Shown here: positions 1 through 64,000 of the stretch, piece after piece
How positions within the stretch are numbered: position 1 is the first letter of the stretch
Layout of the letters: every line of letters starts with the position of its first letter
Assembly (NCBI RefSeq): GCF_003076455.1
Contig: NZ_CP020918.1
Span: 2,046,001 to 2,110,000, forward strand
Direction: 5' to 3'
Source: Flavobacterium faecale
GTDB taxonomy: Bacteria; Bacteroidota; Bacteroidia; Flavobacteriales; Flavobacteriaceae
Length of the DNA: 64,000 bases
Notes under the pieces: generated by a model
What the model saw: the letters and a program-made list of their open reading frames with translations, nothing else
Told to the model about the DNA's origin: nothing
The model's database searches: none
Translations under genes and position numbers: made by a program

Positions 1-503
1 GCATTGGTGCAGTTGCTGTTAAAAACAGTAAAATTCAAGTTGCAGATTCCTTTGAGGTGTATGTAAAACAAGATGTTTTTAATAAAGATACGGTCAAAAT
101 TCACGGTATTCGAAGAGATGGAACAGAGGTAAAAGTTAGTGAAGAAGAGGCGCTCTTACAGTTTTTGGACTATCTCGATGATTCGATAATTGTGGCACAT
201 CACACCAAATTTGATATGACCATGATCATGAAGGCATTGCGTAGGATAGGAGGAGGTACGGTCCGATCCAAACAACTCGATACCAATTTTATACATAAAA
301 AAATTGCAGCCGTAGACAGTTACCAAAAAATGTATTCATTGGATGAGTTATGCGAAATCTATAATGTTAAAAAACACGATCGTCACACCGCTTTGGGTGA
401 TGCCTTGATTACCGCTTATTTATTTTTGAAACTGACCTACAAGTACAAGAAAAACAATGTTTTGGATCTAGACGATTTAATTAAAACAAATTACAAGTTA
501 TAA
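1..503 (+). CDS. 3'-5' exonuclease, DnaQ/DEDDh family (5' end outside window)
   Basis: The reading frame is open from base 3 to the TAA ending at 503, so only the C-terminal ~166 residues are seen; the GTG at 57 is an internal codon. The visible part starts with IGAVAVKNSKI, which in this family directly follows the first catalytic D-x-E-T motif, so that motif lies just outside. The Exo II region is present (AHHTKFDMTMI, aspartate in FD) and so is Exo III (HDRHTALGDALITAYLFL, with the H-x4-D pair typical of DEDDh enzymes). Family members remove 3' nucleotides from DNA or RNA as proofreading subunits or repair nucleases. Whether this one was a stand-alone exonuclease or carried another N-terminal domain (for example a CBS domain, as in some bacterial homologues) cannot be seen. 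It converges with the ATPase gene, with only 7 bases between the stops. Confidence 0.85.
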   Translation, partial: IGAVAVKNSKIQVADSFEVYVKQDVFNKDTVKIHGIRRDGTEVKVSEEEALLQFLDYLDDSIIVAHHTKFDMTMIMKALRRIGGGTVRSKQLDTNFIHKKIAAVDSYQKMYSLDELCEIYNVKKHDRHTALGDALITAYLFLKLTYKYKKNNVLDLDDLIKTNYKL

Positions 504-510
504 TTTCATC

Positions 511-3027
511 CTACTTGTTTTTTGTACTACTTCGCTTGAACCATTTGTAAATTTCGAGCCATAAAACAGCCAGTCCACTGGTGGCAATACACACCAAAAC
601 AGCATTAAAATTTAAAGGAACTACCTTGAAAAAATCGGCTACTAGTGGAACATAAATGATAATGGCTAGCAACAACAAGGTGAGGCTGTTCATGAAGACC
701 ATCATATTATTTTTGTTTTTTAGCGAAGTGAAAACAGAATAATAAAAGGAGCGATTAACCAAGGATAACATGATGTTTGAGAGTACTAATGTGGTGAAAA
801 CCATCGTTCGTGTACTGTTCTCAGATCCTCCGGTACGAATGCTAAATTGATAAATAAATAGCACTCCGGCAGTGATGGCAAGTCCTTGAATGATGCTCAA
901 TCCCATTTCTTTTAGCGATAAAAAAGTACTACCTAATTGCCTAGGTGGTTGCGACATGCTGTTTTTTTCGGCAGGTTCATTCTCGTATACGATAGAGCAC
1001 ATGGGACCCATAATTATTTCGAGAAAAATCACATGTACGGGAGTGAAAATATCTGGGTAAATCCAACCGAGAAATAAGGGCAGCGATACAGTAAGGATAA
1101 TAGGAATATGAATCGAAACAATGTACTGTACTGCTTTTTTAATGTTGGTATAAATGCGTCGTCCTGCTGCTACTGCCACGACCATTTTTGATAAATCATC
1201 GTCTACTAGTATAATATCTGCAGCACTTTTTGCAATTTCGGTTCCTTTTTTACCCATTGCAATTCCGATATGTGCGGCCTTCAAAGCAGGGCCATCATTT
1301 ACTCCGTCACCAATCATGGCTACCAACTGTTCGTCTTTTTTTAGAGCATTGATAACGGCCAACTTCGCTTCAGGAAACATACGAGTAAACAAAACGTTGT
1401 GATGAATCGAATGAATGAGCTGCTTTTCATCCAGTTTCATAATAGCTTCACCTTCCATAAATTGATCCGTATTTGTGATTCCGGCGCTTTTGGCAATACT
1501 TTGCGTTGTAGGACTGTTGTCTCCGGTAATTACTTTTACTTGTATCCCAGCCTCATAAAATTGTTCAAAAACCTGCTGAATATTAGCCTTTGGCGGGTCA
1601 TAAAAAACTACTAATCCTAAGAATTCAAAGGGTAAGTCTTGTTGGTCATCAGGAAAGGTATCCAACTGAAAATTAGATTTTGCGACACCCAACACACGAT
1701 AGCCTTGTGAGGCAAGTTTTGTAATAGTATTTTGAATAGTAGCACGTTCAGGTTCGGTAAGAGCAGAGACTTTTAAAATCGTTTCGGCTCCCCCTTTGGC
1801 AGCAATGATGCGCTTGCCTTGTGCATCAGCAAAGACATGCGTCATCATAGGCGGCTTGCCCTCGAGCGGGTACTCATGTACGAAGGCGTAGGCACGGCGT
1901 TGATCTATTTTTGTAGTTTGTTCGTAAACCGAATGTAAAGTGATTTCCATAGGGTCAAAAGGAACTGGTTCACTCGCCCACATAGCGATATCAATTACTT
2001 TTTGAGCTTCGGGTTGATTCCAATTGTTTTCATCGAAAAGTTGATTGGTGCCAAATGCATAAACCGATTGCAAAACCATTTTGTTTTCGGTTATGGTTCC
2101 GGTTTTGTCGGTACAGATTACAGTGGCACTACCTAGGGTTTCAACCGTTCTTATTTTTTTTATGATAATACCTTCCTTCATCAATCGCCAAGATCCTAAT
2201 GCCATAAAAGTGGTAAAAGCAACCGGAATTTCTTCAGGTAATATTGACATGGCGAGCGTAAGACCTTTTAGTAAACTGTTTAAAATATCACGTGTTTTAT
2301 AAAAGTAAACGCCCCACACCAGTAGAAATACCACAATACCGATAACAGCCATTCCTTTTACAAAATTCTCAATCTGAAGTTGCAGCGGCGTTGGTTCTTC
2401 TTTAGCATCCAATATAGAGGTTCCCAATTGCCCCATTTTGGTATGGTTTCCAATAGCGGTCACACGAAAAACAGCTAAACCACTAGCGACCAAAGTGCCA
2501 CTAAAGACCGCTTTGTTTTCGTTTTTTTCAGATTTAAAAACACTGTACGCTTCCCCCGTAAGATTTGATTCATTGACAGAGAAATCATTACTGTGTACAA
2601 TTTCACCATCTGCATTTATTGTAGCACCTTCTTCAGCAATAACGAGATCATGCACTACGATTTCTTTGGTCGGAATTTCAACGGCAAGTCCATTTCGGTA
2701 AACAGTACTTAAGGGTTCGGTGAGTTTTTCTAGAGCTTCAATTGCTTTTCGGCTACGGCTATCTTGAAAAAAAGAAATACTTGAAACGGCAATAATAGCA
2801 GCTAGCATGAAGTATCCTTCACTATTTTCGCCTAGAACAAAATAGATTATGGTCACCGCAATAAGTAGCAGCAGCATAGGTTCTTTCAAAATATCAAAGA
2901 TGGCATTATACCATTTATATTGTGATTTATGCACCTGCTCGTTTGTACCGAACTCTTTGCGTGACTGCAACACTTCGGTATCAGTGAGTCCAGTTATATG
3001 TTGTGGAATATTTATTTCTTTAGCCAT
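511..3027 (-). CDS. P2-type cation-transporting ATPase, calcium-ATPase-like
   Basis: This 838-residue inner-membrane pump has all P-type ATPase hallmarks: TGEA in the actuator domain (about residues 157-160), the phosphorylated DKTGT (307-311), MIGDGVNDGP in the hinge, and paired membrane helices at each end. It belongs to the group with an N-terminal cation-ATPase domain (residues ~10-60) used for calcium or other hard cations. The M4 transport motif is PEEIP (264-268), not the PEGLP of animal calcium pumps. In M6 the segment LEIIMGPMCS has glycine where SERCA-type pumps have the second acidic ligand, so the transported ion is uncertain. ATG start at 3027; a plausible -7 box (TATATTTG read on the minus strand, 3050-3057) lies 23 bases upstream. 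It appears monocistronic. The function as a cation pump is firm, its substrate is not. Confidence 0.9.
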   Translation of the reverse strand: MAKEINIPQHITGLTDTEVLQSRKEFGTNEQVHKSQYKWYNAIFDILKEPMLLLLIAVTIIYFVLGENSEGYFMLAAIIAVSSISFFQDSRSRKAIEALEKLTEPLSTVYRNGLAVEIPTKEIVVHDLVIAEEGATINADGEIVHSNDFSVNESNLTGEAYSVFKSEKNENKAVFSGTLVASGLAVFRVTAIGNHTKMGQLGTSILDAKEEPTPLQLQIENFVKGMAVIGIVVFLLVWGVYFYKTRDILNSLLKGLTLAMSILPEEIPVAFTTFMALGSWRLMKEGIIIKKIRTVETLGSATVICTDKTGTITENKMVLQSVYAFGTNQLFDENNWNQPEAQKVIDIAMWASEPVPFDPMEITLHSVYEQTTKIDQRRAYAFVHEYPLEGKPPMMTHVFADAQGKRIIAAKGGAETILKVSALTEPERATIQNTITKLASQGYRVLGVAKSNFQLDTFPDDQQDLPFEFLGLVVFYDPPKANIQQVFEQFYEAGIQVKVITGDNSPTTQSIAKSAGITNTDQFMEGEAIMKLDEKQLIHSIHHNVLFTRMFPEAKLAVINALKKDEQLVAMIGDGVNDGPALKAAHIGIAMGKKGTEIAKSAADIILVDDDLSKMVVAVAAGRRIYTNIKKAVQYIVSIHIPIILTVSLPLFLGWIYPDIFTPVHVIFLEIIMGPMCSIVYENEPAEKNSMSQPPRQLGSTFLSLKEMGLSIIQGLAITAGVLFIYQFSIRTGGSENSTRTMVFTTLVLSNIMLSLVNRSFYYSVFTSLKNKNNMMVFMNSLTLLLLAIIIYVPLVADFFKVVPLNFNAVLVCIATSGLAVLWLEIYKWFKRSSTKNK

Positions 3028-3257
3028 TGTAGATTGTAATAGTAGTAATCAAATATACCGCTTTAATGGCGTTTCTGTTCTACTACTTAGCTTACAACAG
3101 CAAATTGATATTCAGACTAGATATAAATAAAAACTAATCACATTTTCAGGAATGCTGATTTGAGAAATAAAAAAATAACAATCAGAAAATAGCACAATGA
3201 TTTCTGGCATTACTTCAGCCTCTCAATTACAACAAAGACAGAAAATTTTAAAACCAT

Positions 3258-4085
3258 AAAGCATCTGTGCAAATCTGTGCAATCTGTGTTTAATTTTGAC
3301 CACAAAGAATTAGTGCAAATTCGTGAAATTCGTGTCTATAATTCATGCACCGCAAGCCAAACTACAGCAATTTCGTGAAATTCTTTTACCCACAAAGATT
3401 TAGTGCAAATCCGTGAAATTCGTGTCTATAATTCACGCACAGCAAGACCAACCAACCCATTTCAATTTCGTGTAATTCTTTTACCCGCAAAGCATCTGTG
3501 CAAATCTGTGCAATCTGTGTTTAATTTTATCCACAAAGAATTAGTGCAAATTAGTGCAATTCGTGTCTATAATTCACGCACCGCAAGCCAAACCATCCCA
3601 TTTCAATTTCGTGTAATTTTTCACTCATAAAGCATCTGTCCAAATCTGTGCAATCTGTGTTTAATTTTAATCGCAAAGATTTAGTGCTAATTAGTGAAAT
3701 TCGTGTCTATAATTCACGCACCGCAAGCCAATCCATTTCAATTTCGTGTAATTTTTCACTCATAAAGCATCTGTCCAAATCTGTGCAATCTGTGTTTAAT
3801 TTTAATCGCAAAGATTTAGTGCTAATTAGTGAAATTCGTGTCTATAATTCACGCACCGCAAGCCAATCCATAGCAATTTCGTATAATTTTTCACCCATAA
3901 AGCATCTATGCAAATCTGTGCAATCTGTGTTTAATTTTAACCACAAAGAATTAGTGCAAATTCGTGTCTATAATTCACGCACCGCAAGTCCAACCAATCC
4001 ACGGTACTTTCGTGTAAATTTTTTAACCACAAAGAATTAGTGCTAATTCGTGAAATTCGTGTCTATTTTTCAAGCACACTAATCT
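3258..4085. repeat. Tandem array of ~135-140 bp direct repeats (CTGTG/TTCGTG family)
   Basis: A module beginning AAAGCATCTGTGCAAATC recurs at about 3258, 3489, 3629, 3764 and 3899. Each copy is followed by TTAGTGCAAATT-like and TTCGTGTCTATAATTCACGC-like segments and ACCGCAAGCCAA. Spacing is 231, 140, 135 and 135 bases; the first interval holds an extra half unit. The last partial copy fades near 4085. Short open frames here (3403-3630, 3648-4040) only reflect the repeat. A solitary relative sits at 27057-27137. Such CTGTG-rich intergenic arrays are familiar in flavobacterial genomes, but their function is not known to me. Between 3058 and 3257 nothing else is recognised. Confidence 0.9.
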
Positions 4086-4124
4086 ACACTAATTCCCTGT
4101 CTGTTGTAAAATCGAATCGAACTA

Positions 4125-5027
4125 TTAAATTATATCTGTAGTAGGTTTAGGCGCCTGATGAACCACCAATTGAGGAAACGGAATCTCGATCCCTTCTTTG
4201 TCAAAAGCAATTTTCAATCTTTTTCTAAGCTCACCAGTAACTTCCCACTGTTTGCTGGCAAGAGTTTCACCAACAATTTTAACCACGATGGCAGAGTCTG
4301 CAAATTCGTTAACACGCAAAAACTGTGGTGCTTTTAAAATAGATTCTTTAAAAGGAGAAACTTGAGCAAGTTCGTCTCCAACTTCATTAATAACTTTTAT
4401 AAGGTGTTCTAGATCTGTACTGTAACCAACACCCATATCGAGATTGACTTTTGAAAAATCTTTGGATAAATTTGAAACCGTTTTAATTTCTCCATGTGGA
4501 ATATGGTGTACAGTTCCGTCCATATCTCTCAGTGTAGTTTTACGTAAGCTTATATCTTCAACAGCGCCGCTTAAGGTATCAAATCGAACAACGTCACCAA
4601 TTCGGTATTGATTTTCTAAAATGATAAACAAACCTGTAATCACATCTCGTATTAAGTACTGTCCTCCAAAACCAAAAGCCAAACCTACAATTCCTGCTGC
4701 AGCAATGATTGGCGCAATTTCGATTCCGAATTCACTCAAAATCATTAATGAACTTATCGTTATTATTGCAATTTTTGCAGTAGTAGTAAAAATTGAGATC
4801 AATGTATTCTCTCTTTTTATTTCCGACTCTTTGCTTTGATGTTTTTCAGGTCGAACGGCAATTCGAACCGCTTTGGCAATAAAACCAACAAGTATCTTAT
4901 AAATTATACATGCTGCAATGGAAATAATTATAACTTTAATTCCGCTAGTCATGGCCCAGGCTATTGCTTTTTCGGCATAGAGATCTGTATATTTTTGAGT
5001 GATGTTTACAAGGTTATCTGTTTTCAT
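4125..5027 (-). CDS. Small-conductance mechanosensitive channel, MscS family
   Basis: This 300-residue inner-membrane protein has two N-terminal membrane helices (about residues 27-50 and 82-102). A third, glycine- and alanine-rich helix follows (IIAAAGIVGLAFGFGGQYLI, about 108-127), which matches the pore-lining TM3 of MscS. After it come the GLFIILENQYRIGDVV turn and the beta domain of the cytoplasmic vestibule, with the mixed alpha/beta C-terminal part (GVGYSTDLEHLIKVINEV and onward). Its length is close to that of E. coli MscS (286), so it is the minimal type without extra periplasmic domains. Family members open when the membrane is stretched and release solutes on osmotic downshift. ATG start at 5027. 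The PUR-family gene upstream on the same strand is separated by a clear terminator, so this gene probably has its own promoter. Confidence 0.93.
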   Translation of the reverse strand: MKTDNLVNITQKYTDLYAEKAIAWAMTSGIKVIIISIAACIIYKILVGFIAKAVRIAVRPEKHQSKESEIKRENTLISIFTTTAKIAIITISSLMILSEFGIEIAPIIAAAGIVGLAFGFGGQYLIRDVITGLFIILENQYRIGDVVRFDTLSGAVEDISLRKTTLRDMDGTVHHIPHGEIKTVSNLSKDFSKVNLDMGVGYSTDLEHLIKVINEVGDELAQVSPFKESILKAPQFLRVNEFADSAIVVKIVGETLASKQWEVTGELRKRLKIAFDKEGIEIPFPQLVVHQAPKPTTDII

Positions 5028-5128
5028 ACTATTCTTTTTAACTGTTTCTTTAAGGGTACAATTTATAAGTTTCTATTTGTTTAGCCCAATTAGAACTGTT
5101 GTTATTCTGTTAAAACTATTCTAAAGTA

Positions 5129-5163
5129 AAAGAGTCCAAAAACAAAATTGTTTTTGGACTCTT
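5129..5163 (-). terminator. Intrinsic terminator downstream of the PUR-family gene
   Basis: A 14-bp perfect stem AAGAGTCCAAAAAC with a 6-base loop is followed on the minus strand by TTTTACTTT. It stands 21 bases after the stop of the PUR-family gene and before the MscS gene. Confidence 0.8.
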
Positions 5164-5183
5164 AGATCTATTTGTATTTTCGA

Positions 5184-5570
5184 CTAAATATCGTCAAATT
5201 CAATATCAGTAAAGCTAGATGTTTGTGGAAGCACCACATCAGCAACGGCCACTTTATCAGTTATATATTCTTTTTTAAAATCTTTTTGGTGTCTCTCAGA
5301 GATTACTTCTTCGCCTTTGTGGTTCAAAACGTAAGATGTCATTTCTTCCAAAATTTCAGAGAAAGCGGTGAAGTCCTCTTTGTACAAGTAAATTTTATGT
5401 TTTTTGAAGTGAAACGAGCCGTCTTCTTCAGTAAATTTTTTGCTTTCGGTAATGGTTATGTAGTAATCATCTGCTTTGGTAGCTCTCACATCAAAGAAAT
5501 AAGTCCTTCTTCCTGCACGTAAAACTTTCGAAAAAATCTCTTCTTTCTCTAATATATCATTTTCTCTCAT
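5184..5570 (-). CDS. PUR-family DNA/RNA-binding protein (DUF3276)
   Basis: This small protein of 128 residues is highly conserved in Bacteroidota and resembles a single Pur-alpha repeat: a beta sheet plus one helix that binds single-stranded nucleic acid. Visible family features are the AGRRTYFFDVRATKADDYYITITESKK block (residues ~19-45) and KHKIYLYKEDFTAFSEILEEM (residues ~58-78), followed by an acidic tail ending IEFDDI. I chose the ATG at 5570 over the in-frame TTG at 5585. GGGA lies 3-6 bases before that ATG, and MRENDILEKEE is a natural N-terminus. In Borrelia a related protein regulates transcription and translation; the role here is inferred only from family. Monocistronic, bounded by the terminator at 5129-5163. 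Confidence 0.88.
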   Translation of the reverse strand: MRENDILEKEEIFSKVLRAGRRTYFFDVRATKADDYYITITESKKFTEEDGSFHFKKHKIYLYKEDFTAFSEILEEMTSYVLNHKGEEVISERHQKDFKKEYITDKVAVADVVLPQTSSFTDIEFDDI

Positions 5571-5641
5571 AATCCCTTCGAACAATTTATGGTTATTAAA
5601 TCGTAATCAAAAATCATAAAAAAATAGTTATTAAACAACAA

Positions 5642-7402
5642 TTACAGCAATTCTTTTTCCGAAAGTTGCTTCAAATACAGCGATGCATAGTACCCATCTT
5701 CATTTATAAGCTGGTTATGAGAACCTTGTTGAATGATTTTTCCACCGTCCAAAATGATGATTTTATCGGCATTCTTGGCACTCGAAACACGGTGGCTCAC
5801 GATGATCGTCGTCTTGTCTTTACAAACCTCAAATAAGTTGTTTAAGATTGCCTCTTCTGTTTCAGTGTCAACCGCTGATAAACAGTCATCAAACAGCAAA
5901 ATAGGAGGGTTTTTAATAATGGCTCTAGCAATAGAAACACGTTGTTTTTGTCCACCCGATAGCGTGATTCCGCGCTCTCCAAGGACCGTATCATATTGGT
6001 TTTTAAAACCCTTAATATTATTATGAACCACAGCATTTTTTGCCGCTGCGATTACTTCTTCATCAGTAGCATCTTCTTTCCCAAATTTAATATTGTTTTT
6101 TATCGAGTCCGAGAACAAAAAAGCATCCTGAGGTACAATTCCAATATTATTTCGCAAATCATACAAGTTCAAACTACTTATTTCTCTGTTGTCTACCGTA
6201 ATGATACCTTCTGTCACATCATACAAACGCGAAATCAATGATAAAATAGTAGATTTTCCAGAGCCAGTTTTTCCAAGAATCGCTAGTGTTTCCCCTTTTT
6301 TGATCGAGAAACTTATGTCTTCAAGCGCTGTGATATTTGTATCCTCGTAGGTGTAGGTAACCTTATCAAAAACAATAGCACCTTCAACAGTAGAGTGTTC
6401 AGTGTTCTTGTTAGTGATTTCTGGTACAATTTTCAAAAATTCGTTCAATCGCTTTTGTGACGCCTCCGCTTCTTGCACCATTGACGATACCCAACCCAAT
6501 GACGCTACAGGCCAAGTCAACATATTGACATAAAGGATAAACTCAGCAATGGTTCCAATACTCTGAATCGTACCATCAATGTACATCAACCCTCCAAAAT
6601 AAATCACAACCAAGTTACTTATCCCAATCAAAGCCATCATAAACGGACCAAATAGTGATTGTACACGAGCCAAATCCAAACTTTTACTTTTACTCTCCTG
6701 TGCCAAGTCAACCATATTTGCCTGGTGTTGGTCTTCTAGAGAATACGCTTTTATAACCCGCACACCTGAAAAAATCTCTTGCGAAAAACTAGATACTTTC
6801 GATAAATATTGCTGAAAAGTAGTGCTTCGTTTATTGATCTCCGAACTCAATTTAAAAATGGCGTATGACAACAAGGGTAGGGGCAACAGCGTATACAGCG
6901 TCAATCGTGGCGACACATTATACATATACGTGATCACAATCGTAAACCTAATCAGCGTGTTGATTGTGTACATCACAGCCGGGCCCACATACATACGCAC
7001 CTTGGACACATCCTCGCTTATGCGATTCATCAAATCGCCAGTTCTATTCTTTTTATAAAAATTCTGAGAGAGGTTTTCGTATTGTTTAAAAACTTCATTC
7101 TTCAAATCAAATTCAACATGTCGAGACATCACAATCAAAGTCTGACGCATCAAAAAGGTCAAAAAACCAGCAATAATCGTGGTTCCAATAATCAGCAAAA
7201 TGTTATTGACCAATTCGCCCTGAATAATGCTGTTTGAAACCGATTTGTCACTGGAGAATTTTTCAATAGCGTCAAACGATTTTTTGATTAATTTGGGCGT
7301 AAACAACGAAAATATTTGCGCTATAATCGTAAACAAAATACCCATCAAAAAGCGGTATTTGTATTTAACAAAATATTTATTTAGATAACCTAATTCTTTC
7401 AT
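5642..7402 (-). CDS. ABC exporter with fused permease and ATPase (MsbA-like half transporter)
   Basis: This 586-residue half transporter has six membrane helices in the first ~320 residues and a nucleotide-binding domain in the last ~240. The Walker A is GKTGSGKST, the signature LSGGQKQRVSIARAI, and the H-loop SHRVSS. The Walker B region reads ILLFDDCLSAVD: the catalytic glutamate that normally follows the Walker B aspartate is aspartate. That occurs in the degenerate site of heterodimeric exporters and in several Bacteroidota exporters. Family members export lipids, drugs or peptides, working as dimers in the inner membrane; the cargo is unknown here. The ATG at 7402 is preceded by a minus-strand -7 box (TATCTTTG, 7438-7445). 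It ends 57 bases before the PUR-family gene and may share transcription with it. Confidence 0.92.
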   Translation of the reverse strand: MKELGYLNKYFVKYKYRFLMGILFTIIAQIFSLFTPKLIKKSFDAIEKFSSDKSVSNSIIQGELVNNILLIIGTTIIAGFLTFLMRQTLIVMSRHVEFDLKNEVFKQYENLSQNFYKKNRTGDLMNRISEDVSKVRMYVGPAVMYTINTLIRFTIVITYMYNVSPRLTLYTLLPLPLLSYAIFKLSSEINKRSTTFQQYLSKVSSFSQEIFSGVRVIKAYSLEDQHQANMVDLAQESKSKSLDLARVQSLFGPFMMALIGISNLVVIYFGGLMYIDGTIQSIGTIAEFILYVNMLTWPVASLGWVSSMVQEAEASQKRLNEFLKIVPEITNKNTEHSTVEGAIVFDKVTYTYEDTNITALEDISFSIKKGETLAILGKTGSGKSTILSLISRLYDVTEGIITVDNREISSLNLYDLRNNIGIVPQDAFLFSDSIKNNIKFGKEDATDEEVIAAAKNAVVHNNIKGFKNQYDTVLGERGITLSGGQKQRVSIARAIIKNPPILLFDDCLSAVDTETEEAILNNLFEVCKDKTTIIVSHRVSSAKNADKIIILDGGKIIQQGSHNQLINEDGYYASLYLKQLSEKELL

Positions 7403-7785
7403 GTAAGGGATAACTTGAGTGATTGCAATTCAATAAGCAAAGATAAAAGATAAAAGGCAATTATTTGTTAAACTAAAGTTGTATTCTAACCAAGTCCCTA
7501 TCCGCTGCAACTGTTTTGGGCGTGCCAGCAATGCAAAAGGCAAATCTAGCAAACGCATAGCCTTTTGCATTGCTGTCGTGCTTTCCGTTACAAGTCCTCA
7601 ACAGCTTCCGCTATCGCTACAGCTGTTTGTGGGCTTTTCACTGCAATCACTCACGCGGGCTGGTAGAATTTCAGGTTCTTTTCAAATTTTATATCTCAAG
7701 ATATAGGCACGGGTTTTGTTTTAGCCTTATTTTTTAATTTGAATTTCCGCCTGTTTTTGGTACATTAGATTCAAATTTAAAAGTA
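7403..7785. other. Intergenic region with a divergent promoter zone and a palindromic insertion
   Basis: No gene is supported in these 383 bases. The left end carries the -7 box of the ABC gene. The middle is a GC-richer island of about 200 bases (roughly 7485-7675) unlike its AT-rich surroundings, containing a 15-bp perfect stem and a second short inverted repeat AACAGCT/AGCTGTT (about 7609-7635). The right end leads into the sulfurtransferase ATG. Confidence 0.5.
7527..7574. repeat. Perfect 15-bp inverted repeat in an extragenic element
   Basis: AGCAATGCAAAAGGC (7527-7541) pairs perfectly with GCCTTTTGCATTGCT (7560-7574) across an 18-base loop. No U-run follows and no gene ends nearby on either strand in the right position, so it is not a simple terminator. 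The surrounding phrases (CTATCCGCTGCAACT, CTTTCCGTTACAAG) recall dispersed intergenic repeats I have seen in flavobacterial genomes; the copy number here is one. Confidence 0.55.
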
Positions 7786-8637
7786 ATGAAAAACGATATA
7801 GTACCCATCATAGAAGCTGCTGCTTTGCTAGACCTTCAAAAAAACGAAAACCTAGTATTGGTAGCCGTTACCACAGGTCCCAACGCACAAGAGTTGTACC
7901 AAAAAAAGCACTTAGACAATGCTTTTTTCTTAGACTTAACTACCCAATTATCCAATATTAAAGAAGATTTCGCCCAAGGCGGTCGTCATCCTTTGCCCGA
8001 AATTGCTGTTTTTGCCCAATTGTTAGGGAGTATAGGCGTAAGCCCAGACTCACATGTAGTTGTGTACGATGACAAAAACGGAGCCAATGCTGCAGCACGA
8101 TTGTGGTGGATGCTCAAAGCCATCGGGCACATAAAGGTACAAGTGCTGAACGGAGGCATTCAAGCAGCTGAAAAAATTGGGTATCCTATTAATGATAAAG
8201 TAGTCACTGCAAAAGAGGTTTCGCCATATCCTTTCTCCACTTGGCAATTGGCCATGGCTACTATCGAAGAAGTCGCGGACCAATCTGAAAATGAAGATTA
8301 TTTAGTGATTGATGTCCGCGAAGCCTATCGTTACAATGGCGAGAGTGAGCCTATTGATTTGGTAGCGGGACATATTCCTGGAGCAGTCAATGTGCCGTTG
8401 ACAACCAACTTAAGCGACGATGGTTTGTTTTTGTCTCCATCGGCTCTCAAAGAAAAATACCAAAACCTGATGGGAAATCGAAACTCAGAAAATACAATCG
8501 TTCATTGTGGCTCTGGTGTAACTGCTTGTCACACGCTACTAGCAATGGATTACGCAGGTCTCGAAATTCCGAAATTGTATGTAGGATCATGGAGCGAATG
8601 GTCTCGAAATGATAAGGTCATTGCAACAGAATTGTAA
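7786..8637 (+). CDS. sseA: Thiosulfate/3-mercaptopyruvate sulfurtransferase (two rhodanese domains)
   Basis: This 283-residue cytoplasmic protein has two rhodanese domains in tandem. The first is the inactive one (about residues 5-130, with the characteristic VVVYDDKNGANAAARLWWML). The second is catalytic (about 160-280), with RVEAYRYNGE-like VREAYRYNGESEPID and the active-site loop CGSGVTA. CGSGVTA is the loop usually found in 3-mercaptopyruvate sulfurtransferases, whereas bovine-type rhodanese has CRKGVT, so mercaptopyruvate is the likelier donor. The enzyme moves sulfane sulfur from a donor to the loop cysteine and then to cyanide or a thiol. No signal peptide. The ATG at 7786 follows an AT-rich leader. 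Monocistronic: followed by the palindromic array, not by another gene. The family is certain and the donor is an inference. Confidence 0.88.
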   Translation: MKNDIVPIIEAAALLDLQKNENLVLVAVTTGPNAQELYQKKHLDNAFFLDLTTQLSNIKEDFAQGGRHPLPEIAVFAQLLGSIGVSPDSHVVVYDDKNGANAAARLWWMLKAIGHIKVQVLNGGIQAAEKIGYPINDKVVTAKEVSPYPFSTWQLAMATIEEVADQSENEDYLVIDVREAYRYNGESEPIDLVAGHIPGAVNVPLTTNLSDDGLFLSPSALKEKYQNLMGNRNSENTIVHCGSGVTACHTLLAMDYAGLEIPKLYVGSWSEWSRNDKVIATEL

Positions 8638-8673
8638 ATTTTAAAATAAGTATTTCAAATCAAGTTCTCAACT

Positions 8674-10206
8674 GTGCCGTTAGGCACTTAATATAGGTAG
8701 AGAATTTGAATTGACATGGGGTGTAGTGCCGTAGGTATGCAATTGCTACGTTATTATACCGTACCTACGGCACTCTAATTCAGATTAATTATTTTTTTTA
8801 CCAATATATTGTGCCTAACGACACATTAGCAGAGTACCTATAAATGATTTACATAAGTATTGGTTGTAGTTAAAGTAATTATAAAATAAATACTGTAAAT
8901 CAAGTGTTCAACTGAGCCGTTAGGCACCTAATATAGGTAGAAAATGTGATTAGATATAGGGTGTAGTGCCGTAGGTACGCAATTGAGATAAGGTTTTTTC
9001 GTACCCACGGCACTTTAATTCGGATTGATTGTTTTTTTACCAATATATTGTGCCTAACGGCACATTAGTAAAGTACCTACAAATGGTTCGCATAAATATT
9101 GGTTGTTTTTATAGTTGTTAGAAATAAGTACTGTAAATCAAGTGTTCAACTGTGCCGTTAGGCACTTAATATAGGTAGAAAATGTAAATTGATATAGGGT
9201 GTAGTGCCGTAGGTACGCAATTGAGATAAGGTTGTTTCGTACCTACGGCACTCTAATTGGGATTGATTGTTTTTTTATCAATATATTGTGCCTAACGGCA
9301 CATTAGTAGATTGTCTATAAATGATTTACATAAGTATTGGATGTCTTTGTAGTTGTAATAAATAAATACTTCAAATCAAATGCTCAACTGTGCCGTTAGG
9401 CACATAATATAGGTAGAGGATGTTATTAAATATGGGATGTAGTGCCGTAGGTACGCAATTGCAACGTTGTTATACCGTACCTACGGCACTCTAATTCGTA
9501 TTGATTGTTTTTTTTAGCAGTATATTGTGCCTAACGGCACATTAGCAGAGTAACTATAAATGATTCTTATAAATATTGATTGTTTTTATAGTTGTTAGAA
9601 ATAAGTACTGTAAATCAAGTGTTCAACTGTGCCGTTAGGCACTTAATATAGGTAGAAAATGTAATTGATATAGGGTGTAGTGCCGTAGGTACGCAATTGA
9701 GATAAGGTTGTTTTCGTACCTACGGCACTCCAATTCCGATTGATTGTTTTTTTTTACCAGTATATTGTGCCTATCGGCACATTAGCAGAGTAACTATAAA
9801 TGATTCTCATAAGTATTAGTAGTTTTTGTAATTACAAAATAAGTACTGCAAATCAAGTGTTCGATTGTGCCGTTAGGCACATAATATAGGTAGAAAACGT
9901 AGATTGATATCCATTTGGCGTGCCGTAGGTACGCAATTTCAACGTTATTATACCGTACCTACGGCACTACAATTCGCTCTGATTTTTTTTCTACCAATAT
10001 GTTATGCCTAACGGCACAGTAGTAGAGTACCTATAAATGATTCACATAAGTATTAGTTGTTTTTATAATTACAAAATAAATACTGCAAATTATGTGCTCA
10101 ACTGTGCCGTTAGGCACAAAATGTAGGTAGAAAATGTGATTAGATATGGGTTGTAGTGCCGTAGGTACGCAATTGTAATGCGGTTGTCCCGTACCTGCAG
10201 CACTCC
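8674..10206. repeat. Palindromic array A: seven ~238-bp BIME-like units
   Basis: The hairpin GTGCCGTTAGGCAC (5-bp stem, loop GTTA; the second copy has one mismatch) starts units at 8674, 8914, 9152, 9390, 9629, 9867 and 10104, a strikingly even period of 237-240 bases. Each full unit holds, in order: hairpin a; 8 nt; GGTAGAAAA or a close variant; then GTGCCGTAGGTACG, a ~20-nt spacer and its exact complement CGTACCTACGGCAC; then TTTTTTACCAATATATT; then hairpin a inverted (GTGCCTAACGGCAC). Each unit is therefore a nested long palindrome of about 160 bases followed by a ~75-base linker. The seventh unit is truncated after the inner palindrome (CGTACCTGCAGCAC). No open frame runs through it. It fills the whole gap between the sulfurtransferase and crp genes. 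Confidence 0.95.
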
Positions 10207-10262
10207 AAATGACAAAATATTAGAATAGGCATTTTACGCATTTGTATCTACGTTATATAACA

Positions 10263-10310
10263 AATAAAAAAAAAGTTGCAACTAATAAAACGGCTGCAAC
10301 TTTCTTTTTT
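10263..10310 (-). terminator. Intrinsic terminator of the ribB-crp operon
   Basis: AAAGTTGCA (10272-10280) pairs with TGCAACTTT (10295-10303) over a 14-base loop. On the minus strand it is followed by nine T residues. It lies about 80 bases beyond the crp stop codon. Confidence 0.7.
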
Positions 10311-10381
10311 ATGGAAACACTAAAAAAAATAATTAATACTGACTAACACTTGAATCTAGCATAGGCTGCAGTAGCAAATTA

Positions 10382-10963
10382 TTAATTAGAAATTTTAGAC
10401 TTGATCCTGCTCAAAGTTTCTTGTGATATATTGATGTAAGAAGCTACTATTTTGTTGGGTAGACGTTTAACAATGGTGGGATTTATTTTAAACAATTGGT
10501 TATATCTTTCTGAAGCATCCAAAGTGGTAAAAGACATTAATCTTTTTGAATTATTCACATAGGCTTTTTCTAAATAGATACTATAAAAGTCGTTCCATTT
10601 TGGAATTATTTTCATGAGATGTCTAAAATCTTCGTGTGTGATATATAAAAGTTTACTATTTTCAACAACCTGAATCGTTTCTTGCGCTGGCTCATTCGTT
10701 ATAAAACTAACAAGTGCTGTTGCCCAATGATTTTCGAAGGCGATGTAACGAGTAACGTCTTTTTCAACATCATTGATGTAAAATATTCTCAAGCAACCTT
10801 CTAAAACAAAGTAACTAACTTGACTCACCTTTCCATGAGCAAGTAAAATTTCATTTTTATTTTTGTCAACGGGTTTAAAATAAGATAGAATGGTTTTTAG
10901 GTCATCCTCATCCACATTAATATTTTTTTTAATGTAAGTAGCAAGTTCGGGATAGTTTGTCAT
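10382..10963 (-). CDS. Crp/Fnr-family transcriptional regulator
   Basis: This 193-residue cytoplasmic regulator has an N-terminal cyclic-nucleotide-binding beta-roll (about residues 20-115, including EILLAHGKVSQVSYFVLEGC) and a dimerisation helix. It ends with a helix-turn-helix whose recognition part is SYINISQETLSRIKSKI (about 175-191). The phosphate-binding R-S/T of true cAMP receptors is not evident and there is no N-terminal cysteine cluster for an iron-sulfur centre. It is therefore neither a classic Crp nor an Fnr, and its ligand is unknown. Its ATG (10961-10963) directly abuts the TAA of the ribB-like gene, so the two are translationally coupled. A palindrome resembling a Crp/Fnr box lies upstream of the operon, which suggests autoregulation. 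Confidence 0.88.
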   Translation of the reverse strand: MTNYPELATYIKKNINVDEDDLKTILSYFKPVDKNKNEILLAHGKVSQVSYFVLEGCLRIFYINDVEKDVTRYIAFENHWATALVSFITNEPAQETIQVVENSKLLYITHEDFRHLMKIIPKWNDFYSIYLEKAYVNNSKRLMSFTTLDASERYNQLFKINPTIVKRLPNKIVASYINISQETLSRIKSKISN

Positions 10964-11626
10964 TTAATTGTAGTCTCTGACAAATTTACGATATTGAATT
11001 ATATCTTTAATTGATAATACGATCAAATCGTGTTCTTTTCCAAATTCGATTATTGTATTCCTATTCGCCATTGTTCCGTCATCATTCATTAATTCGCACA
11101 ATACTGCTTCGGGTTTTAAGCCTGCCAATTTCATTAAATCAATGCTTCCCTCGGTATGACCTTCTCTGTCAAAAACGCCATTATCCCTACCTCGCAGCGG
11201 AAAAATATGTCCTGGTCTTGCCAAGTCATCGCTTTTGGCATTATTAGCACAAGCAACTTGGATGGTTTTTAATCTATCTTTTGCAGAAACACCAGTAGTT
11301 ACACCTTCTCTCGCTTCGATAGTGATAGTAAAGGGGGTTTGAAAGCTACTTGTGTTTTCTTTCACCATATAAGGTAAGTCCAGTATATCAGCTTTTTCAT
11401 TGGTTAAACATAGACATACAATACCACTACATTTTCTAATCATGAGTGCCATACTCGCAACAGTCATATTATGAGCAGAGAATATGAGGTCACCTTCATT
11501 TTCTCTATTTTTATCATCTACCAAAATTACTCCGCCGCCATTTTGTAGATGCTTCAATGCTTTTTCAAAGTTTAGTTGACTATTTATATCAATTTCAGGA
11601 TAAGTTTCTATTTGTGTGAGTTCCAT
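10964..11626 (-). CDS. ribB: 3,4-dihydroxy-2-butanone-4-phosphate synthase (monofunctional RibB)
   Basis: This 220-residue cytoplasmic enzyme converts ribulose 5-phosphate into formate and the four-carbon precursor of riboflavin. Visible family motifs are [15 protein letters not shown] (about residues 37-51, acidic metal and substrate ligands), [30 protein letters not shown] (in two parts: RPGHIFPL and the HTEGSID metal site, about 136-164) and [10 protein letters not shown] near 178-187. It lacks the GTP cyclohydrolase II domain fused to it in the RibBA proteins common in Bacteroidota, so it is a stand-alone, possibly second copy. It shares an operon with the Crp/Fnr regulator. No FMN riboswitch is visible upstream; a dyad that could bind the regulator is. 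ATG start at 11626. Confidence 0.92.
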
Positions 11627-11648
11627 TTTAGCTTTAAATTATTTGATA

Positions 11649-11694
11649 CAAAGCTAAAGTTGTTTTTTATCAAAAAATTTGATGTAAGTCAAAT
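11649..11694 (-). promoter_or_regulatory. Promoter with Crp/Fnr-type operator for ribB-crp
   Basis: Read on the minus strand, TAGCTTTG (11649-11656) matches the Bacteroidota -7 box TAnnTTTG. Upstream lies the perfect dyad ATTTGA-N6-TCAAAT (11677-11694), containing TTGATGTAAGTCAA, one base off the Fnr-type TTGATnnnnATCAA. If transcription begins about 6 bases past the -7 box, the dyad centre falls near -42, the usual place for class II activation. The co-transcribed regulator is the obvious binder. This is inference from position and symmetry. Confidence 0.5.
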
Positions 11695-11929
11695 AATAAA
11701 AAAATTTGAACAGTGCCCTTTTTGATTGTTTTACATTCGGCGTCATACGTCATGCGATCGTACGTGAGGCATATACGTATCACAAAATCACATAAACCTA
11801 TGCGATCATGGGCTCAAATGCTACACGAAGCTGCTTGCGAAGTAGAGTCAATCTGTTTTTCTATTTGGAATGGTAGTTATTGTATCCTATTTCATCTTTG
11901 GTCATTACTATTGGCAACTGTTTATGAGT
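11695..11929. other. Intergenic stretch without recognised gene
   Basis: Together with the promoter zone this makes a 303-base gap between ribB and the deiodinase-like gene. Bases ~11705-11860 are less AT-rich and repeat the phrases ATGCGATC and ATACGT, which may be the relic of a gene or element. No frame with coding character, terminator or RNA fold was recognised. Confidence 0.3.
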
Positions 11930-12613
11930 TTAATAAAATACACAAATATCGTCCAGTTCTTTTCTTTGCAAATCTGGAACCCAACAGTCGTCTGCGGGAT
12001 AGCTCACAGGAATCAACATAAAAGGTTTTTCGTTTTCGGGGCGTTTAAGTGTTTTGGTCAAGAAATTCATCGGACTTGGAGTATGCGTCAATGCTACTAA
12101 TCCGGCGTTGTGTATGGCAGCCAACAAAAATCCAGTGGCAAGGCCTACGCTTTCTTGTACATAATAATTGTTTTTGTTTTTTCCTTCTTCACCAAATTCA
12201 TAAGTACGTTTGAAAACGATAATTAAATAAGGAGCAATTTCTAGAAATGGTTTTTCCCAACCTGTTCCTAGTGGCTTCAAGTCTTCAAGCCAACTGTCAG
12301 ACATACGTGACTTATAACTGTGGCGTTCCTCTTCTTCGGCTGCGATACGAATTTGCTTTTTGATCTCGGGGTTCTCAACAACACAAAAAGTCCATGGTTG
12401 TTTGTGCGCTCCCGAAGGCGCTGTTGATGCAGTTTTAATCAAATTATGAATGACCTCTCGTGGTATCGGTCGATCAGAAAATTCTCTAACAGATCGCCTT
12501 TTTTCCATTTTTTCATAGAAAGCTTTAGATTTTTCAAGGATCTCTTTTTCTTCTGGCTGTGGTAAACTATACTTTATGTACGGATGATTATCAATAATTT
12601 TGTGGTCGCTCAT
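11930..12613 (-). CDS. Nitroreductase-fold flavoprotein, iodotyrosine deiodinase (IYD) homologue
   Basis: This 227-residue FMN protein matches iodotyrosine deiodinase better than ordinary nitroreductases. RRSVREFSDRPIP (39-51) and APSGAHKQPWTFCVV (65-79) are FMN-binding segments, the second nearly identical to the animal enzyme. The lid that defines IYD is intact: E96, Y100 and K121 have the same mutual spacing (4 and 21 residues) as the glutamate, tyrosine and lysine that bind the amino-acid end of the substrate in mammalian IYD. The C-terminus (MLIPVSYPADDCWVPDLQRKELDDI) also fits. Bacterial homologues reductively dehalogenate halotyrosines in vitro; a natural role here is unknown. No membrane anchor, so presumably cytoplasmic. 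ATG at 12613, single gene. The IYD assignment rests on remembered homologue sequence. Confidence 0.8.
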   Translation of the reverse strand: MSDHKIIDNHPYIKYSLPQPEEKEILEKSKAFYEKMEKRRSVREFSDRPIPREVIHNLIKTASTAPSGAHKQPWTFCVVENPEIKKQIRIAAEEEERHSYKSRMSDSWLEDLKPLGTGWEKPFLEIAPYLIIVFKRTYEFGEEGKNKNNYYVQESVGLATGFLLAAIHNAGLVALTHTPSPMNFLTKTLKRPENEKPFMLIPVSYPADDCWVPDLQRKELDDICVFY

Positions 12614-12719
12614 GGTATTTGAATTAAATTTGGTTTTTAAAATAATGCAGTAGTCGTTTCTTTTTTTTACAAAATATTTTGGTCTACTCTTTTGTACTGT
12701 AAATCAATAATACACTCTT

Positions 12720-13151
12720 TTAATTAAACTTAAGAGGTTTTTTCAATAATTTGGAGGTATTTTCTTTTTTGTAGACAATGGTAGAGTCCAGTTGACCGTT
12801 CATTTTATAGTACGACCATTTCCCTATGTAGTACCAATGACTTTCTACGGCGTCACTATCATACTGTGTTTTTCCTTTTTTATATACTTGACCATTGGGA
12901 TGATAAAAAACGGTTTTGGTGTTATAGCCGCGATAACGCTCTGTTTTAATTAGGTTTCCGTCTTTAAAGTAGCGCCACTTGCCTTTCTCATTGCCCTTGT
13001 GGTATCGTCCAGTTGCCGTGTAGACCGATTCAAGGGAATCGGTAATTACCCATTTACCTTCTGGTTTTTTATTTTTATACTGATTGATTTTGGAGCTACA
13101 ACTGCTTAATCCTGTAATGATTAGAGTAGCTAAAAAAAGTGGTTTAAGCAT
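12720..13151 (-). CDS. Small lipoprotein with MORN-like repeats
   Basis: This 143-residue protein has a lipoprotein signal: a charged start, a hydrophobic stretch, then LSSC with the lipidated cysteine at residue 18. The mature part consists of repeats built around G-K-W and Y-x-N-G phrases (PEGKWVITDS, EKGKWRYFKDGNLIKTERY, YHPNGQVYKKG, IGKWSYYKMNGQLDSTIVY). These resemble the MORN/YwqK-type repeats common in Bacteroidota. It should sit on the periplasmic face of a membrane or at the surface. Such repeat proteins are often linked to secreted toxins or surface structures, but no partner gene is next to it and no function is claimed. ATG at 13151; monocistronic between the deiodinase-like gene (same strand) and divergent nusB. 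Confidence 0.75.
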   Translation of the reverse strand: MLKPLFLATLIITGLSSCSSKINQYKNKKPEGKWVITDSLESVYTATGRYHKGNEKGKWRYFKDGNLIKTERYRGYNTKTVFYHPNGQVYKKGKTQYDSDAVESHWYYIGKWSYYKMNGQLDSTIVYKKENTSKLLKKPLKFN

Positions 13152-13404
13152 AAGTATAATTTTAGAAGCTGTTGGTTGCTTGATTTGAACTTGTTCTTAA
13201 AAGTAGTGAATATATCTATTCGGTAAGAAAAAAGTATATTTTTTGAATAAGAATCGAATGGTAGTTAGATCGGATGGCCTTTAAAAATAGGGTTGGGAGG
13301 TGAGAAATAAAAACGGTTTTTTGAATAGTTCCAGTAAGCAGCGAAACGGGTTAGTGACATTTCAATACAAAATGTCATTAAATAAAGAGGCGTTGTTGCC
13401 TAGC

Positions 13405-13491
13405 CCTGATCGCAGCAAGTATCCTTTTTTGTGGTGGAGAGCCCGAAGCCTCGGGACGATCCACCATAAAAAAGATACTGCGCAGAGCAGG
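13405..13491. repeat. Extragenic long imperfect palindrome (REP-like)
   Basis: Arms run CCTGATCGCAGCAAGTATCC... and ...GATACTGCGCAGAGCAGG. The best-paired part is AGTATC plus a T-run plus GTGGTGGA against TCCACCAT plus an A-run plus GATACT, with an inner hairpin CCCGA-AGCC-TCGGG at the tip. The element is GC-richer than its surroundings and sits upstream of nusB. Hairpins of this layout (CCTGAT...AAAAGATA...) are familiar as dispersed repeats in Flavobacterium genomes. The weak open frame across it (13300-13575) is not protein-like. Confidence 0.7.
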
Positions 13492-13587
13492 ACAGCTGTT
13501 GTTGTAAAACGGATTGATGTGCTCCAAATGATTTGTATGATTTATCTCTTTTTGAAATTTAAATTTTATTTTTAGAAATGGAATAAC

Positions 13588-13595
13588 TACTTTTG
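13588..13595 (+). promoter_or_regulatory. -7 promoter box of nusB-yajC
   Basis: TACTTTTG followed by CACTC matches TAnnTTTG and is 28 bases before the nusB start. No convincing TTG at -33 is present. Confidence 0.5.
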
Positions 13596-13623
13596 CACTC
13601 TAATTTTTAAAAGTTCTTACAAG

Positions 13624-14568
13624 GTGGTAAACAGAAGACACATTCGCGTCAAAGTAATGCAATCGATTTATGCGATGCATCAAAATGGTTCTGATAATTT
13701 CGAGAAAGAAGAAAAATTTCTTTTTTTTAGTATAGACAGTATTCAGGATTTATATCTTACCATGGTTTCCTCTTTGATGGAAATTTGTAAAAAAGAATCG
13801 GAGTTTTTGCATAAATCAAGTTTGAAACACTTGGCTACTACTGCAGAACGCAATCCCAACAACAAATTTATTAATAATGCCGTTTTCCAGATCTTGGCCG
13901 AAAATAATTCGCTAAGTATTGGTATTGAAACACGTAAAATTGATTCTTGGTATTTGAACCAAGATTATATTATGTTGTTGTTGAATGCTATAAAACAAAG
14001 TCAGTACTATATTGACTATATGAGCAACGCAAAACAATCTTTTGAAGAAGACAAACAGTTGATTGTGGATTTGTTTGTGAACGTTATTGCACCAAACGAA
14101 AAGTTGTACGAGCATTTGGAAGATGATAAATTGACTTGGATTGATGATATTCCGTTAGTGAATACTTTGATTGCTAAGCAATTGAAAGCTTTGGAGCCAA
14201 TTGAGAATGATAACTTTAGAGTTCCTAGAGTATATAAGGACACTGAGGATAAAGATTTTGCAAAAGATTTGTTTCGTAAAACTGTTTTGAACGAAAAAGA
14301 ATTGGCTAAACAATTTGCAGATAAAACGCCAAACTGGGATAGTGATCGTATTGCCGAATTGGATACTATTATTTTGAAAATGGCGATTTGTGAGTTTATG
14401 AAATTTCCATCGATTCCTGTAAAAGTTACTTTGAACGAGTACTTGGAGTTGGCAAAAGAATATTCTACTCCAAAAAGTAGTTTGTTTATCAACGGTATTT
14501 TGGATAACTTGGTCAAAGAAATGACAACTAATAAAACAATGATGAAGACCGGTCGTGGTTTAATGTAA
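13624..14568 (+). CDS. nusB: Transcription antitermination factor NusB
   Basis: This 314-residue protein begins MVNRRHIRVKVMQSIYAMHQ, the typical start of Bacteroidota NusB, read from a GTG with AAGG just before it. The helical NusB RNA-binding domain lies in the C-terminal half: the segment DRIAELDTIILKMAICEFM, VKVTLNEYLELAKEYSTPKS and SLFINGILDNLVKEM (about residues 240-300) matches the conserved core. At 314 residues it is about twice the E. coli length, because Bacteroidota versions have a long N-terminal region in place of the short first helix. NusB with NusE binds boxA RNA and promotes antitermination of rRNA transcription. It is followed 27 bases later by yajC, the usual arrangement in this phylum. 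Confidence 0.92.
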   Translation: MVNRRHIRVKVMQSIYAMHQNGSDNFEKEEKFLFFSIDSIQDLYLTMVSSLMEICKKESEFLHKSSLKHLATTAERNPNNKFINNAVFQILAENNSLSIGIETRKIDSWYLNQDYIMLLLNAIKQSQYYIDYMSNAKQSFEEDKQLIVDLFVNVIAPNEKLYEHLEDDKLTWIDDIPLVNTLIAKQLKALEPIENDNFRVPRVYKDTEDKDFAKDLFRKTVLNEKELAKQFADKTPNWDSDRIAELDTIILKMAICEFMKFPSIPVKVTLNEYLELAKEYSTPKSSLFINGILDNLVKEMTTNKTMMKTGRGLM

Positions 14569-14595
14569 TTTATTAATTAAAAATAAAATAAAACA

Positions 14596-14871
14596 ATGTT
14601 AGAAAATTTAAACAAATTTGCTCCCTTTTTACTAATGTTTGTAGTGATCTATTTCTTTATGATTAGACCGCAACAAAAGAAAGCAAAACAAGAAAAAGTG
14701 TTTGAAAGCGAATTGAAAGTAGGTGATAAAGTTATTACAAAAAGTGGTCTTCACGGTAAAGTGTCTGAGCTTTCTGAGACGACAGTAGTAATTGAAACTA
14801 TGGCTGGAAAATTGAAAATGGAGCGTTCTGCAATCTCTATGGAGATGAGTGCTTCTTTGGCAAAAAAATAA
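14596..14871 (+). CDS. yajC: Sec translocon accessory subunit YajC
   Basis: This 91-residue protein has a single N-terminal membrane helix (FAPFLLMFVVIYFFMIRPQQK, in residues 8-28), the invariant RPQQKK turn, and a small soluble domain with VGDKVITKSGLHGKV. These are the defining features of YajC, which associates with SecDF and the SecYEG channel in the inner membrane. Length is normal. It is the second gene after nusB, separated by 27 bases, and ends at a strong terminator, so the pair forms a short operon. Confidence 0.95.
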   Translation: MLENLNKFAPFLLMFVVIYFFMIRPQQKKAKQEKVFESELKVGDKVITKSGLHGKVSELSETTVVIETMAGKLKMERSAISMEMSASLAKK

Positions 14872-14890
14872 TAGCTTTGCTATAGATTAC

Positions 14891-14925
14891 AAAAAAAGTC
14901 CCAATTGAATTGGGACTTTTTTTTT
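14891..14925. terminator. Bidirectional intrinsic terminator
   Basis: The stem AGTCCCAATT/AATTGGGACT has A7 on its left and T9 on its right. It stands between yajC (plus) and the lysine-rich gene (minus), whose 3' ends face each other, and can serve both. Confidence 0.9.
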
Positions 14926-14937
14926 GATTACGAAAAA

Positions 14938-15390
14938 TTACTTTTTCTTGTTTTTGCTCTTTTTCTTAGACTTCTTAGCCTTTTTTGTTTTAGCTTTCGC
15001 TTTTTTCTCTTTAAGCTTTGCTTTTACTTTGGCTTTTTTGGCTTTTTCTTTCTTCGCTTTTTTCGCTTTGGCTAGTTTCTTTTTTGCTTTTTGTTTTGCT
15101 TTTTCTTTAGCTTCAGCTTTTTTCAATTTTGCTTTTTTCTTGTCAGACATCTTTACTTTGTTTTTTTTCTTCTTGGTTTTAGACTTCACTTTTGTTGCAG
15201 CATCATCTGCAACTGTTTCTATATTTTCTTCGACAGTTGTTTTAGTTGTAATTTCGGCAACAGTCTCAGGTTCTTGTATTGCAATTTCTTCCGTAGGAGT
15301 TTTAATAGTTTCTTCTACTTTGTTTTCAACTACCTCATTGTTTTTAGGAACAACAGGTTCAACTTCTTGTTTTTTTTGATTGCGGACCAT
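14938..15390 (-). CDS. Lysine/alanine-rich histone-H1-like protein
   Basis: This 150-residue protein has two parts. The N-terminal ~65 residues are acidic (rich in E, V and T). The C-terminal ~85 residues are almost only K, A and E in KAK and KKAK patterns, ending KSKKKSKNKKK. Such tails occur in bacterial histone-H1-like and AlgP-type proteins that bind and condense DNA by charge. There is no signal peptide or membrane segment. ATG at 15390. Because the tail has low complexity, homology is unreliable and the number of repeats probably varies among strains. The frame is continuous despite the repeats, which supports a real gene. The opposite strand is also open over much of this region only because of the composition. 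Confidence 0.65.
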   Translation of the reverse strand: MVRNQKKQEVEPVVPKNNEVVENKVEETIKTPTEEIAIQEPETVAEITTKTTVEENIETVADDAATKVKSKTKKKKNKVKMSDKKKAKLKKAEAKEKAKQKAKKKLAKAKKAKKEKAKKAKVKAKLKEKKAKAKTKKAKKSKKKSKNKKK

Positions 15391-15681
15391 TATATATTTT
15401 CGTTTAAAAATTAAGTACTAGCGGTAAAAATCAGTGTTAACTTAATGTTATGTAATTGTTATGCAAATGTATGAAATAATACCGTTTTCCAATGTTAAGT
15501 TTTTTATGGTGTATGAATTTTAGGTAAATTCTAGGTCTTTTTATCTTTGTTGCGTTGGTTTAATTGGTTGATATTTAGTAAGTTTTGTCTTTGTGTTTTT
15601 CCAATGTTAAGTTTTTTCTGCAATGTGTTTCGAATACCAATAATGATCGTTTTTTGGTAAGAAGTTAGAAGAGATAGGAAT
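15391..15681. other. Intergenic region with a 21-bp direct repeat
   Basis: TTTTCCAATGTTAAGTTTTTT occurs exactly at 15485-15505 and again at 15597-15617, 112 bases apart. A plus-strand -7-like box TATCTTTG lies between them (15542-15549) but no gene follows on that strand. The repeats could be protein-binding sites for the minus-strand lysine-rich gene or a small duplication. Nothing else is recognised. Confidence 0.5.
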
Positions 15682-15718
15682 AAAAAATGCCTCAAATAAG
15701 ATTACTTTTTGAGGCATT
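15682..15718 (-). terminator. Intrinsic terminator of the SusCD operon
   Basis: AATGCCTCAAA pairs with TTTGAGGCATT; on the minus strand the stem is followed by a run of T. It lies 35 bases past the SusD-like stop. Confidence 0.8.
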
Positions 15719-15752
15719 GATTGTAGTTGTAAATGAAATTTTAATGCTTTAA

Positions 15753-17219
15753 TTAATAATTATTTTGCTTTAAAATACCATTTGAAAGTGTTATCTCCGA
15801 GTACGGAAGTGGCATTATTTCGTGCGTACCTTTTATAAATCCAAGCGGACCTAAGATAGTCTGCGCTCTATTGGTCCTAACAAGGTCGTGGTATCTAAAT
15901 CCTTCACCTGCCAATTCTACTCTTCTTTCATGATAGATAGCATTCAATAAAGGTGTACCCGATAGCGTTGCCGGTAGAGCAGGTAAGATGGCAGTATTTG
16001 TTCCTCTTGCTCTTGCTCTGACTAGGTTAACATATTTGATTGCGTCTGCTGGATTAGTATTGTAAACAGCCTCAGCATACATTAAATAAGCATCTGCTAG
16101 CCTAATAACTCTAATGTTATTTGAGCTATTATTGTTCCCGCCAACAGTAGGAGTAGGGTAATTACTAAACGGAGCCCAAGCATATTTTCTAATGAACCAT
16201 CCTGTGCCATATGTAACAGGTGTTTGGTATAATGTTGCTGTTAATCTTGGGTCATTAGCTTCAAATTCACTTATCAACTCTGGTTTTGCTTGCATACAAG
16301 CATATCCTTTTTTGCTTATGGGACTTATAAATTGCGGTATACTTGTACCGAGTAAGCTCGTATTAGTCGTATAATTAATTTCGAAAAGGGAACCAGAATT
16401 CCATTCTCCTTCGGTTTGAAAAAGGGAGCTGTAAGTAGGATATAATGTAAAGGCGAGAGCAAACAATTGATCACCATATGTTTTGACTTGATCCATTTTG
16501 TTTTGATAGATAGACACTCGCATCATCAAACCCAAAGCAGCACCTTTGTCTGCATGACCTTGGTAAGATTGTGGTTTATCTAAACGAGAAGGTAAATCAG
16601 TGATTGCAGCTTTTAAATCATTTTCGATAAAAGTATATGAATCCTGCTCTGTTGAACGGGGTACATTGTATTCTCCTTGCTCGAGTACTTTATCAATAAT
16701 AGGAACACCACCAAAACTATTTACTAAGTCAAAGTAATAATACGCACGCATAAAATGTGCTTCGGCCAAAATTTCGGCTTTTCGGGTAGCATCAGTAAAG
16801 GTAATGTCTGGTACTTTGCTTAATATTAAGTTGCAGTACAGTATTCCCTTGTAATTGATTTGCCATATTCTGCTCACGGCAATATTGGAAGTCGGAATGT
16901 TGTAACTTTCTTTCTGGTACAAAGGAAGATTGTCAACAACGCTAATTCCACCTTTCAAAAAATCGTCAGTTCCTACGTCACCAAAGGTAATATCGCAAGA
17001 CATTCCTGCCCAAAAATTTTCTTTACCATACATTTCCCTCATAGGATTATAGGCAGCATTTAGACCCTGCTCGGCATCAGCAGGATTTTGGTAGAAGTTT
17101 TCCAATACAGGAGTACCATATACTTTTCCTTCCAATTCATTGCTGCAGGAGGCTAGTAAGGCAACTGCTGCTATACAGCAATACCTGGAGTTTTTTATAA
17201 TTATAGTATACAAATTCAT
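15753..17219 (-). CDS. RagB/SusD-family nutrient-binding outer-membrane lipoprotein
   Basis: This 488-residue surface lipoprotein works with the SusC-like porin encoded just upstream. It has a lipoprotein signal (AAVALLASC, lipidated cysteine near residue 25). It has the tetratricopeptide-like helices that dock onto SusC (ILAEAHFMRAYYYFDLVNSFGGVPI, read in two parts, about residues 145-170) and the conserved SusD C-terminal blocks IRLADAYLMYAEAVYN and YHERRVELAGEGFRYHDLVR (about 370-450). SusD-like proteins bind glycans or other nutrients at the cell surface and act as a lid on the SusC channel. The substrate cannot be told: no glycoside hydrolase, sensor or sigma/anti-sigma pair is adjacent. 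The gene starts 11 bases after the susC stop, forming a two-gene operon that ends at the terminator at 15682-15718. Confidence 0.93.
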   Translation of the reverse strand: MNLYTIIIKNSRYCCIAAVALLASCSNELEGKVYGTPVLENFYQNPADAEQGLNAAYNPMREMYGKENFWAGMSCDITFGDVGTDDFLKGGISVVDNLPLYQKESYNIPTSNIAVSRIWQINYKGILYCNLILSKVPDITFTDATRKAEILAEAHFMRAYYYFDLVNSFGGVPIIDKVLEQGEYNVPRSTEQDSYTFIENDLKAAITDLPSRLDKPQSYQGHADKGAALGLMMRVSIYQNKMDQVKTYGDQLFALAFTLYPTYSSLFQTEGEWNSGSLFEINYTTNTSLLGTSIPQFISPISKKGYACMQAKPELISEFEANDPRLTATLYQTPVTYGTGWFIRKYAWAPFSNYPTPTVGGNNNSSNNIRVIRLADAYLMYAEAVYNTNPADAIKYVNLVRARARGTNTAILPALPATLSGTPLLNAIYHERRVELAGEGFRYHDLVRTNRAQTILGPLGFIKGTHEIMPLPYSEITLSNGILKQNNY

Positions 17220-17230
17220 TTTTCTGTTTT

Positions 17231-20200
17231 TTAAAAGTTAATATCAAGACCTAAAGTGTACGATCTAACAGATGGGTATCTACCTCTATCAATACCGATG
17301 TCCAAAGGGCTATTTTGAGAAGGATCTACCCCAGCTTCTGGATCTAATCCATCATACTTAGTAAAAGTCAGTAAGTTTTGAGCAGCTACGTACAAACGAA
17401 GTTTGGAGATAAAAGACTTCTTTAAAAAATCATCTTTAAATGAATATCCAATTTGAACATTTTTTAATCTCAAATAGGAACCGTTTTTTACAAAACGACT
17501 TGATAATTGGGAGTTATTGTTGGTACTAGCAAAAGAGGCTCTTGGTACTGTGTTTGATGTTCCTTCACCTGTCCAACGGTCCAAAATAGCAGTACTAGAA
17601 TTTGTTGAAATATCTGTTTGCAACCAATAGTCTGTGGTATTGTAAATTTTATTTCCTTGACTTCCTTGAAAAAAGGCGGTGAAATCAAATTGTTTGTATG
17701 ATAAATCGAGATTGATTCCGTAAGTGAATTTTGGGAAAGGAGATCCAATAAATGTTTTGTCGCTATCATCAATTTTTCCGTCACCGTTCAAATCTTTGTA
17801 TTTTACATCACCAGGTTTTGTATTAGGTAAGGTAGCGCTTGTGTTCACTTCGTTTTGATTTTGAAAGATTCCAGCCATTTGATAGCCATAGAAAGATGCT
17901 AATGGATGACCTGCTTCCGTTCTACTGATGTTGTAAAATGGATCGCTATCTCCTGTTTGAATGATACTTCCATCCCCATTCAGGCTAAGAACTTTATTTT
18001 GGATGAATGAAATATTACCACCCACACTAAAGTAAAAATCTTTGATTGATTTTTTATAATTAGCAGTAAGTTCCAATCCTTTGTTTTGGATGTTTCCTGC
18101 ATTTGTGTACGGGTAATTTGCATAACCTGACGTTTGAAGTATTGGGCTAGGCATCAACATATCTGTCGTATTCTTAATAAAGTAATCGGCAGAGAAAGTG
18201 ATTGAATTATGCATTATACCAAGGTCAAGTCCAAAGTTGGTAGAAACAGTCGATTCCCATTTTAGATTTTGATTCCCAGGAGTCAAAGGTGCAACTCCCA
18301 GTGCGGTATTGTCGCTGCCGTACAAATAGTTTGTACCAACGTTAAGAGTGTTGAAAACAGCAGAAATAGGAATATTTTGATTACCCGTTTTACCCCACCC
18401 AACTCTTAATTTTAATTGGTCAATAGCATTTGCGTGAAAGAATTTTTCGTTATGAACGTTCCATGCAGCAGCAAGAGAAGGAAACTTAGCCCATTTATTG
18501 TTGGCTCCAAAGCGAGAAGAACCATCTACTCTATAGGTACCCGTTAACAAGTAACGCTCATCATAATTATAATTTAATCTACCAAAAAACGAAACTAATT
18601 CTGATCTAGAAATACCACCGTTAAGGATGGACGTAGAAGAATCTCCCGCTCCAACAGTTGGGTTCTCGACACTACTAGGAATATTACTTTGTTGACCGCT
18701 AACAGAATTTGAACTTAGAATTTGTTGCTCTTGACCTAATAAAGCATTCAAACTATGTTTTTTACCAAATTGTTTGTTGTAATTTAAAGTATTAGAAACA
18801 ATCATTACACGATTTTGGTTTCTTTGTATACTGTACACACTCACAGGAGCATTAAATCGTGGAGAAACATTGTATACTGGCCTAAAATTATTAACGTCAT
18901 GCGTATTGATTTGAAGACCATAATTGGACTTAAAAGTCAATCCTTTTAAAATTTCAGCTTCAATAAATACGTTTCCTAAAAAGCTTTCTTCGCTAGAAGG
19001 TGTTTTTCCATATTGTACTAATCCTAGTGGGCTCACGGCCTGCAAAGAGTATTTGGACAAACCTAAAGAACCATCAGCATTATATAACGGAGTAACAGGA
19101 TCTATAATGTAACCCACAAAGGCACTTTTTAGATTCGAATTGAACCCGTTTTGAGGAACTGCTACAGTGTTGGATGAAGCATATTGTAAGTTGGTACCCA
19201 ATTTGATTTTAGGTTTAATCTGGTAGGTATTATTTACTCTAAAATTGGTTCTTTTGTATGAAGATTGATCAATAACACCTTTTTGTGCAACTGATCCAAA
19301 AGAAACATAATAGGTTGATTTATCTCCACCACCTGTTACAGCCAATTGATGACTTTGCATTGTTCCTGTTTTGTAAACGGCATCTTTCCAATTGTAGTTT
19401 GGTAACGAAGAGGGATCGGTTAAATTAGGATTAGCTGGTTTACCATCATTTACATTTGCTTCATTGTACAATGTTGCCCATTGATTTGAGTTCAAAACCT
19501 GTAGATTGTCAATTCGATTTTGTACACTAGCATAAGTACTATAAGTAATTGTTGGCGCACCTTTTTGACCACCTTTTGTAGTAATCATAACCACTCCATT
19601 TGCACCTCTAGAACCATAAATTGCTGTTGCAGAAGCATCTTTCAATACCTCAACTGATTTTGCATCGGCCATGTTAATGCTAGAAATATCATTAATTGGC
19701 ACACCATCAACAACATACAATGGATCGGCTCCGTTTACAGTACCGATTCCTCGTATACGCACGGTTGGAGTAGCACCAGGATCACCAGAACTTTTGGTTA
19801 CCGTTACACCCGCTAAACGACCCTGAATTGCTTGTGCGATGGAGGTGTTTTGAGTTTTATTTAATTCTTTGGTATCTGCAGATGCTACTGAACCCGTCAA
19901 ATCTGATTTCTTAATCGTCCCATATCCAATGACAACAACTTCACTTAATGCAGCAGCATCACTTGCTAAAGTAGCATCGATCACTGTTTTTCCATTAATG
20001 TTTACTTCTTCAGTCTTCATTCCTAGGTACGAAAACACAAGCGTTTTGGCCGTGCTAGAAGTTGCTAAAATATAATTACCATCTATGTCGGTAGTCGTAC
20101 CGATGGTTGTACCTTTTATTAGCACATTTACTCCAGGAATAGGTAACCCATCAGAATCTTTGACGGTACCTTTTATTGGAGTTTGCTGGTCTAAATAGCT

Positions 20201-20356
20201 TTTGATTAGCGGAGTTACTTTGTTGCTATAAGCCGCATGCGAATTGGTGTGCATCACAAGACAAGACACTGTAAACAGCACAGATATTGATCTTGTTCTG
20301 ACTTTACTTTGGAATGGAAAAAGTAAATTTACTTTGTTCCGAAGGTTTTGATTCAT
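17231..20356 (-). CDS. SusC/RagA-family TonB-dependent outer-membrane transporter
   Basis: This 1041-residue outer-membrane protein has, in order, an N-terminal export signal (hydrophobic SISVLFTVSCLVMHTNSHA, about residues 23-41, after a longer basic lead than usual) and a carboxypeptidase-regulatory-like beta domain (IKGTVKDSDGLPIPGVNVLIKG in pieces, ~58-130). Then come a TonB box region, a plug (VVIGYGTIKKSDLTGSVAS; the DPLYVVDGVPI block; GVVMITTKGG), and a 22-strand barrel ending in an aromatic residue (GLDINF). It imports bulky nutrients with energy from TonB-ExbBD, together with the SusD-like protein encoded downstream. The ATG at 20356 is preceded by a poly-T/A leader and a long (~590 bases) upstream region, suggesting separate control. 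A dubious frame at 17488-17784 on the same strand is a shadow of this gene. Confidence 0.95.
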   Translation of the reverse strand: MNQNLRNKVNLLFPFQSKVRTRSISVLFTVSCLVMHTNSHAAYSNKVTPLIKSYLDQQTPIKGTVKDSDGLPIPGVNVLIKGTTIGTTTDIDGNYILATSSTAKTLVFSYLGMKTEEVNINGKTVIDATLASDAAALSEVVVIGYGTIKKSDLTGSVASADTKELNKTQNTSIAQAIQGRLAGVTVTKSSGDPGATPTVRIRGIGTVNGADPLYVVDGVPINDISSINMADAKSVEVLKDASATAIYGSRGANGVVMITTKGGQKGAPTITYSTYASVQNRIDNLQVLNSNQWATLYNEANVNDGKPANPNLTDPSSLPNYNWKDAVYKTGTMQSHQLAVTGGGDKSTYYVSFGSVAQKGVIDQSSYKRTNFRVNNTYQIKPKIKLGTNLQYASSNTVAVPQNGFNSNLKSAFVGYIIDPVTPLYNADGSLGLSKYSLQAVSPLGLVQYGKTPSSEESFLGNVFIEAEILKGLTFKSNYGLQINTHDVNNFRPVYNVSPRFNAPVSVYSIQRNQNRVMIVSNTLNYNKQFGKKHSLNALLGQEQQILSSNSVSGQQSNIPSSVENPTVGAGDSSTSILNGGISRSELVSFFGRLNYNYDERYLLTGTYRVDGSSRFGANNKWAKFPSLAAAWNVHNEKFFHANAIDQLKLRVGWGKTGNQNIPISAVFNTLNVGTNYLYGSDNTALGVAPLTPGNQNLKWESTVSTNFGLDLGIMHNSITFSADYFIKNTTDMLMPSPILQTSGYANYPYTNAGNIQNKGLELTANYKKSIKDFYFSVGGNISFIQNKVLSLNGDGSIIQTGDSDPFYNISRTEAGHPLASFYGYQMAGIFQNQNEVNTSATLPNTKPGDVKYKDLNGDGKIDDSDKTFIGSPFPKFTYGINLDLSYKQFDFTAFFQGSQGNKIYNTTDYWLQTDISTNSSTAILDRWTGEGTSNTVPRASFASTNNNSQLSSRFVKNGSYLRLKNVQIGYSFKDDFLKKSFISKLRLYVAAQNLLTFTKYDGLDPEAGVDPSQNSPLDIGIDRGRYPSVRSYTLGLDINF

Positions 20357-21198
20357 ATTTTTTTTTTTAATTTTTTTTCATCAGTTATTTTTATACGATT
20401 TTTTTCTGCATAGGCTTTTTTTATTAAGAGGTATTAAGTTCGAATTACATTTCTTGTTAGTATACTTTGTTGGTGCTAACAAAATTCATATGTGTTAATC
20501 TGATAACGAGGGTATTAAATCAGATGATTCATGGGGGGAGCATCTGATGTATTATCTTCAAATTGATTTTATTAATTGCTGTTTTTAATTCTATTTCAAT
20601 CTAAAAAACAGTTGTTATAATTTATTAATCGATACAGATTTTATTGTTTTATGATGCTACTACTTTGACTAAAACGAGTAGCGTAAAAGCTGAAATTTGT
20701 TAATTAAATCATTGTGATACTCACAAATTTATCTCAAGTTACGAGTAGGAGATACTTCATAAATTACCTCTTAGTTGTACTATTTTACCTTGTTTACACC
20801 TCGTTTTTTAGAAAAAAATTGAAATATTTTTTTTTATTTGTTAACGAAATTGTAAAGTATTGCTCATAAAAACACGAGTGTAATGAATAAAGCCGTCAGG
20901 ATCATTTTTTAGTTAATGATTTGATAAAGAAAACATAATGATTCTTAATCGTAGTCTAAAGGTAATTTTTGCCTCAAAATGAAGTTGTATAGTGGCAAAT
21001 AGAAGCCCTTTCTTAAGAAAATCTTGGTATAATTTATACAAAAAGACCATCCGAATATGTAATTCGAACAGCCTTTTGGACAATGTTTTAGCGTATAGAT
21101 TACAACGTAATAGTGTAAAAATGTGGTAGTCCTTTTTGATAATAAGAATAGGTTTCTATCTCTTATGTATTTGTATAGAAAAAAATAAGCAATAAAAA
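20357..21198. other. Long intergenic region upstream of the SusCD operon
   Basis: No gene is supported. An 8-bp hairpin ATCAGATG/CATCTGAT (20519-20548) has a loop containing GGGGGG. A minus-strand -7-like box TAAATTTG (20724-20731) is a weak promoter candidate for susC, which would give a leader of over 350 bases. A 94-codon frame at 20945-21229 has no start context, is rich in rare residues (C, Y, F) and runs through the kinase terminator, so it is judged non-coding. Confidence 0.45.
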
Positions 21199-21251
21199 AA
21201 CCTACTTCGATCATACAAACACTATACATGTTGCATTGATCAAAGTAGGTT
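21199..21251 (-). terminator. Intrinsic terminator of the two-component operon
   Basis: AACCTACTTCGATCA and TGATCAAAGTAGGTT form a 15-bp stem with one G-T wobble. On the minus strand it is followed by TTTTTTTATT. It starts 28 bases beyond the histidine kinase stop; the loop is long (23 bases). Confidence 0.75.
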
Positions 21252-21278
21252 AGAAGTACTTTACTTTATTTTTTATAC

Positions 21279-22748
21279 TTAACTACATTTTAATTTAAAG
21301 ATGAACGAACTTCCTTTTTCTTCAGCAGAAATAAGTTCAAGTGTCGAATCGTGTAGGTCTAATATTTTTTTGGCAATAGCCAATCCTAGTCCTGTGCTAT
21401 TTTTTAAATCAGTATAATTGTTAGCGCGGTAATAACGAGCAAAAATACGTTCACGATCTTTCTCAGGAATCCCAATTCCGGTATCCGAGATGGTGATTTT
21501 TACGGTATTATTGAGACACTTTTCAGTAATGATGCTGATGGTTCCGCCTTCAGGTGTAAATTTAAGCGCATTGTCTAGCAGGTTTTGAATCACCCTTTCG
21601 ATCAATGAAATATCTGCCAATACGGGCGCAAGCTCTTTCGATAAATAGGTTTCAATTTTAATCTTTTTATCAATGGCGATGATTTGGTATTTCGAACTTA
21701 TATCATTTACCAGTTCACTAATGATAAAGGGCTCTTTTTGGGGCCTAATCTGGTTGGCTTCCAATTTTGATAGTTCAAATAATTCGTTGACCAACTTTTC
21801 AAGCTTAACCGTACTTTGGCTCACAATATCAATGTATCGTTTGCGATCTTCGACAGTGATGGTGTCCTCTTTCATCTGTAAGGTTTCGAGGTACCCACGT
21901 ATGATCGCGATTGGTGTGCGTAGGTCATGCGAAACATTGGCGATTAACTCGCGCCTTAAATTTTCGACTTCCTTCAATTTATCAATATTGGTGGTGAGTA
22001 TGTCTGCCATTTCGTTGAACATGGTAGCCAATTGTTTTTCACTATTAATACTGTCTAGGTCTATTCGAGCATGCAAATCTCCTTCTCTAAAACGTTGCAT
22101 GACTAGCAATATTTTTGAGTAGTTTTTGGTTATGGTTCGAATGATAAGCAATCCGATTACAAACGTAAAAAATAAGGTTATTGCCATCGTTCGGTAACTA
22201 ATTTGCCATAAGTAACTAGCAAATAAGGTGTCTGATGTAGCTTGCTTTTTTTCGCCATTCAGCACCACATAAATATAGGCATAAAGCATATTATTCATGG
22301 TCAACGGGTGAGCCGAGAATACTTTTTGAGTTCCAGGGTTAAGCGGATCGTCGCCCTTAATCAACGTTTTGTTTTGATCTGCTATAAATAGTTTGATAGG
22401 GTCAATACTTATTTTTTGTAGCGTCAGCTTTTTTTCTGGCGGAAACCATGCGATTATTTTTCCTTTTGGGTCGACCAAGTAGACTTCAAGATTAGGGTTT
22501 ATTGCCATCACGTGATGAAACATTTCATCCAATGCGGGTTTAATTACTTGTCCGTTATAGAAGGGAGTAGAGTTGTCGATAATGTTTTTGGCAGTATCGT
22601 GGTTGAGTCGTTGGTTAACTTCTTCGAGATATTCTCGTGATGAGTGGTAGCTTATGTATACGTGCGCCACACCCACCATGGCGAGTAGCAGGAAGAATAC
22701 CAATGATATTTTCCAGAATAAACTATTGTATCTTTTTTGTTCCATCAT
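21279..22748 (-). CDS. Membrane sensor histidine kinase
   Basis: This 489-residue inner-membrane kinase has a first membrane helix (about residues 13-33), a periplasmic sensor region of ~140 residues, and a second helix (MAITLFFTFVIGLLIIRTI, about 188-207). A HAMP segment and the HisKA dimerisation domain with the phosphorylated histidine in ELIANVSHDLRTPIAIIRGY (about 268-287) follow. The ATPase domain has the N, G1 and G2 boxes (NLLDNALKFTPEGG, SDTGIGIPEKD, GLGLAIAKKI). It phosphorylates the response regulator encoded just upstream; the regulator stop and the kinase start overlap (TAATG), so they are translationally coupled. The ligand is unknown. The operon ends at the terminator at 21199-21251. 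Start: the first of two adjacent ATGs, at 22748. Confidence 0.94.
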   Translation of the reverse strand: MMEQKRYNSLFWKISLVFFLLLAMVGVAHVYISYHSSREYLEEVNQRLNHDTAKNIIDNSTPFYNGQVIKPALDEMFHHVMAINPNLEVYLVDPKGKIIAWFPPEKKLTLQKISIDPIKLFIADQNKTLIKGDDPLNPGTQKVFSAHPLTMNNMLYAYIYVVLNGEKKQATSDTLFASYLWQISYRTMAITLFFTFVIGLLIIRTITKNYSKILLVMQRFREGDLHARIDLDSINSEKQLATMFNEMADILTTNIDKLKEVENLRRELIANVSHDLRTPIAIIRGYLETLQMKEDTITVEDRKRYIDIVSQSTVKLEKLVNELFELSKLEANQIRPQKEPFIISELVNDISSKYQIIAIDKKIKIETYLSKELAPVLADISLIERVIQNLLDNALKFTPEGGTISIITEKCLNNTVKITISDTGIGIPEKDRERIFARYYRANNYTDLKNSTGLGLAIAKKILDLHDSTLELISAEEKGSSFIFKLKCS

Positions 22749-23449
22749 TATTTAATTTCGTCCGTAAAACGGTAACCAATTCCCCAAGTAGTCAAGATGA
22801 ATCGTGGGTTGGTTAGGTTGTTTTCAATCTTAGTGCGTAGGCGGTTAATATGTGAGTTTACCGTATGCTCATAACCCGAAAATTCATATCCCCATACTAC
22901 ATTTAGTAAGGTTTCACGTGAATAACTAATGCCAGGATTAGACATAAATAGGTACAACAAATCAAATTCTTTTGGTGTTAGCTCAATCTTATTGTCGTCA
23001 AGAGAAACTTTTCTCTTGGTGGTATTCATCATAAGATTTTGGCACTGCAAAATCTCAGGAATTTCTACTGGCTCTGGTGCAAGCATTTCGGTTCGACGTA
23101 TCAAAGCTTTTATTCGAGCTATAAATTCTCGAATACTAAATGGCTTTGTGAGATAATCATCGGCTCCAGTTTCTAGCCCTATAATTTTGTCAATTTCTTC
23201 GCTTCTTGCGGTAAGCATTAAAATTGGTGTTTTAATTTTTTCGGCTCGAATGCGTTTGCAAATTTCGATTCCATCGATTTCGGGCAACATAATGTCTAGG
23301 ATAATGACATCATAGGTACCTGTCGTAGCAAGGTGTAATCCCTCAAATCCGGCATACGATTTGGTCACCTCACAGTGTATGTCTTTGAGGTGAATCGTCG
23401 CCAATTCTACAATAGACGGATCATCTTCAATCATCAATATTTTCTTCAT
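22748..23449 (-). CDS. OmpR/PhoB-family response regulator
   Basis: This 233-residue cytoplasmic regulator has an N-terminal receiver domain with acidic residues EDD (8-10), the phosphoacceptor D52 in IILDIMLP and K102 in TKPF. The C-terminal winged helix (about residues 135-230) has TPKEFDLLYLF, the recognition-helix part GYEHTVNSHINRLRTKI and the wing WGIGYRFTD. It should be phosphorylated by the coupled kinase and bind promoter DNA as a dimer. The ATG at 23449 is 59 bases beyond the stop of the outer-membrane protein gene, so the regulator may be expressed from its own promoter or with the upstream genes. Target genes are unknown; the adjacent outer-membrane protein and DM13 lipoprotein genes are the first candidates. 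Confidence 0.94.
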   Translation of the reverse strand: MKKILMIEDDPSIVELATIHLKDIHCEVTKSYAGFEGLHLATTGTYDVIILDIMLPEIDGIEICKRIRAEKIKTPILMLTARSEEIDKIIGLETGADDYLTKPFSIREFIARIKALIRRTEMLAPEPVEIPEILQCQNLMMNTTKRKVSLDDNKIELTPKEFDLLYLFMSNPGISYSRETLLNVVWGYEFSGYEHTVNSHINRLRTKIENNLTNPRFILTTWGIGYRFTDEIK

Positions 23450-23508
23450 GGGTCTATTGCTTTTAGGTGGTATTTGTAAATATAACGGATTAGGGTAAGA
23501 AATAAAAA

Positions 23509-24366
23509 TTATTTCTTTTGATACACAATTCCAACCGACAAAATGTTGTTTGCGTAAACGTTTTTAGCTTTTACGATGGCACTATTCGAATTAAAGTACT
23601 GTGCAGTAAGTCCAAAGTTCTTGTTTAGTTCATACATTGCGCCCACAGACATTCCTGTGTAGCTTGTTCCATCACCTCTAATAAAGTCTGAAAATTCTGG
23701 ATCAGCACCAACACCTGTCAAAACAGAAACTTTTGAGTTTACCCAAAGTTTGTCAAAGAATTGATAACCCACTTCGACACCAGCTTGAAATTGATTTTGA
23801 AAATCACGCTCTTTGTAGCTTGTTCTATAATTGAATGCGGTGAACGCACTTGCATATAATTTTGAAGGTGCAAAAGAATGTGATACGGCCAAAGTAGTCC
23901 AAACATTAAATTCTCCATCTCCTGAAGGTAGATTGATTGTCTCTAACGGATTGTTTTTATTGGTGGCAAAATTATCTTTTTTCCCCGTTGGAAATTCCGG
24001 TGCAATTGCGATCGAAAGTGGGAAAGACTTTTGCAATAAGGCGTATTTTAATTCTAATTTAAGATCACCAAGACCACTCACATTATTAGTGGTTTCATAT
24101 CCATTTTGTTTATAAAGAGGTAAAAACCCAATGGCAGTCAAGCGATTTGTGATTCCGTATTCTCCATAAACTGAAATTGCATTTTGGGTGAAGTCACTTG
24201 TTTTTAATTTGTTTCCCACATTATTTCTAAAATCAGATGAGGTATAACTACTGTAATCTAGTTTTACAAAACAGGTATTCTTTGCTTTGGTCCAACCGCT
24301 TTGTGCGATGGATAGCATTGGGAAACAGAAGGCGAGTATTGTTAAGGTATAAAAGTATTTTTTCAT
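23509..24366 (-). CDS. Outer-membrane beta-barrel protein, transporter-like (phenol MetA-degradation type)
   Basis: This protein of 285 residues starts MKKYFYTLTILAFCFPMLSIAQSG, a signal peptide with likely cleavage after A-Q. The rest is a run of amphipathic beta strands with the pattern GLGDLKLELKYALLQ, FPLSIAIAPEFPTGKKD and LPSGDGEFNVWTTLAVSHSF (residues ~100-165). This pattern is seen in the outer-membrane proteins of the MetA_deg/OmpL type in Bacteroidota. It ends in alternating hydrophobic residues but not the classical terminal phenylalanine. Its role is probably passage or binding of a small compound at the outer membrane; the substrate is unknown. The ATG at 24366 was chosen over an in-frame TTG at 24387 because it begins the signal peptide. 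It lies between the DM13 lipoprotein gene and a two-component system on the same strand. Confidence 0.78.
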   Translation of the reverse strand: MKKYFYTLTILAFCFPMLSIAQSGWTKAKNTCFVKLDYSSYTSSDFRNNVGNKLKTSDFTQNAISVYGEYGITNRLTAIGFLPLYKQNGYETTNNVSGLGDLKLELKYALLQKSFPLSIAIAPEFPTGKKDNFATNKNNPLETINLPSGDGEFNVWTTLAVSHSFAPSKLYASAFTAFNYRTSYKERDFQNQFQAGVEVGYQFFDKLWVNSKVSVLTGVGADPEFSDFIRGDGTSYTGMSVGAMYELNKNFGLTAQYFNSNSAIVKAKNVYANNILSVGIVYQKK

Positions 24367-24382
24367 AATATTGTATTTAAAT

Positions 24383-24418
24383 AACAAAAGACATTGATAG
24401 ATACCAATGCCTTTTGTT
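24383..24418 (-). terminator. Hairpin between the DM13 and outer-membrane protein genes
   Basis: AACAAAAGACATTG and CAATGCCTTTTGTT form a 14-bp stem with one mismatch, followed on the minus strand by TTATTT. It is a weak terminator or attenuator that would let the DM13 gene be expressed more than the genes downstream. Confidence 0.5.
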
Positions 24419-24435
24419 GCAGAAAAACTAAATTG

Positions 24436-24900
24436 TTATTTTAATAGTCCATTTCCAAAAGGAATACCTGCTGTACCACACCAGATGATTACGTAAGGTA
24501 GGTCTGCAGGGGCAGCTCCTGATAATTTGTAGTAGGCTTCACCATTTTTAGTTACAATACCTACCAATTTTAAATCTGGATTTCCGGTTCCTGGACTAGA
24601 GGTGAAAGTTGCCGTTTTAGAAAGATAAACTGTTGCAGTCCCGGTTCCTAATTCTGTTTTGAAGTCAGTTCCTAAATGTACGAAGGAGTTACCTTGGCTG
24701 TCAGTACCTGTTTCAATTTTACCAGTTGTTGGCGTTCCATTTTGCGCTGTAAGGGTTCCAGATTTTGAAACTGTAAATGCTCCAATTGGTGCAGCTGAGT
24801 CTACGGTTACTGTTGTTGCTGCTGGATCTGAATCGTTAGAACATGATACTGTTGTGAAAGTCAATGCTAATGCGAAAACTGCGATAAAAATTCTTTTCAT
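24436..24900 (-). CDS. DM13-domain lipoprotein
   Basis: This lipoprotein of 154 residues has the signal MKRIFIAVFALALTFTTVSC, with the lipidated cysteine at residue 20. The mature part fits the DM13 domain: GAFTVSKSGTLTAQNG, SFVHLGTDFKTELGTGTATVYLS, then LVGIVTKNGEAYYKLSG and the conserved end PYVIIWCGTAGIPFGNGLL. The single cysteine in IIWC (about residue 140) is the residue proposed to be redox-active in DM13 domains. In animals and bacteria DM13 is thought to take part in electron transfer or hydroxylation reactions, but no activity is proven here. The ATG at 24900 starts the signal peptide; an in-frame upstream start would add a non-signal extension. It is the first gene in the line DM13, outer-membrane protein, regulator, kinase. 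Confidence 0.8.
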   Translation of the reverse strand: MKRIFIAVFALALTFTTVSCSNDSDPAATTVTVDSAAPIGAFTVSKSGTLTAQNGTPTTGKIETGTDSQGNSFVHLGTDFKTELGTGTATVYLSKTATFTSSPGTGNPDLKLVGIVTKNGEAYYKLSGAAPADLPYVIIWCGTAGIPFGNGLLK

Positions 24901-25020
24901 AATTTTGATTTTAAATTTGTTATTCATTTTTGTTATTGCAAATATCCGCCTCAAGTATCACAGAAGTATCCCGAAAAAATTACAAAAGGATAAACTTTGC
25001 TTTCGAACAAAAAATAACAA

Positions 25021-25050
25021 ACCCCAAAAAAGCGATTGCTCCTTTGGGGT
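25021..25050 (-). terminator. Intrinsic terminator downstream of pepT
   Basis: ACCCCAAA pairs with TTTGGGGT around a loop containing AAAGCGATTGCTCC, which can itself pair in part. It lies 31 bases beyond the pepT stop; the T-run on the minus strand is short and interrupted. Confidence 0.6.
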
Positions 25051-25080
25051 AAGTCTTTAAAATCAAGTACAAATTACTTT

Positions 25081-26352
25081 TTATTTTTTGGCCTTTGGTA
25101 CTGGTAAACCGTAGTTTGGTAAAGCAGTAAGCTCTGCAATTTTCACAATTACTTCTACCGCTTTTTGCATGCTCTCTACAGGTACGTACTCATATTTACC
25201 ATGAAAGTTGTGTCCACCAGCAAATATATTCGGGCAAGGTAATCCCATATAAGATAGTTGGCAACCATCTGTTCCACCACGGATGGGTTTGATAATTGGC
25301 TTTACATTTACCTCTTTCATCGCTTTGGCCGCAATGTCTACAATATGTTTTACAGGAGTTACTTTTTCCTTCATGTTGTAATATTGATCCTCTACGACAG
25401 CGATAACAATATCTTCTCCAAATTGCTTGGAATATTTTTTATTGATTTTTGCTGTTATTTTCGAAATTAATTCTTTTCGTTTTTCGAATTTTAGTTTGCT
25501 GTGATCTCTGATAATCAGTTCCAAAACGGTTTCCTCAATGGTTCCTGCAAGGTGGTGTACATGAAAAAAACCATCGTAACCTTTAGTTTCTTGTGGTATG
25601 CCTTTTTTTGGTAATGCGTTTATAAAATCATTAGCAATCAATAGAGAATTGATCATTTTACCTTTGGCATAACCAGGGTGTACGCTTTTACCTTTGAAGG
25701 TAATAGTAGCTCCGGCAGCATTAAAGTTTTCATATTCCAGTTCACCAACTTGACTTCCGTCCATGGTATAGGCCCATTCGGCACCAAATTGTGCTACATC
25801 AAAATGATGTGCTCCACGACCAATTTCTTCATCAGGAGTAAAACCTACTTTAATTTCACCATGTTTGATTTCAGGATGATTGATTAAGTATTCCATTGCA
25901 GTAACAATCTCTGTGATTCCTGCTTTATCATCAGCACCCAAAAGTGTTGTTCCGTCCGTTGTAATTAAGGTTTGCCCTTTATATTGTAATAAATCCTTGA
26001 AATAGTTCGGAGACAAAACGATATTTTGAGCTGCATTTAGTACAATATCATTTCCGTCATAATCTCTAATTATTTGCGGTTTTACATTCGCACCAGAAAA
26101 ATCGGGACTTGTATCAAAGTGCGATATAAAACCAATAGTTGGTACCTCATGCTCAACATTTGATGGCAAAGTTGCCATGATATAAGCTTTGTCACTTATA
26201 GTAACATCTTGCATACCAATAGTTTTTAATTCCGTTACCAATAAATTGGCTAGATCCCATTGCTTTTGGGTACTCGGAGTAGTAGCAGACTTTGAGTCAG
26301 ATTCGGTGTCTATGGTTACGTAACTGATGAAACGATCTATAATAGGTTGCAT
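25081..26352 (-). CDS. pepT: Peptidase T (tripeptide aminopeptidase)
   Basis: This protein of 423 residues belongs to the M20 metallopeptidases, which remove the N-terminal residue of tripeptides in the cytoplasm using two zinc ions. Motifs: [13 protein letters not shown] (first zinc histidine and aspartate, about residues 77-89), LGADDKAG (bridging aspartate, ~140), [14 protein letters not shown] (catalytic glutamate pair, ~175), and a C-terminal [17 protein letters not shown] (~375). Length agrees with E. coli PepT (408). The ATG at 26352 begins [19 protein letters not shown], the usual N-terminus. A longer in-frame reading upstream is rejected because a -7 promoter box (26377-26384) lies within it. 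Single gene, ending at the hairpin at 25021-25050. Confidence 0.95.
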
Positions 26353-26376
26353 AAATTTATTTTTTTTGTGAAGAAG

Positions 26377-26384
26377 CAAAGATA
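26377..26384 (-). promoter_or_regulatory. -7 promoter box of pepT
   Basis: Read on the minus strand this is TATCTTTG followed by CTTC, a match to TAnnTTTG, 25 bases before the pepT ATG. It supports that start codon. Confidence 0.5.
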
Positions 26385-26549
26385 CCTTTTTCGATTTAAT
26401 TAAAAGTTTGGTCCGCAAAGATTCATAGAGAGAATGCGCAGAGATTCGCTAAGTTTCTGCATAATCTGTGATTCCGTAGGAATCTAGCGGTATTATTTGT
26501 GGTAATTTTTTTTTGAGAAACTGGACAAAATCTATCTGTTTGTTTTTTT

Positions 26550-27020
26550 AAACACATAGATTCATAGAGTTTTGTAGTGTTATATTTAGTCGTTTTACTC
26601 TCATAGGGAGCATAGTGTGTGAGGTGTAAGTAGGACTTTTTTTTAAACAGATAGAGTCATAGAATTTTGTATTATAAATTTCAGTCGTTTTACTCTCATA
26701 GGACGCATAGTGTGTGAGGTGTAAGTAGGACTTTTTTTTTAAACACATAGATTCATAGCATTTTGGAGTGCTATGTTCAGTCGTTTTACTCTCATAGGGA
26801 ACATAGTGTGTGAGGTGTGAAAAGAGTTTTTTTAAACACATAGATTCATAGATTTTGAAAGTGCTATATCTAGTCGTTTTACTCTCATAGTTTACATAGT
26901 GAGTGAGGTATAAACAGGAGTTTTTTTAAACACATAGATTCATAGATTTTGAAAGTGCTATATCTAGTCGTTTTACTCTCATAGGGAGCATATTGTGTGG
27001 CGTGTGAAAAGAGTTTTTTT
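26550..27020. repeat. Tandem array of five ~94-bp direct repeats (CATAGATTCATAG family)
   Basis: Units begin AAACACATAGATTCATAG at about 26550, 26645, 26741, 26834 and 26928 (spacing 95, 96, 93, 94). Each has a core TAGTCGTTTTACTCTCATAG, then AGCATAGTGTGTGAGGTGTAA, ending in a T-run. Divergence among copies is low. The apparent reading frame at 26548-26841 (residues HYAPYES repeated) only mirrors the repeat. The stretch 26410-26500 just before it holds loosely related ATTCATAGAGAG and the small hairpin GATTCC-GTA-GGAATC (26470-26484). Confidence 0.92.
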
Positions 27021-27056
27021 CAACTCAGATTATCGAAATAAAATAAAACTTAAATA

Positions 27057-27137
27057 ATAATCTGTGTTAATCTGTGGAATCTGTGTTTACTTTGTTAGCT
27101 ACAAAATAAATCTGTGCCAATTCGTGCAATTCGTGTT
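27057..27137. repeat. Single diverged copy of the CTGTG/TTCGTG repeat family
   Basis: Contains AATCTGTGTTAATCTGTGG, ATCTGTGTTTACTTTG and CTGTGCCAATTCGTGCAATTCGTG, in the same order as a unit of the array at 3258-4085. It abuts the end of the DUF1003 gene. Confidence 0.75.
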
Positions 27138-27147
27138 GAAAAACAAT

Positions 27148-27555
27148 CTATTTCATTTCCTCCAGAATTCGAATAATCTTATCTAATTTTTCGATTTCGA
27201 TGGAGTTTAATTTATCAGCCAAAGCTTCAATTTCGAGTTTTGCTTCTTTGTTGGTGTTGTAGTCGTCTTGTGCTTGTACACGGTCACGTTCATTTTGACG
27301 GTTTTGTGCCATCATAATTATAGGTGCAGCATAAGCAGCTTGGGTAGAAAACAATAAGTTTAACAAAATAAATGGATAAGCATCCCAATGTTTGAAAAAG
27401 GCAACCATATTTAGTCCCATCCAAATGATTACAAAGACAGTTTGGATGATAATAAAGCGCCAAGATCCCATTCCTTTGGCGACAGCATCAGCTATTCGGC
27501 CACCATAATTAAGATTTTCACGGTAGCTTTGGTGCCAGTTTTTATTCAGATTCAT
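27148..27555 (-). CDS. DUF1003 membrane protein
   Basis: This 135-residue protein has two closely spaced membrane helices (about residues 32-54 and 61-79) in the DUF1003 layout: RIADAVAKGMGSWRFIIIQTV, then WDAYPFILLNLLFSTQAAYAAPIIMMAQNR (in pieces), the block that defines the family. The C-terminal ~45 residues are charged and probably coiled coil (KLEIEALADKLNSIEIEKLDKI). Both helices insert in the inner membrane. The molecular function of DUF1003 is unknown to me. ATG at 27555; single gene. Length is short compared with the ~160-200 residues of many relatives, because the N-terminal zinc-finger-like segment some carry is absent. Confidence 0.88.
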   Translation of the reverse strand: MNLNKNWHQSYRENLNYGGRIADAVAKGMGSWRFIIIQTVFVIIWMGLNMVAFFKHWDAYPFILLNLLFSTQAAYAAPIIMMAQNRQNERDRVQAQDDYNTNKEAKLEIEALADKLNSIEIEKLDKIIRILEEMK

Positions 27556-27696
27556 AAGAGTATAATTTTATGATATAAAGTAACGAAAGTTTTTAGTACG
27601 AGCTAAAATAAAGAAATAAACTTTTATAGCATGTATATTAGGTAGATTGCAGCTTAAAAATACTTCTCAACAGTTTCTATTTCGGTTAGATAGTAG

Positions 27697-27704
27697 TATT
27701 TTTG
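27697..27704 (+). promoter_or_regulatory. -7 promoter box of pyrD
   Basis: TATTTTTG followed by CC matches TAnnTTTG and is 20 bases before the ATG at 27725. It lies inside the longer in-frame extension from 27647, so it argues for the shorter protein. Confidence 0.5.
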
Positions 27705-27724
27705 CCAAAATTAAAAAATCAGCT

Positions 27725-28744
27725 ATGTACAAGTTACTATTACGTCCCTTACTTTTTTGTTTTGACCCTGAGAAAGTACATTACTTCACTTTTTCATTAG
27801 TTCGTTTTACCTCAAAAATCCCTGGTTTTAGTGCTTTGTACAGATCTTTGTATTTGGTAGATGATAAACGTTTGGAAACAGAAGTGTTTGGGTTGAAATT
27901 TAAAAATCCGGTCGGACTAGCAGCTGGTTTTGATAAGGATGCGAAATTGTACAAAGAATTATCCAATTTTGGTTTTGGTTTTATCGAAATCGGAACTTTA
28001 ACTCCCAAAGGACAAGATGGAAATCCAAAAACGCGTCTCTTTCGGTTAAAAGAAGACCAAGCGATTATCAACAGAATGGGTTTTAATAATGGTGGTGTAC
28101 TTGAAGCTGTTGAACGATTGAAATCAAACAACGGCGTTTTGATTGGTGGAAATATTGGTAAAAATAAACTTACACCCAACGAAGAGGCAACTTTAGATTA
28201 CGAAATTTGTTTTGATGCCTTGTATGCTCACGTAGATTATTTTGTTGTGAATGTTAGTTCACCAAACACGCCCAATTTGCGTGCCTTGCAGGACAAAGAA
28301 CCATTGACACAATTGTTGCAAACACTACAAAATAAAAATATAGCCAAGCCAAAACAAAAACCAATTTTACTAAAAATCGCTCCAGATTTGACAGACGATC
28401 AATTACTAGATATTATTGATATTGTTAATGCTACCAAAATTGCAGGTGTAATTGCCACCAATACAACAATCTCCCGTGAAGGTTTACAGTCAGAAAACAA
28501 AACGGAAATGGGTGGCCTGTCAGGAAAACCATTGACAAAACGATCTACAGAGGTGATTCGATTTTTATCTCAAAAAAGCAATAAATCATTTCCAATCATC
28601 GGAGTAGGAGGGATACATACCGCCGAAGATGCTTTAGAAAAATTAGATGCAGGTGCAAGTTTGGTACAACTCTATACCGGATTTATTTATGAAGGCCCTG
28701 CTTTGGTAAAAGCCATTAATAAAAAGATTTTGGCTAGAAAATAA
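27725..28744 (+). CDS. pyrD: Dihydroorotate dehydrogenase (quinone), class 2
   Basis: This protein of 339 residues oxidises dihydroorotate to orotate in pyrimidine synthesis and passes electrons to quinone at the inner membrane. It has the class 2 N-terminal helical extension ([21 protein letters not shown]). FMN and substrate motifs follow: [14 protein letters not shown] (~58-71), [20 protein letters not shown] (~83-102), NRMGFNN (~112-118), [12 protein letters not shown] with the class 2 catalytic serine (~175-186), KIAPDLTD (~218-225) and the C-terminal [11 protein letters not shown] and [10 protein letters not shown]. The start is the ATG at 27725, supported by the promoter box at 27697-27704. 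Transcription ends at the hairpin at 28770-28806. Confidence 0.96.
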
Positions 28745-28769
28745 TTTTTCGATCTATAAATTTTATGCT

Positions 28770-28806
28770 AACCAACCCTGTTTTTAAAAATACGGTTGGT
28801 TTTTTT
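28770..28806 (+). terminator. Intrinsic terminator of pyrD
   Basis: AACCAACC pairs with GGTTGGTT, followed by a T-run, 26 bases after the pyrD stop. Confidence 0.85.
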
Positions 28807-28837
28807 ACTTAAAAATAGTACAAATTAAAACCAGGCT

Positions 28838-29758
28838 ATGTTTAATATCATTCTTATTTTTGTCTTCCTGCTGTTGGGAATCGTTTTGCAAAATGTTAGA
28901 AAGTTTCCAGTTTTATCGGCTTACAAAATCCTGAACAAAATTGTGGTGACGGTTTGTTTACCTGCAATTGTATTGTATTATATTCCAAAATTAGTTTGGA
29001 GTAATGAACTTTTATACCCTATTGGTGCAGCGTGGATCGGTTTTGTAGTGGCTTTTCTTTTGTTTTATTTTCTAGGAAAAAAATGGGGATGGTCCAACAA
29101 ATTAATCGGTTGCCTTGTCTTGACTGCTGGTCTCGGAAACACATCGTTCTTAGGATACCCAATTATTAGTGCTTTGTATGGCGAAGCGGGGCTAAAGATT
29201 GCTATTTTGGTTGATCAGCCAGGGACTGTAGTCGTGTTATCTACTTTGGGTATTTTTGTGGCAACTTATTTTTCGAAAGACAATCTGAATCCCATGCAAA
29301 TGTTGGTTCGAGTTTTTAAATTTCCTCCCTTTGTGTTTTTTATTATCGCTTGCTTACTGAATGTTTTTTCGATTTCAATTAATGAAAATCTACAAATCAT
29401 CCTGAAAAGTTTAGGAAGTATTATGGCGCCATTGGCATTAACATCGGTAGGGTTGCAGTTGCGATTTGAGCGTAAAAGTCAACATTGGCGCTTTTTGGGT
29501 TTTGGTCTTTTGTACAAATTAATCTTGACTCCTGCATTGATCTATGTGTTGTATGTGATGATTTTGGGTCAAAAATCGTCCATGATTGGGGTGGTATTAA
29601 TGGAAACCGCTATGGCATCCAATATTACCGCAAGTATTTTGGCAGCAAGCTATGGTCTCAAGCCTCGACTAGCGAGCATGATGATTGGATATGGGATTCC
29701 GCTATCGTTCATTTCTCTTATTTTTTGGTACTTTGTTGCGCAATATAGTGCCGTCTAA
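28838..29758 (+). CDS. AEC-family transporter (auxin-efflux-carrier type)
   Basis: This 306-residue inner-membrane protein is made almost only of hydrophobic helices (about ten), with the family features LNKIVVTVCLPAIVLYYIPK near the start and LTAGLGNTSFLGYPIISALYG (two pieces, ~93-113). A second-half repeat follows (SIMAPLALTSVGLQLRF, then METAMASNITASILAASYGL). The bent helices with N and P residues at their centres are typical of the bile-acid/AEC fold. Bacterial members carry malonate, malate or similar weak acids; the substrate here cannot be told. ATG at 28838, 32 bases after the pyrD terminator, so probably separately transcribed. The peroxiredoxin gene follows 91 bases later. Confidence 0.9.
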   Translation: MFNIILIFVFLLLGIVLQNVRKFPVLSAYKILNKIVVTVCLPAIVLYYIPKLVWSNELLYPIGAAWIGFVVAFLLFYFLGKKWGWSNKLIGCLVLTAGLGNTSFLGYPIISALYGEAGLKIAILVDQPGTVVVLSTLGIFVATYFSKDNLNPMQMLVRVFKFPPFVFFIIACLLNVFSISINENLQIILKSLGSIMAPLALTSVGLQLRFERKSQHWRFLGFGLLYKLILTPALIYVLYVMILGQKSSMIGVVLMETAMASNITASILAASYGLKPRLASMMIGYGIPLSFISLIFWYFVAQYSAV

Positions 29759-29849
29759 AAGTCCTTTTAGCCTTTATTTATGATTTGATACTAGCACTAT
29801 TTGCCTTTTTTTTCCTAATTTTAATCAAAATTTAAAATTACATAGCACT

Positions 29850-30488
29850 ATGGCAACAATACGATTAGGAGATATAGCTCCAGATTTTACTACAGATACA
29901 ACACAAGGAAAAATAAGTTTTCATGAATGGCTAGGTGACTCTTGGGGAGTTTTGTTTTCGCACCCATCCGATTTCACGCCTGTATGTACAACCGAGTTAG
30001 GAACAGTAGCAAACTATTTTCCTGAATTTCAAAAACGAAATACCAAAGTAATTGCTTTGAGTGTAGATGGTGTAGAGTCGCATTTGAAATGGATTAAGGA
30101 TATTGAGGAGACTCAAAATGTAACCCTACAATACCCAATTATCGCTGACGAAAGTAAAGAAGTGGCCAATCTATATGATATGATTCACCCAAATGCTGAT
30201 AATACGCTAACGGTACGTTCGGTATTTATAATTGGTGCAGACAAAAAAGTGAAGTTGATCTTGACCTATCCTGCGTCAACAGGAAGAAATTTTGACGAAT
30301 TACTTCGTGTGATTGATAGTTTGCAATTAACAGCTGATTATAGTGTAGCTACTCCAGCAAACTGGAAAGACGGTGATGACGTTGTAATTTCAACTGCTAT
30401 CAAAGACGAAGATATTCCAGCGAAATTCCCAAAAGGATTCAACCGCATCAAATATTATTTGAGAATGACACCACAACCTAATAAATAA
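29850..30488 (+). CDS. 1-Cys peroxiredoxin, Prx6 type
   Basis: This 212-residue cytoplasmic peroxidase has the peroxidatic cysteine C46 in the motif HPSDFTPVCTTE. It has the Prx6-type C-terminal domain (VRSVFIIGADKKVKLILTYPASTGRNFDELLRVIDSLQ in parts, then ATPANWKDGDDVVI and FPKGF). There is no other cysteine in the protein, so it must be a 1-Cys enzyme that depends on an outside thiol for recycling. It reduces hydrogen peroxide and organic hydroperoxides. Length matches the family (about 210-220). ATG at 29850, followed by a strong bidirectional terminator; it appears to be a single-gene unit. No OxyR- or PerR-like site was recognised upstream. Confidence 0.94.
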   Translation: MATIRLGDIAPDFTTDTTQGKISFHEWLGDSWGVLFSHPSDFTPVCTTELGTVANYFPEFQKRNTKVIALSVDGVESHLKWIKDIEETQNVTLQYPIIADESKEVANLYDMIHPNADNTLTVRSVFIIGADKKVKLILTYPASTGRNFDELLRVIDSLQLTADYSVATPANWKDGDDVVISTAIKDEDIPAKFPKGFNRIKYYLRMTPQPNK

Positions 30489-30625
30489 GGGTGTTACCAA
30501 ATTGACCGATTAAGTGTTATCAAGTTATAAGGAATCAACTTAGTCAAACAATATTAAAATTATGTCTTGCACGTTTTACTACTATATCAAATATAGGAGA
30601 TATCAATATGTTCCTCACATAGCAT

Positions 30626-30666
30626 AAAAAAAAAGGGAATTCAAATTAGTTTTGAATTCCCTTTTT
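30626..30666. terminator. Bidirectional intrinsic terminator
   Basis: AAGGGAATTCAAA pairs with TTTGAATTCCCTT, with A9 on the left and T5 on the right. It lies between the peroxiredoxin gene (plus) and the GH13 gene (minus). Confidence 0.88.
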
Positions 30667-30732
30667 GATGTTCTATAATTTTGATGAATTTGCAAAAGTC
30701 TTATTCTATTACTTTTTCGCAAAAAAAACAAT

Positions 30733-32541
30733 TTAATCCTCGTTTGTTGTAGGTACAAAAATTAATGCAGCATAAGCTGGTAAGTTTGACGTTGCCTTCA
30801 TGGCTTCATTGTCATAACCTTCCTGATCAATTTGAATAGGATGAACTTCCATATCGGTAAATTCTTCATCATATCCTGTCCAATCACTATTAAATACCAA
30901 TTGAAAACCCGCTGCTTGCGTGATTCCAAAACTGTAATTTTCGTACGATACGTTTGATAAATTTACAAGCACCACCGTCGAATCACTAAAATCTTCTTTA
31001 GTAGATCGTGCGTAGGCCAGTACTTTATTCTGTTCATTAAAGTGCAAAATTTTGGTGAATTGCCCTTTTAATCCTTGGGTTTCAAATTTTTCTTCAGTTC
31101 GCAAGCGTACCAAGTCTCTTACCATTCTAGTAATGCCCTTGTGCTTTTTCTGTTGGTCCCAATCAAGTGCTTCTGTATCTTGAAAATATTCATCTTCAAT
31201 AAATTCCTGACCTTGAAACAACATCGGGATTCCTGGTGATGTTAGAGTAATAGCAATTCCTAAGATTGCTCTCTTCTTGCCAAAGAAGCTATCTGCGTTT
31301 CCTGGCTCAATCTCTTCAGGTACGCGCGCTTTGCCATTCGCAACCTCATCATGAGATTCGGTATATATAATTCTTTCAAAAGCATCTATATTGTATTTAA
31401 ATAAGATGGCATCAACTAATGCTTGCATATCGCGGTGCTCATCTCCTTGTTCAATTAAAACTTTTCTAACTGGGTGTACAAAATTCATGTCCCATTGTGA
31501 TCCATAACCTAATCCACCATTCTCAGTAGATAGTGTTACCAAATCATCACCTTTCAAATCTTCGGCAATAGTTAATTTACCTGGATATTTTGAGTTAATT
31601 TCAGCATTAATATCTCTCATTAACTGATTTCCTTCTGGTATTTCTGTATCATATCCCAATCCACCACCTTCATAACGTATGTATGAGGTAGCGTCCATTC
31701 GTAAACCATCACAATGATAATCTTCAATCCACATCAAGGCATTGTCTCGTATGTATTGACGAACTTCGTCGCGACCATAGTCAGGTCTTGAATCACCCCA
31801 TGGAGTCTCAGATCTGTGATCATTGTAGAAATAAATTCCACCTTTATCATTTTCAGACCAGCCATCAAATTGCCATAAATCCATATCCGAAGGGCCAAAA
31901 TGATTGTAAACAACATCCAAAATTACGGCTATACCTTCTTTGTGAAAAGCATTTACCATTTTTGCAAATGCTTCTGCACCACCATAATCACGCTCAATGG
32001 CAAATGGATACGATGGGTTGTAACCCCAAGAGATACCTCCAGCAAATTCGGCAATTGGTAGTATTTCAACGCAGTTTATTGCCAATGATTTCAAATATGG
32101 AATTTTCTTGATTACATCTTCAAACGTAGCCACTTGGTCTTCCTGTTTTCTATTGAAGGTACCAACGTGCAATTCGTAAATTACCAAATTGTTCCATGAT
32201 TTCATTTCGAAATCTTGGTCTTCCCATTCAAATTCGATGTTTGTAACCAATGAATTTCCGTTACTGTTAGTCATCTCTTTGGCGTAAGGATCATTACGCT
32301 CCAAGATTTGCTTACCATTGTGAATGATGAACTTGTATTCATCACCTGCTTTTGCATTTTTTACCGTAACTGCCCAATAGCCATTTTCTTCTGCCTTGAG
32401 TTTGTTTTTACTTTTGCTCCATTCGTTGAATGTGCCCGTAACATACACTTTGTCCGCATTGGGTGCCCACACTCTAAAGGTGGTTCCTGCTTTAGATACT
32501 ATCGCACCCATGCCTTCGACTTTTGCTATAATCTTTTCCAT
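30733..32541 (-). CDS. GH13 alpha-amylase-superfamily enzyme with CBM48 (branching-enzyme-like)
   Basis: This 602-residue protein has no signal peptide, so it should be cytoplasmic. The N-terminal CBM48-type domain (about residues 12-105: TTFRVWAPNADKVYVTGTFN) is followed by the catalytic (beta/alpha)8 barrel and a C-terminal beta domain. Catalytic residues are visible: nucleophile D283 in DGLRMDAT, acid/base E327 in IAEDLKG, and transition-state D398 in TESHDEV. Substrate residues include DVVYNHFG (209-216). CBM48 with this barrel suggests action on alpha-1,4/1,6 glucans: a branching, debranching or malto-oligosaccharide enzyme. It is shorter than the classic GlgB (~730), so I do not give the symbol. 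A small 54-codon gene overlaps its start by 16 bases. Confidence 0.85.
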   Translation of the reverse strand: MEKIIAKVEGMGAIVSKAGTTFRVWAPNADKVYVTGTFNEWSKSKNKLKAEENGYWAVTVKNAKAGDEYKFIIHNGKQILERNDPYAKEMTNSNGNSLVTNIEFEWEDQDFEMKSWNNLVIYELHVGTFNRKQEDQVATFEDVIKKIPYLKSLAINCVEILPIAEFAGGISWGYNPSYPFAIERDYGGAEAFAKMVNAFHKEGIAVILDVVYNHFGPSDMDLWQFDGWSENDKGGIYFYNDHRSETPWGDSRPDYGRDEVRQYIRDNALMWIEDYHCDGLRMDATSYIRYEGGGLGYDTEIPEGNQLMRDINAEINSKYPGKLTIAEDLKGDDLVTLSTENGGLGYGSQWDMNFVHPVRKVLIEQGDEHRDMQALVDAILFKYNIDAFERIIYTESHDEVANGKARVPEEIEPGNADSFFGKKRAILGIAITLTSPGIPMLFQGQEFIEDEYFQDTEALDWDQQKKHKGITRMVRDLVRLRTEEKFETQGLKGQFTKILHFNEQNKVLAYARSTKEDFSDSTVVLVNLSNVSYENYSFGITQAAGFQLVFNSDWTGYDEEFTDMEVHPIQIDQEGYDNEAMKATSNLPAYAALIFVPTTNED

Positions 32542-32690
32542 AATCTTAGATTTTGCGGAATCGTGTTGCTAGTTAACTCTTTTACCTCTTTGCCATAAAG
32601 CGAAGTTGTTTTTGTCCAAGGGTCATCTTCTCTATTGGTTAATTTAGATTTTGCGTACGTCTTTCCTACTTTTGAAAATTGTGTGTTCAT
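32526..32690 (-). CDS. Small unrecognised protein (54 aa) overlapping the GH13 gene start
   Basis: An ATG at 32690 opens a 54-codon frame ending with a TAG at 32526-32528, inside the first codons of the GH13 gene (overlap 16 bases, +1 relative frame). The peptide begins MNTQFSKVGKTYAKSK and continues with NREDDPWTKTTSLYG. It is hydrophilic and basic, with no membrane segment, and its codons resemble those of neighbouring genes. The tight overlap suggests translational coupling. I do not recognise a family. It could also be a leader peptide, or an unused frame; conservation in relatives would decide. Confidence 0.45.
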   Translation of the reverse strand: MNTQFSKVGKTYAKSKLTNREDDPWTKTTSLYGKEVKELTSNTIPQNLRLWKRL

Positions 32691-33113
32691 CGTGTTTTGT
32701 TTTTTGAATTAGTAATAGAATTTCAACAATACAAAGATGATTCAATTGTCTATTTAGAAAATTATAGAATTTTATGGTGTAGTTATATAATTACAATTTA
32801 TGCACCATTTTTCATTACATTTTAGGACTTATTGCAGGTATTTGATTGTGCTTTCGCTTAAAAGTTATTATCTAATACTAGATGTTAATATTGCTAACAG
32901 TATCTAGAATGCCAATTGCATTAAGGTAGAATGCTTTGGTAGTGAGTTGATTGTGAAATTTTGAGCTACGTTTAAATATTTGTGCGAGCTTACTGAAAAT
33001 CATGATTTTTAGATACTACGTAAATATTGGAAATATGAATTAAAGTAGACCTAAAAGCATTGACAATAAATTCTCCTTGTAGTTTTTATGATCGAAAAGG
33101 CTGCAGTTATAAA
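32691..33113. other. Intergenic stretch without recognised gene
   Basis: About 420 AT-rich bases between the small frame and the receiver-protein terminator. No frame with coding character, repeat or RNA fold was recognised; the left part should hold the promoter of the GH13 operon. Confidence 0.35.
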
Positions 33114-33141
33114 TTAAAAAAGCCAGACGTTGGTCTGGCTG
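33114..33141 (-). terminator. Intrinsic terminator of the REC-only gene
   Basis: AGCCAGAC-GTTG-GTCTGGCT stem (33121-33140) followed on the minus strand by TTTTTTAATTT, 9 bases beyond the stop. Confidence 0.85.
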
Positions 33142-33148
33142 GTTGTTG

Positions 33149-33592
33149 TTATTTTACTAAAATGAAATTGTTTAAATCAGGCTTATGTGACATCCAATTG
33201 ATTTTACTTACGTCAGAAATCATTTTGATGAGGTCGTTGAAATCGTATGGTTTAATGGCATAATAATTTGCTCCAAAATTTAAACTCATTTCGATATCCA
33301 CTTTACTAGAACTAGTAGAGTACATCACGACTGGTACCTGATAAATAGTCGGTTCGTTGCGTATTTCTTTCAATAATTCAAGGCCAGATTTCTTTGGCAT
33401 GTTCACATCTAGAAAAACGACTCCGTTTTTGAATTTGTTATTCATAATCCCTTCTACAAGGTTTTCTCCATTTTTATGAATATGGAGTTCAATTATATTG
33501 GTATGGCTTGTTGCAACGCTATCTACAGCGTCATTAAAAAACATTATATCATCTTCGTCGTCATCGGCATAAAAGATACTTAAGTTACTCAT
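33149..33592 (-). CDS. Stand-alone receiver-domain response regulator (CheY/Rcp1-like)
   Basis: This 147-residue protein consists only of a receiver domain: the acidic cluster DDDEDD (10-15), the phosphoacceptor D62 in FLDVNMP, the threonine/serine position in YSTSS and the lysine in AIKPY. The extended acidic cluster and the slightly long alpha1-beta2 region are typical of the Rcp1-like receivers paired with bacteriophytochrome or other hybrid kinases. No output domain exists, so it must act by protein-protein contact. No kinase gene is adjacent; the cognate kinase is unknown. ATG at 33592, own terminator 9 bases after the stop. The HMA-AraC gene lies 80 bases upstream on the same strand. 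Confidence 0.92.
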   Translation of the reverse strand: MSNLSIFYADDDEDDIMFFNDAVDSVATSHTNIIELHIHKNGENLVEGIMNNKFKNGVVFLDVNMPKKSGLELLKEIRNEPTIYQVPVVMYSTSSSKVDIEMSLNFGANYYAIKPYDFNDLIKMISDVSKINWMSHKPDLNNFILVK

Positions 33593-33671
33593 TGTACGTA
33601 TTCGTTAGTGTGTAAAAGTATTGTATTTATACCATAACGGCTTCACTTTTTGAGTGTATTACTTGTGAATT

Positions 33672-34256
33672 TTATTGTTTTTTATCGGCTAAATCTTCAT
33701 TAAGTTCCTGAATTGCAACTCTTCGCTTTTCTTTCACATTTTTAAAATGAGTAGGATTGAAGCCTGTTACTTTTTTAAATTGTGTCGAAAATGCAGACAA
33801 ACTACTAAAATGAAGTTTGGTTGCTATTTCAGAAAAATTATATTCTTCGAATAAAATCATTTCCTTCGCCTTTTCCATTTTTATCAAATTGATATAAGTA
33901 ATTATAGTACTCGAAGTAACCTCAGAAAATGCATTAGAAATATAATTGTAATCAAGATCTAATTTTTTGCTCAAATAATCAGAGATATTAATTTTGATAT
34001 TTTCTTCGTTGTTTACATATTCTTGGCAGGAATTTTTAATTTTTTCGATTAAAATTCCGCCTTTGCTTTCTATGATTTCAAGACCAACGGTTTTTATTTT
34101 AGCATTTAATGTTCGTTTCTTTTCTTCGCTTAATTCCTCTTTAACTTGAACTTCTCCAAGTTCTACCTTAATAGGGTGTAGATCGAGTTCTTCTAGCGCG
34201 TCTTTTACAAACACTTTACAGCTCTCGCAAGCCATATTCTTGATATAGATTTTCAT
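33672..34256 (-). CDS. AraC-family regulator with N-terminal heavy-metal-associated (HMA-like) domain
   Basis: This protein of 194 residues starts MKIYIKNMACESCKVFV. It has an HMA/ferredoxin-like metal-binding fold with C-x-x-C in MACESCK (residues 8-14), continuing to GLEIIES (~60). A linker follows, then a two-helix-turn-helix AraC DNA-binding domain at the C-terminus (FSEIATKLHFSSLSAFSTQFKKVTGFNPTHFK, shown here in pieces: SEIATKLHFSSLSAFSTQFK and VTGFNPTHFK, ~145-180). The fusion suggests a regulator that directly senses Cu(I), Ag(I) or another soft metal, but that is inference; no metal pump or chaperone is adjacent. The ATG at 34256 begins the HMA motif; a longer in-frame start exists upstream but adds nothing family-like. 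Single gene next to palindromic array B. Confidence 0.82.
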   Translation of the reverse strand: MKIYIKNMACESCKVFVKDALEELDLHPIKVELGEVQVKEELSEEKKRTLNAKIKTVGLEIIESKGGILIEKIKNSCQEYVNNEENIKINISDYLSKKLDLDYNYISNAFSEVTSSTIITYINLIKMEKAKEMILFEEYNFSEIATKLHFSSLSAFSTQFKKVTGFNPTHFKNVKEKRRVAIQELNEDLADKKQ

Positions 34257-34338
34257 TTTGTGAATTTTGGTTTGTAAATATAGGAGTTTAGGCAAGATAT
34301 TATATCATAGAGCGTCATGTAAATCATGTTTTTATATC

Positions 34339-35542
34339 GTCCCTACGGGACTACGAAATTGAGGTAGATTTTTTTTTACCAATATATTGTCCCTACGGGG
34401 CATTCTGTCAATTTATAGAGATGTAATAATGGTAGAAAACAGAAAAGGTTTAGCAATTAAATCGCGAATAGATTTTCATTAGTGAATTGAAGTTAATGTG
34501 GGGCAATCCCGTAGGTAGGCAAAATGGTAGAAACGATAATCGGTTTAGCCGTAAAATCCCGAATTGCTTATCATTATTGAATTGGTGCAAATACAAGCCA
34601 ATCCCGTAGGGATGACATATCCGTAGAAAACAATAAAAGTTTAGGGGTTAAATCCCGTAGGGATGATATGTAATGGATATCAGATTCTAACAAAAATTTT
34701 ATTTAAAGATCGTGTCTTTATATCGTCCATACGGGACTACTGGATTTATTATGATGTTTTTTCTACCAATATATTGTCCCTACGGGACATTTTGTCAATC
34801 CCGTACAGATAGAATATAGATAGAAAAGATAATCGGTTTATCATCAAAATCCCGAATTGATTAACAATATTAATTAGGTGCAAATGCAAGCCAATCCCGT
34901 AGGGATGACATATCTGTAGAAAACAAAAACGGTTTAGCAATAAAATCCCGTAGGAATGGTATAATATGGATATCAGATTCAAACAAATATGTTATTTAAA
35001 GATCGTGTCTTTATATCGTCCCTACGGGACTACTGTATTTATTATAATGTCTTTTCTACCAATATTTTGTCCCTACGGGACATTCTATCAATCCTGTAAG
35101 GTTGAAATATCGGTAGAAAACAGATAAGATTTAGAAGTAAACCCCTGAATTGATTACCAATAATGAATATGTGCAAACAAAGGCCAATCCCGTAGGGATT
35201 ATATATTGGTAGAAAATAATAACGGTTTAGGAATTAAATCCCGTAGGGATGATATATAATGGATATCAGATTCTAACAAAAATGTTATTTAAAGATCGTG
35301 TCTTTATATCGTCCCTCCGGGACTACTGGATTTATTGTAATGTCTTTTCTACCAATATTTTGTCCCTACGGGACATTATATCAATCCTGTAAAGATGAAA
35401 TATCGGTAGAAATCAGATAAGGTTTAGCATTAAAATACCGAATAGATTATCATAATCGAATTGGTGCAAATGCAAGCCAATCCCGTAGGGATGACATATC
35501 GGTAGAAAACAAAAATGGTCTAGAAATTAATCCCGTAGGGAT
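34339..35542. repeat. Palindromic array B: four BIME-like units beside a Y1 transposase
   Basis: GTCCC-TAC-GGGAC hairpins mark unit starts at 34339, 34725, 35018 and 35311 (spacing 386, 293, 293). Each unit holds a second GTCCCTACGGGAC preceded by CTACCAATAT-like sequence. Two copies of the inverse hairpin ATCCC-GTA-GGGAT follow; the first is followed at exactly 8 nt by GGTAGAAAA. The units also share the phrase AAAGATCGTGTCTTTATATC. The first unit is longer because it carries an extra diverged copy. The last hairpin ends 30 bases from the stop codon of the Y1 transposase gene. Apparent frames inside (for example 34749-34982) are repeat artefacts. Confidence 0.94.
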
Positions 35543-35572
35543 GATATATTTTTTATTCTATTCCTAATATTG

Positions 35573-36034
35573 TTAGATTGGGTCTTTAAAGATGTATTGT
35601 TCATCAAATTCGATTTCAAAGGCTTTTAGAAACTTCAGGTATTCTTCCTTGAAGGATTCTTTTTTATGATGTTCTTCTTGATTCTGAATGTATTGAATTA
35701 CTTTGGTAACGTGAGATTTTGAATAAGAAAATGCACCATAGCCTTCTTGCCATTCAAATTTTACCTTTAAAAACCGTTTTTCATTTATCCATTTAGACGA
35801 ATTTCCTTTGATGTCTTGTAATAATTCTGAAATGGACTGTGATGGTCGCATTCCTATGAAAAGATGAATGTGATCAGGCATTCCGTTTATTGCTAGTAGT
35901 TTATGGTTATTATGGTGTATTATGCCAGTGATGTATTGGTATAATTCTTTTTTGAAAGAAGGATGAATTAGGCCGTTCCTATATTTTACGGCAAAGACAA
36001 ATTGAAGGTGTATTTGCGTGAAGGTATTTGCCAT
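35573..36034 (-). CDS. IS200/IS605-like Y1 (HUH) transposase, RAYT-like
   Basis: This 153-residue protein is a single-domain Y1 transposase. The HUH metal motif is HIH in MPDHIHLFIG (about residues 54-63) and the catalytic tyrosine is in VIQYIQNQEEHH (about 113-124, with the glutamine four residues on that also binds metal). Length and the lone domain match IS200-type TnpA and REP-associated tyrosine transposases, which cut and join single-stranded DNA at hairpins. There is no tnpB. The frame is intact. Its 3' end adjoins array B, whose hairpins are plausible substrates. The start MANTFTQIHLQFVFAVKYR from the ATG at 36034 is normal for the family. Domesticated and mobile roles cannot be separated by sequence alone. 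Confidence 0.9.
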   Translation of the reverse strand: MANTFTQIHLQFVFAVKYRNGLIHPSFKKELYQYITGIIHHNNHKLLAINGMPDHIHLFIGMRPSQSISELLQDIKGNSSKWINEKRFLKVKFEWQEGYGAFSYSKSHVTKVIQYIQNQEEHHKKESFKEEYLKFLKAFEIEFDEQYIFKDPI

Positions 36035-36190
36035 AGAGTAGTTTTTTTTTCCTTGATAATTGGTCTGTAATCTAAATGTATTTGAAATTTTAAAAGTTTA
36101 ATATGCAGTGTTTGCTATTGCTACTAAGATAATTAAAAAACAAACTGCTTTAGAATTTAAAATTTACTAGATAAACGACTATTCTGCCCA

Positions 36191-36274
36191 GGATAGAAAC
36201 GGAAAGCCCGCAAGCAGGGAGCCCTTAAAAAATAAATCCCCAAACAGCGACCGGAGGAAGCTCGTTTGGGGATT
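36191..36274. repeat. GC-richer hairpin element between the transposase and nudK genes
   Basis: An 11-bp perfect stem AATCCCCAAAC/GTTTGGGGATT (36235-36274) has GACCGGAGGAA inside. It is preceded by AGGATAGAAACGGAAAGCCC and a small CCCGC-AA-GCAGGG fold. The composition differs from its surroundings. It resembles dispersed extragenic repeats of Flavobacterium, or could be the transposase element's outer end. The rest of the 307-base gap (36035-36341) holds nothing recognised. Confidence 0.55.
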
Positions 36275-36341
36275 ATGTTTTTTGGGTGACCTGTGCGGAC
36301 TTGCAGTGTATAGCCTGAAATGGCAGCCAACTAGTTATTTG

Positions 36342-36923
36342 CTACAAACCTAAATTGATTTTGGCGTATTGTAATAATAAAATGGTTTTGGCATCTTTAA
36401 TTTCGCCTGTTGCAATCATATTATATGCTTTTTCGAATGGCCATTCTAGGACTTCAATCTCTTCTTGTTCGTGTTCGAGTCCGCCACCTTCACTTACCTT
36501 CATGTTTGCTGTGTATTCGCCCACAAAAAGATATAGAATTTCAGTTACGGCACCTGGAGAAACGTAGGTTTCCATTACCTTTTGAACGTCGGTGATGCGG
36601 TAGCCTGTTTCTTCTTCGGTCTCACGGATGATGCATTGTTCGGGTTGGTCTGCGTCAAGTAGGCCTGCGCAAACTTCGATCAACATACCGCTTGGATTGC
36701 CGTTTAAATAGGAGGGAAGGCGAAATTGGCGCGTAAGAATCACTGTTTTGTGTTCTTTGTTGTATAAAAGGATTCCTGCTCCGTTACCGCGATCGTATAC
36801 CTCTCTACGTTGGGTAATCCAGTTTCCTTTTTTGTTGAGGTAGTCAAAGGTTACTTTGTTGAGTAGGTAGTAATCGTTTGCGAGTACTTCGGTATTTGTG
36901 ATTTTGATTGAAGGGTTTTGCAT
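36342..36923 (-). CDS. nudK: NUDIX hydrolase, GDP-mannose pyrophosphatase NudK type
   Basis: This 193-residue cytoplasmic hydrolase has the Nudix box around residues 85-107, with the metal-binding core RETEEETGY and the upstream AGLLDADQPEQC, which is almost the same as in E. coli NudK. Other family marks are the N-terminal VTFDYLNKKGNWITQRREVYDRGNG (in two parts) and the C-terminal KDAKTILLLQYA. E. coli NudK cleaves GDP-mannose to GMP and mannose 1-phosphate; ADP-ribose-type sugars are alternatives. Length matches (191 in E. coli). ATG at 36923. The gene follows purA on the same strand, but a strong terminator separates them. Confidence 0.88.
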   Translation of the reverse strand: MQNPSIKITNTEVLANDYYLLNKVTFDYLNKKGNWITQRREVYDRGNGAGILLYNKEHKTVILTRQFRLPSYLNGNPSGMLIEVCAGLLDADQPEQCIIRETEEETGYRITDVQKVMETYVSPGAVTEILYLFVGEYTANMKVSEGGGLEHEQEEIEVLEWPFEKAYNMIATGEIKDAKTILLLQYAKINLGL

Positions 36924-36940
36924 TTTTGTATTTGTTAAAA

Positions 36941-36969
36941 AAAAAACGCTCTGATAAGTCAGAGCGTTT
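36941..36969 (-). terminator. Intrinsic terminator of purA
   Basis: AAACGCTCTGA-TAAG-TCAGAGCGTTT stem followed on the minus strand by a T-run of about nine; it begins 5 bases after the purA stop. Confidence 0.9.
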
Positions 36970-36973
36970 GGTA

Positions 36974-38245
36974 TTATTTAAGTATCGTTTGTTTTCTGTC
37001 TGGACCTACAGAAACTATTTTGATAGGTACTTCAACCTCTTTCTCGATAAAGTCAATATATTCTTTTAATTCAATAGGCAACTCATCATAAGTTGTCATT
37101 CCTGTTAAATCTTGTTTCCATCCTTTGAACTCTTTGTAAACAGGAGTTACATTTTCTGGCTCGATGTTGTAAGGGAAATGGCTGATTTCTTTTCCTTTGT
37201 ATTGGTATGATGTACATACTTTTAAGGTATCAAAACCAGAAAGCACATCACCTTTCATCATCATTAATTGCGTTACACCGTTTACTTGAACAGCATATTT
37301 TAAGGCTACAATATCCAACCATCCGCAACGTCTTTGTCTTCCTGTTACCGATCCAAATTCGTTACCAACTCTTGCCATTGTAGAACCATCTTCGTCAAAA
37401 AGTTCTGTTGGAAAAGGTCCGCTACCTACACGTGTAGTGTATGCTTTGAAGATTCCGTATACTTCTTTGATTTTGTTTGGTGCAATTCCAAGACCCGTAC
37501 AAGCTCCTGCAGCTGTGGTGTTTGAAGAAGTTACAAATGGATATGTTCCAAAATCTACATCTAGCAAAGAACCTTGCGCTCCTTCACATAAGATTGATTT
37601 ACCTGCTTTTTGAGCTTGGTACATGTATTCTTCACTATCAATAAAGTCAAGTTTTTTGATTTCTTCAATTGATTCAAAAAATTCAGCTTCTAGTTCGGGT
37701 AAGTTATATTCTAATTTTACTCCGTAGAAAGCGATCATTGCTTCGTGCTTGTCAGCCAAGGCGCGGTATCTTTCTTTAAAGTCTTCCAATTCGATATCAC
37801 CAACTCTTAGACCATTACGACCTGTTTTGTCCATGTAAGTTGGGCCAATACCTTTAAGAGTCGAACCAATTTTGGCTTTTCCTTTTGAAGCTTCAGAGGC
37901 TGCATCCAATAGACGGTGAGTAGGTAAAATTAGGTGTGCTTTTCTAGAAATGATTAATTTCTTTTTGATATCGATATTGAATTTTGCTAATCCTTCGATT
38001 TCTTTTTGGAAAACAACTGGGTCAATTACGACACCGTTTCCAATTACGTTTACCGCCGTTTTATGAAAAATTCCAGAAGGAATTGTTCTAAGTACGTGTT
38101 TTATTCCGTCAAATTCTAAAGTATGTCCAGCGTTTGGGCCTCCTTGAAAACGAGCAATAATATCGTAATTTGAGGTTAGAACGTCAACAATTTTACCTTT
38201 TCCTTCGTCTCCCCATTGTAATCCTAGTAATAAATCTACGGTCAT
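36974..38245 (-). CDS. purA: Adenylosuccinate synthase
   Basis: This 423-residue cytoplasmic enzyme joins IMP and aspartate with GTP hydrolysis in AMP synthesis. Motifs: QWGDEGKGK (10-18, GTP phosphate loop and catalytic aspartate), FQGGPNAGHT (~34-43, catalytic histidine), KIGSTLKGIGPTYMDK (in two parts, ~125-140), CEGAQGSLLDVDFGTYPFVT (~222-241), VTGRQRRCGWLD (~300-311) and the C-terminal VSVGPDRKQTI. All active-site segments are intact and length is normal. ATG at 38245. It lies 84 bases downstream of the Fur-family gene on the same strand, an order common in flavobacteria. Confidence 0.97.
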   Translation of the reverse strand: MTVDLLLGLQWGDEGKGKIVDVLTSNYDIIARFQGGPNAGHTLEFDGIKHVLRTIPSGIFHKTAVNVIGNGVVIDPVVFQKEIEGLAKFNIDIKKKLIISRKAHLILPTHRLLDAASEASKGKAKIGSTLKGIGPTYMDKTGRNGLRVGDIELEDFKERYRALADKHEAMIAFYGVKLEYNLPELEAEFFESIEEIKKLDFIDSEEYMYQAQKAGKSILCEGAQGSLLDVDFGTYPFVTSSNTTAAGACTGLGIAPNKIKEVYGIFKAYTTRVGSGPFPTELFDEDGSTMARVGNEFGSVTGRQRRCGWLDIVALKYAVQVNGVTQLMMMKGDVLSGFDTLKVCTSYQYKGKEISHFPYNIEPENVTPVYKEFKGWKQDLTGMTTYDELPIELKEYIDFIEKEVEVPIKIVSVGPDRKQTILK

Positions 38246-38328
38246 TTTAAGTTCTTTATTAAATCGTTAATCTGTTTTGATGGTCAATCACAGTAAGGTT
38301 CGACCTTTTATTTAAACTAAATTCTCTA

Positions 38329-38832
38329 TTATTTTTTTTCGATATCTTCTTCAATAATAGCAACAACTTCTTCTACTTTTGGCTTTTTCTTAGCACCATA
38401 AAAATATAGAGAATGGTTGGTGATATCAACATCAAAAATTTCTTCAATAGTTTTTTTGATGATTTGGATGCGTGGATCGCAAAACTCTACCACTTCGCCG
38501 GTATCGGTCATGATAAGGTGATCGTGCTGTTTGTCAAAATATGATTTTTCGTAATGTGCTTGGTTCTGTCCAAATTGATGTTTGCGCACCAAGGCACAAT
38601 CCAAAAGTAACTCGATAGTATTGTATAAGGTAGCACGACTTACACGATAGTTTTTGTTTTTCATTTTGATGTATAAGTTTTCTACATCGAAATGTTCTTC
38701 GCTATCGTAAATTTCCTGAAGGATAGCATAACGTTCTGGCGTTTTTCTATGTCCTTTATTCTCAAGATACATTGTAAAAACATTTTTTACAATTTCTTGG
38801 TTTTTGATGTTATCTGTGGAAATGAGTGTCAT
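38329..38832 (-). CDS. Fur-family metalloregulator
   Basis: This protein of 167 residues has the Fur winged helix ([35 protein letters not shown], about residues 27-80) and the dimerisation domain with the [18 protein letters not shown] metal region (~102-120). The two C-x-x-C pairs that hold structural zinc in many Fur and PerR proteins are absent; only one cysteine is seen in EFCDP. It is therefore a zinc-knuckle-free version, as in several Bacteroidota. Whether it senses iron, peroxide or another metal cannot be told. The ATG at 38832 is taken because a -7 box (38839-38846) lies just upstream, within a possible longer reading frame from a TTG; that leaves an almost leaderless mRNA. Confidence 0.88.
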
Positions 38833-38838
38833 ATTCGG

Positions 38839-38846
38839 CAAAGATA
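38839..38846 (-). promoter_or_regulatory. -7 promoter box of the fur-family gene
   Basis: TATCTTTG on the minus strand, followed by CCGAAT and then the ATG at 38832. Transcription would start within a few bases of the start codon. Confidence 0.45.
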
Positions 38847-39017
38847 AATTATTATTTAATAGTTCCCTAGGATTGAATTTAATTTTATGTTTTTACACAG
38901 ATAATTGCCCTTTGTTAAAATATAATTTTTCGGACCAAAACAGTGTTACGCTTTGTAAGCAATGACTGCTGTTGTTTGGTTTGGTCTCGAAAATAAATTC
39001 TTAAAATAGGTTTGGTT

Positions 39018-41237
39018 TTAATTGGTGTACACGCGAGTTACCTTGTCTACGCCATCAATTTTTTTGATATTTTCAATTAATTTTTTCAAAATGCGGTTAT
39101 TTTGTACAATCACAATCACTTGCCCTTTGAAAAGTCCTGCGTCACCACTTAATGAAATACTTTGAATGTTGACATTCATATTATTTGAGATTACTTTGGT
39201 GAGTTCATTGGTTAATCCCATTGTATCCATACCTGTAATATTCAGCATTGCTTTGAATTCTTGCTCGCTAGAGTCAATCCATTTTGCAGGCATAATGCGA
39301 TAAGCATAATTAGATTGCATCGAGATTGCATTAGGGCAATCTTTTTTATGGACTTTTATTCCTTCATTAATAGTCACAAAACCAAAAACATCATCTCCTG
39401 GTATAGGATTACAACAAGCAGATAATTTGTAATCTAATTTGTCTTGCTCTTTACCAAAAACCAACATATCATAATTTTGATTCATGATATTTTTATGCAC
39501 TTCTGGTGCAGCGGTTTTTTCGCTGCGTTTTATTTTATTTTTAAAGAAATTGATCAGGGTATTTCCTTTTTGAGCAGCGTAGTCTTTGAGTTGTTGGTTC
39601 TCGATAGATCCAATTCCAACACGGTAGAACAAATCCAAGCTTGTTTTGAGATGAAAAAAGTTTACCATCTCATTTACAGTTGTTTCATTCAGGGTAATTT
39701 TTAGGTGCTTAAGTTTACGTGTAAGCAACTCTTTCCCGTGATCGGCAATTTTTTTGGTATTTTCGTTTAGTACATTTTTGATTTTTGTTTTCGCTCTTGA
39801 GGTCGTAACATAATCAAGCCAGTGTGCAGTAGGTTTTTGGTTGGCCGAGGTAATAATTTCGACCTGATCCCCACTTTTAAGTTCGTAATTTAAAGGGACT
39901 AATTTTCCGTTTACTCGCGTTCCACGTGTTGTGATTCCGATTTCGGAGTGAATACTGAAAGCAAAATCTAATGATGTTGCCCCTTTTGGTAATGATTTAA
40001 TATCTCCTTTTGGTGTAAAAATATAGATCTCTTTCGAATATAAATTCATTTTGAAATCTTCTACAAAGTCCACCGCGTTTGATTCGGCATTTTCTATCGC
40101 TTCGCGCAATAGGTTCAGCCATACATCCAAACCATGTTCTTCTTCGCCACCATTTTTGTATTTGTAGTGAGCAGCATAACCTTTTTCGGCTATTTCGTCC
40201 ATTCGTTCACTACGCACTTGTACTTCGACCCAGCGGCCTTTTGGTCCCATTACAGTAATATGTAAGGCTTCGTAACCCGTTGATTTTGGAGACGAAATCC
40301 AGTCACGCAAACGGCTTGGGCTTGGGCGATAATGGTCGGTTACGATGGAGTAAATCTTCCAAGCGATAAATTTTTCGTCATGTGGAATCGATTTGTATAC
40401 GATACGCAAAGCAAATTTGTCATAGACTTGGTCGAAACCAACATTTTGCGCTTGCATTTTTTTTCGAATCGAATAAATAGATTTAGGACGACCTTTGATA
40501 ATGTAATCCAGGCCTTCCTCGTCTAATGATGCTTTCAAAACCGCTGAGATATCTTTGATGTAGGTATCTTGCTGTTCTTTAGTCTCTTTGATCTTGCTTA
40601 CAATGTCATTGTAAATCTTCGGTTCGGTATATTTTAAACCTAAGTCTTCGAGTTTAGTCTTGATATTGTAGAGTCCTAGTCGGTGGGCTAGCGGCGCGTA
40701 TATGTATAAGGTCTCAGAGGCAATTTTTTCTTGTTTGTAGTCATCCATGGAGTCCATGGTTTGCATATTGTGCAACCTATCGGCAAGTTTGATCAGAATT
40801 ACTCGGACATCATCGTTGAGTGTCAAGATCATTTTTCTGAAATTCTCGGCCTGCATGGAGACTTTGGTATCCTTTTGGACCAGCGAAATTTTGGTCAATC
40901 CCTCAACTAGCTGTGCCACTTTGGGATTAAACATTCGTTCGATATCTTTAACAGTGATAGGCGTATCTTCAACTACATCATGCATCAAGGCTGCAGCGAT
41001 AGAAGTGGCACCCAATCCAATCTCTGATGCCACAATTTTGGCCACGGCAATAGGATGGAAGATATAAGCTTCTCCCGATTTTCGTCGCTGTTCTTTGTGC
41101 GCATCTACGGCTACGTCAAATGCTTTTCGAATGAGTTTTTTGTCCTCGGCAGTTAGCGTTTGGTAACTTATTCGAAGTAATTCTTTGTATTCTTGAGCAA
41201 TAGCCTTATTTTCTTTCTCGATATCTATTTCTATCAT
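39018..41237 (-). CDS. rel: Bifunctional (p)ppGpp synthetase/hydrolase, RelA/SpoT (Rel) family
   Basis: This 739-residue protein has the full long-RSH order. The hydrolase domain has the HD motif ALMHDVVEDTPIT (~85-97) and KLADRLHNMQTMD (~151-163). The synthetase domain has DWISSPKSTGYEALHITV (~312-329) and VEVQVRSERMDEIAEKGYAAH (in parts, ~337-358). TGS (IYIFTPKGDIKSLPKGAT in parts, ~404-425), a zinc-finger-like region (ACCNPIPGDDVFGF, ~635-648) and a C-terminal ACT domain (~665-739) follow. Both catalytic halves keep their key residues, so it should make and degrade (p)ppGpp in the stringent response. Bacteroidota usually have one such Rel. ATG at 41237; it appears monocistronic between the Fur-family and serine-hydrolase genes on the same strand. 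Confidence 0.95.
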   Translation of the reverse strand: MIEIDIEKENKAIAQEYKELLRISYQTLTAEDKKLIRKAFDVAVDAHKEQRRKSGEAYIFHPIAVAKIVASEIGLGATSIAAALMHDVVEDTPITVKDIERMFNPKVAQLVEGLTKISLVQKDTKVSMQAENFRKMILTLNDDVRVILIKLADRLHNMQTMDSMDDYKQEKIASETLYIYAPLAHRLGLYNIKTKLEDLGLKYTEPKIYNDIVSKIKETKEQQDTYIKDISAVLKASLDEEGLDYIIKGRPKSIYSIRKKMQAQNVGFDQVYDKFALRIVYKSIPHDEKFIAWKIYSIVTDHYRPSPSRLRDWISSPKSTGYEALHITVMGPKGRWVEVQVRSERMDEIAEKGYAAHYKYKNGGEEEHGLDVWLNLLREAIENAESNAVDFVEDFKMNLYSKEIYIFTPKGDIKSLPKGATSLDFAFSIHSEIGITTRGTRVNGKLVPLNYELKSGDQVEIITSANQKPTAHWLDYVTTSRAKTKIKNVLNENTKKIADHGKELLTRKLKHLKITLNETTVNEMVNFFHLKTSLDLFYRVGIGSIENQQLKDYAAQKGNTLINFFKNKIKRSEKTAAPEVHKNIMNQNYDMLVFGKEQDKLDYKLSACCNPIPGDDVFGFVTINEGIKVHKKDCPNAISMQSNYAYRIMPAKWIDSSEQEFKAMLNITGMDTMGLTNELTKVISNNMNVNIQSISLSGDAGLFKGQVIVIVQNNRILKKLIENIKKIDGVDKVTRVYTN

Positions 41238-41336
41238 AACATGGGGTTCATTTCCTAAAAATAATGATTTGTTTACACCTGTGCAAGTGATATGGCAAGG
41301 TTCGAAAATAAAATTAAAGGCCGTTTTTATCTTTGG

Positions 41337-42884
41337 TTAGTCTATTTTGCTAAAGTCTAAATCTTGAAAATCATAACTAAAATCGGTTAGCTCTGATATT
41401 GCATTCATTTTTAGTGCCGTAACTTCTTTTTTAGAGTTGTATTCGAATAGTAAATGGGCATCTGCATGAAAATAAGGGTTATCCCATTTCACTACATAAT
41501 TTCCGTCTTTATAGAAAAACACTTCACCTTTTAACTGTGAAGAGCGTTGTGATGCAAAATAAAGGCGTCCTTTTTTCGCTGAGATAGTCACATTACCAAA
41601 CCAATTGTCTTTGTAGGTTCCTAAAATGGCTTTGTAGTCTACTTTAATTTTTTCTTTTTTGTTGTTGGCTACAGTTGCCCAAACTAGATCGGTAACTTTG
41701 TCTGCAGAATCTTCATTGGCTTTCATTCTGTTACTATATTTCACCACATAATCTTCTGATGGGATTTCTAAGTAGCTGTCTTTTATGGTATTGGTTATGG
41801 CACTAAACGCCGCACCTGATTGCTGATTTGTCAAAACAATAATAGCCAATTGTAACTCAGGGATATAGGTTGTTTGGGTTACAATACCCTCAAGTCCGCC
41901 AGTGTGAGTAACTTGTTTGTACCCTTTGATATCACTTAGAAACCAACCCAATCCATAACCACTAAAGTGCGTGTTGTAAGGTGGTCGTCCTTTACTAGGG
42001 ATGATGGTTTGCAATTGCCACATTTCATCATGCTCCTTTTCAGAAACCAGTCTTTTTCCTTCATGTCCGTATTTCCCGTTATTCATGTGCATGATAGCCC
42101 ATTTACTCAAGTCGTTTACACTGGAATAGATACCAGCTGCGGCATCAAAAAGTTGATTTTTATACCTTTTTATGACTTTTAGTTTTCCGTCAATCGGTAC
42201 GTGGGGCACGATGATATTTGTGCTGTCTTTTAATCGAACAAAAGAGGCTGCACTATCATTCATTTCCAGTGGTTTCATAATTTTGCTTTCAATAAAATCA
42301 CACCAGCTTTGACCGCTAACCACTTGGATTACTTCGCCCGCTACAATATACAACAGATTGTCGTAGTCATATTTGGTTCTAAAACCAGAAACAGGTTTTA
42401 GGTATTGCAAGTTCACAATGATTTCTTGGGCCGTAAAGTTGCTTCCGTCGGGCCATATCATTAAATCTCCAGCTCCAAGGCCTAAGCCACTGCGGTGGGT
42501 GAGTAAATCTCTTATGGTAAATTCTTGAGTTACGTACTCATTGTACATTTTAAAATTAGGCAAGTATTTAATTACTTTGTCATCCCAGTTAATCTTCCCT
42601 TCGTCAACTAGCATAGCTAGCGCAGCACTGGTAAATGCTTTGCTATTTGATGCAATACCAAACAACGTATTTGCATCTACTTTTTCTTTGGTCTCAATAG
42701 ATTTAACACCATATCCTTTTGATAGAACTATTTTACCATCTTTTACAATAGCAACAGCGATCCCAGGAACATTAAAGGCGGTCAAGGTTTTGTTGACTAA
42801 TTGATCAACTTGTGTTTCGGTAATTTGTGCAACGGCAGTCGTAGCATTTGCAACCAATAATAGTAAGGCAATGTATTTTTTCAT
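41337..42884 (-). CDS. Periplasmic serine hydrolase, beta-lactamase class C/PBP4* family with C-terminal DUF3471-like domain
   Basis: This 515-residue exported protein has the signal peptide MKKYIALLLLVANATTAVAQ. The catalytic domain (about residues 24-365) has all class C/esterase motifs: S79-x-x-K82 in IASNSKAFTSAAL, Y-D-N in YDYDNLLYIV (~180), and HTGG (~330). The C-terminal ~120 residues form a beta-rich domain (GTYKDNWFGNVTISAKKGRLYF, in parts) of the DUF3471 type that often follows such hydrolases. Family members act as D-peptidases, esterases or beta-lactamases in the periplasm; substrate unknown. ATG at 42884. The SPOUT methyltransferase gene lies 13 bases upstream on the same strand, so the two may be co-transcribed. 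Confidence 0.88.
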   Translation of the reverse strand: MKKYIALLLLVANATTAVAQITETQVDQLVNKTLTAFNVPGIAVAIVKDGKIVLSKGYGVKSIETKEKVDANTLFGIASNSKAFTSAALAMLVDEGKINWDDKVIKYLPNFKMYNEYVTQEFTIRDLLTHRSGLGLGAGDLMIWPDGSNFTAQEIIVNLQYLKPVSGFRTKYDYDNLLYIVAGEVIQVVSGQSWCDFIESKIMKPLEMNDSAASFVRLKDSTNIIVPHVPIDGKLKVIKRYKNQLFDAAAGIYSSVNDLSKWAIMHMNNGKYGHEGKRLVSEKEHDEMWQLQTIIPSKGRPPYNTHFSGYGLGWFLSDIKGYKQVTHTGGLEGIVTQTTYIPELQLAIIVLTNQQSGAAFSAITNTIKDSYLEIPSEDYVVKYSNRMKANEDSADKVTDLVWATVANNKKEKIKVDYKAILGTYKDNWFGNVTISAKKGRLYFASQRSSQLKGEVFFYKDGNYVVKWDNPYFHADAHLLFEYNSKKEVTALKMNAISELTDFSYDFQDLDFSKID

Positions 42885-42897
42885 AATAATTTTTGGA

Positions 42898-43683
42898 TTA
42901 AAAACCTCTTTGTCTTTTTGCTTCGAATATTAAAATCGCCGCTGCTACAGATACATTCATAGAATCAATTTCGCCCTGCATCGGAATAATAATATTTTGT
43001 GTTGCGGCATCACGCCATTCTTGTGTGAGTCCGGTAGCCTCTGTGCCTACTACGAGTGCAGTGGGTGTGGTGTAATCTTGGGTATGATATCCGGTAGAGT
43101 TTTGCAATGTTGCGCAATAAAAATCAATCTTTTTTTCTTGCAAAAAAGCAATGATTTCTGCTGTTGTACCCGTGGCAATTTGGTTGGTAAACAAACAGCC
43201 TACGCTTGATCGCACGATATTTGGATTGTATAAATCACTTTTTGGATTGGCAATAATTACGGCATCAAGATTGGCGGCATCTGCGGTACGTAAAAGGGCA
43301 CCGATATTTCCTGGTTTTTCTGGAGCTTCGGCAATTAAAATCAACGGATTCTCTGAAAGTTTTAAATCGGATAACAACATCGATTTTGATTGCGCAATAG
43401 CCAAAATGCCTTCGGTTGTGTCACGATAGGCAAGTTTTTGAAAAACATCTTTATTAATCTCTATAAAATCAGCTGATGGAGCTGTTTTTTTTGCTTCAAG
43501 TTCGGTGCAAATTTCAGGGTAAAAAAGTATGGTTTCCATTTGATAACCACCTTTGATTGCGATTTCAATTTCACGTTTTCCTTCAATAATAAAAGTACCG
43601 GTTTGTTTGCGGTTCTTTGCTTTTTCTTGTAATAAAACCAACGATTTTATAAACGGATTCTGAACGGAGGAAATTTGTTTCAA
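42898..43683 (-). CDS. SPOUT (TrmH-family) RNA methyltransferase
   Basis: This 261-residue enzyme has an N-terminal substrate-binding domain (about residues 1-95: FIIEGKREIEIAIKGGY). The SPOUT knot domain carries the three TrmH motifs: LIAEAPEKPGNIGALLRTA (motif 1, ~115-133), VVGTEATGLTQEW (motif 2, ~212-224) and IPMQGEIDSMNVSVAAAILIF (motif 3, in parts, ~231-251). These motifs specify ribose 2'-O-methylation with S-adenosylmethionine, usually of 23S rRNA or tRNA. The exact target is undecided; the overall form resembles RlmB or the TsnR-like group. ATG at 43683, divergent from the TRIC channel gene. Confidence 0.9.
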   Translation of the reverse strand: MKQISSVQNPFIKSLVLLQEKAKNRKQTGTFIIEGKREIEIAIKGGYQMETILFYPEICTELEAKKTAPSADFIEINKDVFQKLAYRDTTEGILAIAQSKSMLLSDLKLSENPLILIAEAPEKPGNIGALLRTADAANLDAVIIANPKSDLYNPNIVRSSVGCLFTNQIATGTTAEIIAFLQEKKIDFYCATLQNSTGYHTQDYTTPTALVVGTEATGLTQEWRDAATQNIIIPMQGEIDSMNVSVAAAILIFEAKRQRGF

Positions 43684-43847
43684 GGGATGCTATTTAGGAT
43701 TATTATCTAGGTCTGTTTTGCTGCTTTACAGTTTTAACTTGGGGATAAAAAATGCAATTAAAATGCTAAGATACTATAGATTTTTTTAATTTAAAATAGA
43801 ATCCAGAGAACGCAGGACAAATGATGAATAATGTGTTTTTATTTTTC

Positions 43848-43855
43848 TACTTTTG
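43848..43855 (+). promoter_or_regulatory. -7 promoter box of the TRIC-family gene
   Basis: TACTTTTG followed by CACC matches TAnnTTTG, 34 bases before the ATG at 43890. It lies inside the longer in-frame reading from 43821, supporting the shorter protein. Confidence 0.5.
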
Positions 43856-43889
43856 CACCCCTTTTCAAACTGTTATAAATTATAGTGTT

Positions 43890-44492
43890 ATGTTTTATTG
43901 GATTCAAATTGTTGGTGTTTTGGCGTTCTCCATGTCAGGGGCCTTAACGGCTATGAATAAAAGGATGGATGCGTTCGGAATTTTCATCATCGCATTTGTT
44001 ACTGCTCTGGGTGGTGGTACTTTGAGAGATGTTTTGATTGGAAAAACTCCCGTAAGTTGGATGGAGGATTTAACCTATGTCAATTTGGTTGTGGCAGGAT
44101 TTTTTTTAGCTATTATTTTTCGAAAAAAACTAGAGTATCTTAGGGTATCTTTTTTCTTATTTGACACCATCGGACTCGGTGTTTTTACTCTCATTGGTTT
44201 AGAAAAAGGAATTAATATTGGTTTGCATCCCGTAATTTGTGTAGCGATCGGGACTATGACCGCTTGTTTTGGTGGGGTGATACGTGATATATTGTGCAAT
44301 GAAATCCCGGTTATTTTTCGAAAAGAAGTCTATGCAACAATTTGTATAATGGGTGGAATCCTATTTTTTATACTTAGAAAATTCAATCTCAACGAAGATA
44401 TTTTATATCTAATTACTTCTTCTTTTATTATATCCATTCGTTTGTTGGCTGTACAGTTTAAATGGGCTTTGCCAGCTATTCAACATAAATAA
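43890..44492 (+). CDS. Trimeric intracellular cation (TRIC) channel family protein, UPF0126/YicG type
   Basis: This protein of 200 residues has seven membrane helices in two repeated halves of three plus one. Each half carries the family's glycine-rich motif: FVTALGGGTLRDVLIG (about 38-53) and IGTMTACFGGVIRDILCNE (about 122-140). The GG-x-x-RD pattern in both halves is diagnostic. Prokaryotic TRIC proteins form trimeric potassium-permeable channels; a link to amino-acid uptake has been proposed for some relatives. Start taken as the ATG at 43890 (MFYWIQIVGVLAFSMSGAL) because a promoter box lies within the longer alternative. Single gene. Confidence 0.92.
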   Translation: MFYWIQIVGVLAFSMSGALTAMNKRMDAFGIFIIAFVTALGGGTLRDVLIGKTPVSWMEDLTYVNLVVAGFFLAIIFRKKLEYLRVSFFLFDTIGLGVFTLIGLEKGINIGLHPVICVAIGTMTACFGGVIRDILCNEIPVIFRKEVYATICIMGGILFFILRKFNLNEDILYLITSSFIISIRLLAVQFKWALPAIQHK

Positions 44493-44745
44493 GGTGCAAC
44501 TTTTCTTTTTTATCGAATGTGTATTTGTAATTCGCATTATTGGTTTAGGTTGAATAAGGTATGACAGCAAAAGAAGCAACACTCTGATTGTGAAATCTAC
44601 TATTTACTATTTCTTTTTATTCGAAAAAAATAAAAATAGGACCCTCTTTTTGACTATTTTAAGGTTGCATTCATGGCTTGTTTTGATTTTTAGGATATAA
44701 AATCGATAAAAAGTCTTATTTTCACCACTTAATAGTGCAGGTATA

Positions 44746-45723
44746 GTGAGTCATTTTCAAGTAAAAAAATATACAACCGAAGAGTACAGCCAATGGAACG
44801 CCTTTGTTTCTGGGGCAAAAAACGCTACTTTTTTGTTTCATCGTGATTTTATGGAGTACCATCAAGATCGATTTGAAGATTGCTCTTTGATGGTGTTCGA
44901 AAATGAAAAAATAGTTGCAATTTTACCTGCAAATCGACTGGGCAAAATGCTGCTTTCGCACCAAGGATTAAGTTATGGTGGACTAGTTTACACACAAGAT
45001 TTACGGTTAACCTCTGTGGTCTCCATTTTTGCAGCCGTACTAAAGTTTCTTGAACAAATAGAAATCACAACTTTGCAACTTAAATTGCTTCCAACTTTTT
45101 ACCATCAAAAACCGGCTCAAGAAATAGATTATGTTCTGTTTTTACTACAAGCAAAACTAATCCGTAGAGATAGTAGCTCACTAATTGATTTATCACAGAA
45201 AGTAACTTTTTCGAAATTAAGAAAAAGAGGAATTTCAAAAGCCGTAAAGAATCAGTTGGTCATAAAAGAAGAAAATCAGTTGACTGCGTTTTGGTCGCAA
45301 GTCTTGATTCCGAATTTAAAAAACAGACATGAGGCACAACCTGTTCATTCGATTGAGGAAATTACTTTACTCAAAGCAAAATTTCCTTTACAAATAAAAC
45401 AATTTAGCGTCTACAAAGACGATATAATTGTAGCAGGAACCACAATTTTTGAGTCGAACAACGTGGCGCATTGTCAATACATTTCAAAATATGAAGGTGG
45501 TGAAAACTTGGGTTCTTTGGATTTTCTATTTCAGTATTTAATCACCGAAAAATATAAAAACAAACGTTATTTTGACTTCGGAATTTCAAATGAAGAACAA
45601 GGTCGAAAATTAAATAAAGGCTTGAGTAACTGGAAAGAAAGTTTTGGAGCCAGTACCGCTGTACATGACTTTTATGAAATTGAAATTGCAAAATATCCTT
45701 TGCTCGAAAATTGTATGATATGA
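44746..45723 (+). CDS. GNAT-type N-acyltransferase (FemAB-like fold)
   Basis: This 325-residue protein has two halves that resemble the double-GNAT FemAB/Acetyltransf_6 family. [21 protein letters not shown] (in two parts, ~244-264) and [19 protein letters not shown] (~273-291) near the C-terminus fit the acyl-CoA-binding GNAT core. The start is a GTG at 44746 giving [17 protein letters not shown]; no ATG lies near. It overlaps the aminotransferase gene by four bases (ATGA). From this coupling it probably acylates the amino sugar made by that enzyme, or adds an amino acid to the polymer; this is inference. First gene of the envelope-polymer cassette that runs to 51089. No signal peptide: cytoplasmic. 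Confidence 0.75.
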
Positions 45724-46820
45724 TTCCGTTTTTAGATTTAAAAAAAATGAACCAGCCCTACGAAGCTGCCTTTCAAGAAAAAGTAACCGCTTTTTTTGAA
45801 AAAGGATGGTATATTCTAGGTGATGAAGTTGCTGCTTTCGAAAAGCAATTTGCAGCCTATTGTGGCACCACCCATTGCATAGGTGTAGGTAATGGACTCG
45901 ACGCGTTGGTTTTGATTTTAAAAGGTTATATCACCCTTGGTAAACTCCAAAAGGGAGATGAGGTTATTGTGCCTGCCAATACTTATATAGCGACAATTTT
46001 AGCGATATTACAATCAGATTTGGTTCCTGTTATGGTCGAGCCAACTGAAGATACATTTAATATAGATACTTCATTAATTCCGAAAAAAATAACACCAAAA
46101 ACCAAAGCTATTTTGACAGTACATTTGTACGGACAATGTAGTGATATGGACGAAATTATAACAATTGCAAAAGCACATAATTTATTAGTTATTGAAGATG
46201 CCGCTCAGGCTCATGGTGCCGTTTTTCAAGACAAGAGAGTAGGAAGTTTAGGCAATGCTGCTGCTTTTAGTTTCTATCCGGGGAAAAATTTGGGAGCTCT
46301 TGGTGATGGTGGTGCTATTACCACCAATGATGACGATTTGGCTGAAGTACTGTTTTCGTTACGTAATTATGGTTCTAGAGTAAAATACAAAAACGATTAT
46401 ATTGGTTTTAATTCAAGATTAGATGAATTGCAAGCTGCTTTTTTGAATCTAAAATTACCAAACTTAGATAAAGATAATCAGCTGCGAAGAGATATTGCAA
46501 GTAGGTATCTAGCGGAGATTAAGAATAAGGAAGTTAGATTACCTAAATGGGATTTTTCAAATAATCATGTGTTTCATTTGTTTGTTATTCGAATAAAGAG
46601 AAGAGATGATTTACAAAAAAAATTATTTGGAAACGGAATCCAAACTGTGATACATTATCCCATACCACCACATCAACAAAATGCGTTGAAGGAATGGAAT
46701 CATTTGTCATTGCCGATTACAGAAAAAATTCATGATGAAGTTTTGAGTCTTCCTATAAGTCCTGTTTTGACTACGGAGGAAGTAGATACGATTATTCGAA
46801 TATTAAATTCATTTTTATAA
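45720..46820 (+). CDS. DegT/DnrJ/EryC1/StrS sugar aminotransferase (FdtB/QdtB-like)
   Basis: This protein of 366 residues depends on pyridoxal phosphate. Visible features: [17 protein letters not shown] at the N-terminus, [12 protein letters not shown] (cofactor phosphate region), [11 protein letters not shown] (aspartate to the pyridine nitrogen, ~156-166) and the cofactor lysine in [18 protein letters not shown] (~183-200). The C-terminus [14 protein letters not shown] is usual for enzymes making dTDP-3-amino-3,6-dideoxyhexoses. It should transaminate a nucleotide keto-sugar for a surface polymer. The true start is the ATG at 45720, overlapping the stop of the preceding gene (ATGA), rather than an in-frame TTG nine bases earlier. 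Its stop overlaps the next ATG (TAATG), so three genes are translationally coupled. Confidence 0.9.
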
Positions 46821-48139
46821 TGAAAAAAATAAGAGAAATAGTCAAAAAAAACATCCATCCCAAACTATGGCGTTTTCTTGCTGATAGTTATATATTTATA
46901 ATGACTAATCGTCTTTACGTCTATTATTTATTTTATATCTCCCCCAAAAGACAAGAAAAAGCTTTAAAAAGAATTAGAAAAAAAGACAAAATAAAAGTAG
47001 CATTTTTTCTGATACACGAATCGGTTTGGAAATACGATTTGGTTTATAGATTAATGGTAGAACACCCTAAATTTGATCCTGTTATTTTTGTTTGTCCAGT
47101 GGTTAATTATGGAAAAGATAGCATGTTGTATGAGATGAATAAATCTTTTACTGTTTTTAAAAATAAAGGGTATAATGTGTTAAGAACATTTGATGATATT
47201 ACAGGGAAATATCTTGACATACAAAAAGAATATGCTCCAGATATTATTTTCTATACCAATCCTTATAATGGATTAATAGATAAGCGGTATTATATTTACA
47301 AATTTCCTACTACCTTAATATGTTATGTTCCCTATGCTATTATGACTACGAAGTACGATTCATTTTTTAATTTAGATTTCCATAATATAGTTTGGAAAAT
47401 TTTTTCAGAAACGCCCCTTCATCATAAAATATTGACTGAAAAGCAAAAAATAAAAGCTCGGAACAGTATTGTTACAGGTTTTCCAGGATTCGATCAGTTG
47501 CTAATTAACAAAAAGCCAGATGATAAGGTATGGAAAAGCACTAGTGAAAATTTAAAGCGCGTGATATGGGCACCACATCATTTGATGAAGGAGTTGAATA
47601 AAGTGTCCAATTTTTTAGAATATTATGATTATTTTTTAGAGCTAGCAAATAGGTATCAAGATAAATTGCAAATTGCGTTTAAACCACATCCATTGTTGCG
47701 ATTGAAGTTGGAAAAAGATCCTGACTGGGGAAAAAAAAAGACAGATGCATATTTTGAAAAGTGGGATATATTGGCCAACGGACAGTTGGAGAATGGAAAT
47801 TACGATGATCTTTTTTTAACATCAGATGCTTTGATTCATGACTGTGGTTCCTTTATGGCAGAGTACCTTGTTACAGGAAAACCAACGCTTTTTATGGTTA
47901 GAAATGAAGCCGTTATGGAAGAATGGAATGAGTTTGGACAAAAAGTAGTTTCGTTGCATTATCAATCTAGAAATTTCCAAGAAGTAGATGATTTTATTAT
48001 GGATGTTGTCTTGAGTGAAAAGGACTGGATGAAAGAGGATAGAAAGACATTTGTGCGAGAATTTTTAATTCAAAATCCTAAATCAACTGCTTCTGAAAAT
48101 ATTTTACGATATTTAGAAGGGCAAATTTTTAAATATTAA
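46820..48139 (+). CDS. CDP-glycerol/CDP-ribitol polyol-phosphotransferase family protein (TagB/TagF-like)
   Basis: This 439-residue protein has a GT-B-like fold typical of teichoic-acid polyol-phosphate transferases. The C-terminal half has the recognisable blocks VIWAPHHLM (~250), LQIAFKPHPLL (catalytic or phosphate-binding histidine, ~290) and SDALIHDCGSFMAEYLVTGKPTLFM (in parts, ~335-358), equivalent to the SD-x-SS-x5-Y/F-x3-KP motif of TagF. There is no cleaved signal; a hydrophobic patch near residues 18-40 may associate with the membrane. Family members transfer glycerol phosphate or ribitol phosphate from the CDP form. With the CDP-ribitol synthase-like gene directly downstream, ribitol phosphate is the best guess. 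ATG overlaps the previous stop by one base. Confidence 0.82.
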   Translation: MKKIREIVKKNIHPKLWRFLADSYIFIMTNRLYVYYLFYISPKRQEKALKRIRKKDKIKVAFFLIHESVWKYDLVYRLMVEHPKFDPVIFVCPVVNYGKDSMLYEMNKSFTVFKNKGYNVLRTFDDITGKYLDIQKEYAPDIIFYTNPYNGLIDKRYYIYKFPTTLICYVPYAIMTTKYDSFFNLDFHNIVWKIFSETPLHHKILTEKQKIKARNSIVTGFPGFDQLLINKKPDDKVWKSTSENLKRVIWAPHHLMKELNKVSNFLEYYDYFLELANRYQDKLQIAFKPHPLLRLKLEKDPDWGKKKTDAYFEKWDILANGQLENGNYDDLFLTSDALIHDCGSFMAEYLVTGKPTLFMVRNEAVMEEWNEFGQKVVSLHYQSRNFQEVDDFIMDVVLSEKDWMKEDRKTFVREFLIQNPKSTASENILRYLEGQIFKY

Positions 48140-48178
48140 AAAGTACTTTTGACATTCATAATTTAGAAATAATAATAA

Positions 48179-49555
48179 ATGAACATAGCTGTCATCTTAG
48201 CGGGAGGAGTAGGAGCAAGATTGGGGATGTCTTTGCCAAAGCAGTTTTTTAAGGTTGCTGGAAAAATGGTAATAGAACATGCAGTTGACGTCTTCGAAAA
48301 AAATGAATTAATTGACGAGATAGCCATTGTTACCAACGGCCATTATACTTTTATGGTCGAAGATATGATTATTAAGAATAATTGGAAAAAGGTAAAAAAG
48401 ATTTTGGAAGGAGGAGAGGAACGATATCATTCTAGCTTAGCAGCAGTTAATGCTTATGATGATTTTAAAGAAGCCAATTTGATATTTCATGATGCTGCTC
48501 GTCCCTTATTGAGTCAACGAATAGTAAATGATGTTGTAAAAGCAATGGATACTTTTAATGCCGTTGATGTTGCAATTAATTCTGCCGATACTATTATTGA
48601 AGTAGCTAATGAAATTATAACAGCCATTCCAGAAAGAGTAAAAATGAGGAGAGGTCAAACTCCTCAAAGTTTCAAACAAGCTCTTATTGCAAAAGCATAT
48701 AAAATTGCATTAAAGGATAAAAATTTTAGTGCAAGTGATGATTGTGGAATTGTTAAAAAGTATCTTCCCCAAGAAAAAATCTTTGTGGTAAAAGGGGAGG
48801 AAGTGAATATGAAATTAACCTATCCAGAGGATACTTATTTATTGGATAAACTTTTTCAATTGCGTTCAGCAGAAATTCAAAATTTCAAGCTTTCACCAGC
48901 TATTTTAAATGGCAAGGTAATGGTAGTTTTTGGAGGTACATACGGAATTGGAAAAAGCATTTTAGAACTTGGAGCCTTAAATGGTATTAAAGTTTATAAT
49001 TTTTCTCGTTCTCATAATAATGTTGATGTTGCCAAGAAAGACGAAGTAGAAAGGGCTTTGAACGAAGTTTTTCAAATAGAAAAAAAAATTGATTTTATAG
49101 TTAATGCAGCTGCAATATTACACAAGGAGCCTCTAGAGACCATGCAATACGATGCTATTTGTCAGGCTATAAATACAAATTATTACGGTACGATTACAGT
49201 AGCAATTGCATCTCTACCATATTTAAAAAAATCAAATGGACATATTTTGTTTTTTACTTCAAGTTCTTACACAAGAGGTAGAGCATTTTATAGTATTTAT
49301 TCGTCTACAAAAGCTGCAGTAGTTAATTTTGTTCAAGCTATTTCACAAGAATGGGAGTCTTTTGGGATTAAAGTAAATTGTATTAATCCAGAGCGAACAC
49401 AGACACCTATGAGGATTAAAAACTTTGGCAGTGAACCAGAAGACTCTTTGCTAAAGCCAGAAACAGTAGCTATGAGATGTTTACAGACTTTGCAGTCTAA
49501 TTGCACGGGACAAGTGATCGACGTTCGGTTAAATCACCAGGAAAAGGATAAATAA
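48179..49555 (+). CDS. Bifunctional cytidylyltransferase-SDR fusion, CDP-ribitol synthase (Acs1/Bcs1)-like
   Basis: This 458-residue fusion has two domains. Residues ~1-230 are an IspD-like cytidylyltransferase (ILAGGVGARLGMSLPKQF, 6-23; FHDAARPLL; RGQTPQSFK). Residues ~235-458 are a short-chain dehydrogenase with the cofactor loop VVFGGTYGIGKS and catalytic S...Y-x-x-x-K in FFTSSSYTRGRAFYSIYSSTK (in parts). The same order and length are found in Haemophilus Acs1/Bcs1, which reduce ribulose 5-phosphate to ribitol 5-phosphate and activate it with CTP to CDP-ribitol for capsule synthesis. The neighbouring polyol-phosphotransferase-like gene fits that role. An IspD role in isoprenoid synthesis is unlikely given the fusion and context. 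ATG at 48179, 39 bases after the preceding gene. Confidence 0.85.
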   Translation: MNIAVILAGGVGARLGMSLPKQFFKVAGKMVIEHAVDVFEKNELIDEIAIVTNGHYTFMVEDMIIKNNWKKVKKILEGGEERYHSSLAAVNAYDDFKEANLIFHDAARPLLSQRIVNDVVKAMDTFNAVDVAINSADTIIEVANEIITAIPERVKMRRGQTPQSFKQALIAKAYKIALKDKNFSASDDCGIVKKYLPQEKIFVVKGEEVNMKLTYPEDTYLLDKLFQLRSAEIQNFKLSPAILNGKVMVVFGGTYGIGKSILELGALNGIKVYNFSRSHNNVDVAKKDEVERALNEVFQIEKKIDFIVNAAAILHKEPLETMQYDAICQAINTNYYGTITVAIASLPYLKKSNGHILFFTSSSYTRGRAFYSIYSSTKAAVVNFVQAISQEWESFGIKVNCINPERTQTPMRIKNFGSEPEDSLLKPETVAMRCLQTLQSNCTGQVIDVRLNHQEKDK

Positions 49556-49640
49556 GAATTAATAATTTTCATGTTTAAGTGCTATTTTAAATGTATAAAT
49601 AGCAAGTTTTATTTTTAATTATTTTTAAAATTAGAATAGA

Positions 49641-51089
49641 TTGTTAAAATCAACAGCAGTCAGGGGAGTTTTATGGTCAGCAATTGACAAGTTTGCGGTA
49701 CAGGCTAGTCAATTTGCAGTTAGCATTTTGCTAGCTCGTTTGCTGGTACCCGAAGATTTCGGTTTGATAGGTATGTTGGCCATATTTATCGCTATTTCGC
49801 AAGCTTTTATAGAAAGTGGTTTGGGATCGGGCCTCATTCAGCGTCAAGAGAGAACTGATCAGGATTTTTCTACTTTGTTTATTTTTAATTTAGCGGTAAG
49901 TGCTACCTTATATATAGGACTGTTTATTGCTTCGCCTTATGTAGCTCAGTTTTTCAAAGAACCACAGTTGGTTAATTTACTGCGCGTATTGAGTTTGAAC
50001 TTGATAGTTATTGCTTTTTCAATCGTGCAGCGAACTAAGTTGACGATAAATCTCGATTTTAAATCTATTGCCAAAAGCAATTTAATTGGGGTAGTAGTTG
50101 GTGGTTTTGGTGGAATACTGGCAGCAATAAATGGTTGTGGAGTTTGGTCGTTAGTGTATCAAATTTTGGCAGGATCACTTGCCTCGTGTATAGCATTGTG
50201 GTTTTTGAGCAGTTGGAAAGCCTCTGTGTATTTCTCAAAGGACTCTTTTAGGTCCTTGTTTGGTTATGGATCCAAATTGTTACTTGCAGGTTTGTATGCT
50301 CAGGTGATGAACAATGTTTACAATGTTTTCTTGGGTAAATATTACTCTTCAATTGCGTTGGGGTATTATTCACGAGCAAAAAACCTAGCCGATGTTTCTG
50401 CAGGAACCATTTCAAGTGCGTTGCAACAAGTAACATTTCCTATGTTGGCAAGCGTACAGCACGATCGAGATAAAGTAGTCCTTATATATAGTAAGATGAT
50501 ACGACTTTCGGGTTTTGTTATCATTCCGTTCATGACATTGATCGCTTTGCAAGCTAAGCCCATCGTTTTAGTATTGCTTACCGAGAAATGGGTGTTGTTG
50601 ATTCCATTATTACAATGGATGGTTTTTTCGCGTATCTTTTTACCATTGAGCGTAATTAATATGAATTTACTCAACGCTATTGGCCGTTCCGACTTATTCT
50701 TGAAAGTAGATTTGTCCAAATTTCCTATAACAGTCATAGCAATGATTATTACCATTCCGCTAGGAGTGAAGGCAATTGTGATTGGACATGTGATAACAGC
50801 TGCTTTATCCTATTTGATTAATGCCTACCTCCCAGGTAAATTTTATGGTTACGGTGCCTTGCATCAGTTGCGCGATATGCTGCCAGTAGTGGGAGCAACC
50901 GTACTTATGTCAATTTGTGTAATTGTGAGTACCTTTCTCATACATAATTTAGTTATTCAACTTTTTTTAGGGTCAGCTGTTGGCTTTGTTAGCTATATGT
51001 TTTCTTGCAGGATCTTCAAAATTAAAGAGTACAATGAAATCAAGCAGCTAGTTCAAAAATTATTATCTAAAAAAGAAGTTACAAACTAA
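49641..51089 (+). CDS. Polysaccharide flippase, MOP superfamily (Wzx/WzxC-like)
   Basis: This 482-residue inner-membrane protein has about 12-14 helices and the MOP flippase pattern at the start: LWSAIDKFAVQASQFAVSIL, then LLVPEDFGLIGMLAIF (about residues 12-48), as in WzxC/RfbX lipopolysaccharide exporters. It should move the lipid-linked unit built by the cassette across the inner membrane. The start is a TTG at 49641 (LKSTAVRGVLWS), because an in-frame TAG lies three codons upstream and no ATG gives a full first helix. Last gene of the cassette; 650 bases without a gene follow. No terminator was recognised directly after it. The helix count is an estimate. Confidence 0.9.
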   Translation: MLKSTAVRGVLWSAIDKFAVQASQFAVSILLARLLVPEDFGLIGMLAIFIAISQAFIESGLGSGLIQRQERTDQDFSTLFIFNLAVSATLYIGLFIASPYVAQFFKEPQLVNLLRVLSLNLIVIAFSIVQRTKLTINLDFKSIAKSNLIGVVVGGFGGILAAINGCGVWSLVYQILAGSLASCIALWFLSSWKASVYFSKDSFRSLFGYGSKLLLAGLYAQVMNNVYNVFLGKYYSSIALGYYSRAKNLADVSAGTISSALQQVTFPMLASVQHDRDKVVLIYSKMIRLSGFVIIPFMTLIALQAKPIVLVLLTEKWVLLIPLLQWMVFSRIFLPLSVINMNLLNAIGRSDLFLKVDLSKFPITVIAMIITIPLGVKAIVIGHVITAALSYLINAYLPGKFYGYGALHQLRDMLPVVGATVLMSICVIVSTFLIHNLVIQLFLGSAVGFVSYMFSCRIFKIKEYNEIKQLVQKLLSKKEVTN

Positions 51090-51703
51090 GTAGTAAGACT
51101 ACTAATGTACATTGTATATTGTCACATTTTTTAAACCTGACAGGAACAAATTACAATATTGCATCTTTATTTTCTGAATAAGTGTTATTACTGTTAACTC
51201 TGTAGCAATTCAACATTTAAGGTACTTATAAGGACTTGTATTCCCTTTTTATTTCTAAAAACGACAGTATTCTCTTTTTACAAATAACGCAATCTCGCTA
51301 ATCTTAGGGCGCTTATACCATATTCTCATTTTTATACAGCAAATGATAATTTACTAAAACGTTGTAGTTATCGATTTTCTTTGCGTTTTGTGCAATGAAA
51401 TAGATGGTTTGAATTAATTATCAATTGAATTATTACTGTTTTTTATGTATTAATGAGAATTTTTCAACTTGGCAAAAACCGCTTTTTCAGGACTAATGTA
51501 AATTTAATGTTAAGTGAATATATTTTAAATGTTAAATGTAACTTTTTTTAAAACTTTTTTTATCTCCAGAATTATGGATATAGCATATTTTTAAGCGTTT
51601 TTTTTTATATATCTACTAAATTAAACATGATTTTATTAAACAGTCAAAAAAAATAATCTGTTTGGGGCTTGATTTGGGGCTTTGTTACCAAAATCGACTC
51701 CTA
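51090..51703. other. Intergenic stretch after the polymer cassette, no gene recognised
   Basis: Strongly AT-rich, with several poly-T runs. No coding frame, repeat family or RNA gene seen. The cassette's transcript probably ends here, but no clear hairpin with T-run was found. Confidence 0.35.
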
Positions 51704-51733
51704 TTGCGCATCTAAAACTTCACTGTACATTTG
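51704..51733 (+). promoter_or_regulatory. Bacteroidota-type promoter (TTG-N19-TAnnTTTG)
   Basis: TTG at 51704-51706, a 19-base spacer, then TACATTTG at 51726-51733, both parts of the house-keeping consensus at the usual spacing. It is 29 bases before the ATG at 51763. The best full promoter match in the window. Confidence 0.75.
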
Positions 51734-51762
51734 TACCATAATAATTGAAAAACAGAAATATC

Positions 51763-52101
51763 ATGAAAAAATCATTAGTATTATTAGTAGTTGCTTTATT
51801 CGCCAATGTAGCATTGGTATCAGCAAAAGACATGTTTCCAAAAAAGAATTACGCTAAAGTAAATCAAGAATTGTCAACATTATTGAACCCAAGTTCAGCA
51901 GTTGGTATTTTGGAAAAAAATGAAGTAGTAAAAGTTCAAATTCTAGTTACAGAGTCAGGTGACATCGTAGTATTGCACGCAGATACAGATAATGCATCTT
52001 TAGACTATTACATCAAAGAGAGCTTAAACTACAAAAAGTTTTCTACAAATGAATTGACTCCTGGTACTCATTATGAGTTTACTGTAAACTTTCAATCATA
52101 A
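51763..52101 (+). CDS. Small exported protein with TonB-C-like domain, paralogue 1
   Basis: This protein of 112 residues has the signal peptide MKKSLVLLVVALFANVALVSAKD. The mature part (QELSTLLNPSSAVGILEKNEVVKVQILVTESGDIVVLHADTDN, in parts, then YYIKESLNYKKF and HYEFTVNFQS) has the layout of the C-terminal domain of TonB: a strand, a G-D-I turn, a helix ending in a leucine, and a final V-x-F strand. It lacks a membrane anchor and proline-rich spacer, so it is not an energy transducer. It is clearly paralogous to the gene at 52927-53268. Function unknown to me. The ATG at 51763, not the upstream in-frame TTG, is supported by the promoter at 51704-51733. Monocistronic with its own terminator. 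Confidence 0.8.
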   Translation: MKKSLVLLVVALFANVALVSAKDMFPKKNYAKVNQELSTLLNPSSAVGILEKNEVVKVQILVTESGDIVVLHADTDNASLDYYIKESLNYKKFSTNELTPGTHYEFTVNFQS

Positions 52102-52140
52102 TGAAAGCTACAGAGAAGATCAAGTCGATTGAGAATTAAA

Positions 52141-52174
52141 AATCCTAAGTTGTTATAGCTTAGGATTTTTTTTT
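52141..52174 (+). terminator. Intrinsic terminator of small-protein gene 1
   Basis: AATCCTAAG and CTTAGGATT stem with a 9-base loop, followed by T7 or more; 39 bases after the stop. Confidence 0.88.
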
Positions 52175-52890
52175 GCTCTTTATCGAATGGTCAAAGTCAA
52201 TTTATTTCTTTCGATTTTTTATAATATACACCAAACGAATTTATATTTTAATCCAATACCTTCTGGCTTTATGCGGATACAATATGAAAACAGTTCAATT
52301 TAATTGAACTATATGACCTGACCCTGAAAGTGTAAACAGGCAAAGCAATATGTTATTGGTATTATGTAATAGTCTAGTTTTTCAGCTTATGGTAGCTGGA
52401 AAACTTTTTTGTTTTTGGTGCGGTCCAAGTTTGATACTAACTAAGTTGTTAGGCTAAAACCAGTAACTAATAAGGATTAATAGGTAATGAAACGAATGTA
52501 AGTCCAGCATTTTTCATGATTCTATTCTATTTTAAAGATAGCCCATTACACAATTTTGACTAGTTAGTAGCTCAAATTAGAGGTTATAAGGTTTTACTAG
52601 TCGTTTGATTGCCAAGGAATATTTGGTTTGATGCAGTCTTTAAGTAGATAAGGGTGCAGTTTGTTCTTACTTTTTAACTTAAATCTATACTCAAATGTTA
52701 AAGTTTATTTTTTTCTAAAAAAAGCAAAAAGCACGATTTATAAACGATGTGAAATTAATTTTCTCTTTTTTTACACATCTCTCAATTAAGTACTACTTTA
52801 TTAATTAGTGTTCCAAAAATCGGCCGTTTTGGTACATAAACACTAATGTTAATGAAAATTTGGTGTGTTTTTCTAGCTTCAAATTAGCTG
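52175..52890. other. Intergenic stretch between the two small-protein genes
   Basis: No gene is supported in about 715 bases. A 19-base perfect palindrome AGTTCAATTTAATTGAACT lies at 52292-52310 and could be an operator. The length and loss of coding character suggest a decayed gene or element, but no family could be named. Confidence 0.35.
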
Positions 52891-52898
52891 TATCTTTG
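52891..52898 (+). promoter_or_regulatory. -7 promoter box of small-protein gene 2
   Basis: TATCTTTG followed by CTG matches TAnnTTTG, 28 bases before the ATG at 52927. No TTG at the right spacing is seen. Confidence 0.5.
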
Positions 52899-52926
52899 CT
52901 GAAGAAATGTATTAAAAAAGAAGAAA

Positions 52927-53268
52927 ATGAAAAAAGTACTTATATTATCAGCGTTTGCATTAGTTATGAATTTTGGTGTTTTATCTGCTAAAGAAGCAAA
53001 GCCAAAAAAGAACCATGCAGCAATGAAACAGGAAATATCAAATTTATTGACTCCTTTTCAAGAAATTGAAGAATTAGAGGAAGATGTAACTGTAAAAGTA
53101 AAAGTGATGATGACACCAAAACATCAAATTGTAGTTTTGAAAACAAATGCTTCGGATGAAGGTATGGATACTTACATCAAAGAATCATTGAATTATAAAA
53201 TGTTAGAATCTGCAGACTTGCAAGCTGGTGAAGATTATGTGTTTACAGTAACCTTCAGAGCAGAATAA
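52927..53268 (+). CDS. Small exported protein with TonB-C-like domain, paralogue 2
   Basis: This 113-residue protein has the signal peptide MKKVLILSAFALVMNFGVLSA followed by KEAKPKKNHAAMKQEISNLL. Paralogue 1 has KDMFPKKNYAKVNQELSTLL in the same place. Further shared blocks are VKVKVMMTPKHQIVVL versus VKVQILVTESGDIVVL, YIKESLNYKML versus YIKESLNYKKF, and a final YVFTVTF versus YEFTVNF. The two genes share promoter type, size and an individual terminator. The fold prediction (TonB-C-like, soluble, periplasmic) is inference from strand and helix pattern. The acidic run EEIEELEED at residues ~52-60 is not in paralogue 1. Function unknown. Confidence 0.8.
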   Translation: MKKVLILSAFALVMNFGVLSAKEAKPKKNHAAMKQEISNLLTPFQEIEELEEDVTVKVKVMMTPKHQIVVLKTNASDEGMDTYIKESLNYKMLESADLQAGEDYVFTVTFRAE

Positions 53269-53292
53269 GCAACAAGCTTTATATTTACAAAC

Positions 53293-53331
53293 AAAAAAAA
53301 ATCTTAAGTCAATGACTTAAGATTTTTTTTT
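53293..53331. terminator. Bidirectional intrinsic terminator
   Basis: AAATCTTAAGTCA-A-TGACTTAAGATTT stem with A-run left and T-run right. It serves paralogue 2 (plus) and the DUF1456 gene (minus), whose stop codon lies inside the hairpin. Confidence 0.88.
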
Positions 53332-53790
53332 GTTTCCGTTGCTGTATTTTACTTTTTCAACTACTTGTACTTTTGGAGCGGCCTTTTTGTCTTTCGATTT
53401 AAAAGATGGCTTTTTTTTGAAGTCAGCCTTTGCACCTGGTTTTTGATCTCCTCTAGCGCCTTCAGTATCTTTTGGTGTTGCTTTGAACTCTGCACGTTCT
53501 TTTCCGCCTTCTTTTGCCGGAATTTGTGCTTTATGTTTGGCTAAAACATCAGTAGGATTCTTTGGGTTTTCTTTTGTACCTCTTAAATGAATCACCAATG
53601 CATTCAAGAAATTACGTAACACTTGGTCACCACATTCCATATAGTTAGGGTGTTTTTCATCTCTGAAAAAAGCACCTAGTTCAGATTTTGTAATTCGAAA
53701 ATCAACTAGTTCTAAAATTTCTACTATTTGATCATCGCGAAGCATCAAGGCTACTCGCAATTTTTTGAAGATATCGTTGTTTGTCATCAT
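53317..53790 (-). CDS. DUF1456-family protein (YehS-like) with basic C-terminal tail
   Basis: This 157-residue protein has an N-terminal ~80-residue part that matches DUF1456: two related helical repeats, NDIFKKLRVALMLRDDQIVEIL and ITKSELGAFFRDEKHPNYMECGDQVLRNFLNAL (in parts). The remaining ~75 residues are hydrophilic and rich in K, P, A and G (GKERAEFKATPKDTEGARGD, KKPSFKSKDKKAAPK), probably disordered, and absent from E. coli YehS. The function of the family is unknown to me. The basic tail suggests nucleic-acid contact, which is only a guess. The last codons (KKKS) and the stop are read from the left arm and A-run of the terminator shared with the facing gene. Confidence 0.85.
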   Translation of the reverse strand: MMTNNDIFKKLRVALMLRDDQIVEILELVDFRITKSELGAFFRDEKHPNYMECGDQVLRNFLNALVIHLRGTKENPKNPTDVLAKHKAQIPAKEGGKERAEFKATPKDTEGARGDQKPGAKADFKKKPSFKSKDKKAAPKVQVVEKVKYSNGNKKKS

Positions 53791-53833
53791 TGTATTTATT
53801 TTTTACAAAGGTACGTTTTAAAACTAATTCTAT

Positions 53834-54859
53834 TTAGTATTGATTCAGAATACCGATTATTTTATCTAAATCGTTTTTTTTATGATTTGCGGTAATTACG
53901 ATCCTATTTAATTCACCCACCAAATTAGGATATGGAAAGTGAGTTATGATGATATTCTCCTTCTCAAAGATGGCACTACTATTTTTAATCGTAGGATAAA
54001 TGACCGGGTAATTCGGATTAAAGGGAAAGTCAGGACTAGATTTAAGTTTTCGCTGTATGTATTGACATTTTTTTAGTAGTTTTTTGTGCTGCTTTTTAAA
54101 AATTGGTCCTGCATCTGCAAGCGATTGCGCAAAGGCAGGGTTCATACCAGCGCTAGAGACAAAGCTCGGATTTGTGCGCAGAAGCGTAATGAACTCCAAA
54201 TCTGCTCCAATCATTCCACCCGTTAATCCAAGTGCTTTCCCTAATGAGGACAGCATAATTTTTCGTTCAACGACTGGAATCTGAGTAGAGGCATAAATCC
54301 CACATCCATTTTGGCCCAATATCCCTATAGAATGCGACTCATCCAGAACTAAGGTGATTTTTTTTGTTTTCGAAAATAAAGCAGTCACAGATAAATCTTG
54401 CGCCTGTATCTGCGAAGATGGAACTGCATCTGCGAGAATAGTAATGTTTTCGGATACATTATCGAGCAAACGAGGATGAATTTCACCATCAATCCATATT
54501 GGAAAACTCTCATCTACTTTAAGCGCTGTATGTGTATCTGGAAAATGAAAGAAACAAGAAGTAGTAGGTTTCAGGGTTTCGATAATGAGTTTCCCAGCCA
54601 ACATTCCAGACGAAACTGTTAGTACTGCTTCGGCGTTGATAAAATTGGCCAAAAAACGTTCTCCATCTTCATAGGCAGAAAGGCTAATGTTGGCATTTCT
54701 AGAGCTACCATATGTTGTTCCCCATTTAAGAATATTTTTGGCAACAAGTTTCTGAAACATTTTATTCTTAGGAAGTCCCAGATAGGCGGTACCTCCAAAA
54801 TAAAGGTATTCTTTATCTTGGACTGTTATAATTCGGTCAGGGCATGCGTTTACCTTCAT
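53834..54859 (-). CDS. Fold-type I PLP enzyme, 8-amino-7-oxononanoate synthase-like
   Basis: This 341-residue protein belongs to the alpha-oxoamine synthase family. Visible are YGSSRNANISLSAYEDGERFLANF (in parts, ~50-72), LDESHSIGILGQNG (cofactor aspartate and histidine, ~172-185) and the cofactor lysine in SSLGKALGLTGGMIGAD (~205-221). It is about 45 residues shorter than BioF, lacking part of the N-terminal arm and C-terminus, so condensation of an acyl-CoA with an amino acid is likely but biotin synthesis is doubtful; no other bio gene is near. It starts 7 bases after the stop of the dipeptide epimerase gene and is surely co-transcribed, which points to a role with amino acids or muropeptides. 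ATG at 54859. Confidence 0.8.
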   Translation of the reverse strand: MKVNACPDRIITVQDKEYLYFGGTAYLGLPKNKMFQKLVAKNILKWGTTYGSSRNANISLSAYEDGERFLANFINAEAVLTVSSGMLAGKLIIETLKPTTSCFFHFPDTHTALKVDESFPIWIDGEIHPRLLDNVSENITILADAVPSSQIQAQDLSVTALFSKTKKITLVLDESHSIGILGQNGCGIYASTQIPVVERKIMLSSLGKALGLTGGMIGADLEFITLLRTNPSFVSSAGMNPAFAQSLADAGPIFKKQHKKLLKKCQYIQRKLKSSPDFPFNPNYPVIYPTIKNSSAIFEKENIIITHFPYPNLVGELNRIVITANHKKNDLDKIIGILNQY

Positions 54860-54866
54860 TTTTACC

Positions 54867-55877
54867 TTATTTTAAAACTACTCCGGTACCATTTCCGTCA
54901 GCGTAGGTTACTTTACCGTCAACAATTAAGACACCATCCGCAATATCTTCTGCAAGAAGCAAGGGTCCATCCATATCAACATAATCCAACTGAGGCAATA
55001 ATTGCGCAATCGCAGAGATACCCACAGATGATTCCGTCATGCAGCCTACCATTGTTTTGAGTCCGAGTTTGCGACCTTCAGCAATCATTCTGCGAGCAGG
55101 TGTGAGGCCACCGCATTTTACCAACTTTATATTGATACCATGAAAATGTTGGTTACACTTGGCGACATCAGCTTCAATAATACAACTTTCGTCCGCAATT
55201 ACAGGTAAAACAGATTCTTTAAAAACCTGTGCGTGACCATCCCAGTTGTCTGCTTTGAGAGGTTGTTCTAAAAATTCGACACCTAATTTCTTTAATTCGA
55301 TCGCGTTTTTTATGGTTTCATCAACGCCCCATCCACAATTGGCATCTATTCGAAAAATAGCCTTAGACCTTTTTCTAAGTTCTTTGACAATGGCGATATC
55401 CTCTTGTGTTCCTAATTTAATTTTATAAATAGGCCAAGGAAGTTCTTCCATTTTTTCAACCATTTTATCTATGGTATCAATCCCAATGGTGTAATTTGTA
55501 ATCGGATTATTGGTAATAGGATGATCCCATAACTGGTATAGTTTTTTTCCTTTTTTGCGCGCATACAAATCGTTGTATGCCATATCAAGTGCACACAAGG
55601 CAAATAGATCGTCTTGTAAAAACGGATGTATTTTAGACCAGAATTCTTCAGGGGTTTCTGTGGTCGTACTTTCGATAAGTGATCGGATGGATTCTAAATC
55701 TGCCGTCATTTTGGGAACAGTGATTTTATAGTAAGGGTTGGAGGTTGCTTCTCCAAAACCAGACTGTCCATCGCTCTTTAACTCCACAATCATGGAGGGT
55801 TGTATCGTAATTGATTCTCTCGAAATCGTAAAAGTATGCTTTAATTTTAAGTCGTATGATCGAATGATTAATTCCAT
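54867..55877 (-). CDS. Dipeptide (L-Ala-D/L-Glu-type) epimerase, enolase superfamily
   Basis: This 336-residue cytoplasmic enzyme has the two-domain enolase-superfamily fold. The catalytic pair of lysines is present: the first in YKIKLGTQED (K-x-K, about residues 151-160), the second in GINIKLVKCGG (~248-258). The metal ligands are D in FRIDANCGW (~177-185), E in FLEQPL (~204-209) and D in VIADESC (~227-233). Together these mark the muconate-lactonising/dipeptide-epimerase subgroup. E. coli YcjG epimerises L-Ala-D-Glu released from murein to L-Ala-L-Glu for further breakdown. Length fits (~320-340). ATG at 55877. First gene of a two-gene unit with the AONS-like enzyme. The exact dipeptide specificity varies in this family and is not settled here. 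Confidence 0.88.
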   Translation of the reverse strand: MELIIRSYDLKLKHTFTISRESITIQPSMIVELKSDGQSGFGEATSNPYYKITVPKMTADLESIRSLIESTTTETPEEFWSKIHPFLQDDLFALCALDMAYNDLYARKKGKKLYQLWDHPITNNPITNYTIGIDTIDKMVEKMEELPWPIYKIKLGTQEDIAIVKELRKRSKAIFRIDANCGWGVDETIKNAIELKKLGVEFLEQPLKADNWDGHAQVFKESVLPVIADESCIIEADVAKCNQHFHGINIKLVKCGGLTPARRMIAEGRKLGLKTMVGCMTESSVGISAIAQLLPQLDYVDMDGPLLLAEDIADGVLIVDGKVTYADGNGTGVVLK

Positions 55878-56103
55878 TTTGTAGGCATTGTAGGTTTTCT
55901 ATAATAAATCTAAAGCTAACGAAATTTACTTAGAAAAAAGAGGATTTGGATATAAAAAATTTTAGATTATAAAAAACCAAACTGTAACGTAATAATGCAT
56001 TTTTGTTAAAAATTCAAGGGACATAAAAATTATATGATCGAATAATCAATTGTTTTTTGCTTATTGTGATAAAATTGATAAATTAGCATAAATTAATTAT
56101 CCA

Positions 56104-56505
56104 ATGGACGTTTATCAAGAGAAGAAGAATTTATTACTAGACATGATTGCTTATGCAACAGTCAATGGCGAATTGGATAAAAAGGAATTTGATTTTTTAT
56201 TTTTACTAGCCAATACTTTAGATATCGAGCGCGGTGGCTTTATGGATCTATTCTACAAAGGAACCACACTTAAAATGATTAAAGACGAGTCAGTTCGTAT
56301 TTTACAATTTTATAGACTGGCTATTTTAATGCAAAAAGATAATAATTTGTTTGTGAAAGATGCTACAGCCATCAAACAGTTTGCGATTCATATGGGAGTA
56401 AATCTGGATGCCGTCAAAAAAGTGCTCAAAAAGATGAAGTCAGCTCCAGATACTCAAATTAGTATTAATGAGTTGTTGCGCATATTTAAAGACGCAGAAT
56501 TTTAA
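56104..56505 (+). CDS. TerB-like all-helical protein
   Basis: This 133-residue soluble protein is made of helices with acidic and hydrophobic patterning: LLLDMIAYATVNGELDKKEFDFLFLLAN (in parts, residues 9-37) is the typical first part of TerB-type (DjlA/TerB) domains. The DG/NGELDKKE turn could bind metal. It is transcribed alone, divergent from the epimerase and convergent with uvrB. In relatives it often lies next to uvrB and has sometimes been given that name by position only; it has no nuclease motif. Function unknown. ATG at 56104. Confidence 0.7.
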   Translation: MDVYQEKKNLLLDMIAYATVNGELDKKEFDFLFLLANTLDIERGGFMDLFYKGTTLKMIKDESVRILQFYRLAILMQKDNNLFVKDATAIKQFAIHMGVNLDAVKKVLKKMKSAPDTQISINELLRIFKDAEF

Positions 56506-56572
56506 TAAATACAGTGATAATGTTAGCTTAATAAAGATTAGTTTGCCTCCTTTATATTCTAAATTCAAGGTA

Positions 56573-58561
56573 TTACAGTTTTTCTTGTAATACCTTTATT
56601 TCGTCTCGTAATTTAGCAGCCTGCATAAAGTCCAACTCTTTTGCTGCTTTTTCCATGTTTTTTCGCTTTTCGCGAATGCGCTTCTCTAATTCAGCTTTCG
56701 ATAAATATTCTGTTTCTGGTTCTGCAGCTTTTTCTAGTGTGTTGCCGAATTCATAATCTACTAATGAATTTTTCACAAAAGCACTTTCGATCTTTTTATT
56801 CAATGCTTGTGGTACGATGTTATTCGCTGTATTGAAGTTCATTTGCTTTGTTCTGCGATATTCGGTTTCATCTATGGTTTTCTGCATGCTGGCTGTAATT
56901 TTATCGGCATACAAAATCGCTTTTCCATTCAAGTTACGGGCTGCACGACCAATAGTTTGCGTCAATGAACGGTGGCTACGCAAAAATCCTTCTTTATCTG
57001 CATCCAATATAGCAACTAGTGAAACTTCGGGTAAATCTAAACCTTCACGCAACAAATTGACTCCAATTAATACATCAAATATTCCTTTTCGCAAGTCTTG
57101 CATGATTTCTATTCGCTCCAAAGTATCAACATCAGAATGAATGTAACGGCAACGGATACTGACCTTTGTCAAATATTTAGCCAGTTCTTCGGCCATCCTT
57201 TTTGTTAACGTTGTGACAAGGACACGTTCATCCAATTCACAACGTATCTGAATTTCTTCTATCAAATCATCAATCTGATTCAAGCTTGGACGAATTTCGA
57301 TTATAGGATCCAAAAGTCCAGTAGGGCGAATGACTTGCTCCACATAAACACCTTCACATTTTTCTAATTCATAATCAGCCGGAGTTGCTGAGACATAAAT
57401 AACCTGATTTTGCATGGCTTCAAACTCTTCAAATTTCAAAGGTCGGTTATCCATGGCTGCAGGTAATCGAAAACCATATTCGACCAAATTTTCCTTACGG
57501 CTACGGTCACCTCCATACATAGCATGCACCTGTGAGAGTGTAACGTGGCTTTCATCCACCACCATCAAAAAGTCTTTAGGGAAATAATCTAACAAGCAAA
57601 AAGGTCTCGTTCCAGCTAATCGGCCATCAAGATAACGAGAATAATTTTCGATACCAGAGCAATAACCTAGTTCACGAATCATCTCTAAATCAAAATTCGT
57701 TCGTTCTTCCAAACGCTTTGCTTCCAAATGTTTGCCGATTTCTTTAAAATAATCAACTTGTTTTACCAAATCTTGCTGAATTTCCCAAATAGCTCCTTGT
57801 AGCACATCGGGTGAAGTCACAAACATATTAGCGGGATAAATCGTTAATTTTTCAAATTTTTCGACAACCATTGCAGTAGTTACATCAAATGATTCGATTT
57901 CTTCTATTTCATCCCCAAAAAAATGAATTCGATAGGCATCATCAGCGTAGCTAGGGTAGACTTCTACCGTATCACCTTTTATCCTAAAGTTTCCAGGTGT
58001 AAAGTCCGCTTCTGTTCTAGAATACAAACTTTGCACGAGTTGGTGCAGCAGTTTGGTTCTAGAAATTTCTTGACCTGTTTCTATCGGGATTAGATTGTTT
58101 TGGAATTCGACCGGATTACCAATTCCGTACAAGCAAGAAACAGACGAAACCACAATAATATCACGCCTGCCCGAAAGTAAAGAGGATACGGTAGACATTC
58201 GCATTTTTTCTAATTCTTCATTTATAGAAAGATCTTTTTCTATAAAAACTCCTGTTACGGGTATAAAAGCTTCGGGTTGGTAATAATCATAGTAGGATAC
58301 AAAATATTCTACAGCATTATTAGGGAAAAATTGTTTGAACTCAGAATACAATTGTGCCGCCAAGGTTTTGTTGTGTGCCAAAATTAGTGTTGGTCGTTGG
58401 ACTTCTTCAATTACATTGGCTACGGTAAATGTTTTTCCAGAACCCGTCACTCCCAAAAGGGTTTGGTATTGCTCGCCATCATTAATTCCTTGTACTAATT
58501 TTTTAATGGCTTGGGGTTGGTCTCCTTTAGGTTGGTAATCTGATACGACTTGAAAATTCAT
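56573..58561 (-). CDS. uvrB: UvrABC excision repair helicase subunit UvrB
   Basis: This 662-residue protein has all UvrB marks: Walker A GVTGSGKTFTVAN (38-50), the damage-probing beta-hairpin SYYDYYQPEAFIP (~90-102), helicase motif II VDESHV (~338-343), YVSATPADYE, motif V/VI VNLLREGLDLPEVSLVAILD (~500-519) and QTIGRAARN (~538-546). A C-terminal UVR motif binds UvrC (MEKAAKELDFMQAAKLRDEI, ~635-654). It loads onto DNA damage handed over by UvrA and guides UvrC cutting. Length is normal (~660-680). ATG at 58561, with a minus-strand -7 box TAACTTTG at 58592-58599. Monocistronic. Confidence 0.97.
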   Translation of the reverse strand: MNFQVVSDYQPKGDQPQAIKKLVQGINDGEQYQTLLGVTGSGKTFTVANVIEEVQRPTLILAHNKTLAAQLYSEFKQFFPNNAVEYFVSYYDYYQPEAFIPVTGVFIEKDLSINEELEKMRMSTVSSLLSGRRDIIVVSSVSCLYGIGNPVEFQNNLIPIETGQEISRTKLLHQLVQSLYSRTEADFTPGNFRIKGDTVEVYPSYADDAYRIHFFGDEIEEIESFDVTTAMVVEKFEKLTIYPANMFVTSPDVLQGAIWEIQQDLVKQVDYFKEIGKHLEAKRLEERTNFDLEMIRELGYCSGIENYSRYLDGRLAGTRPFCLLDYFPKDFLMVVDESHVTLSQVHAMYGGDRSRKENLVEYGFRLPAAMDNRPLKFEEFEAMQNQVIYVSATPADYELEKCEGVYVEQVIRPTGLLDPIIEIRPSLNQIDDLIEEIQIRCELDERVLVTTLTKRMAEELAKYLTKVSIRCRYIHSDVDTLERIEIMQDLRKGIFDVLIGVNLLREGLDLPEVSLVAILDADKEGFLRSHRSLTQTIGRAARNLNGKAILYADKITASMQKTIDETEYRRTKQMNFNTANNIVPQALNKKIESAFVKNSLVDYEFGNTLEKAAEPETEYLSKAELEKRIREKRKNMEKAAKELDFMQAAKLRDEIKVLQEKL

Positions 58562-58633
58562 TATGGTTTTATTGCGAAAATTTTATAAATACAAAGTTAC
58601 GAAGTTTAAAAGCATCCTTGTCTAAAGATAATG

Positions 58634-58668
58634 CCAAAAAAAAACCATCATGCGTACATGATGGTTTT
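58634..58668 (-). terminator. Intrinsic terminator of the TonB-receptor gene
   Basis: AAAACCATCATG-CGTA-CATGATGGTTTT stem, followed on the minus strand by T9. It starts 24 bases after the receptor's stop. Confidence 0.9.
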
Positions 58669-58691
58669 TAGTAAAAAAGGATGTGTTTATT

Positions 58692-61600
58692 TTAGAAACT
58701 TAAACTTAATCTAGCAAAAAGGAATCTTCCGTTTTGTCCAAATTGAGAGGTATTTCTAGAGTATGTAAATTGATTCGCATTTGACAAATCAATTGAGTTG
58801 TTTGATGATGTAGTTGCAGAATAAACTACGTTACCACTAGAGTCAACTCCAGATGCTCTTTGTGCAACTGTTTGTGGTCCTAAGTTTTTTGAAGGGTAAA
58901 TATCAAAAATGTTATTTGCACCAATTACGATTTTAGTAGAACTTGATATTTTATATCCAACAGATAAATCAGTTACGATTCTTGCTCCCCAATGTGGATG
59001 CTCGTTTTCAACAGCTTGACCGTTTACTACAATAGCGTTTATTTTTCCATCTCCATTTACATCTGCGATATTTGGATCTGTTACTTGACCGAAATATACG
59101 TTTCTCAAGAAGAAATCGAATTTTTTAACTGTCAAAGTATTAGTTAAGTTTGCTTTTGCTCTTGGCACAGCTTCTTCAAGATATATTCTACTTGTTTCAG
59201 AGAAGTATCTGTTTGTTTGTCCGTTATCTTTTAAGATTTGAGAACCTTTGATGTCTCCAACTTTATTTGTTTTAGAAATCGTACCTGATAAATCTGTTTT
59301 TAACGTTAAACCATTTCCAACATTTGCTTTATGGCTTATTACCACATCAATTCCTTTTGATTGTGTATCGATTGCATTTGCAAAAAATGTTGCTGCGGTT
59401 GCATTGGCATTGTCAAACAAAGCATTTAGTTGCGCAGCAGCTGTTCCTGTAGCCGGAGTTCCGCCTGGTCTAGAGAATTGATCTGTAAGAACCACTCTGT
59501 TTTTGATTTTCACGATGTAAGCATCTGCAGTAATAGTCAATTTTGCTTCTGGAATTTTAGCAGTAAAACCAAAACTAGCACTTTGCGAATCTTCTTGTTT
59601 CAATTGTGGAATTCCTAATAATTTTGCAGCAGGAGAATCATTGCTGAATGTCCCTACTTCAAATGGTACACCGCCTACGAATTGTGTAGCAGTAGAGTTG
59701 TAGTAAATTTGGTGTAACGATGGTGCTCTAAATCCTGTAGAAACGGCACCACGTAAATTCACATTATCAGTTAGTTTGTAACGAGTAGCCAATTTGTAGT
59801 TTGTAGTTCCTCCAAAATCAGAATAGTTTTCATAACGCAATGCTCCGTTCAATAACCATTTGTCTGTTACGTCATATTCAAGATCTGCGTAAATAGCACC
59901 ACTTGTACGTCCCTTATCTACTGTGTTTGCTGGTTTAAAACCGGGGAAAACTTGTGCTCCTCCTGGTCTAACGTTGCCATAAAAATCGGTTGCTTTTATG
60001 TTAGTTGCTGTCGTAGCAGTAACAATGTCACCATTGATATCGTATTGATTATATGAATCTGGCTCCCCTTCTTTAATTTGAAAATTTTCATGTCTAACTT
60101 CTGCTCCAAAAGCAACGTTTAATTTGTTGATTTTTTTCGAAATATCAAAGTTAGTTGTGTTTTGTGAGAAAGCCAATCCACCTGCATCAAATGAAGTAGG
60201 AGAATTCTCTCTTAAGGAAGCGTTTAATGTGTTTTCGATATTATAATCAAAACCGTTTCTACCAAAAGTATTACTTAAATCAAATTTCCAATCTTTCATC
60301 ATAGTACCTCTAATTCCTACTGCTGCAGAAATATCGTTGATTGTAGAATGAATTTCTGGTAAGAAACCATTTGGATATAAGAAAGTGTAGGTTCTAGATT
60401 GATTTGGTCTTCTGTAAAAACCTGCTGCTTCACCTGTTCTGTGACTTGTTCCTCCAAAAGCATACAATTCTACATTGTCGTTAATGGGGTATGCTGCGTT
60501 TACAAAAAATTGTGCGCTTTGCAGTGATGATTGTCCGACATTCATGTTGAAAGCACTTCTTTGTAAATTTCTGTAGTTTAATTCTCCAGCTGTAGCATCA
60601 AAGTTTAATGCTGTTTGCATTTGTGAAATAGAAGTTGCTCCAAGGATTGAAGCTTGTTGTGCCGCTGTAAAGTAATTGACTCCTAATGCATTTGATTTAA
60701 TCGATGTTAAAATCTGAGCTGAGTTAGTTGTATTGTTGATGTTTCCCCACAAAGAATTGATATTTTGTTCTTTTTCAGTTGCTCTTTGCTCAATAGCGTT
60801 AAAAGCATTAAAAATATTTCCTGTTGCATCATTGGCTCTACTTGTTTGTCCTCTTAATTGAAAACTTCCCGTTACATTCACAAAACTTTTTTCTTTACCA
60901 AGACCTGTTCCATAGTTTACGTCAAGTTGTGCATTGTTTCCATCGTTTCCACCTCTGTGATCATTTGCTCCCTTAGAAAAATAACTACCGCCTAAGATAT
61001 TAATGTCAAGTTTGTTTGTAGCTTTTTTTACGTTCACGTTGATTACACCGGCAATCGCATCAGATCCGTATTGTGCAGCAGCTCCATCTCTTAATACTTC
61101 GATTTTTTCGATAGCAAAAGCAGGGATTGCATTTAAATCGGTACCTACAGATCCTCTACCTGGTGATCCGTTGATGTTTACAAGTGAAGAAGTATGTCTT
61201 CTTTTTCCGTTTACTAATACCAAAACTTGGTCTGGTCCAAGACCTCTTAATTGTGCTGGGTCAATGTGATCTGTTCCATCGGCTACTGTTGTAGTATTTG
61301 ATGTAAAAGAGGGAGCAACCATGTTCAAAATCTGATTCAAATTGGCTTGAGACCCTTGAGAAGCTATATCTTTCATATTAATTACATCGATAGGCACTGC
61401 AGATTCTGTTACTGTTCTAGCAGCGCTACGTGATCCAAGTACCACTACATCTTGCAAAGTTTCACCTCCGCCTGCAAGCATTACATTGATAGTGCTACCT
61501 GTTACTTTTATTGTCTTTGTCTCCAATCCAATAAAAGAAAATTGAAGAGATTCTCCCATTTTTGCAGAGATAGTATATTTTCCGTTTACATCAGTTGTGG

Positions 61601-61745
61601 TTCCTTTTGATGTACCTTTTACCATAACAGTGGTTCCTGGTAATGTCCCTTTCGAGTCATCTGTTACAACACCTGATACTTTTATATCTTGTGCGGTAAC
61701 AATACCGCAAAAAATAAGAGATAAGAAGAGTAGTAATTTTTTCAT
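58692..61745 (-). CDS. TonB-dependent outer-membrane receptor with carboxypeptidase-regulatory-like domain
   Basis: This 1017-residue protein has the signal peptide MKKLLLFLSLIFCGIVTAQD. An N-terminal regulatory-like beta domain follows (KVSGVVTDDSKGTLPGTTVM, about 22-100), then the plug domain (VVLGSRSAARTVTESAVPIDVI, LRGLGPDQVLVLVNGKRRH, IPAFAIEKIEVLRDGAAAQYG, shown in pieces, about 100-245), and a barrel ending FLFARLSLSF with the terminal phenylalanine. It is not a SusC: no SusD-like gene adjoins, and the plug begins without the SusC-type signature. It should import a siderophore, vitamin or other rare nutrient with TonB energy. An EF-hand-like loop (DPNIADVNGDGKINAIVVNG, ~930) may bind calcium. 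Single gene with a strong terminator; the ligand is unknown. Confidence 0.93.
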   Translation of the reverse strand: MKKLLLFLSLIFCGIVTAQDIKVSGVVTDDSKGTLPGTTVMVKGTSKGTTTDVNGKYTISAKMGESLQFSFIGLETKTIKVTGSTINVMLAGGGETLQDVVVLGSRSAARTVTESAVPIDVINMKDIASQGSQANLNQILNMVAPSFTSNTTTVADGTDHIDPAQLRGLGPDQVLVLVNGKRRHTSSLVNINGSPGRGSVGTDLNAIPAFAIEKIEVLRDGAAAQYGSDAIAGVINVNVKKATNKLDINILGGSYFSKGANDHRGGNDGNNAQLDVNYGTGLGKEKSFVNVTGSFQLRGQTSRANDATGNIFNAFNAIEQRATEKEQNINSLWGNINNTTNSAQILTSIKSNALGVNYFTAAQQASILGATSISQMQTALNFDATAGELNYRNLQRSAFNMNVGQSSLQSAQFFVNAAYPINDNVELYAFGGTSHRTGEAAGFYRRPNQSRTYTFLYPNGFLPEIHSTINDISAAVGIRGTMMKDWKFDLSNTFGRNGFDYNIENTLNASLRENSPTSFDAGGLAFSQNTTNFDISKKINKLNVAFGAEVRHENFQIKEGEPDSYNQYDINGDIVTATTATNIKATDFYGNVRPGGAQVFPGFKPANTVDKGRTSGAIYADLEYDVTDKWLLNGALRYENYSDFGGTTNYKLATRYKLTDNVNLRGAVSTGFRAPSLHQIYYNSTATQFVGGVPFEVGTFSNDSPAAKLLGIPQLKQEDSQSASFGFTAKIPEAKLTITADAYIVKIKNRVVLTDQFSRPGGTPATGTAAAQLNALFDNANATAATFFANAIDTQSKGIDVVISHKANVGNGLTLKTDLSGTISKTNKVGDIKGSQILKDNGQTNRYFSETSRIYLEEAVPRAKANLTNTLTVKKFDFFLRNVYFGQVTDPNIADVNGDGKINAIVVNGQAVENEHPHWGARIVTDLSVGYKISSSTKIVIGANNIFDIYPSKNLGPQTVAQRASGVDSSGNVVYSATTSSNNSIDLSNANQFTYSRNTSQFGQNGRFLFARLSLSF

Positions 61746-62336
61746 AAGCTTTTGTTTTTGATTTATTGTATTAGTTTAGTTTTGGGTAATATTTTGTTAT
61801 AATTATGTTAATAAAAAGTAAATATAGTAATTAAAATTTCACTAAAACATTTTTGGGTGCTTATTGTGAAATAAAAATAATTAGTATAATAGATTATTAA
61901 ATCACTATTTTACGCTTTATATAATTGTGTTTTGATAATTGAAAATAGTAGGTGAGGTATTGAATTTACTGGTATTTTTAGAATCGTATTACTATTTGTA
62001 AAAGCAAAATACTATTTTACAGGGTGTACTGTGATAGCCTCAGATCGAGCACTTCAATTTTTAATTAATTTCTAAATTATTTTTATGGAAAGAATTTTAA
62101 TACCGATTTCGTATTACTTCGCTTGTTCGCACATTCAGTCTCGGGTCAATATAATCCTCGCGAAGTGTCGGGAGCATTGTACTATTTTGATGTTGTATCA
62201 TAATTATACCAGAAAGCAATGGACTAAAATAGAAGTTTAACTGGTGTAATATTAAATCTTTTACTAGAGTGGCATGTTTTAATCTCTGGAGTTGTAGTTG
62301 TGCTTATTGTTAAGTTTATGGGTAGGGGGCAAAAAC
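61746..62336. other. Intergenic region between the two TonB-receptor genes
   Basis: About 590 AT-rich bases with no coding frame. A short inverted pair ACTTCGC/GCGAAGT (about 62116-62168) with CTCGGG/CGGGAG nearby is GC-richer and may be a relic of a palindromic repeat. No Fur-type box was recognised upstream of the receptor. Confidence 0.4.
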
Positions 62337-62368
62337 AAAAAAGCCATCAACATATGTTGATGGCTTTT
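62337..62368 (-). terminator. Intrinsic terminator of the last TonB-receptor gene
   Basis: GCCATCAACAT-ATGTTGATGGC perfect palindrome, followed on the minus strand by TTTTTTGTTTT; 24 bases beyond the stop. Confidence 0.88.
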
Positions 62369-62392
62369 CTTTATCAATAAGGTGATAATTGA

Positions 62393-64000
62393 TTATCTAC
62401 CGAATGTGTAACGCAAAGTCAATTGAGCTTGCCATACATCAGATGTAGAAGTGTTTTTTTGGTAAGTATCTTTTAATAATACAGATGTACCATTAACAGT
62501 TTGTGTTCCTAGCTTGTAGATTGGTGTGTTTGTAGCTGCATCAGTTCTAACATAAACTAATGGACTAGTGTTAGTAAAACGTTGACTTACACCCCAATTT
62601 TTATTAATCATATTGGTAAAGTTCAAGATGTCTGCTCTTACTTGTAAACTATTTCTATGTTTACCAGCTTTGATGAAAAAATCTTGAGTTACAGATAAGT
62701 CCATACGGTGTAGCATTGGAATAGTTGATGCATTTCTTTGAGCATACTGACCTCTTCTTTCAGATAAGTATGAATCTTGATTGATGTAAGCATCAAGTGC
62801 TGTACGTTGCTGTGCTTCGGTATATGTTACGCCAGATGCAACCAACGGATCAAATCGTAATTCAGATGCAGAGTTTGGTACATAGATCAAATCATTTCCT
62901 CTAATTTGGTCACCATTCAAGTCACCATTAACAGTGTAGCTGTTTGCTCCTGTTTGTTCTCCAATATAACCTAAACTGAAAGAGGTTGCTCCTCCAAACT
63001 CTCCTCCGTATTGAATTTTGTATCCTAATGTTCCAACGATACGGTGCGGTGTATTGTTACTTGAATTTGATAATGTCAAGTTATTATTTCCATTTACTGT
63101 AGCAGTACCGTTGTAAGCACTAGCTGCTGTTGAACCTACAGAGTTTAAGTCATATGCACCTGAGTGTGTATACGCTAATGATCCCCAAAGTCCTCTTTGG
63201 TAAGCATACTCTAATTTAAATGTAGTAGAGTAGAAGTACCCTTTGCTTTTACTTGTTAAAACATAAGCTCCACTGATGTCATCTTGAACACGTACACCTG
63301 CATCAGTTCTTGCAAAACGTGTTCTGTTGTCTGTTCCTCCAAATGTACCTACAGGTGCATCTAAGTTTGCATCATAATAAGTTGCTGCGTTGATGTTTTG
63401 TCCAAAAATACTCTCTACAGTTCCAGTGAAACCGAATGGTAATTTTTGATCAATTGCGATAGTAGATTTCCATACTTGTGGAAATTTGTAGTTATCAGCC
63501 GTAGCGTTAAGTTGGAATTTTGGTGATGGTGCTAAAGATGAAGGTGTTAAGTATTGACCTGGATCTGCTGTGAATCCACTTGTAGTACTACTAAATCCAT
63601 TGGTGATTGCACCACTGTTTCCAATTGCATTGCTTAGTAATACATAAGGAGGGCGACCTGTAAAGATTCCTGATCCTCCTCGTAATTGAGTTGTTTTGTC
63701 TCCGTAAACATCTAAATTGAATCCAACTCTTGGTTCAAACAAAAGTTGACTTTTTTGACCTTTTCCTGAATCAAATGTTTGACCATCTGCAAAAGTTAGG
63801 GGCGCTACAGCAACTCCAGCGGTATTTGTGTACCCTGTTAAGAATTTATTAGCAATTCCAGTGTTTGCAAACCAAAGTTGTGAAGCTCTTAAACCAAATG
63901 TAATGTTTAATTTTTCACTTACTTTGATGTTGTCTTGCGCGTACAAATCAATTTTATTAGATTTAAATACTTGGTTAGCATCGTCTCCACCTAGTAAAGA
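62393..64000 (-). CDS. TonB-dependent receptor, Oar-like (N-terminal part outside window)
   Basis: The frame is open on the minus strand from the right edge (64000, codon TCT) to the stop at 62393, giving the C-terminal ~535 residues of a beta-barrel; the codon at 63946 is an internal TTG, not a start. The visible part reads LYAQDNIKVSEKLNITFGLR near its beginning, then RVGFNLDVYGDKTTQLRGGSGIFTGRPPYVLLSNAIGNSG (in pieces), a phrase typical of Oar-like carboxypeptidase-regulatory TonB receptors. The end is WQAQLTLRYTFGR, finishing with arginine instead of phenylalanine. Segments such as NGDLNGDQIRGNDLIY suggest a calcium-binding or plug-proximal loop. Ligand unknown. The remaining ~500 residues, including signal and plug, should lie beyond the window. 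Confidence 0.88.
   Translation of the reverse strand, partial: SLLGGDDANQVFKSNKIDLYAQDNIKVSEKLNITFGLRASQLWFANTGIANKFLTGYTNTAGVAVAPLTFADGQTFDSGKGQKSQLLFEPRVGFNLDVYGDKTTQLRGGSGIFTGRPPYVLLSNAIGNSGAITNGFSSTTSGFTADPGQYLTPSSLAPSPKFQLNATADNYKFPQVWKSTIAIDQKLPFGFTGTVESIFGQNINAATYYDANLDAPVGTFGGTDNRTRFARTDAGVRVQDDISGAYVLTSKSKGYFYSTTFKLEYAYQRGLWGSLAYTHSGAYDLNSVGSTAASAYNGTATVNGNNNLTLSNSSNNTPHRIVGTLGYKIQYGGEFGGATSFSLGYIGEQTGANSYTVNGDLNGDQIRGNDLIYVPNSASELRFDPLVASGVTYTEAQQRTALDAYINQDSYLSERRGQYAQRNASTIPMLHRMDLSVTQDFFIKAGKHRNSLQVRADILNFTNMINKNWGVSQRFTNTSPLVYVRTDAATNTPIYKLGTQTVNGTSVLLKDTYQKNTSTSDVWQAQLTLRYTFGR

Follow-up and report, generated by a model that had tools for sequence, protein, structure and literature searches.

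The described systems closest to the repeats considered here combine a Y1 transposase with hairpins. For REP/RAYT systems (REPtrons) and the related REPIN/BIME arrangements, the accounts given in PMC3733652 and PMC8266576 describe hairpins with a GTAG-containing box that occur as inverted pairs and dispersed copies, together with a low-copy Y1 gene flanked by repeats whose type goes with the transposase. TIRtrons, as outlined in PMC3733652 (Di Nocera et al., 2013), hold a Y1 gene (TIRYT) between inverted repeats, some of them double palindromic, which share the motif GGGGWSAS and are found as gene-less copies in some genomes; the TIRYT proteins are treated under subclass 2.1 in PMC6006769 (Quentin et al., 2018). 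For another group, subclass 1.2, the same survey reports the motifs DH[IV]H, WQ and YI-NQ--HH, a length of about 150 amino acids (~148), occurrence in Bacteroidetes and low copy number, with its table giving 'no' for REP and its text stating that typical terminal IS200 structures are generally not found. REP predictions for two Flavobacterium genomes, which may include the present repeats, are tabulated in PMC12306157, and RayT genes are described for Chryseobacterium in sections of PMC11194056 that do not mention repeats. In the literature outside subscription papers and preprints, we recognised no paper describing repeats with subclass 1.2.

The window, a 64-kb stretch of the Flavobacterium faecale genome, contains two hairpin arrays (Table 1), which we interpret, with a probability of about 0.72, as clusters of a REP-like non-autonomous repeat that a subclass 1.2 transposase of the Y1 HUH type would bind, cleave and move. 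In array A, whose interior is gene-free, each unit consists of a boxed hairpin A and a hairpin B on the plus strand followed by a hairpin B and a boxed hairpin A on the minus strand. All 7 plus-strand copies show the same geometry, in which a GTGCC-GTTA-GGCAC hairpin is followed by 8 nt (e.g. TTAATATA) and GGTAG, and a box at this distance is found at none of the inner B(+) hairpins of the array (all seven checked). The exact box GGTAGAAAA is present at 8936, 9174, 9651, 9889 and 10126 (+) and at 9987 (-), and the six inverted boxes read GGTAAAAAA in three cases, GGTAGAAAA in one and GATA or GCTA in two. Array B contains the hairpins ATCCC-GTA-GGGAT (+) and GTCCC-GTA-GGGAC (-), with some inner hairpins imperfect; the former is followed by GACATATC or TATATATT and then by GGTAGAAAA at 35208 and 35501 (+), and two of the four plus-strand hairpins carry the variant boxes CGTAGAAAA or TGTAGAAAA (34622, 34915). 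Across the window there are 14 exact copies of GGTAGAAAA, nine located 8 nt after a perfect 5-bp hairpin, three (8936, 9987, 35112) preceded by a hairpin with 4/5 Watson-Crick pairs and two (27343, 34431) without a preceding hairpin. The first-pass annotation had proposed that both arrays share a hairpin, an 8-nt spacer and a fixed box, and GGTAG is indeed found 8 nt past both hairpin types; the spacing is fixed as proposed, whereas the nine-letter box is not, with variant letters in both arrays.

Table 1. Coordinates of array features and of the transposase gene in the window.
Feature	Position	Strand	Remarks
Array A	8644..10220	.	~6.5 copies of a ~238-nt unit
First boxed hairpin A, array A	8674..8704	+	GTGCCGTTAGGCAC + TTAATATA + GGTAGAGAA
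Other A(+) hairpin starts, array A	near 8914 (one mismatch), 9152, 9390, 9629, 9867, 10104	+	
First inner hairpin B, array A	8726..8738	+	GTGCCGTAGGTAT, one G-T pair
Other inner B hairpins, array A	near 8966, 9204, 9442, 9680, 9918, 10156	+	
Inverted boxed hairpin A, array A	9049..9064	-	TGTGCCGTTAGGCACA, box GGTAAAAAA
Other inverted A hairpins, array A	9287, 9526, 10003; imperfect near 8810, 9765	-	
Array B	34332..35549	.	~293-nt units, A B B A order as in array A
Other boxed A hairpins, array B	34601, 34894, 35186	+	
Inverted copies, array B	34759, 35052, 35345	-	
Boxed hairpin A closest to transposase, array B	35480..35509	+	ATCCCGTAGGGAT + GACATATC + GGTAGAAAA
Inner hairpin B, array B	35530..35542	+	~30 nt past the 3' end of the Y1 gene; orientation as in relatives
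Y1_Tnp (HUH) transposase, 153 aa	35573..36034	-	DHIH, W-Q and YIQNQEEHH motifs

The transposase gene is located about 24 nt from the end of array B, and its 5' side is without hairpins of the array type. The interval comprising the gene and array B is missing from the same gene order in genomes G203 and G223. The transposase contains the motifs DHIH (residues 54-57), W95-Q96 and Y115...Q119..HH122-123, with W95, Y115, Q119 and H123 invariant in an alignment of 56 sequences, and by the motifs DH[IV]H, WQ and Y---Q--HH it is assigned to subclass 1.2 in the scheme of Quentin et al. (2018). The predicted structure (pLDDT 93.8) shows an HUH fold, whose best PDB matches are the ISDra2/IS608 transposases with hairpin DNA (Foldseek 2xma, 1.7e-09), with TnpAREP 4er8 at rank 30, and the protein passes the IS200/IS605 transposase model NF033573 (82.7 bits, cut-off 55).

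To place these observations in a wider context, we analysed 80 loci encoding relatives of the transposase, which were chosen without regard to hairpins and searched with no hairpin letters prescribed. A hairpin is located within 250 nt of the gene at 78 of them (12.3 expected), and the density drops from 11.5 per kb at 0-100 nt to roughly 0.5 per kb at distances above 1 kb. These hairpins contradict the published 'no REP' description of subclass 1.2, not the protein assignment; motifs, length, phylum and low copy number agree with what is given in PMC6006769. The RNAMotif search described there, which required basal stems of 7-20 nt and a 5' GT[AG]G, would by these rules miss the present repeats because of their 5-6 bp stems and 3' box. 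Of 800 hairpin sides (400 hairpins), 105 have GGTAG exactly 8 nt past the foot, compared to 0-3 at other offsets, so the box is enriched beside hairpins elsewhere; in a distant control of hairpins more than 2 kb away it occupies offset 8 for 6 of 306. GTAG at downstream offset 9 accounts for 122/800 sides, and the position tables contain none upstream of hairpins. The box is retained with the stems GTCCC, GTTCC, ATCCC, GTGCC and ACTCC, and altered at unchanged offset with GTCGC and GCTCC. Hairpins 5' of the gene (96+/20-) and those 3' of it (25+/87-) have mirrored orientations, with boxed hairpins pointing inward on both sides. Hairpins A and B share stem letters at most loci, with unconserved DNA between them, and several loci (e.g. 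L119, L127, L131, L133) contain mixed stems.

On the level of genomes, at least two boxed patterns occur in 9 of 23 genomes with a Y1 of this group compared to 3 of 176 without, and fewer than two boxed matches in the other 14 family genomes having a Y1 of this group. The GGTAG pattern is without a match in 6 of 30 genomes holding relatives and at one or two matches, the level of the reversed control, in many, in part because some clades use another box. Phage carriage was rejected, with no match at 1e-10 across 50,697 phage records; among plasmids, 2 of 72,556 records matched.

In the window's genome, GGTAGAAAA by itself is not enriched (155 compared to 153 in the reversed control) and was rejected as a stand-alone genome-wide motif, whereas CCGT(N)AGG-N11-GGTAG is found 31 times, compared to 2 for the reversed control. 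With the outer stem left free in these 31 matches, Watson-Crick pairs are present at pairs 3, 4 and 5 in 28/31, 30/31 and 30/31 cases, and these compensatory changes confirm that both arms change together. GTAG is also seen at the foot of some inner hairpins in this genome, and the match at C1:3430585 was discarded, a hairpin of this type being absent there. Six further arrays are located upstream of 16S rRNA genes. Since these and array A have mainly xTGCC stems, unlike those beside the resident Y1, they may have been left behind by a second transposase of subclass 1.2 that has since been lost. A second intact Y1 near cas1 was rejected as reader of array A, as the surrounding 3.3 kb contain other hairpins and none of the CCGTAGG type. 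The rhodanese neighbour of array A is present in 8 of 41 genus genomes, its own included, and when the neighbours (rhodanese, cNMP, DHBP and the upstream gene at 5642) were compared with the seven other loci, matches were restricted to the rhodanese and, at a weak 26-28%, to the upstream gene, so that no empty array A site was obtained.

The correspondence between stem type and transposase clade that the first-pass annotation had anticipated is found on the Y1 tree, which requires 15 changes of stem type compared to 40.9 after shuffling, and 8 compared to 29.4 if the first stem letter is ignored; host genus alone does not account for the stem type. GTCGC, GCTCC and GTGCC each define one supported group, and GTTCC is found in 17/18 rows of another. 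Since transposase and flanking hairpins are linked, this agreement alone could reflect common descent. Among the matches listed, a hand count finds the stem type of the resident transposase in 96/101 unlinked copies compared to 1/15, in genomes that are few and mostly related.

Units without a gene are abundant in F. anhuiense, where most of 51 boxed hairpins form dispersed pairs. Of four sites compared with relatives, two are empty there, with insert junctions resolved approximately rather than to the base, and for the remaining two no clearly empty relative was found. In the alignments listed, paralogous units are only ~67-80% alike, yet T occupies foot positions 2, 4 and 7, all left unprescribed, in 46/47, 47/47 and 47/47 hairpins A. 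Dispersal of inverted pairs beside a low-copy Y1 is plain only in few genomes. Signs of purifying selection on dispersed copies are mixed: between orthologous copies the foot and box are not slower than the interior (12/146 vs 45/477, p 0.74), and the hairpins are (10/241, p 0.011).

The unit is an inverted double hairpin: boxed A and B, the gene or no gene, and then B and boxed A inverted, with outer hairpin A followed by 8 nt, (G/T)(G/T/A)TAG and A-rich DNA, and inner hairpin B located some 50 nt towards the centre. In the mechanism that we propose, a transposase dimer would bind the single-stranded hairpins via stem letters and loop, and the fixed box may act as guide or cleavage determinant. 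Units with or without the gene would be excised, moved or amplified, local amplification leading to tandem arrays, and stems would diverge alongside the transposase with box and spacing retained. An excision model with the box as cut site is hard to reconcile with a box that lies inward of the outer hairpins.

Common descent alone, with transposase and hairpins inherited together as one linked element and a shared geometry that would reflect ancestry without a constraint from recognition, is consistent with the neighbourhood of gene and hairpins at 78/80 loci and with foot and box changing at the speed of the interior between orthologues. We consider it unlikely in light of the joint change of both stem arms, the stem letters common to A and B at most loci (some being mixed) despite the unconserved DNA between them, the T residues kept at the foot of the diverged F. 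anhuiense units and the agreement of unlinked copies, among the matches listed, with the stem type of the resident transposase. It appears very unlikely that the hairpins act as RNA, regulating the transposase messenger and neighbouring genes from the 5' leader and 3' end with the box as an RNA feature, since units are inverted-symmetric, also gene-less and in tandem arrays, boxed hairpins face inward on both sides and no Rfam family reached the gathering score on the arrays searched. This is so even though the nearest 5' hairpin begins 21-28 nt ahead of the start codon at 21/59 loci, the nearest 3' hairpin is found 8-18 nt past the stop at 18/55, and some F. anhuiense units appear by eye to directly follow gene ends or terminator-like hairpins.

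A classical RAYT/REP family that is merely unannotated is highly improbable. The GTAG inside the box, inverted pairs, dispersed copies and the mostly one or two Y1 genes per genome are common to both, but the protein belongs to another subclass with a YIQNQEEHH motif (Y---Q--HH) in place of the Y---NP of class 2 TnpAREP and scores below the cut-off of NCBIfam REP_Tyr_transpos (NF047646; 32.1 bits, cut-off 80). Moreover, units contain four hairpins with 5-6 bp stems, and the box is located inside the unit 8 nt 3' of the foot, placing GTAG 9 nt from it, whereas GT[AG]G in REPs lies 0-2 nt 5' of the hairpin. Ends of the IS608 type are not known to be inverted repeats, and the end hairpins of IS200/IS605 elements generally have the same orientation. 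The present system resembles these elements (IS608, ISDra2) in the HUH Y1 fold, the closest solved structures and hairpins near element ends, and differs in hairpins that are inverted around the gene rather than equally oriented, in few gene copies per genome and in gene-less units. With TIRtrons it has in common a Y1 gene between inverted repeats and gene-less copies; the motif reported for the TIRtron repeats in PMC3733652 is GGGGWSAS, that of the present repeats hairpin-N8-GGTAG. The REP/BIME-like family read by an HUH transposase that the first-pass annotation had suggested is supported by the Y1 gene adjoining array B and by the stem and box comparisons, with the reservations that the box is 3' instead of 5', that the protein is of subclass 1.2 instead of RAYT and that the stem of array A is unlike those of the resident Y1.

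We thus favour clusters of a REP-like repeat read by a subclass 1.2 transposase, a repeat family that, from the sequences compared, is widespread in Bacteroidota around a small single-strand-DNA transposase gene. Subclass 1.2 might tentatively be viewed as a phylum-wide REP-like system of its own that evolved alongside, and not from, RAYT/REP; the transposase would be specified by an interchangeable hairpin of 5-6 bp and the cut set by a fixed 3' box at 8 nt, and gene-less units would still spread. The repeats provide a likely substrate and a test for subclass 1.2, which the one survey found had left without either. REP-like systems of this kind, in which the box is mirrored and the stems are short, would escape published search rules, and the loci offer natural pairs of transposase and hairpin for studying hairpin choice by single-strand transposases.

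The outer hairpins of both tandem arrays in the window are followed by 8 nt and then mostly by GGTAG and A-rich DNA, and the geometry that the first-pass annotation had proposed to be shared by two arrays with different stems is thus present in both. The nine-letter box GGTAGAAAA occurs 14 times in the window, with nine copies located 8 nt after a perfect hairpin, three after a hairpin pairing at four of five positions and two without a hairpin. In the 4.62 Mb genome, a single contig (C1) that contains the window at C1:2046001-2110000, this box by itself is not enriched (155 copies versus 153 in the reversed control); the combined hairpin and box pattern is (31 versus 2), and the outer stem pairs left free in the search are of Watson-Crick type in 28, 30 and 30 of these 31 matches. 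Read alongside its relatives, the unit comprises four hairpins in the order A (+, boxed), B (+, unboxed), B (-) and A (-, boxed), which array A follows without a gene inside and with single imperfect hairpins in some units. The arrays are not confined to the window, as further ones are found in an intergenic region and upstream of 16S rRNA genes. About 600 nt ahead of each 16S-adjacent array, the opposite strand contains the RNA Flavo-1 (RF01705), and a TGTA-type 4-nt repeat occurs in tandem runs shortly upstream of these arrays.

Repeat arrays, Y1 genes and neighbouring elements (window numbering, unless a contig or locus is named)
Feature	Coordinates	Strand	Description
Array A	8644-10220		unit about 238 nt; outer hairpin GTGCC-GTTA-GGCAC
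Array B	34332-35549		unit about 293 nt; outer hairpin ATCCC-GTA-GGGAT or GTCCC-GTA-GGGAC
Y1_Tnp gene	35573-36034	-	153 aa; 3' end about 24 nt from end of array B
Second ATCCC-type array	C1:605729-606657		intergenic
Six arrays (L092-L097)	about 800 nt 5' of 16S rRNA genes		outer stems mainly ATGCC; double-hairpin
Second Y1 gene	L002:1489-1920 = C1:4040762-4041193		Y---Q--HH motif; between end of RuvC_III (cas9-like) gene and cas1-cas2
Broken Y1 gene	C1:4016457-4016742		two matched pieces with stops
Flavo-1 RNA (RF01705)	13398-13498		47.2 bits
Direct repeats around ATCTGTGCAAATCTGTGCAATCTGTG	3211-4070		separate repeat family; related copies at 27060-27143
Tandem repeat	26543-27027		unit about 95 nt, five copies

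Relatives of the Y1 transposase next to array B were identified by scanning GTDB contigs with an alignment of its group, and the best 80 of at least 564 stretches, ranked by protein match, were retained. The 72 loci included in the tree belong almost entirely to Bacteroidota and, where names are available, cover 13 families and 16 genera. One record assigned to a Candidatus Nitrotoga MAG (L118), whose Y1 protein is nested among those of Flavobacterium, may reflect a misbinned contig or a transfer. In a letter-free scan for hairpins (perfect 5-bp stem, loop of 3-4 nt, at least 3 GC), 78 of these 80 relatives have at least one at a distance of up to 250 nt from the gene, compared to 12.3 expected from first-order shuffles. 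Hairpin density is 11.5 per kb immediately beside the genes and drops to about 0.5 per kb at distances above 1 kb. Among 400 hairpins within 600 nt of these genes, 105 of 800 sides have GGTAG at offset 8 and at most 3 have it at any other offset between 0 and 35, whereas in control hairpins more than 2 kb away it is found at offset 8, on either side, in 6 of 306. The predicted enrichment of the box beside hairpins elsewhere is thus borne out. GGTAG is kept with the stems GTCCC, GTTCC, ATCCC, GTGCC and ACTCC and altered at the same offset to TGTAG with GTCGC stems and to a TATAG-like sequence with GCTCC stems, indicating that the position of the box is fixed while stems differ. In 76 prescribed-core matches near these genes, the unprescribed pairs 3, 4 and 5 are of Watson-Crick type in 70, 74 and 70 cases, with CG, TA and GC as alternatives, and the sixth pair in F. 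anhuiense is C-G in 24 and T-A in 19 of 43 hairpins. The suggested joint change of both arms therefore holds in the own genome and in relatives.

For comparison with the transposase phylogeny, each locus was assigned the majority stem found within 500 nt, boxed hairpins counting 1.5-fold, and a tree was built from 73 proteins, excluding eight loci whose matched frame contains stops and leaving two rows unlabelled. The stem type requires 15 changes on this tree compared to a shuffled mean of 40.9 (0 of 200 shuffles being as low), and 8 compared to 29.4 if its first letter is ignored (x). GTCGC, GCTCC and GTGCC each constitute one supported group and GTTCC accounts for 17 of the 18 rows of another, while GTCCC and ATCCC are dispersed (10 and 6 changes) and stems are mixed at some loci. 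The 25 Flavobacterium hosts distribute over four stem types (xTCCC 16, xTTCC 5, xCTCC 3, xTCGC 1), and a single type is found across several families. The anticipated link between stem types and Y1 clades is hence observed, but linked inheritance alone could account for this clustering, and copies unlinked to the transposase locus provide a better test. For matches outside this locus, the third stem pair was counted by hand, with linkage checked separately. Where the gene is of GTTCC type (six genomes: G245, G247, G248, G249, G255, G260), 96 of 101 unlinked matches listed are xTTCC, compared to 1 of 15 listed where it is of GTCCC type (three genomes: G239, G256, G268), with 10 of these being xTCCC and 4 xTGCC. 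The list covers 12 of the 60 G247 matches and part of the searched genomes; most of the genomes counted are from related Flavobacterium, and neither a mixed-type genome (L133, 5 xTTCC) nor genomes of other types entered the count. In a survey of 199 genomes of the family, 23 encode a Y1 protein of this group at E 1e-12 (G006 barely). At least two boxed patterns are contained in 9 of these 23 and fewer in the remaining 14, compared to at least two in 3 of the 176 genomes lacking the gene. The same genus is represented in this draw by a single further genome, which contains neither the Y1 gene nor a boxed pattern.

The transposase passes the IS200/IS605 model of NCBIfam (82.7, cut-off 55) and remains below the cut-off of the REP-associated model (32.1 versus 80). 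Its predicted AlphaFold structure (pLDDT 93.8) most closely resembles the transposases of ISDra2 and IS608, with TnpAREP (4er8) at rank 30, and its closest named relatives among the matches listed are mostly from Flavobacterium. Judged by its motifs DHIH, W-Q and YIQNQEEHH, which are those that Quentin et al. (2018, PMC6006769) report for subclass 1.2, the protein would belong to this subclass. That study lists subclass 1.2 without REP and generally without typical IS200 terminal structures, in contrast to the hairpins beside nearly all relatives' genes described here. Its search rule specifies basal stems of 7-20 nt with a 5' GT[AG]G, so that hairpins of the present kind would be missed. Among the papers listed in literature searches, we recognised none describing repeats for subclass 1.2; a 2025 report of a REP tool contains tabulated predictions for two Flavobacterium genomes (PMC12306157), which might include the present repeats. 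The second Y1 gene of the genome is flanked by other hairpins (TGGGTTTTAACCCA, GGCTTTAGCC...GGCTAAAGCC and TGGCTAAAGCCA).

Hairpins within 300 nt of the relatives' genes show a mirrored orientation (96+/20- on the 5' side, 25+/87- on the 3' side), counted without the non-orientable loops TAAA, AAA and AAC (35 of 343 in one hairpin set). In 21 of 59 loci, the beginning of the nearest 5' hairpin is 21-28 nt ahead of the start codon. On the 3' side, the nearest hairpin falls within 30 nt of the stop in 21 cases, and each of these hairpins is unboxed and inverted. A boxed + hairpin upstream combined with a boxed - hairpin downstream is found in 23 of 64 loci having boxed hairpins, and the full layout is thus often incomplete.

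Units also exist without a gene. For 30 of the 80 loci the genome was searched, and the GGTAG pattern is found in 24, many with one or two copies as in the control, with 51 in F. anhuiense (control 0) and 60 in LHD-85 (control 1). Boxed hairpins face each other in 19 of 20 fetched F. anhuiense regions, the other containing two same-way hairpins only; by scan, three of the 19 contain all four hairpins, twelve one inner hairpin, one a boxed inner hairpin and three none. These gene-less units span about 175 nt, and 12 of them share about 67-80% identity in the alignments shown. In 47 boxed hairpins A, conservation starts at the hairpin foot and stops just past the box. When flanks of four F. anhuiense sites were compared with five relatives, two sites had the unit in both F. 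anhuiense and LHD-85, with G248, G249 and G250 lacking it at one of them and G248 lacking it at the other, and with junctions that are not base-precise; the other two sites have no clear empty counterpart among the five. Two genomes with the same gene order as the window (G203, G223) lack the interval containing array B and the Y1 gene. Evidence for sequence constraint on units is weak and mixed: five comparisons of orthologues, covering four sites, show fewer changes in hairpins than in interiors (10/241 versus 45/477, p 0.011) but not in foot and box (12/146 versus 45/477, p 0.74).

Next to the observed association, geometry, covariation, mirrored layout, gene-less copies and presence or absence between relatives, we envisage a mechanism where the transposase would bind hairpins in single-stranded DNA, its dimer would join them, the box would act as guide or cut determinant and units would be excised or copied. 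A simple excision at the box is at odds with its location inside the outer hairpins; cleavage might instead occur outside hairpin A, with the box as guide, or hairpin A might be left behind. Array A and the 16S-adjacent arrays carry xTGCC stems, unlike those beside the resident transposase. With two relatives labelled GTGCC (L143 and L159, each from one hairpin), a transposase of this type is conceivable, and the genome may once have held one matching the stems of array A.
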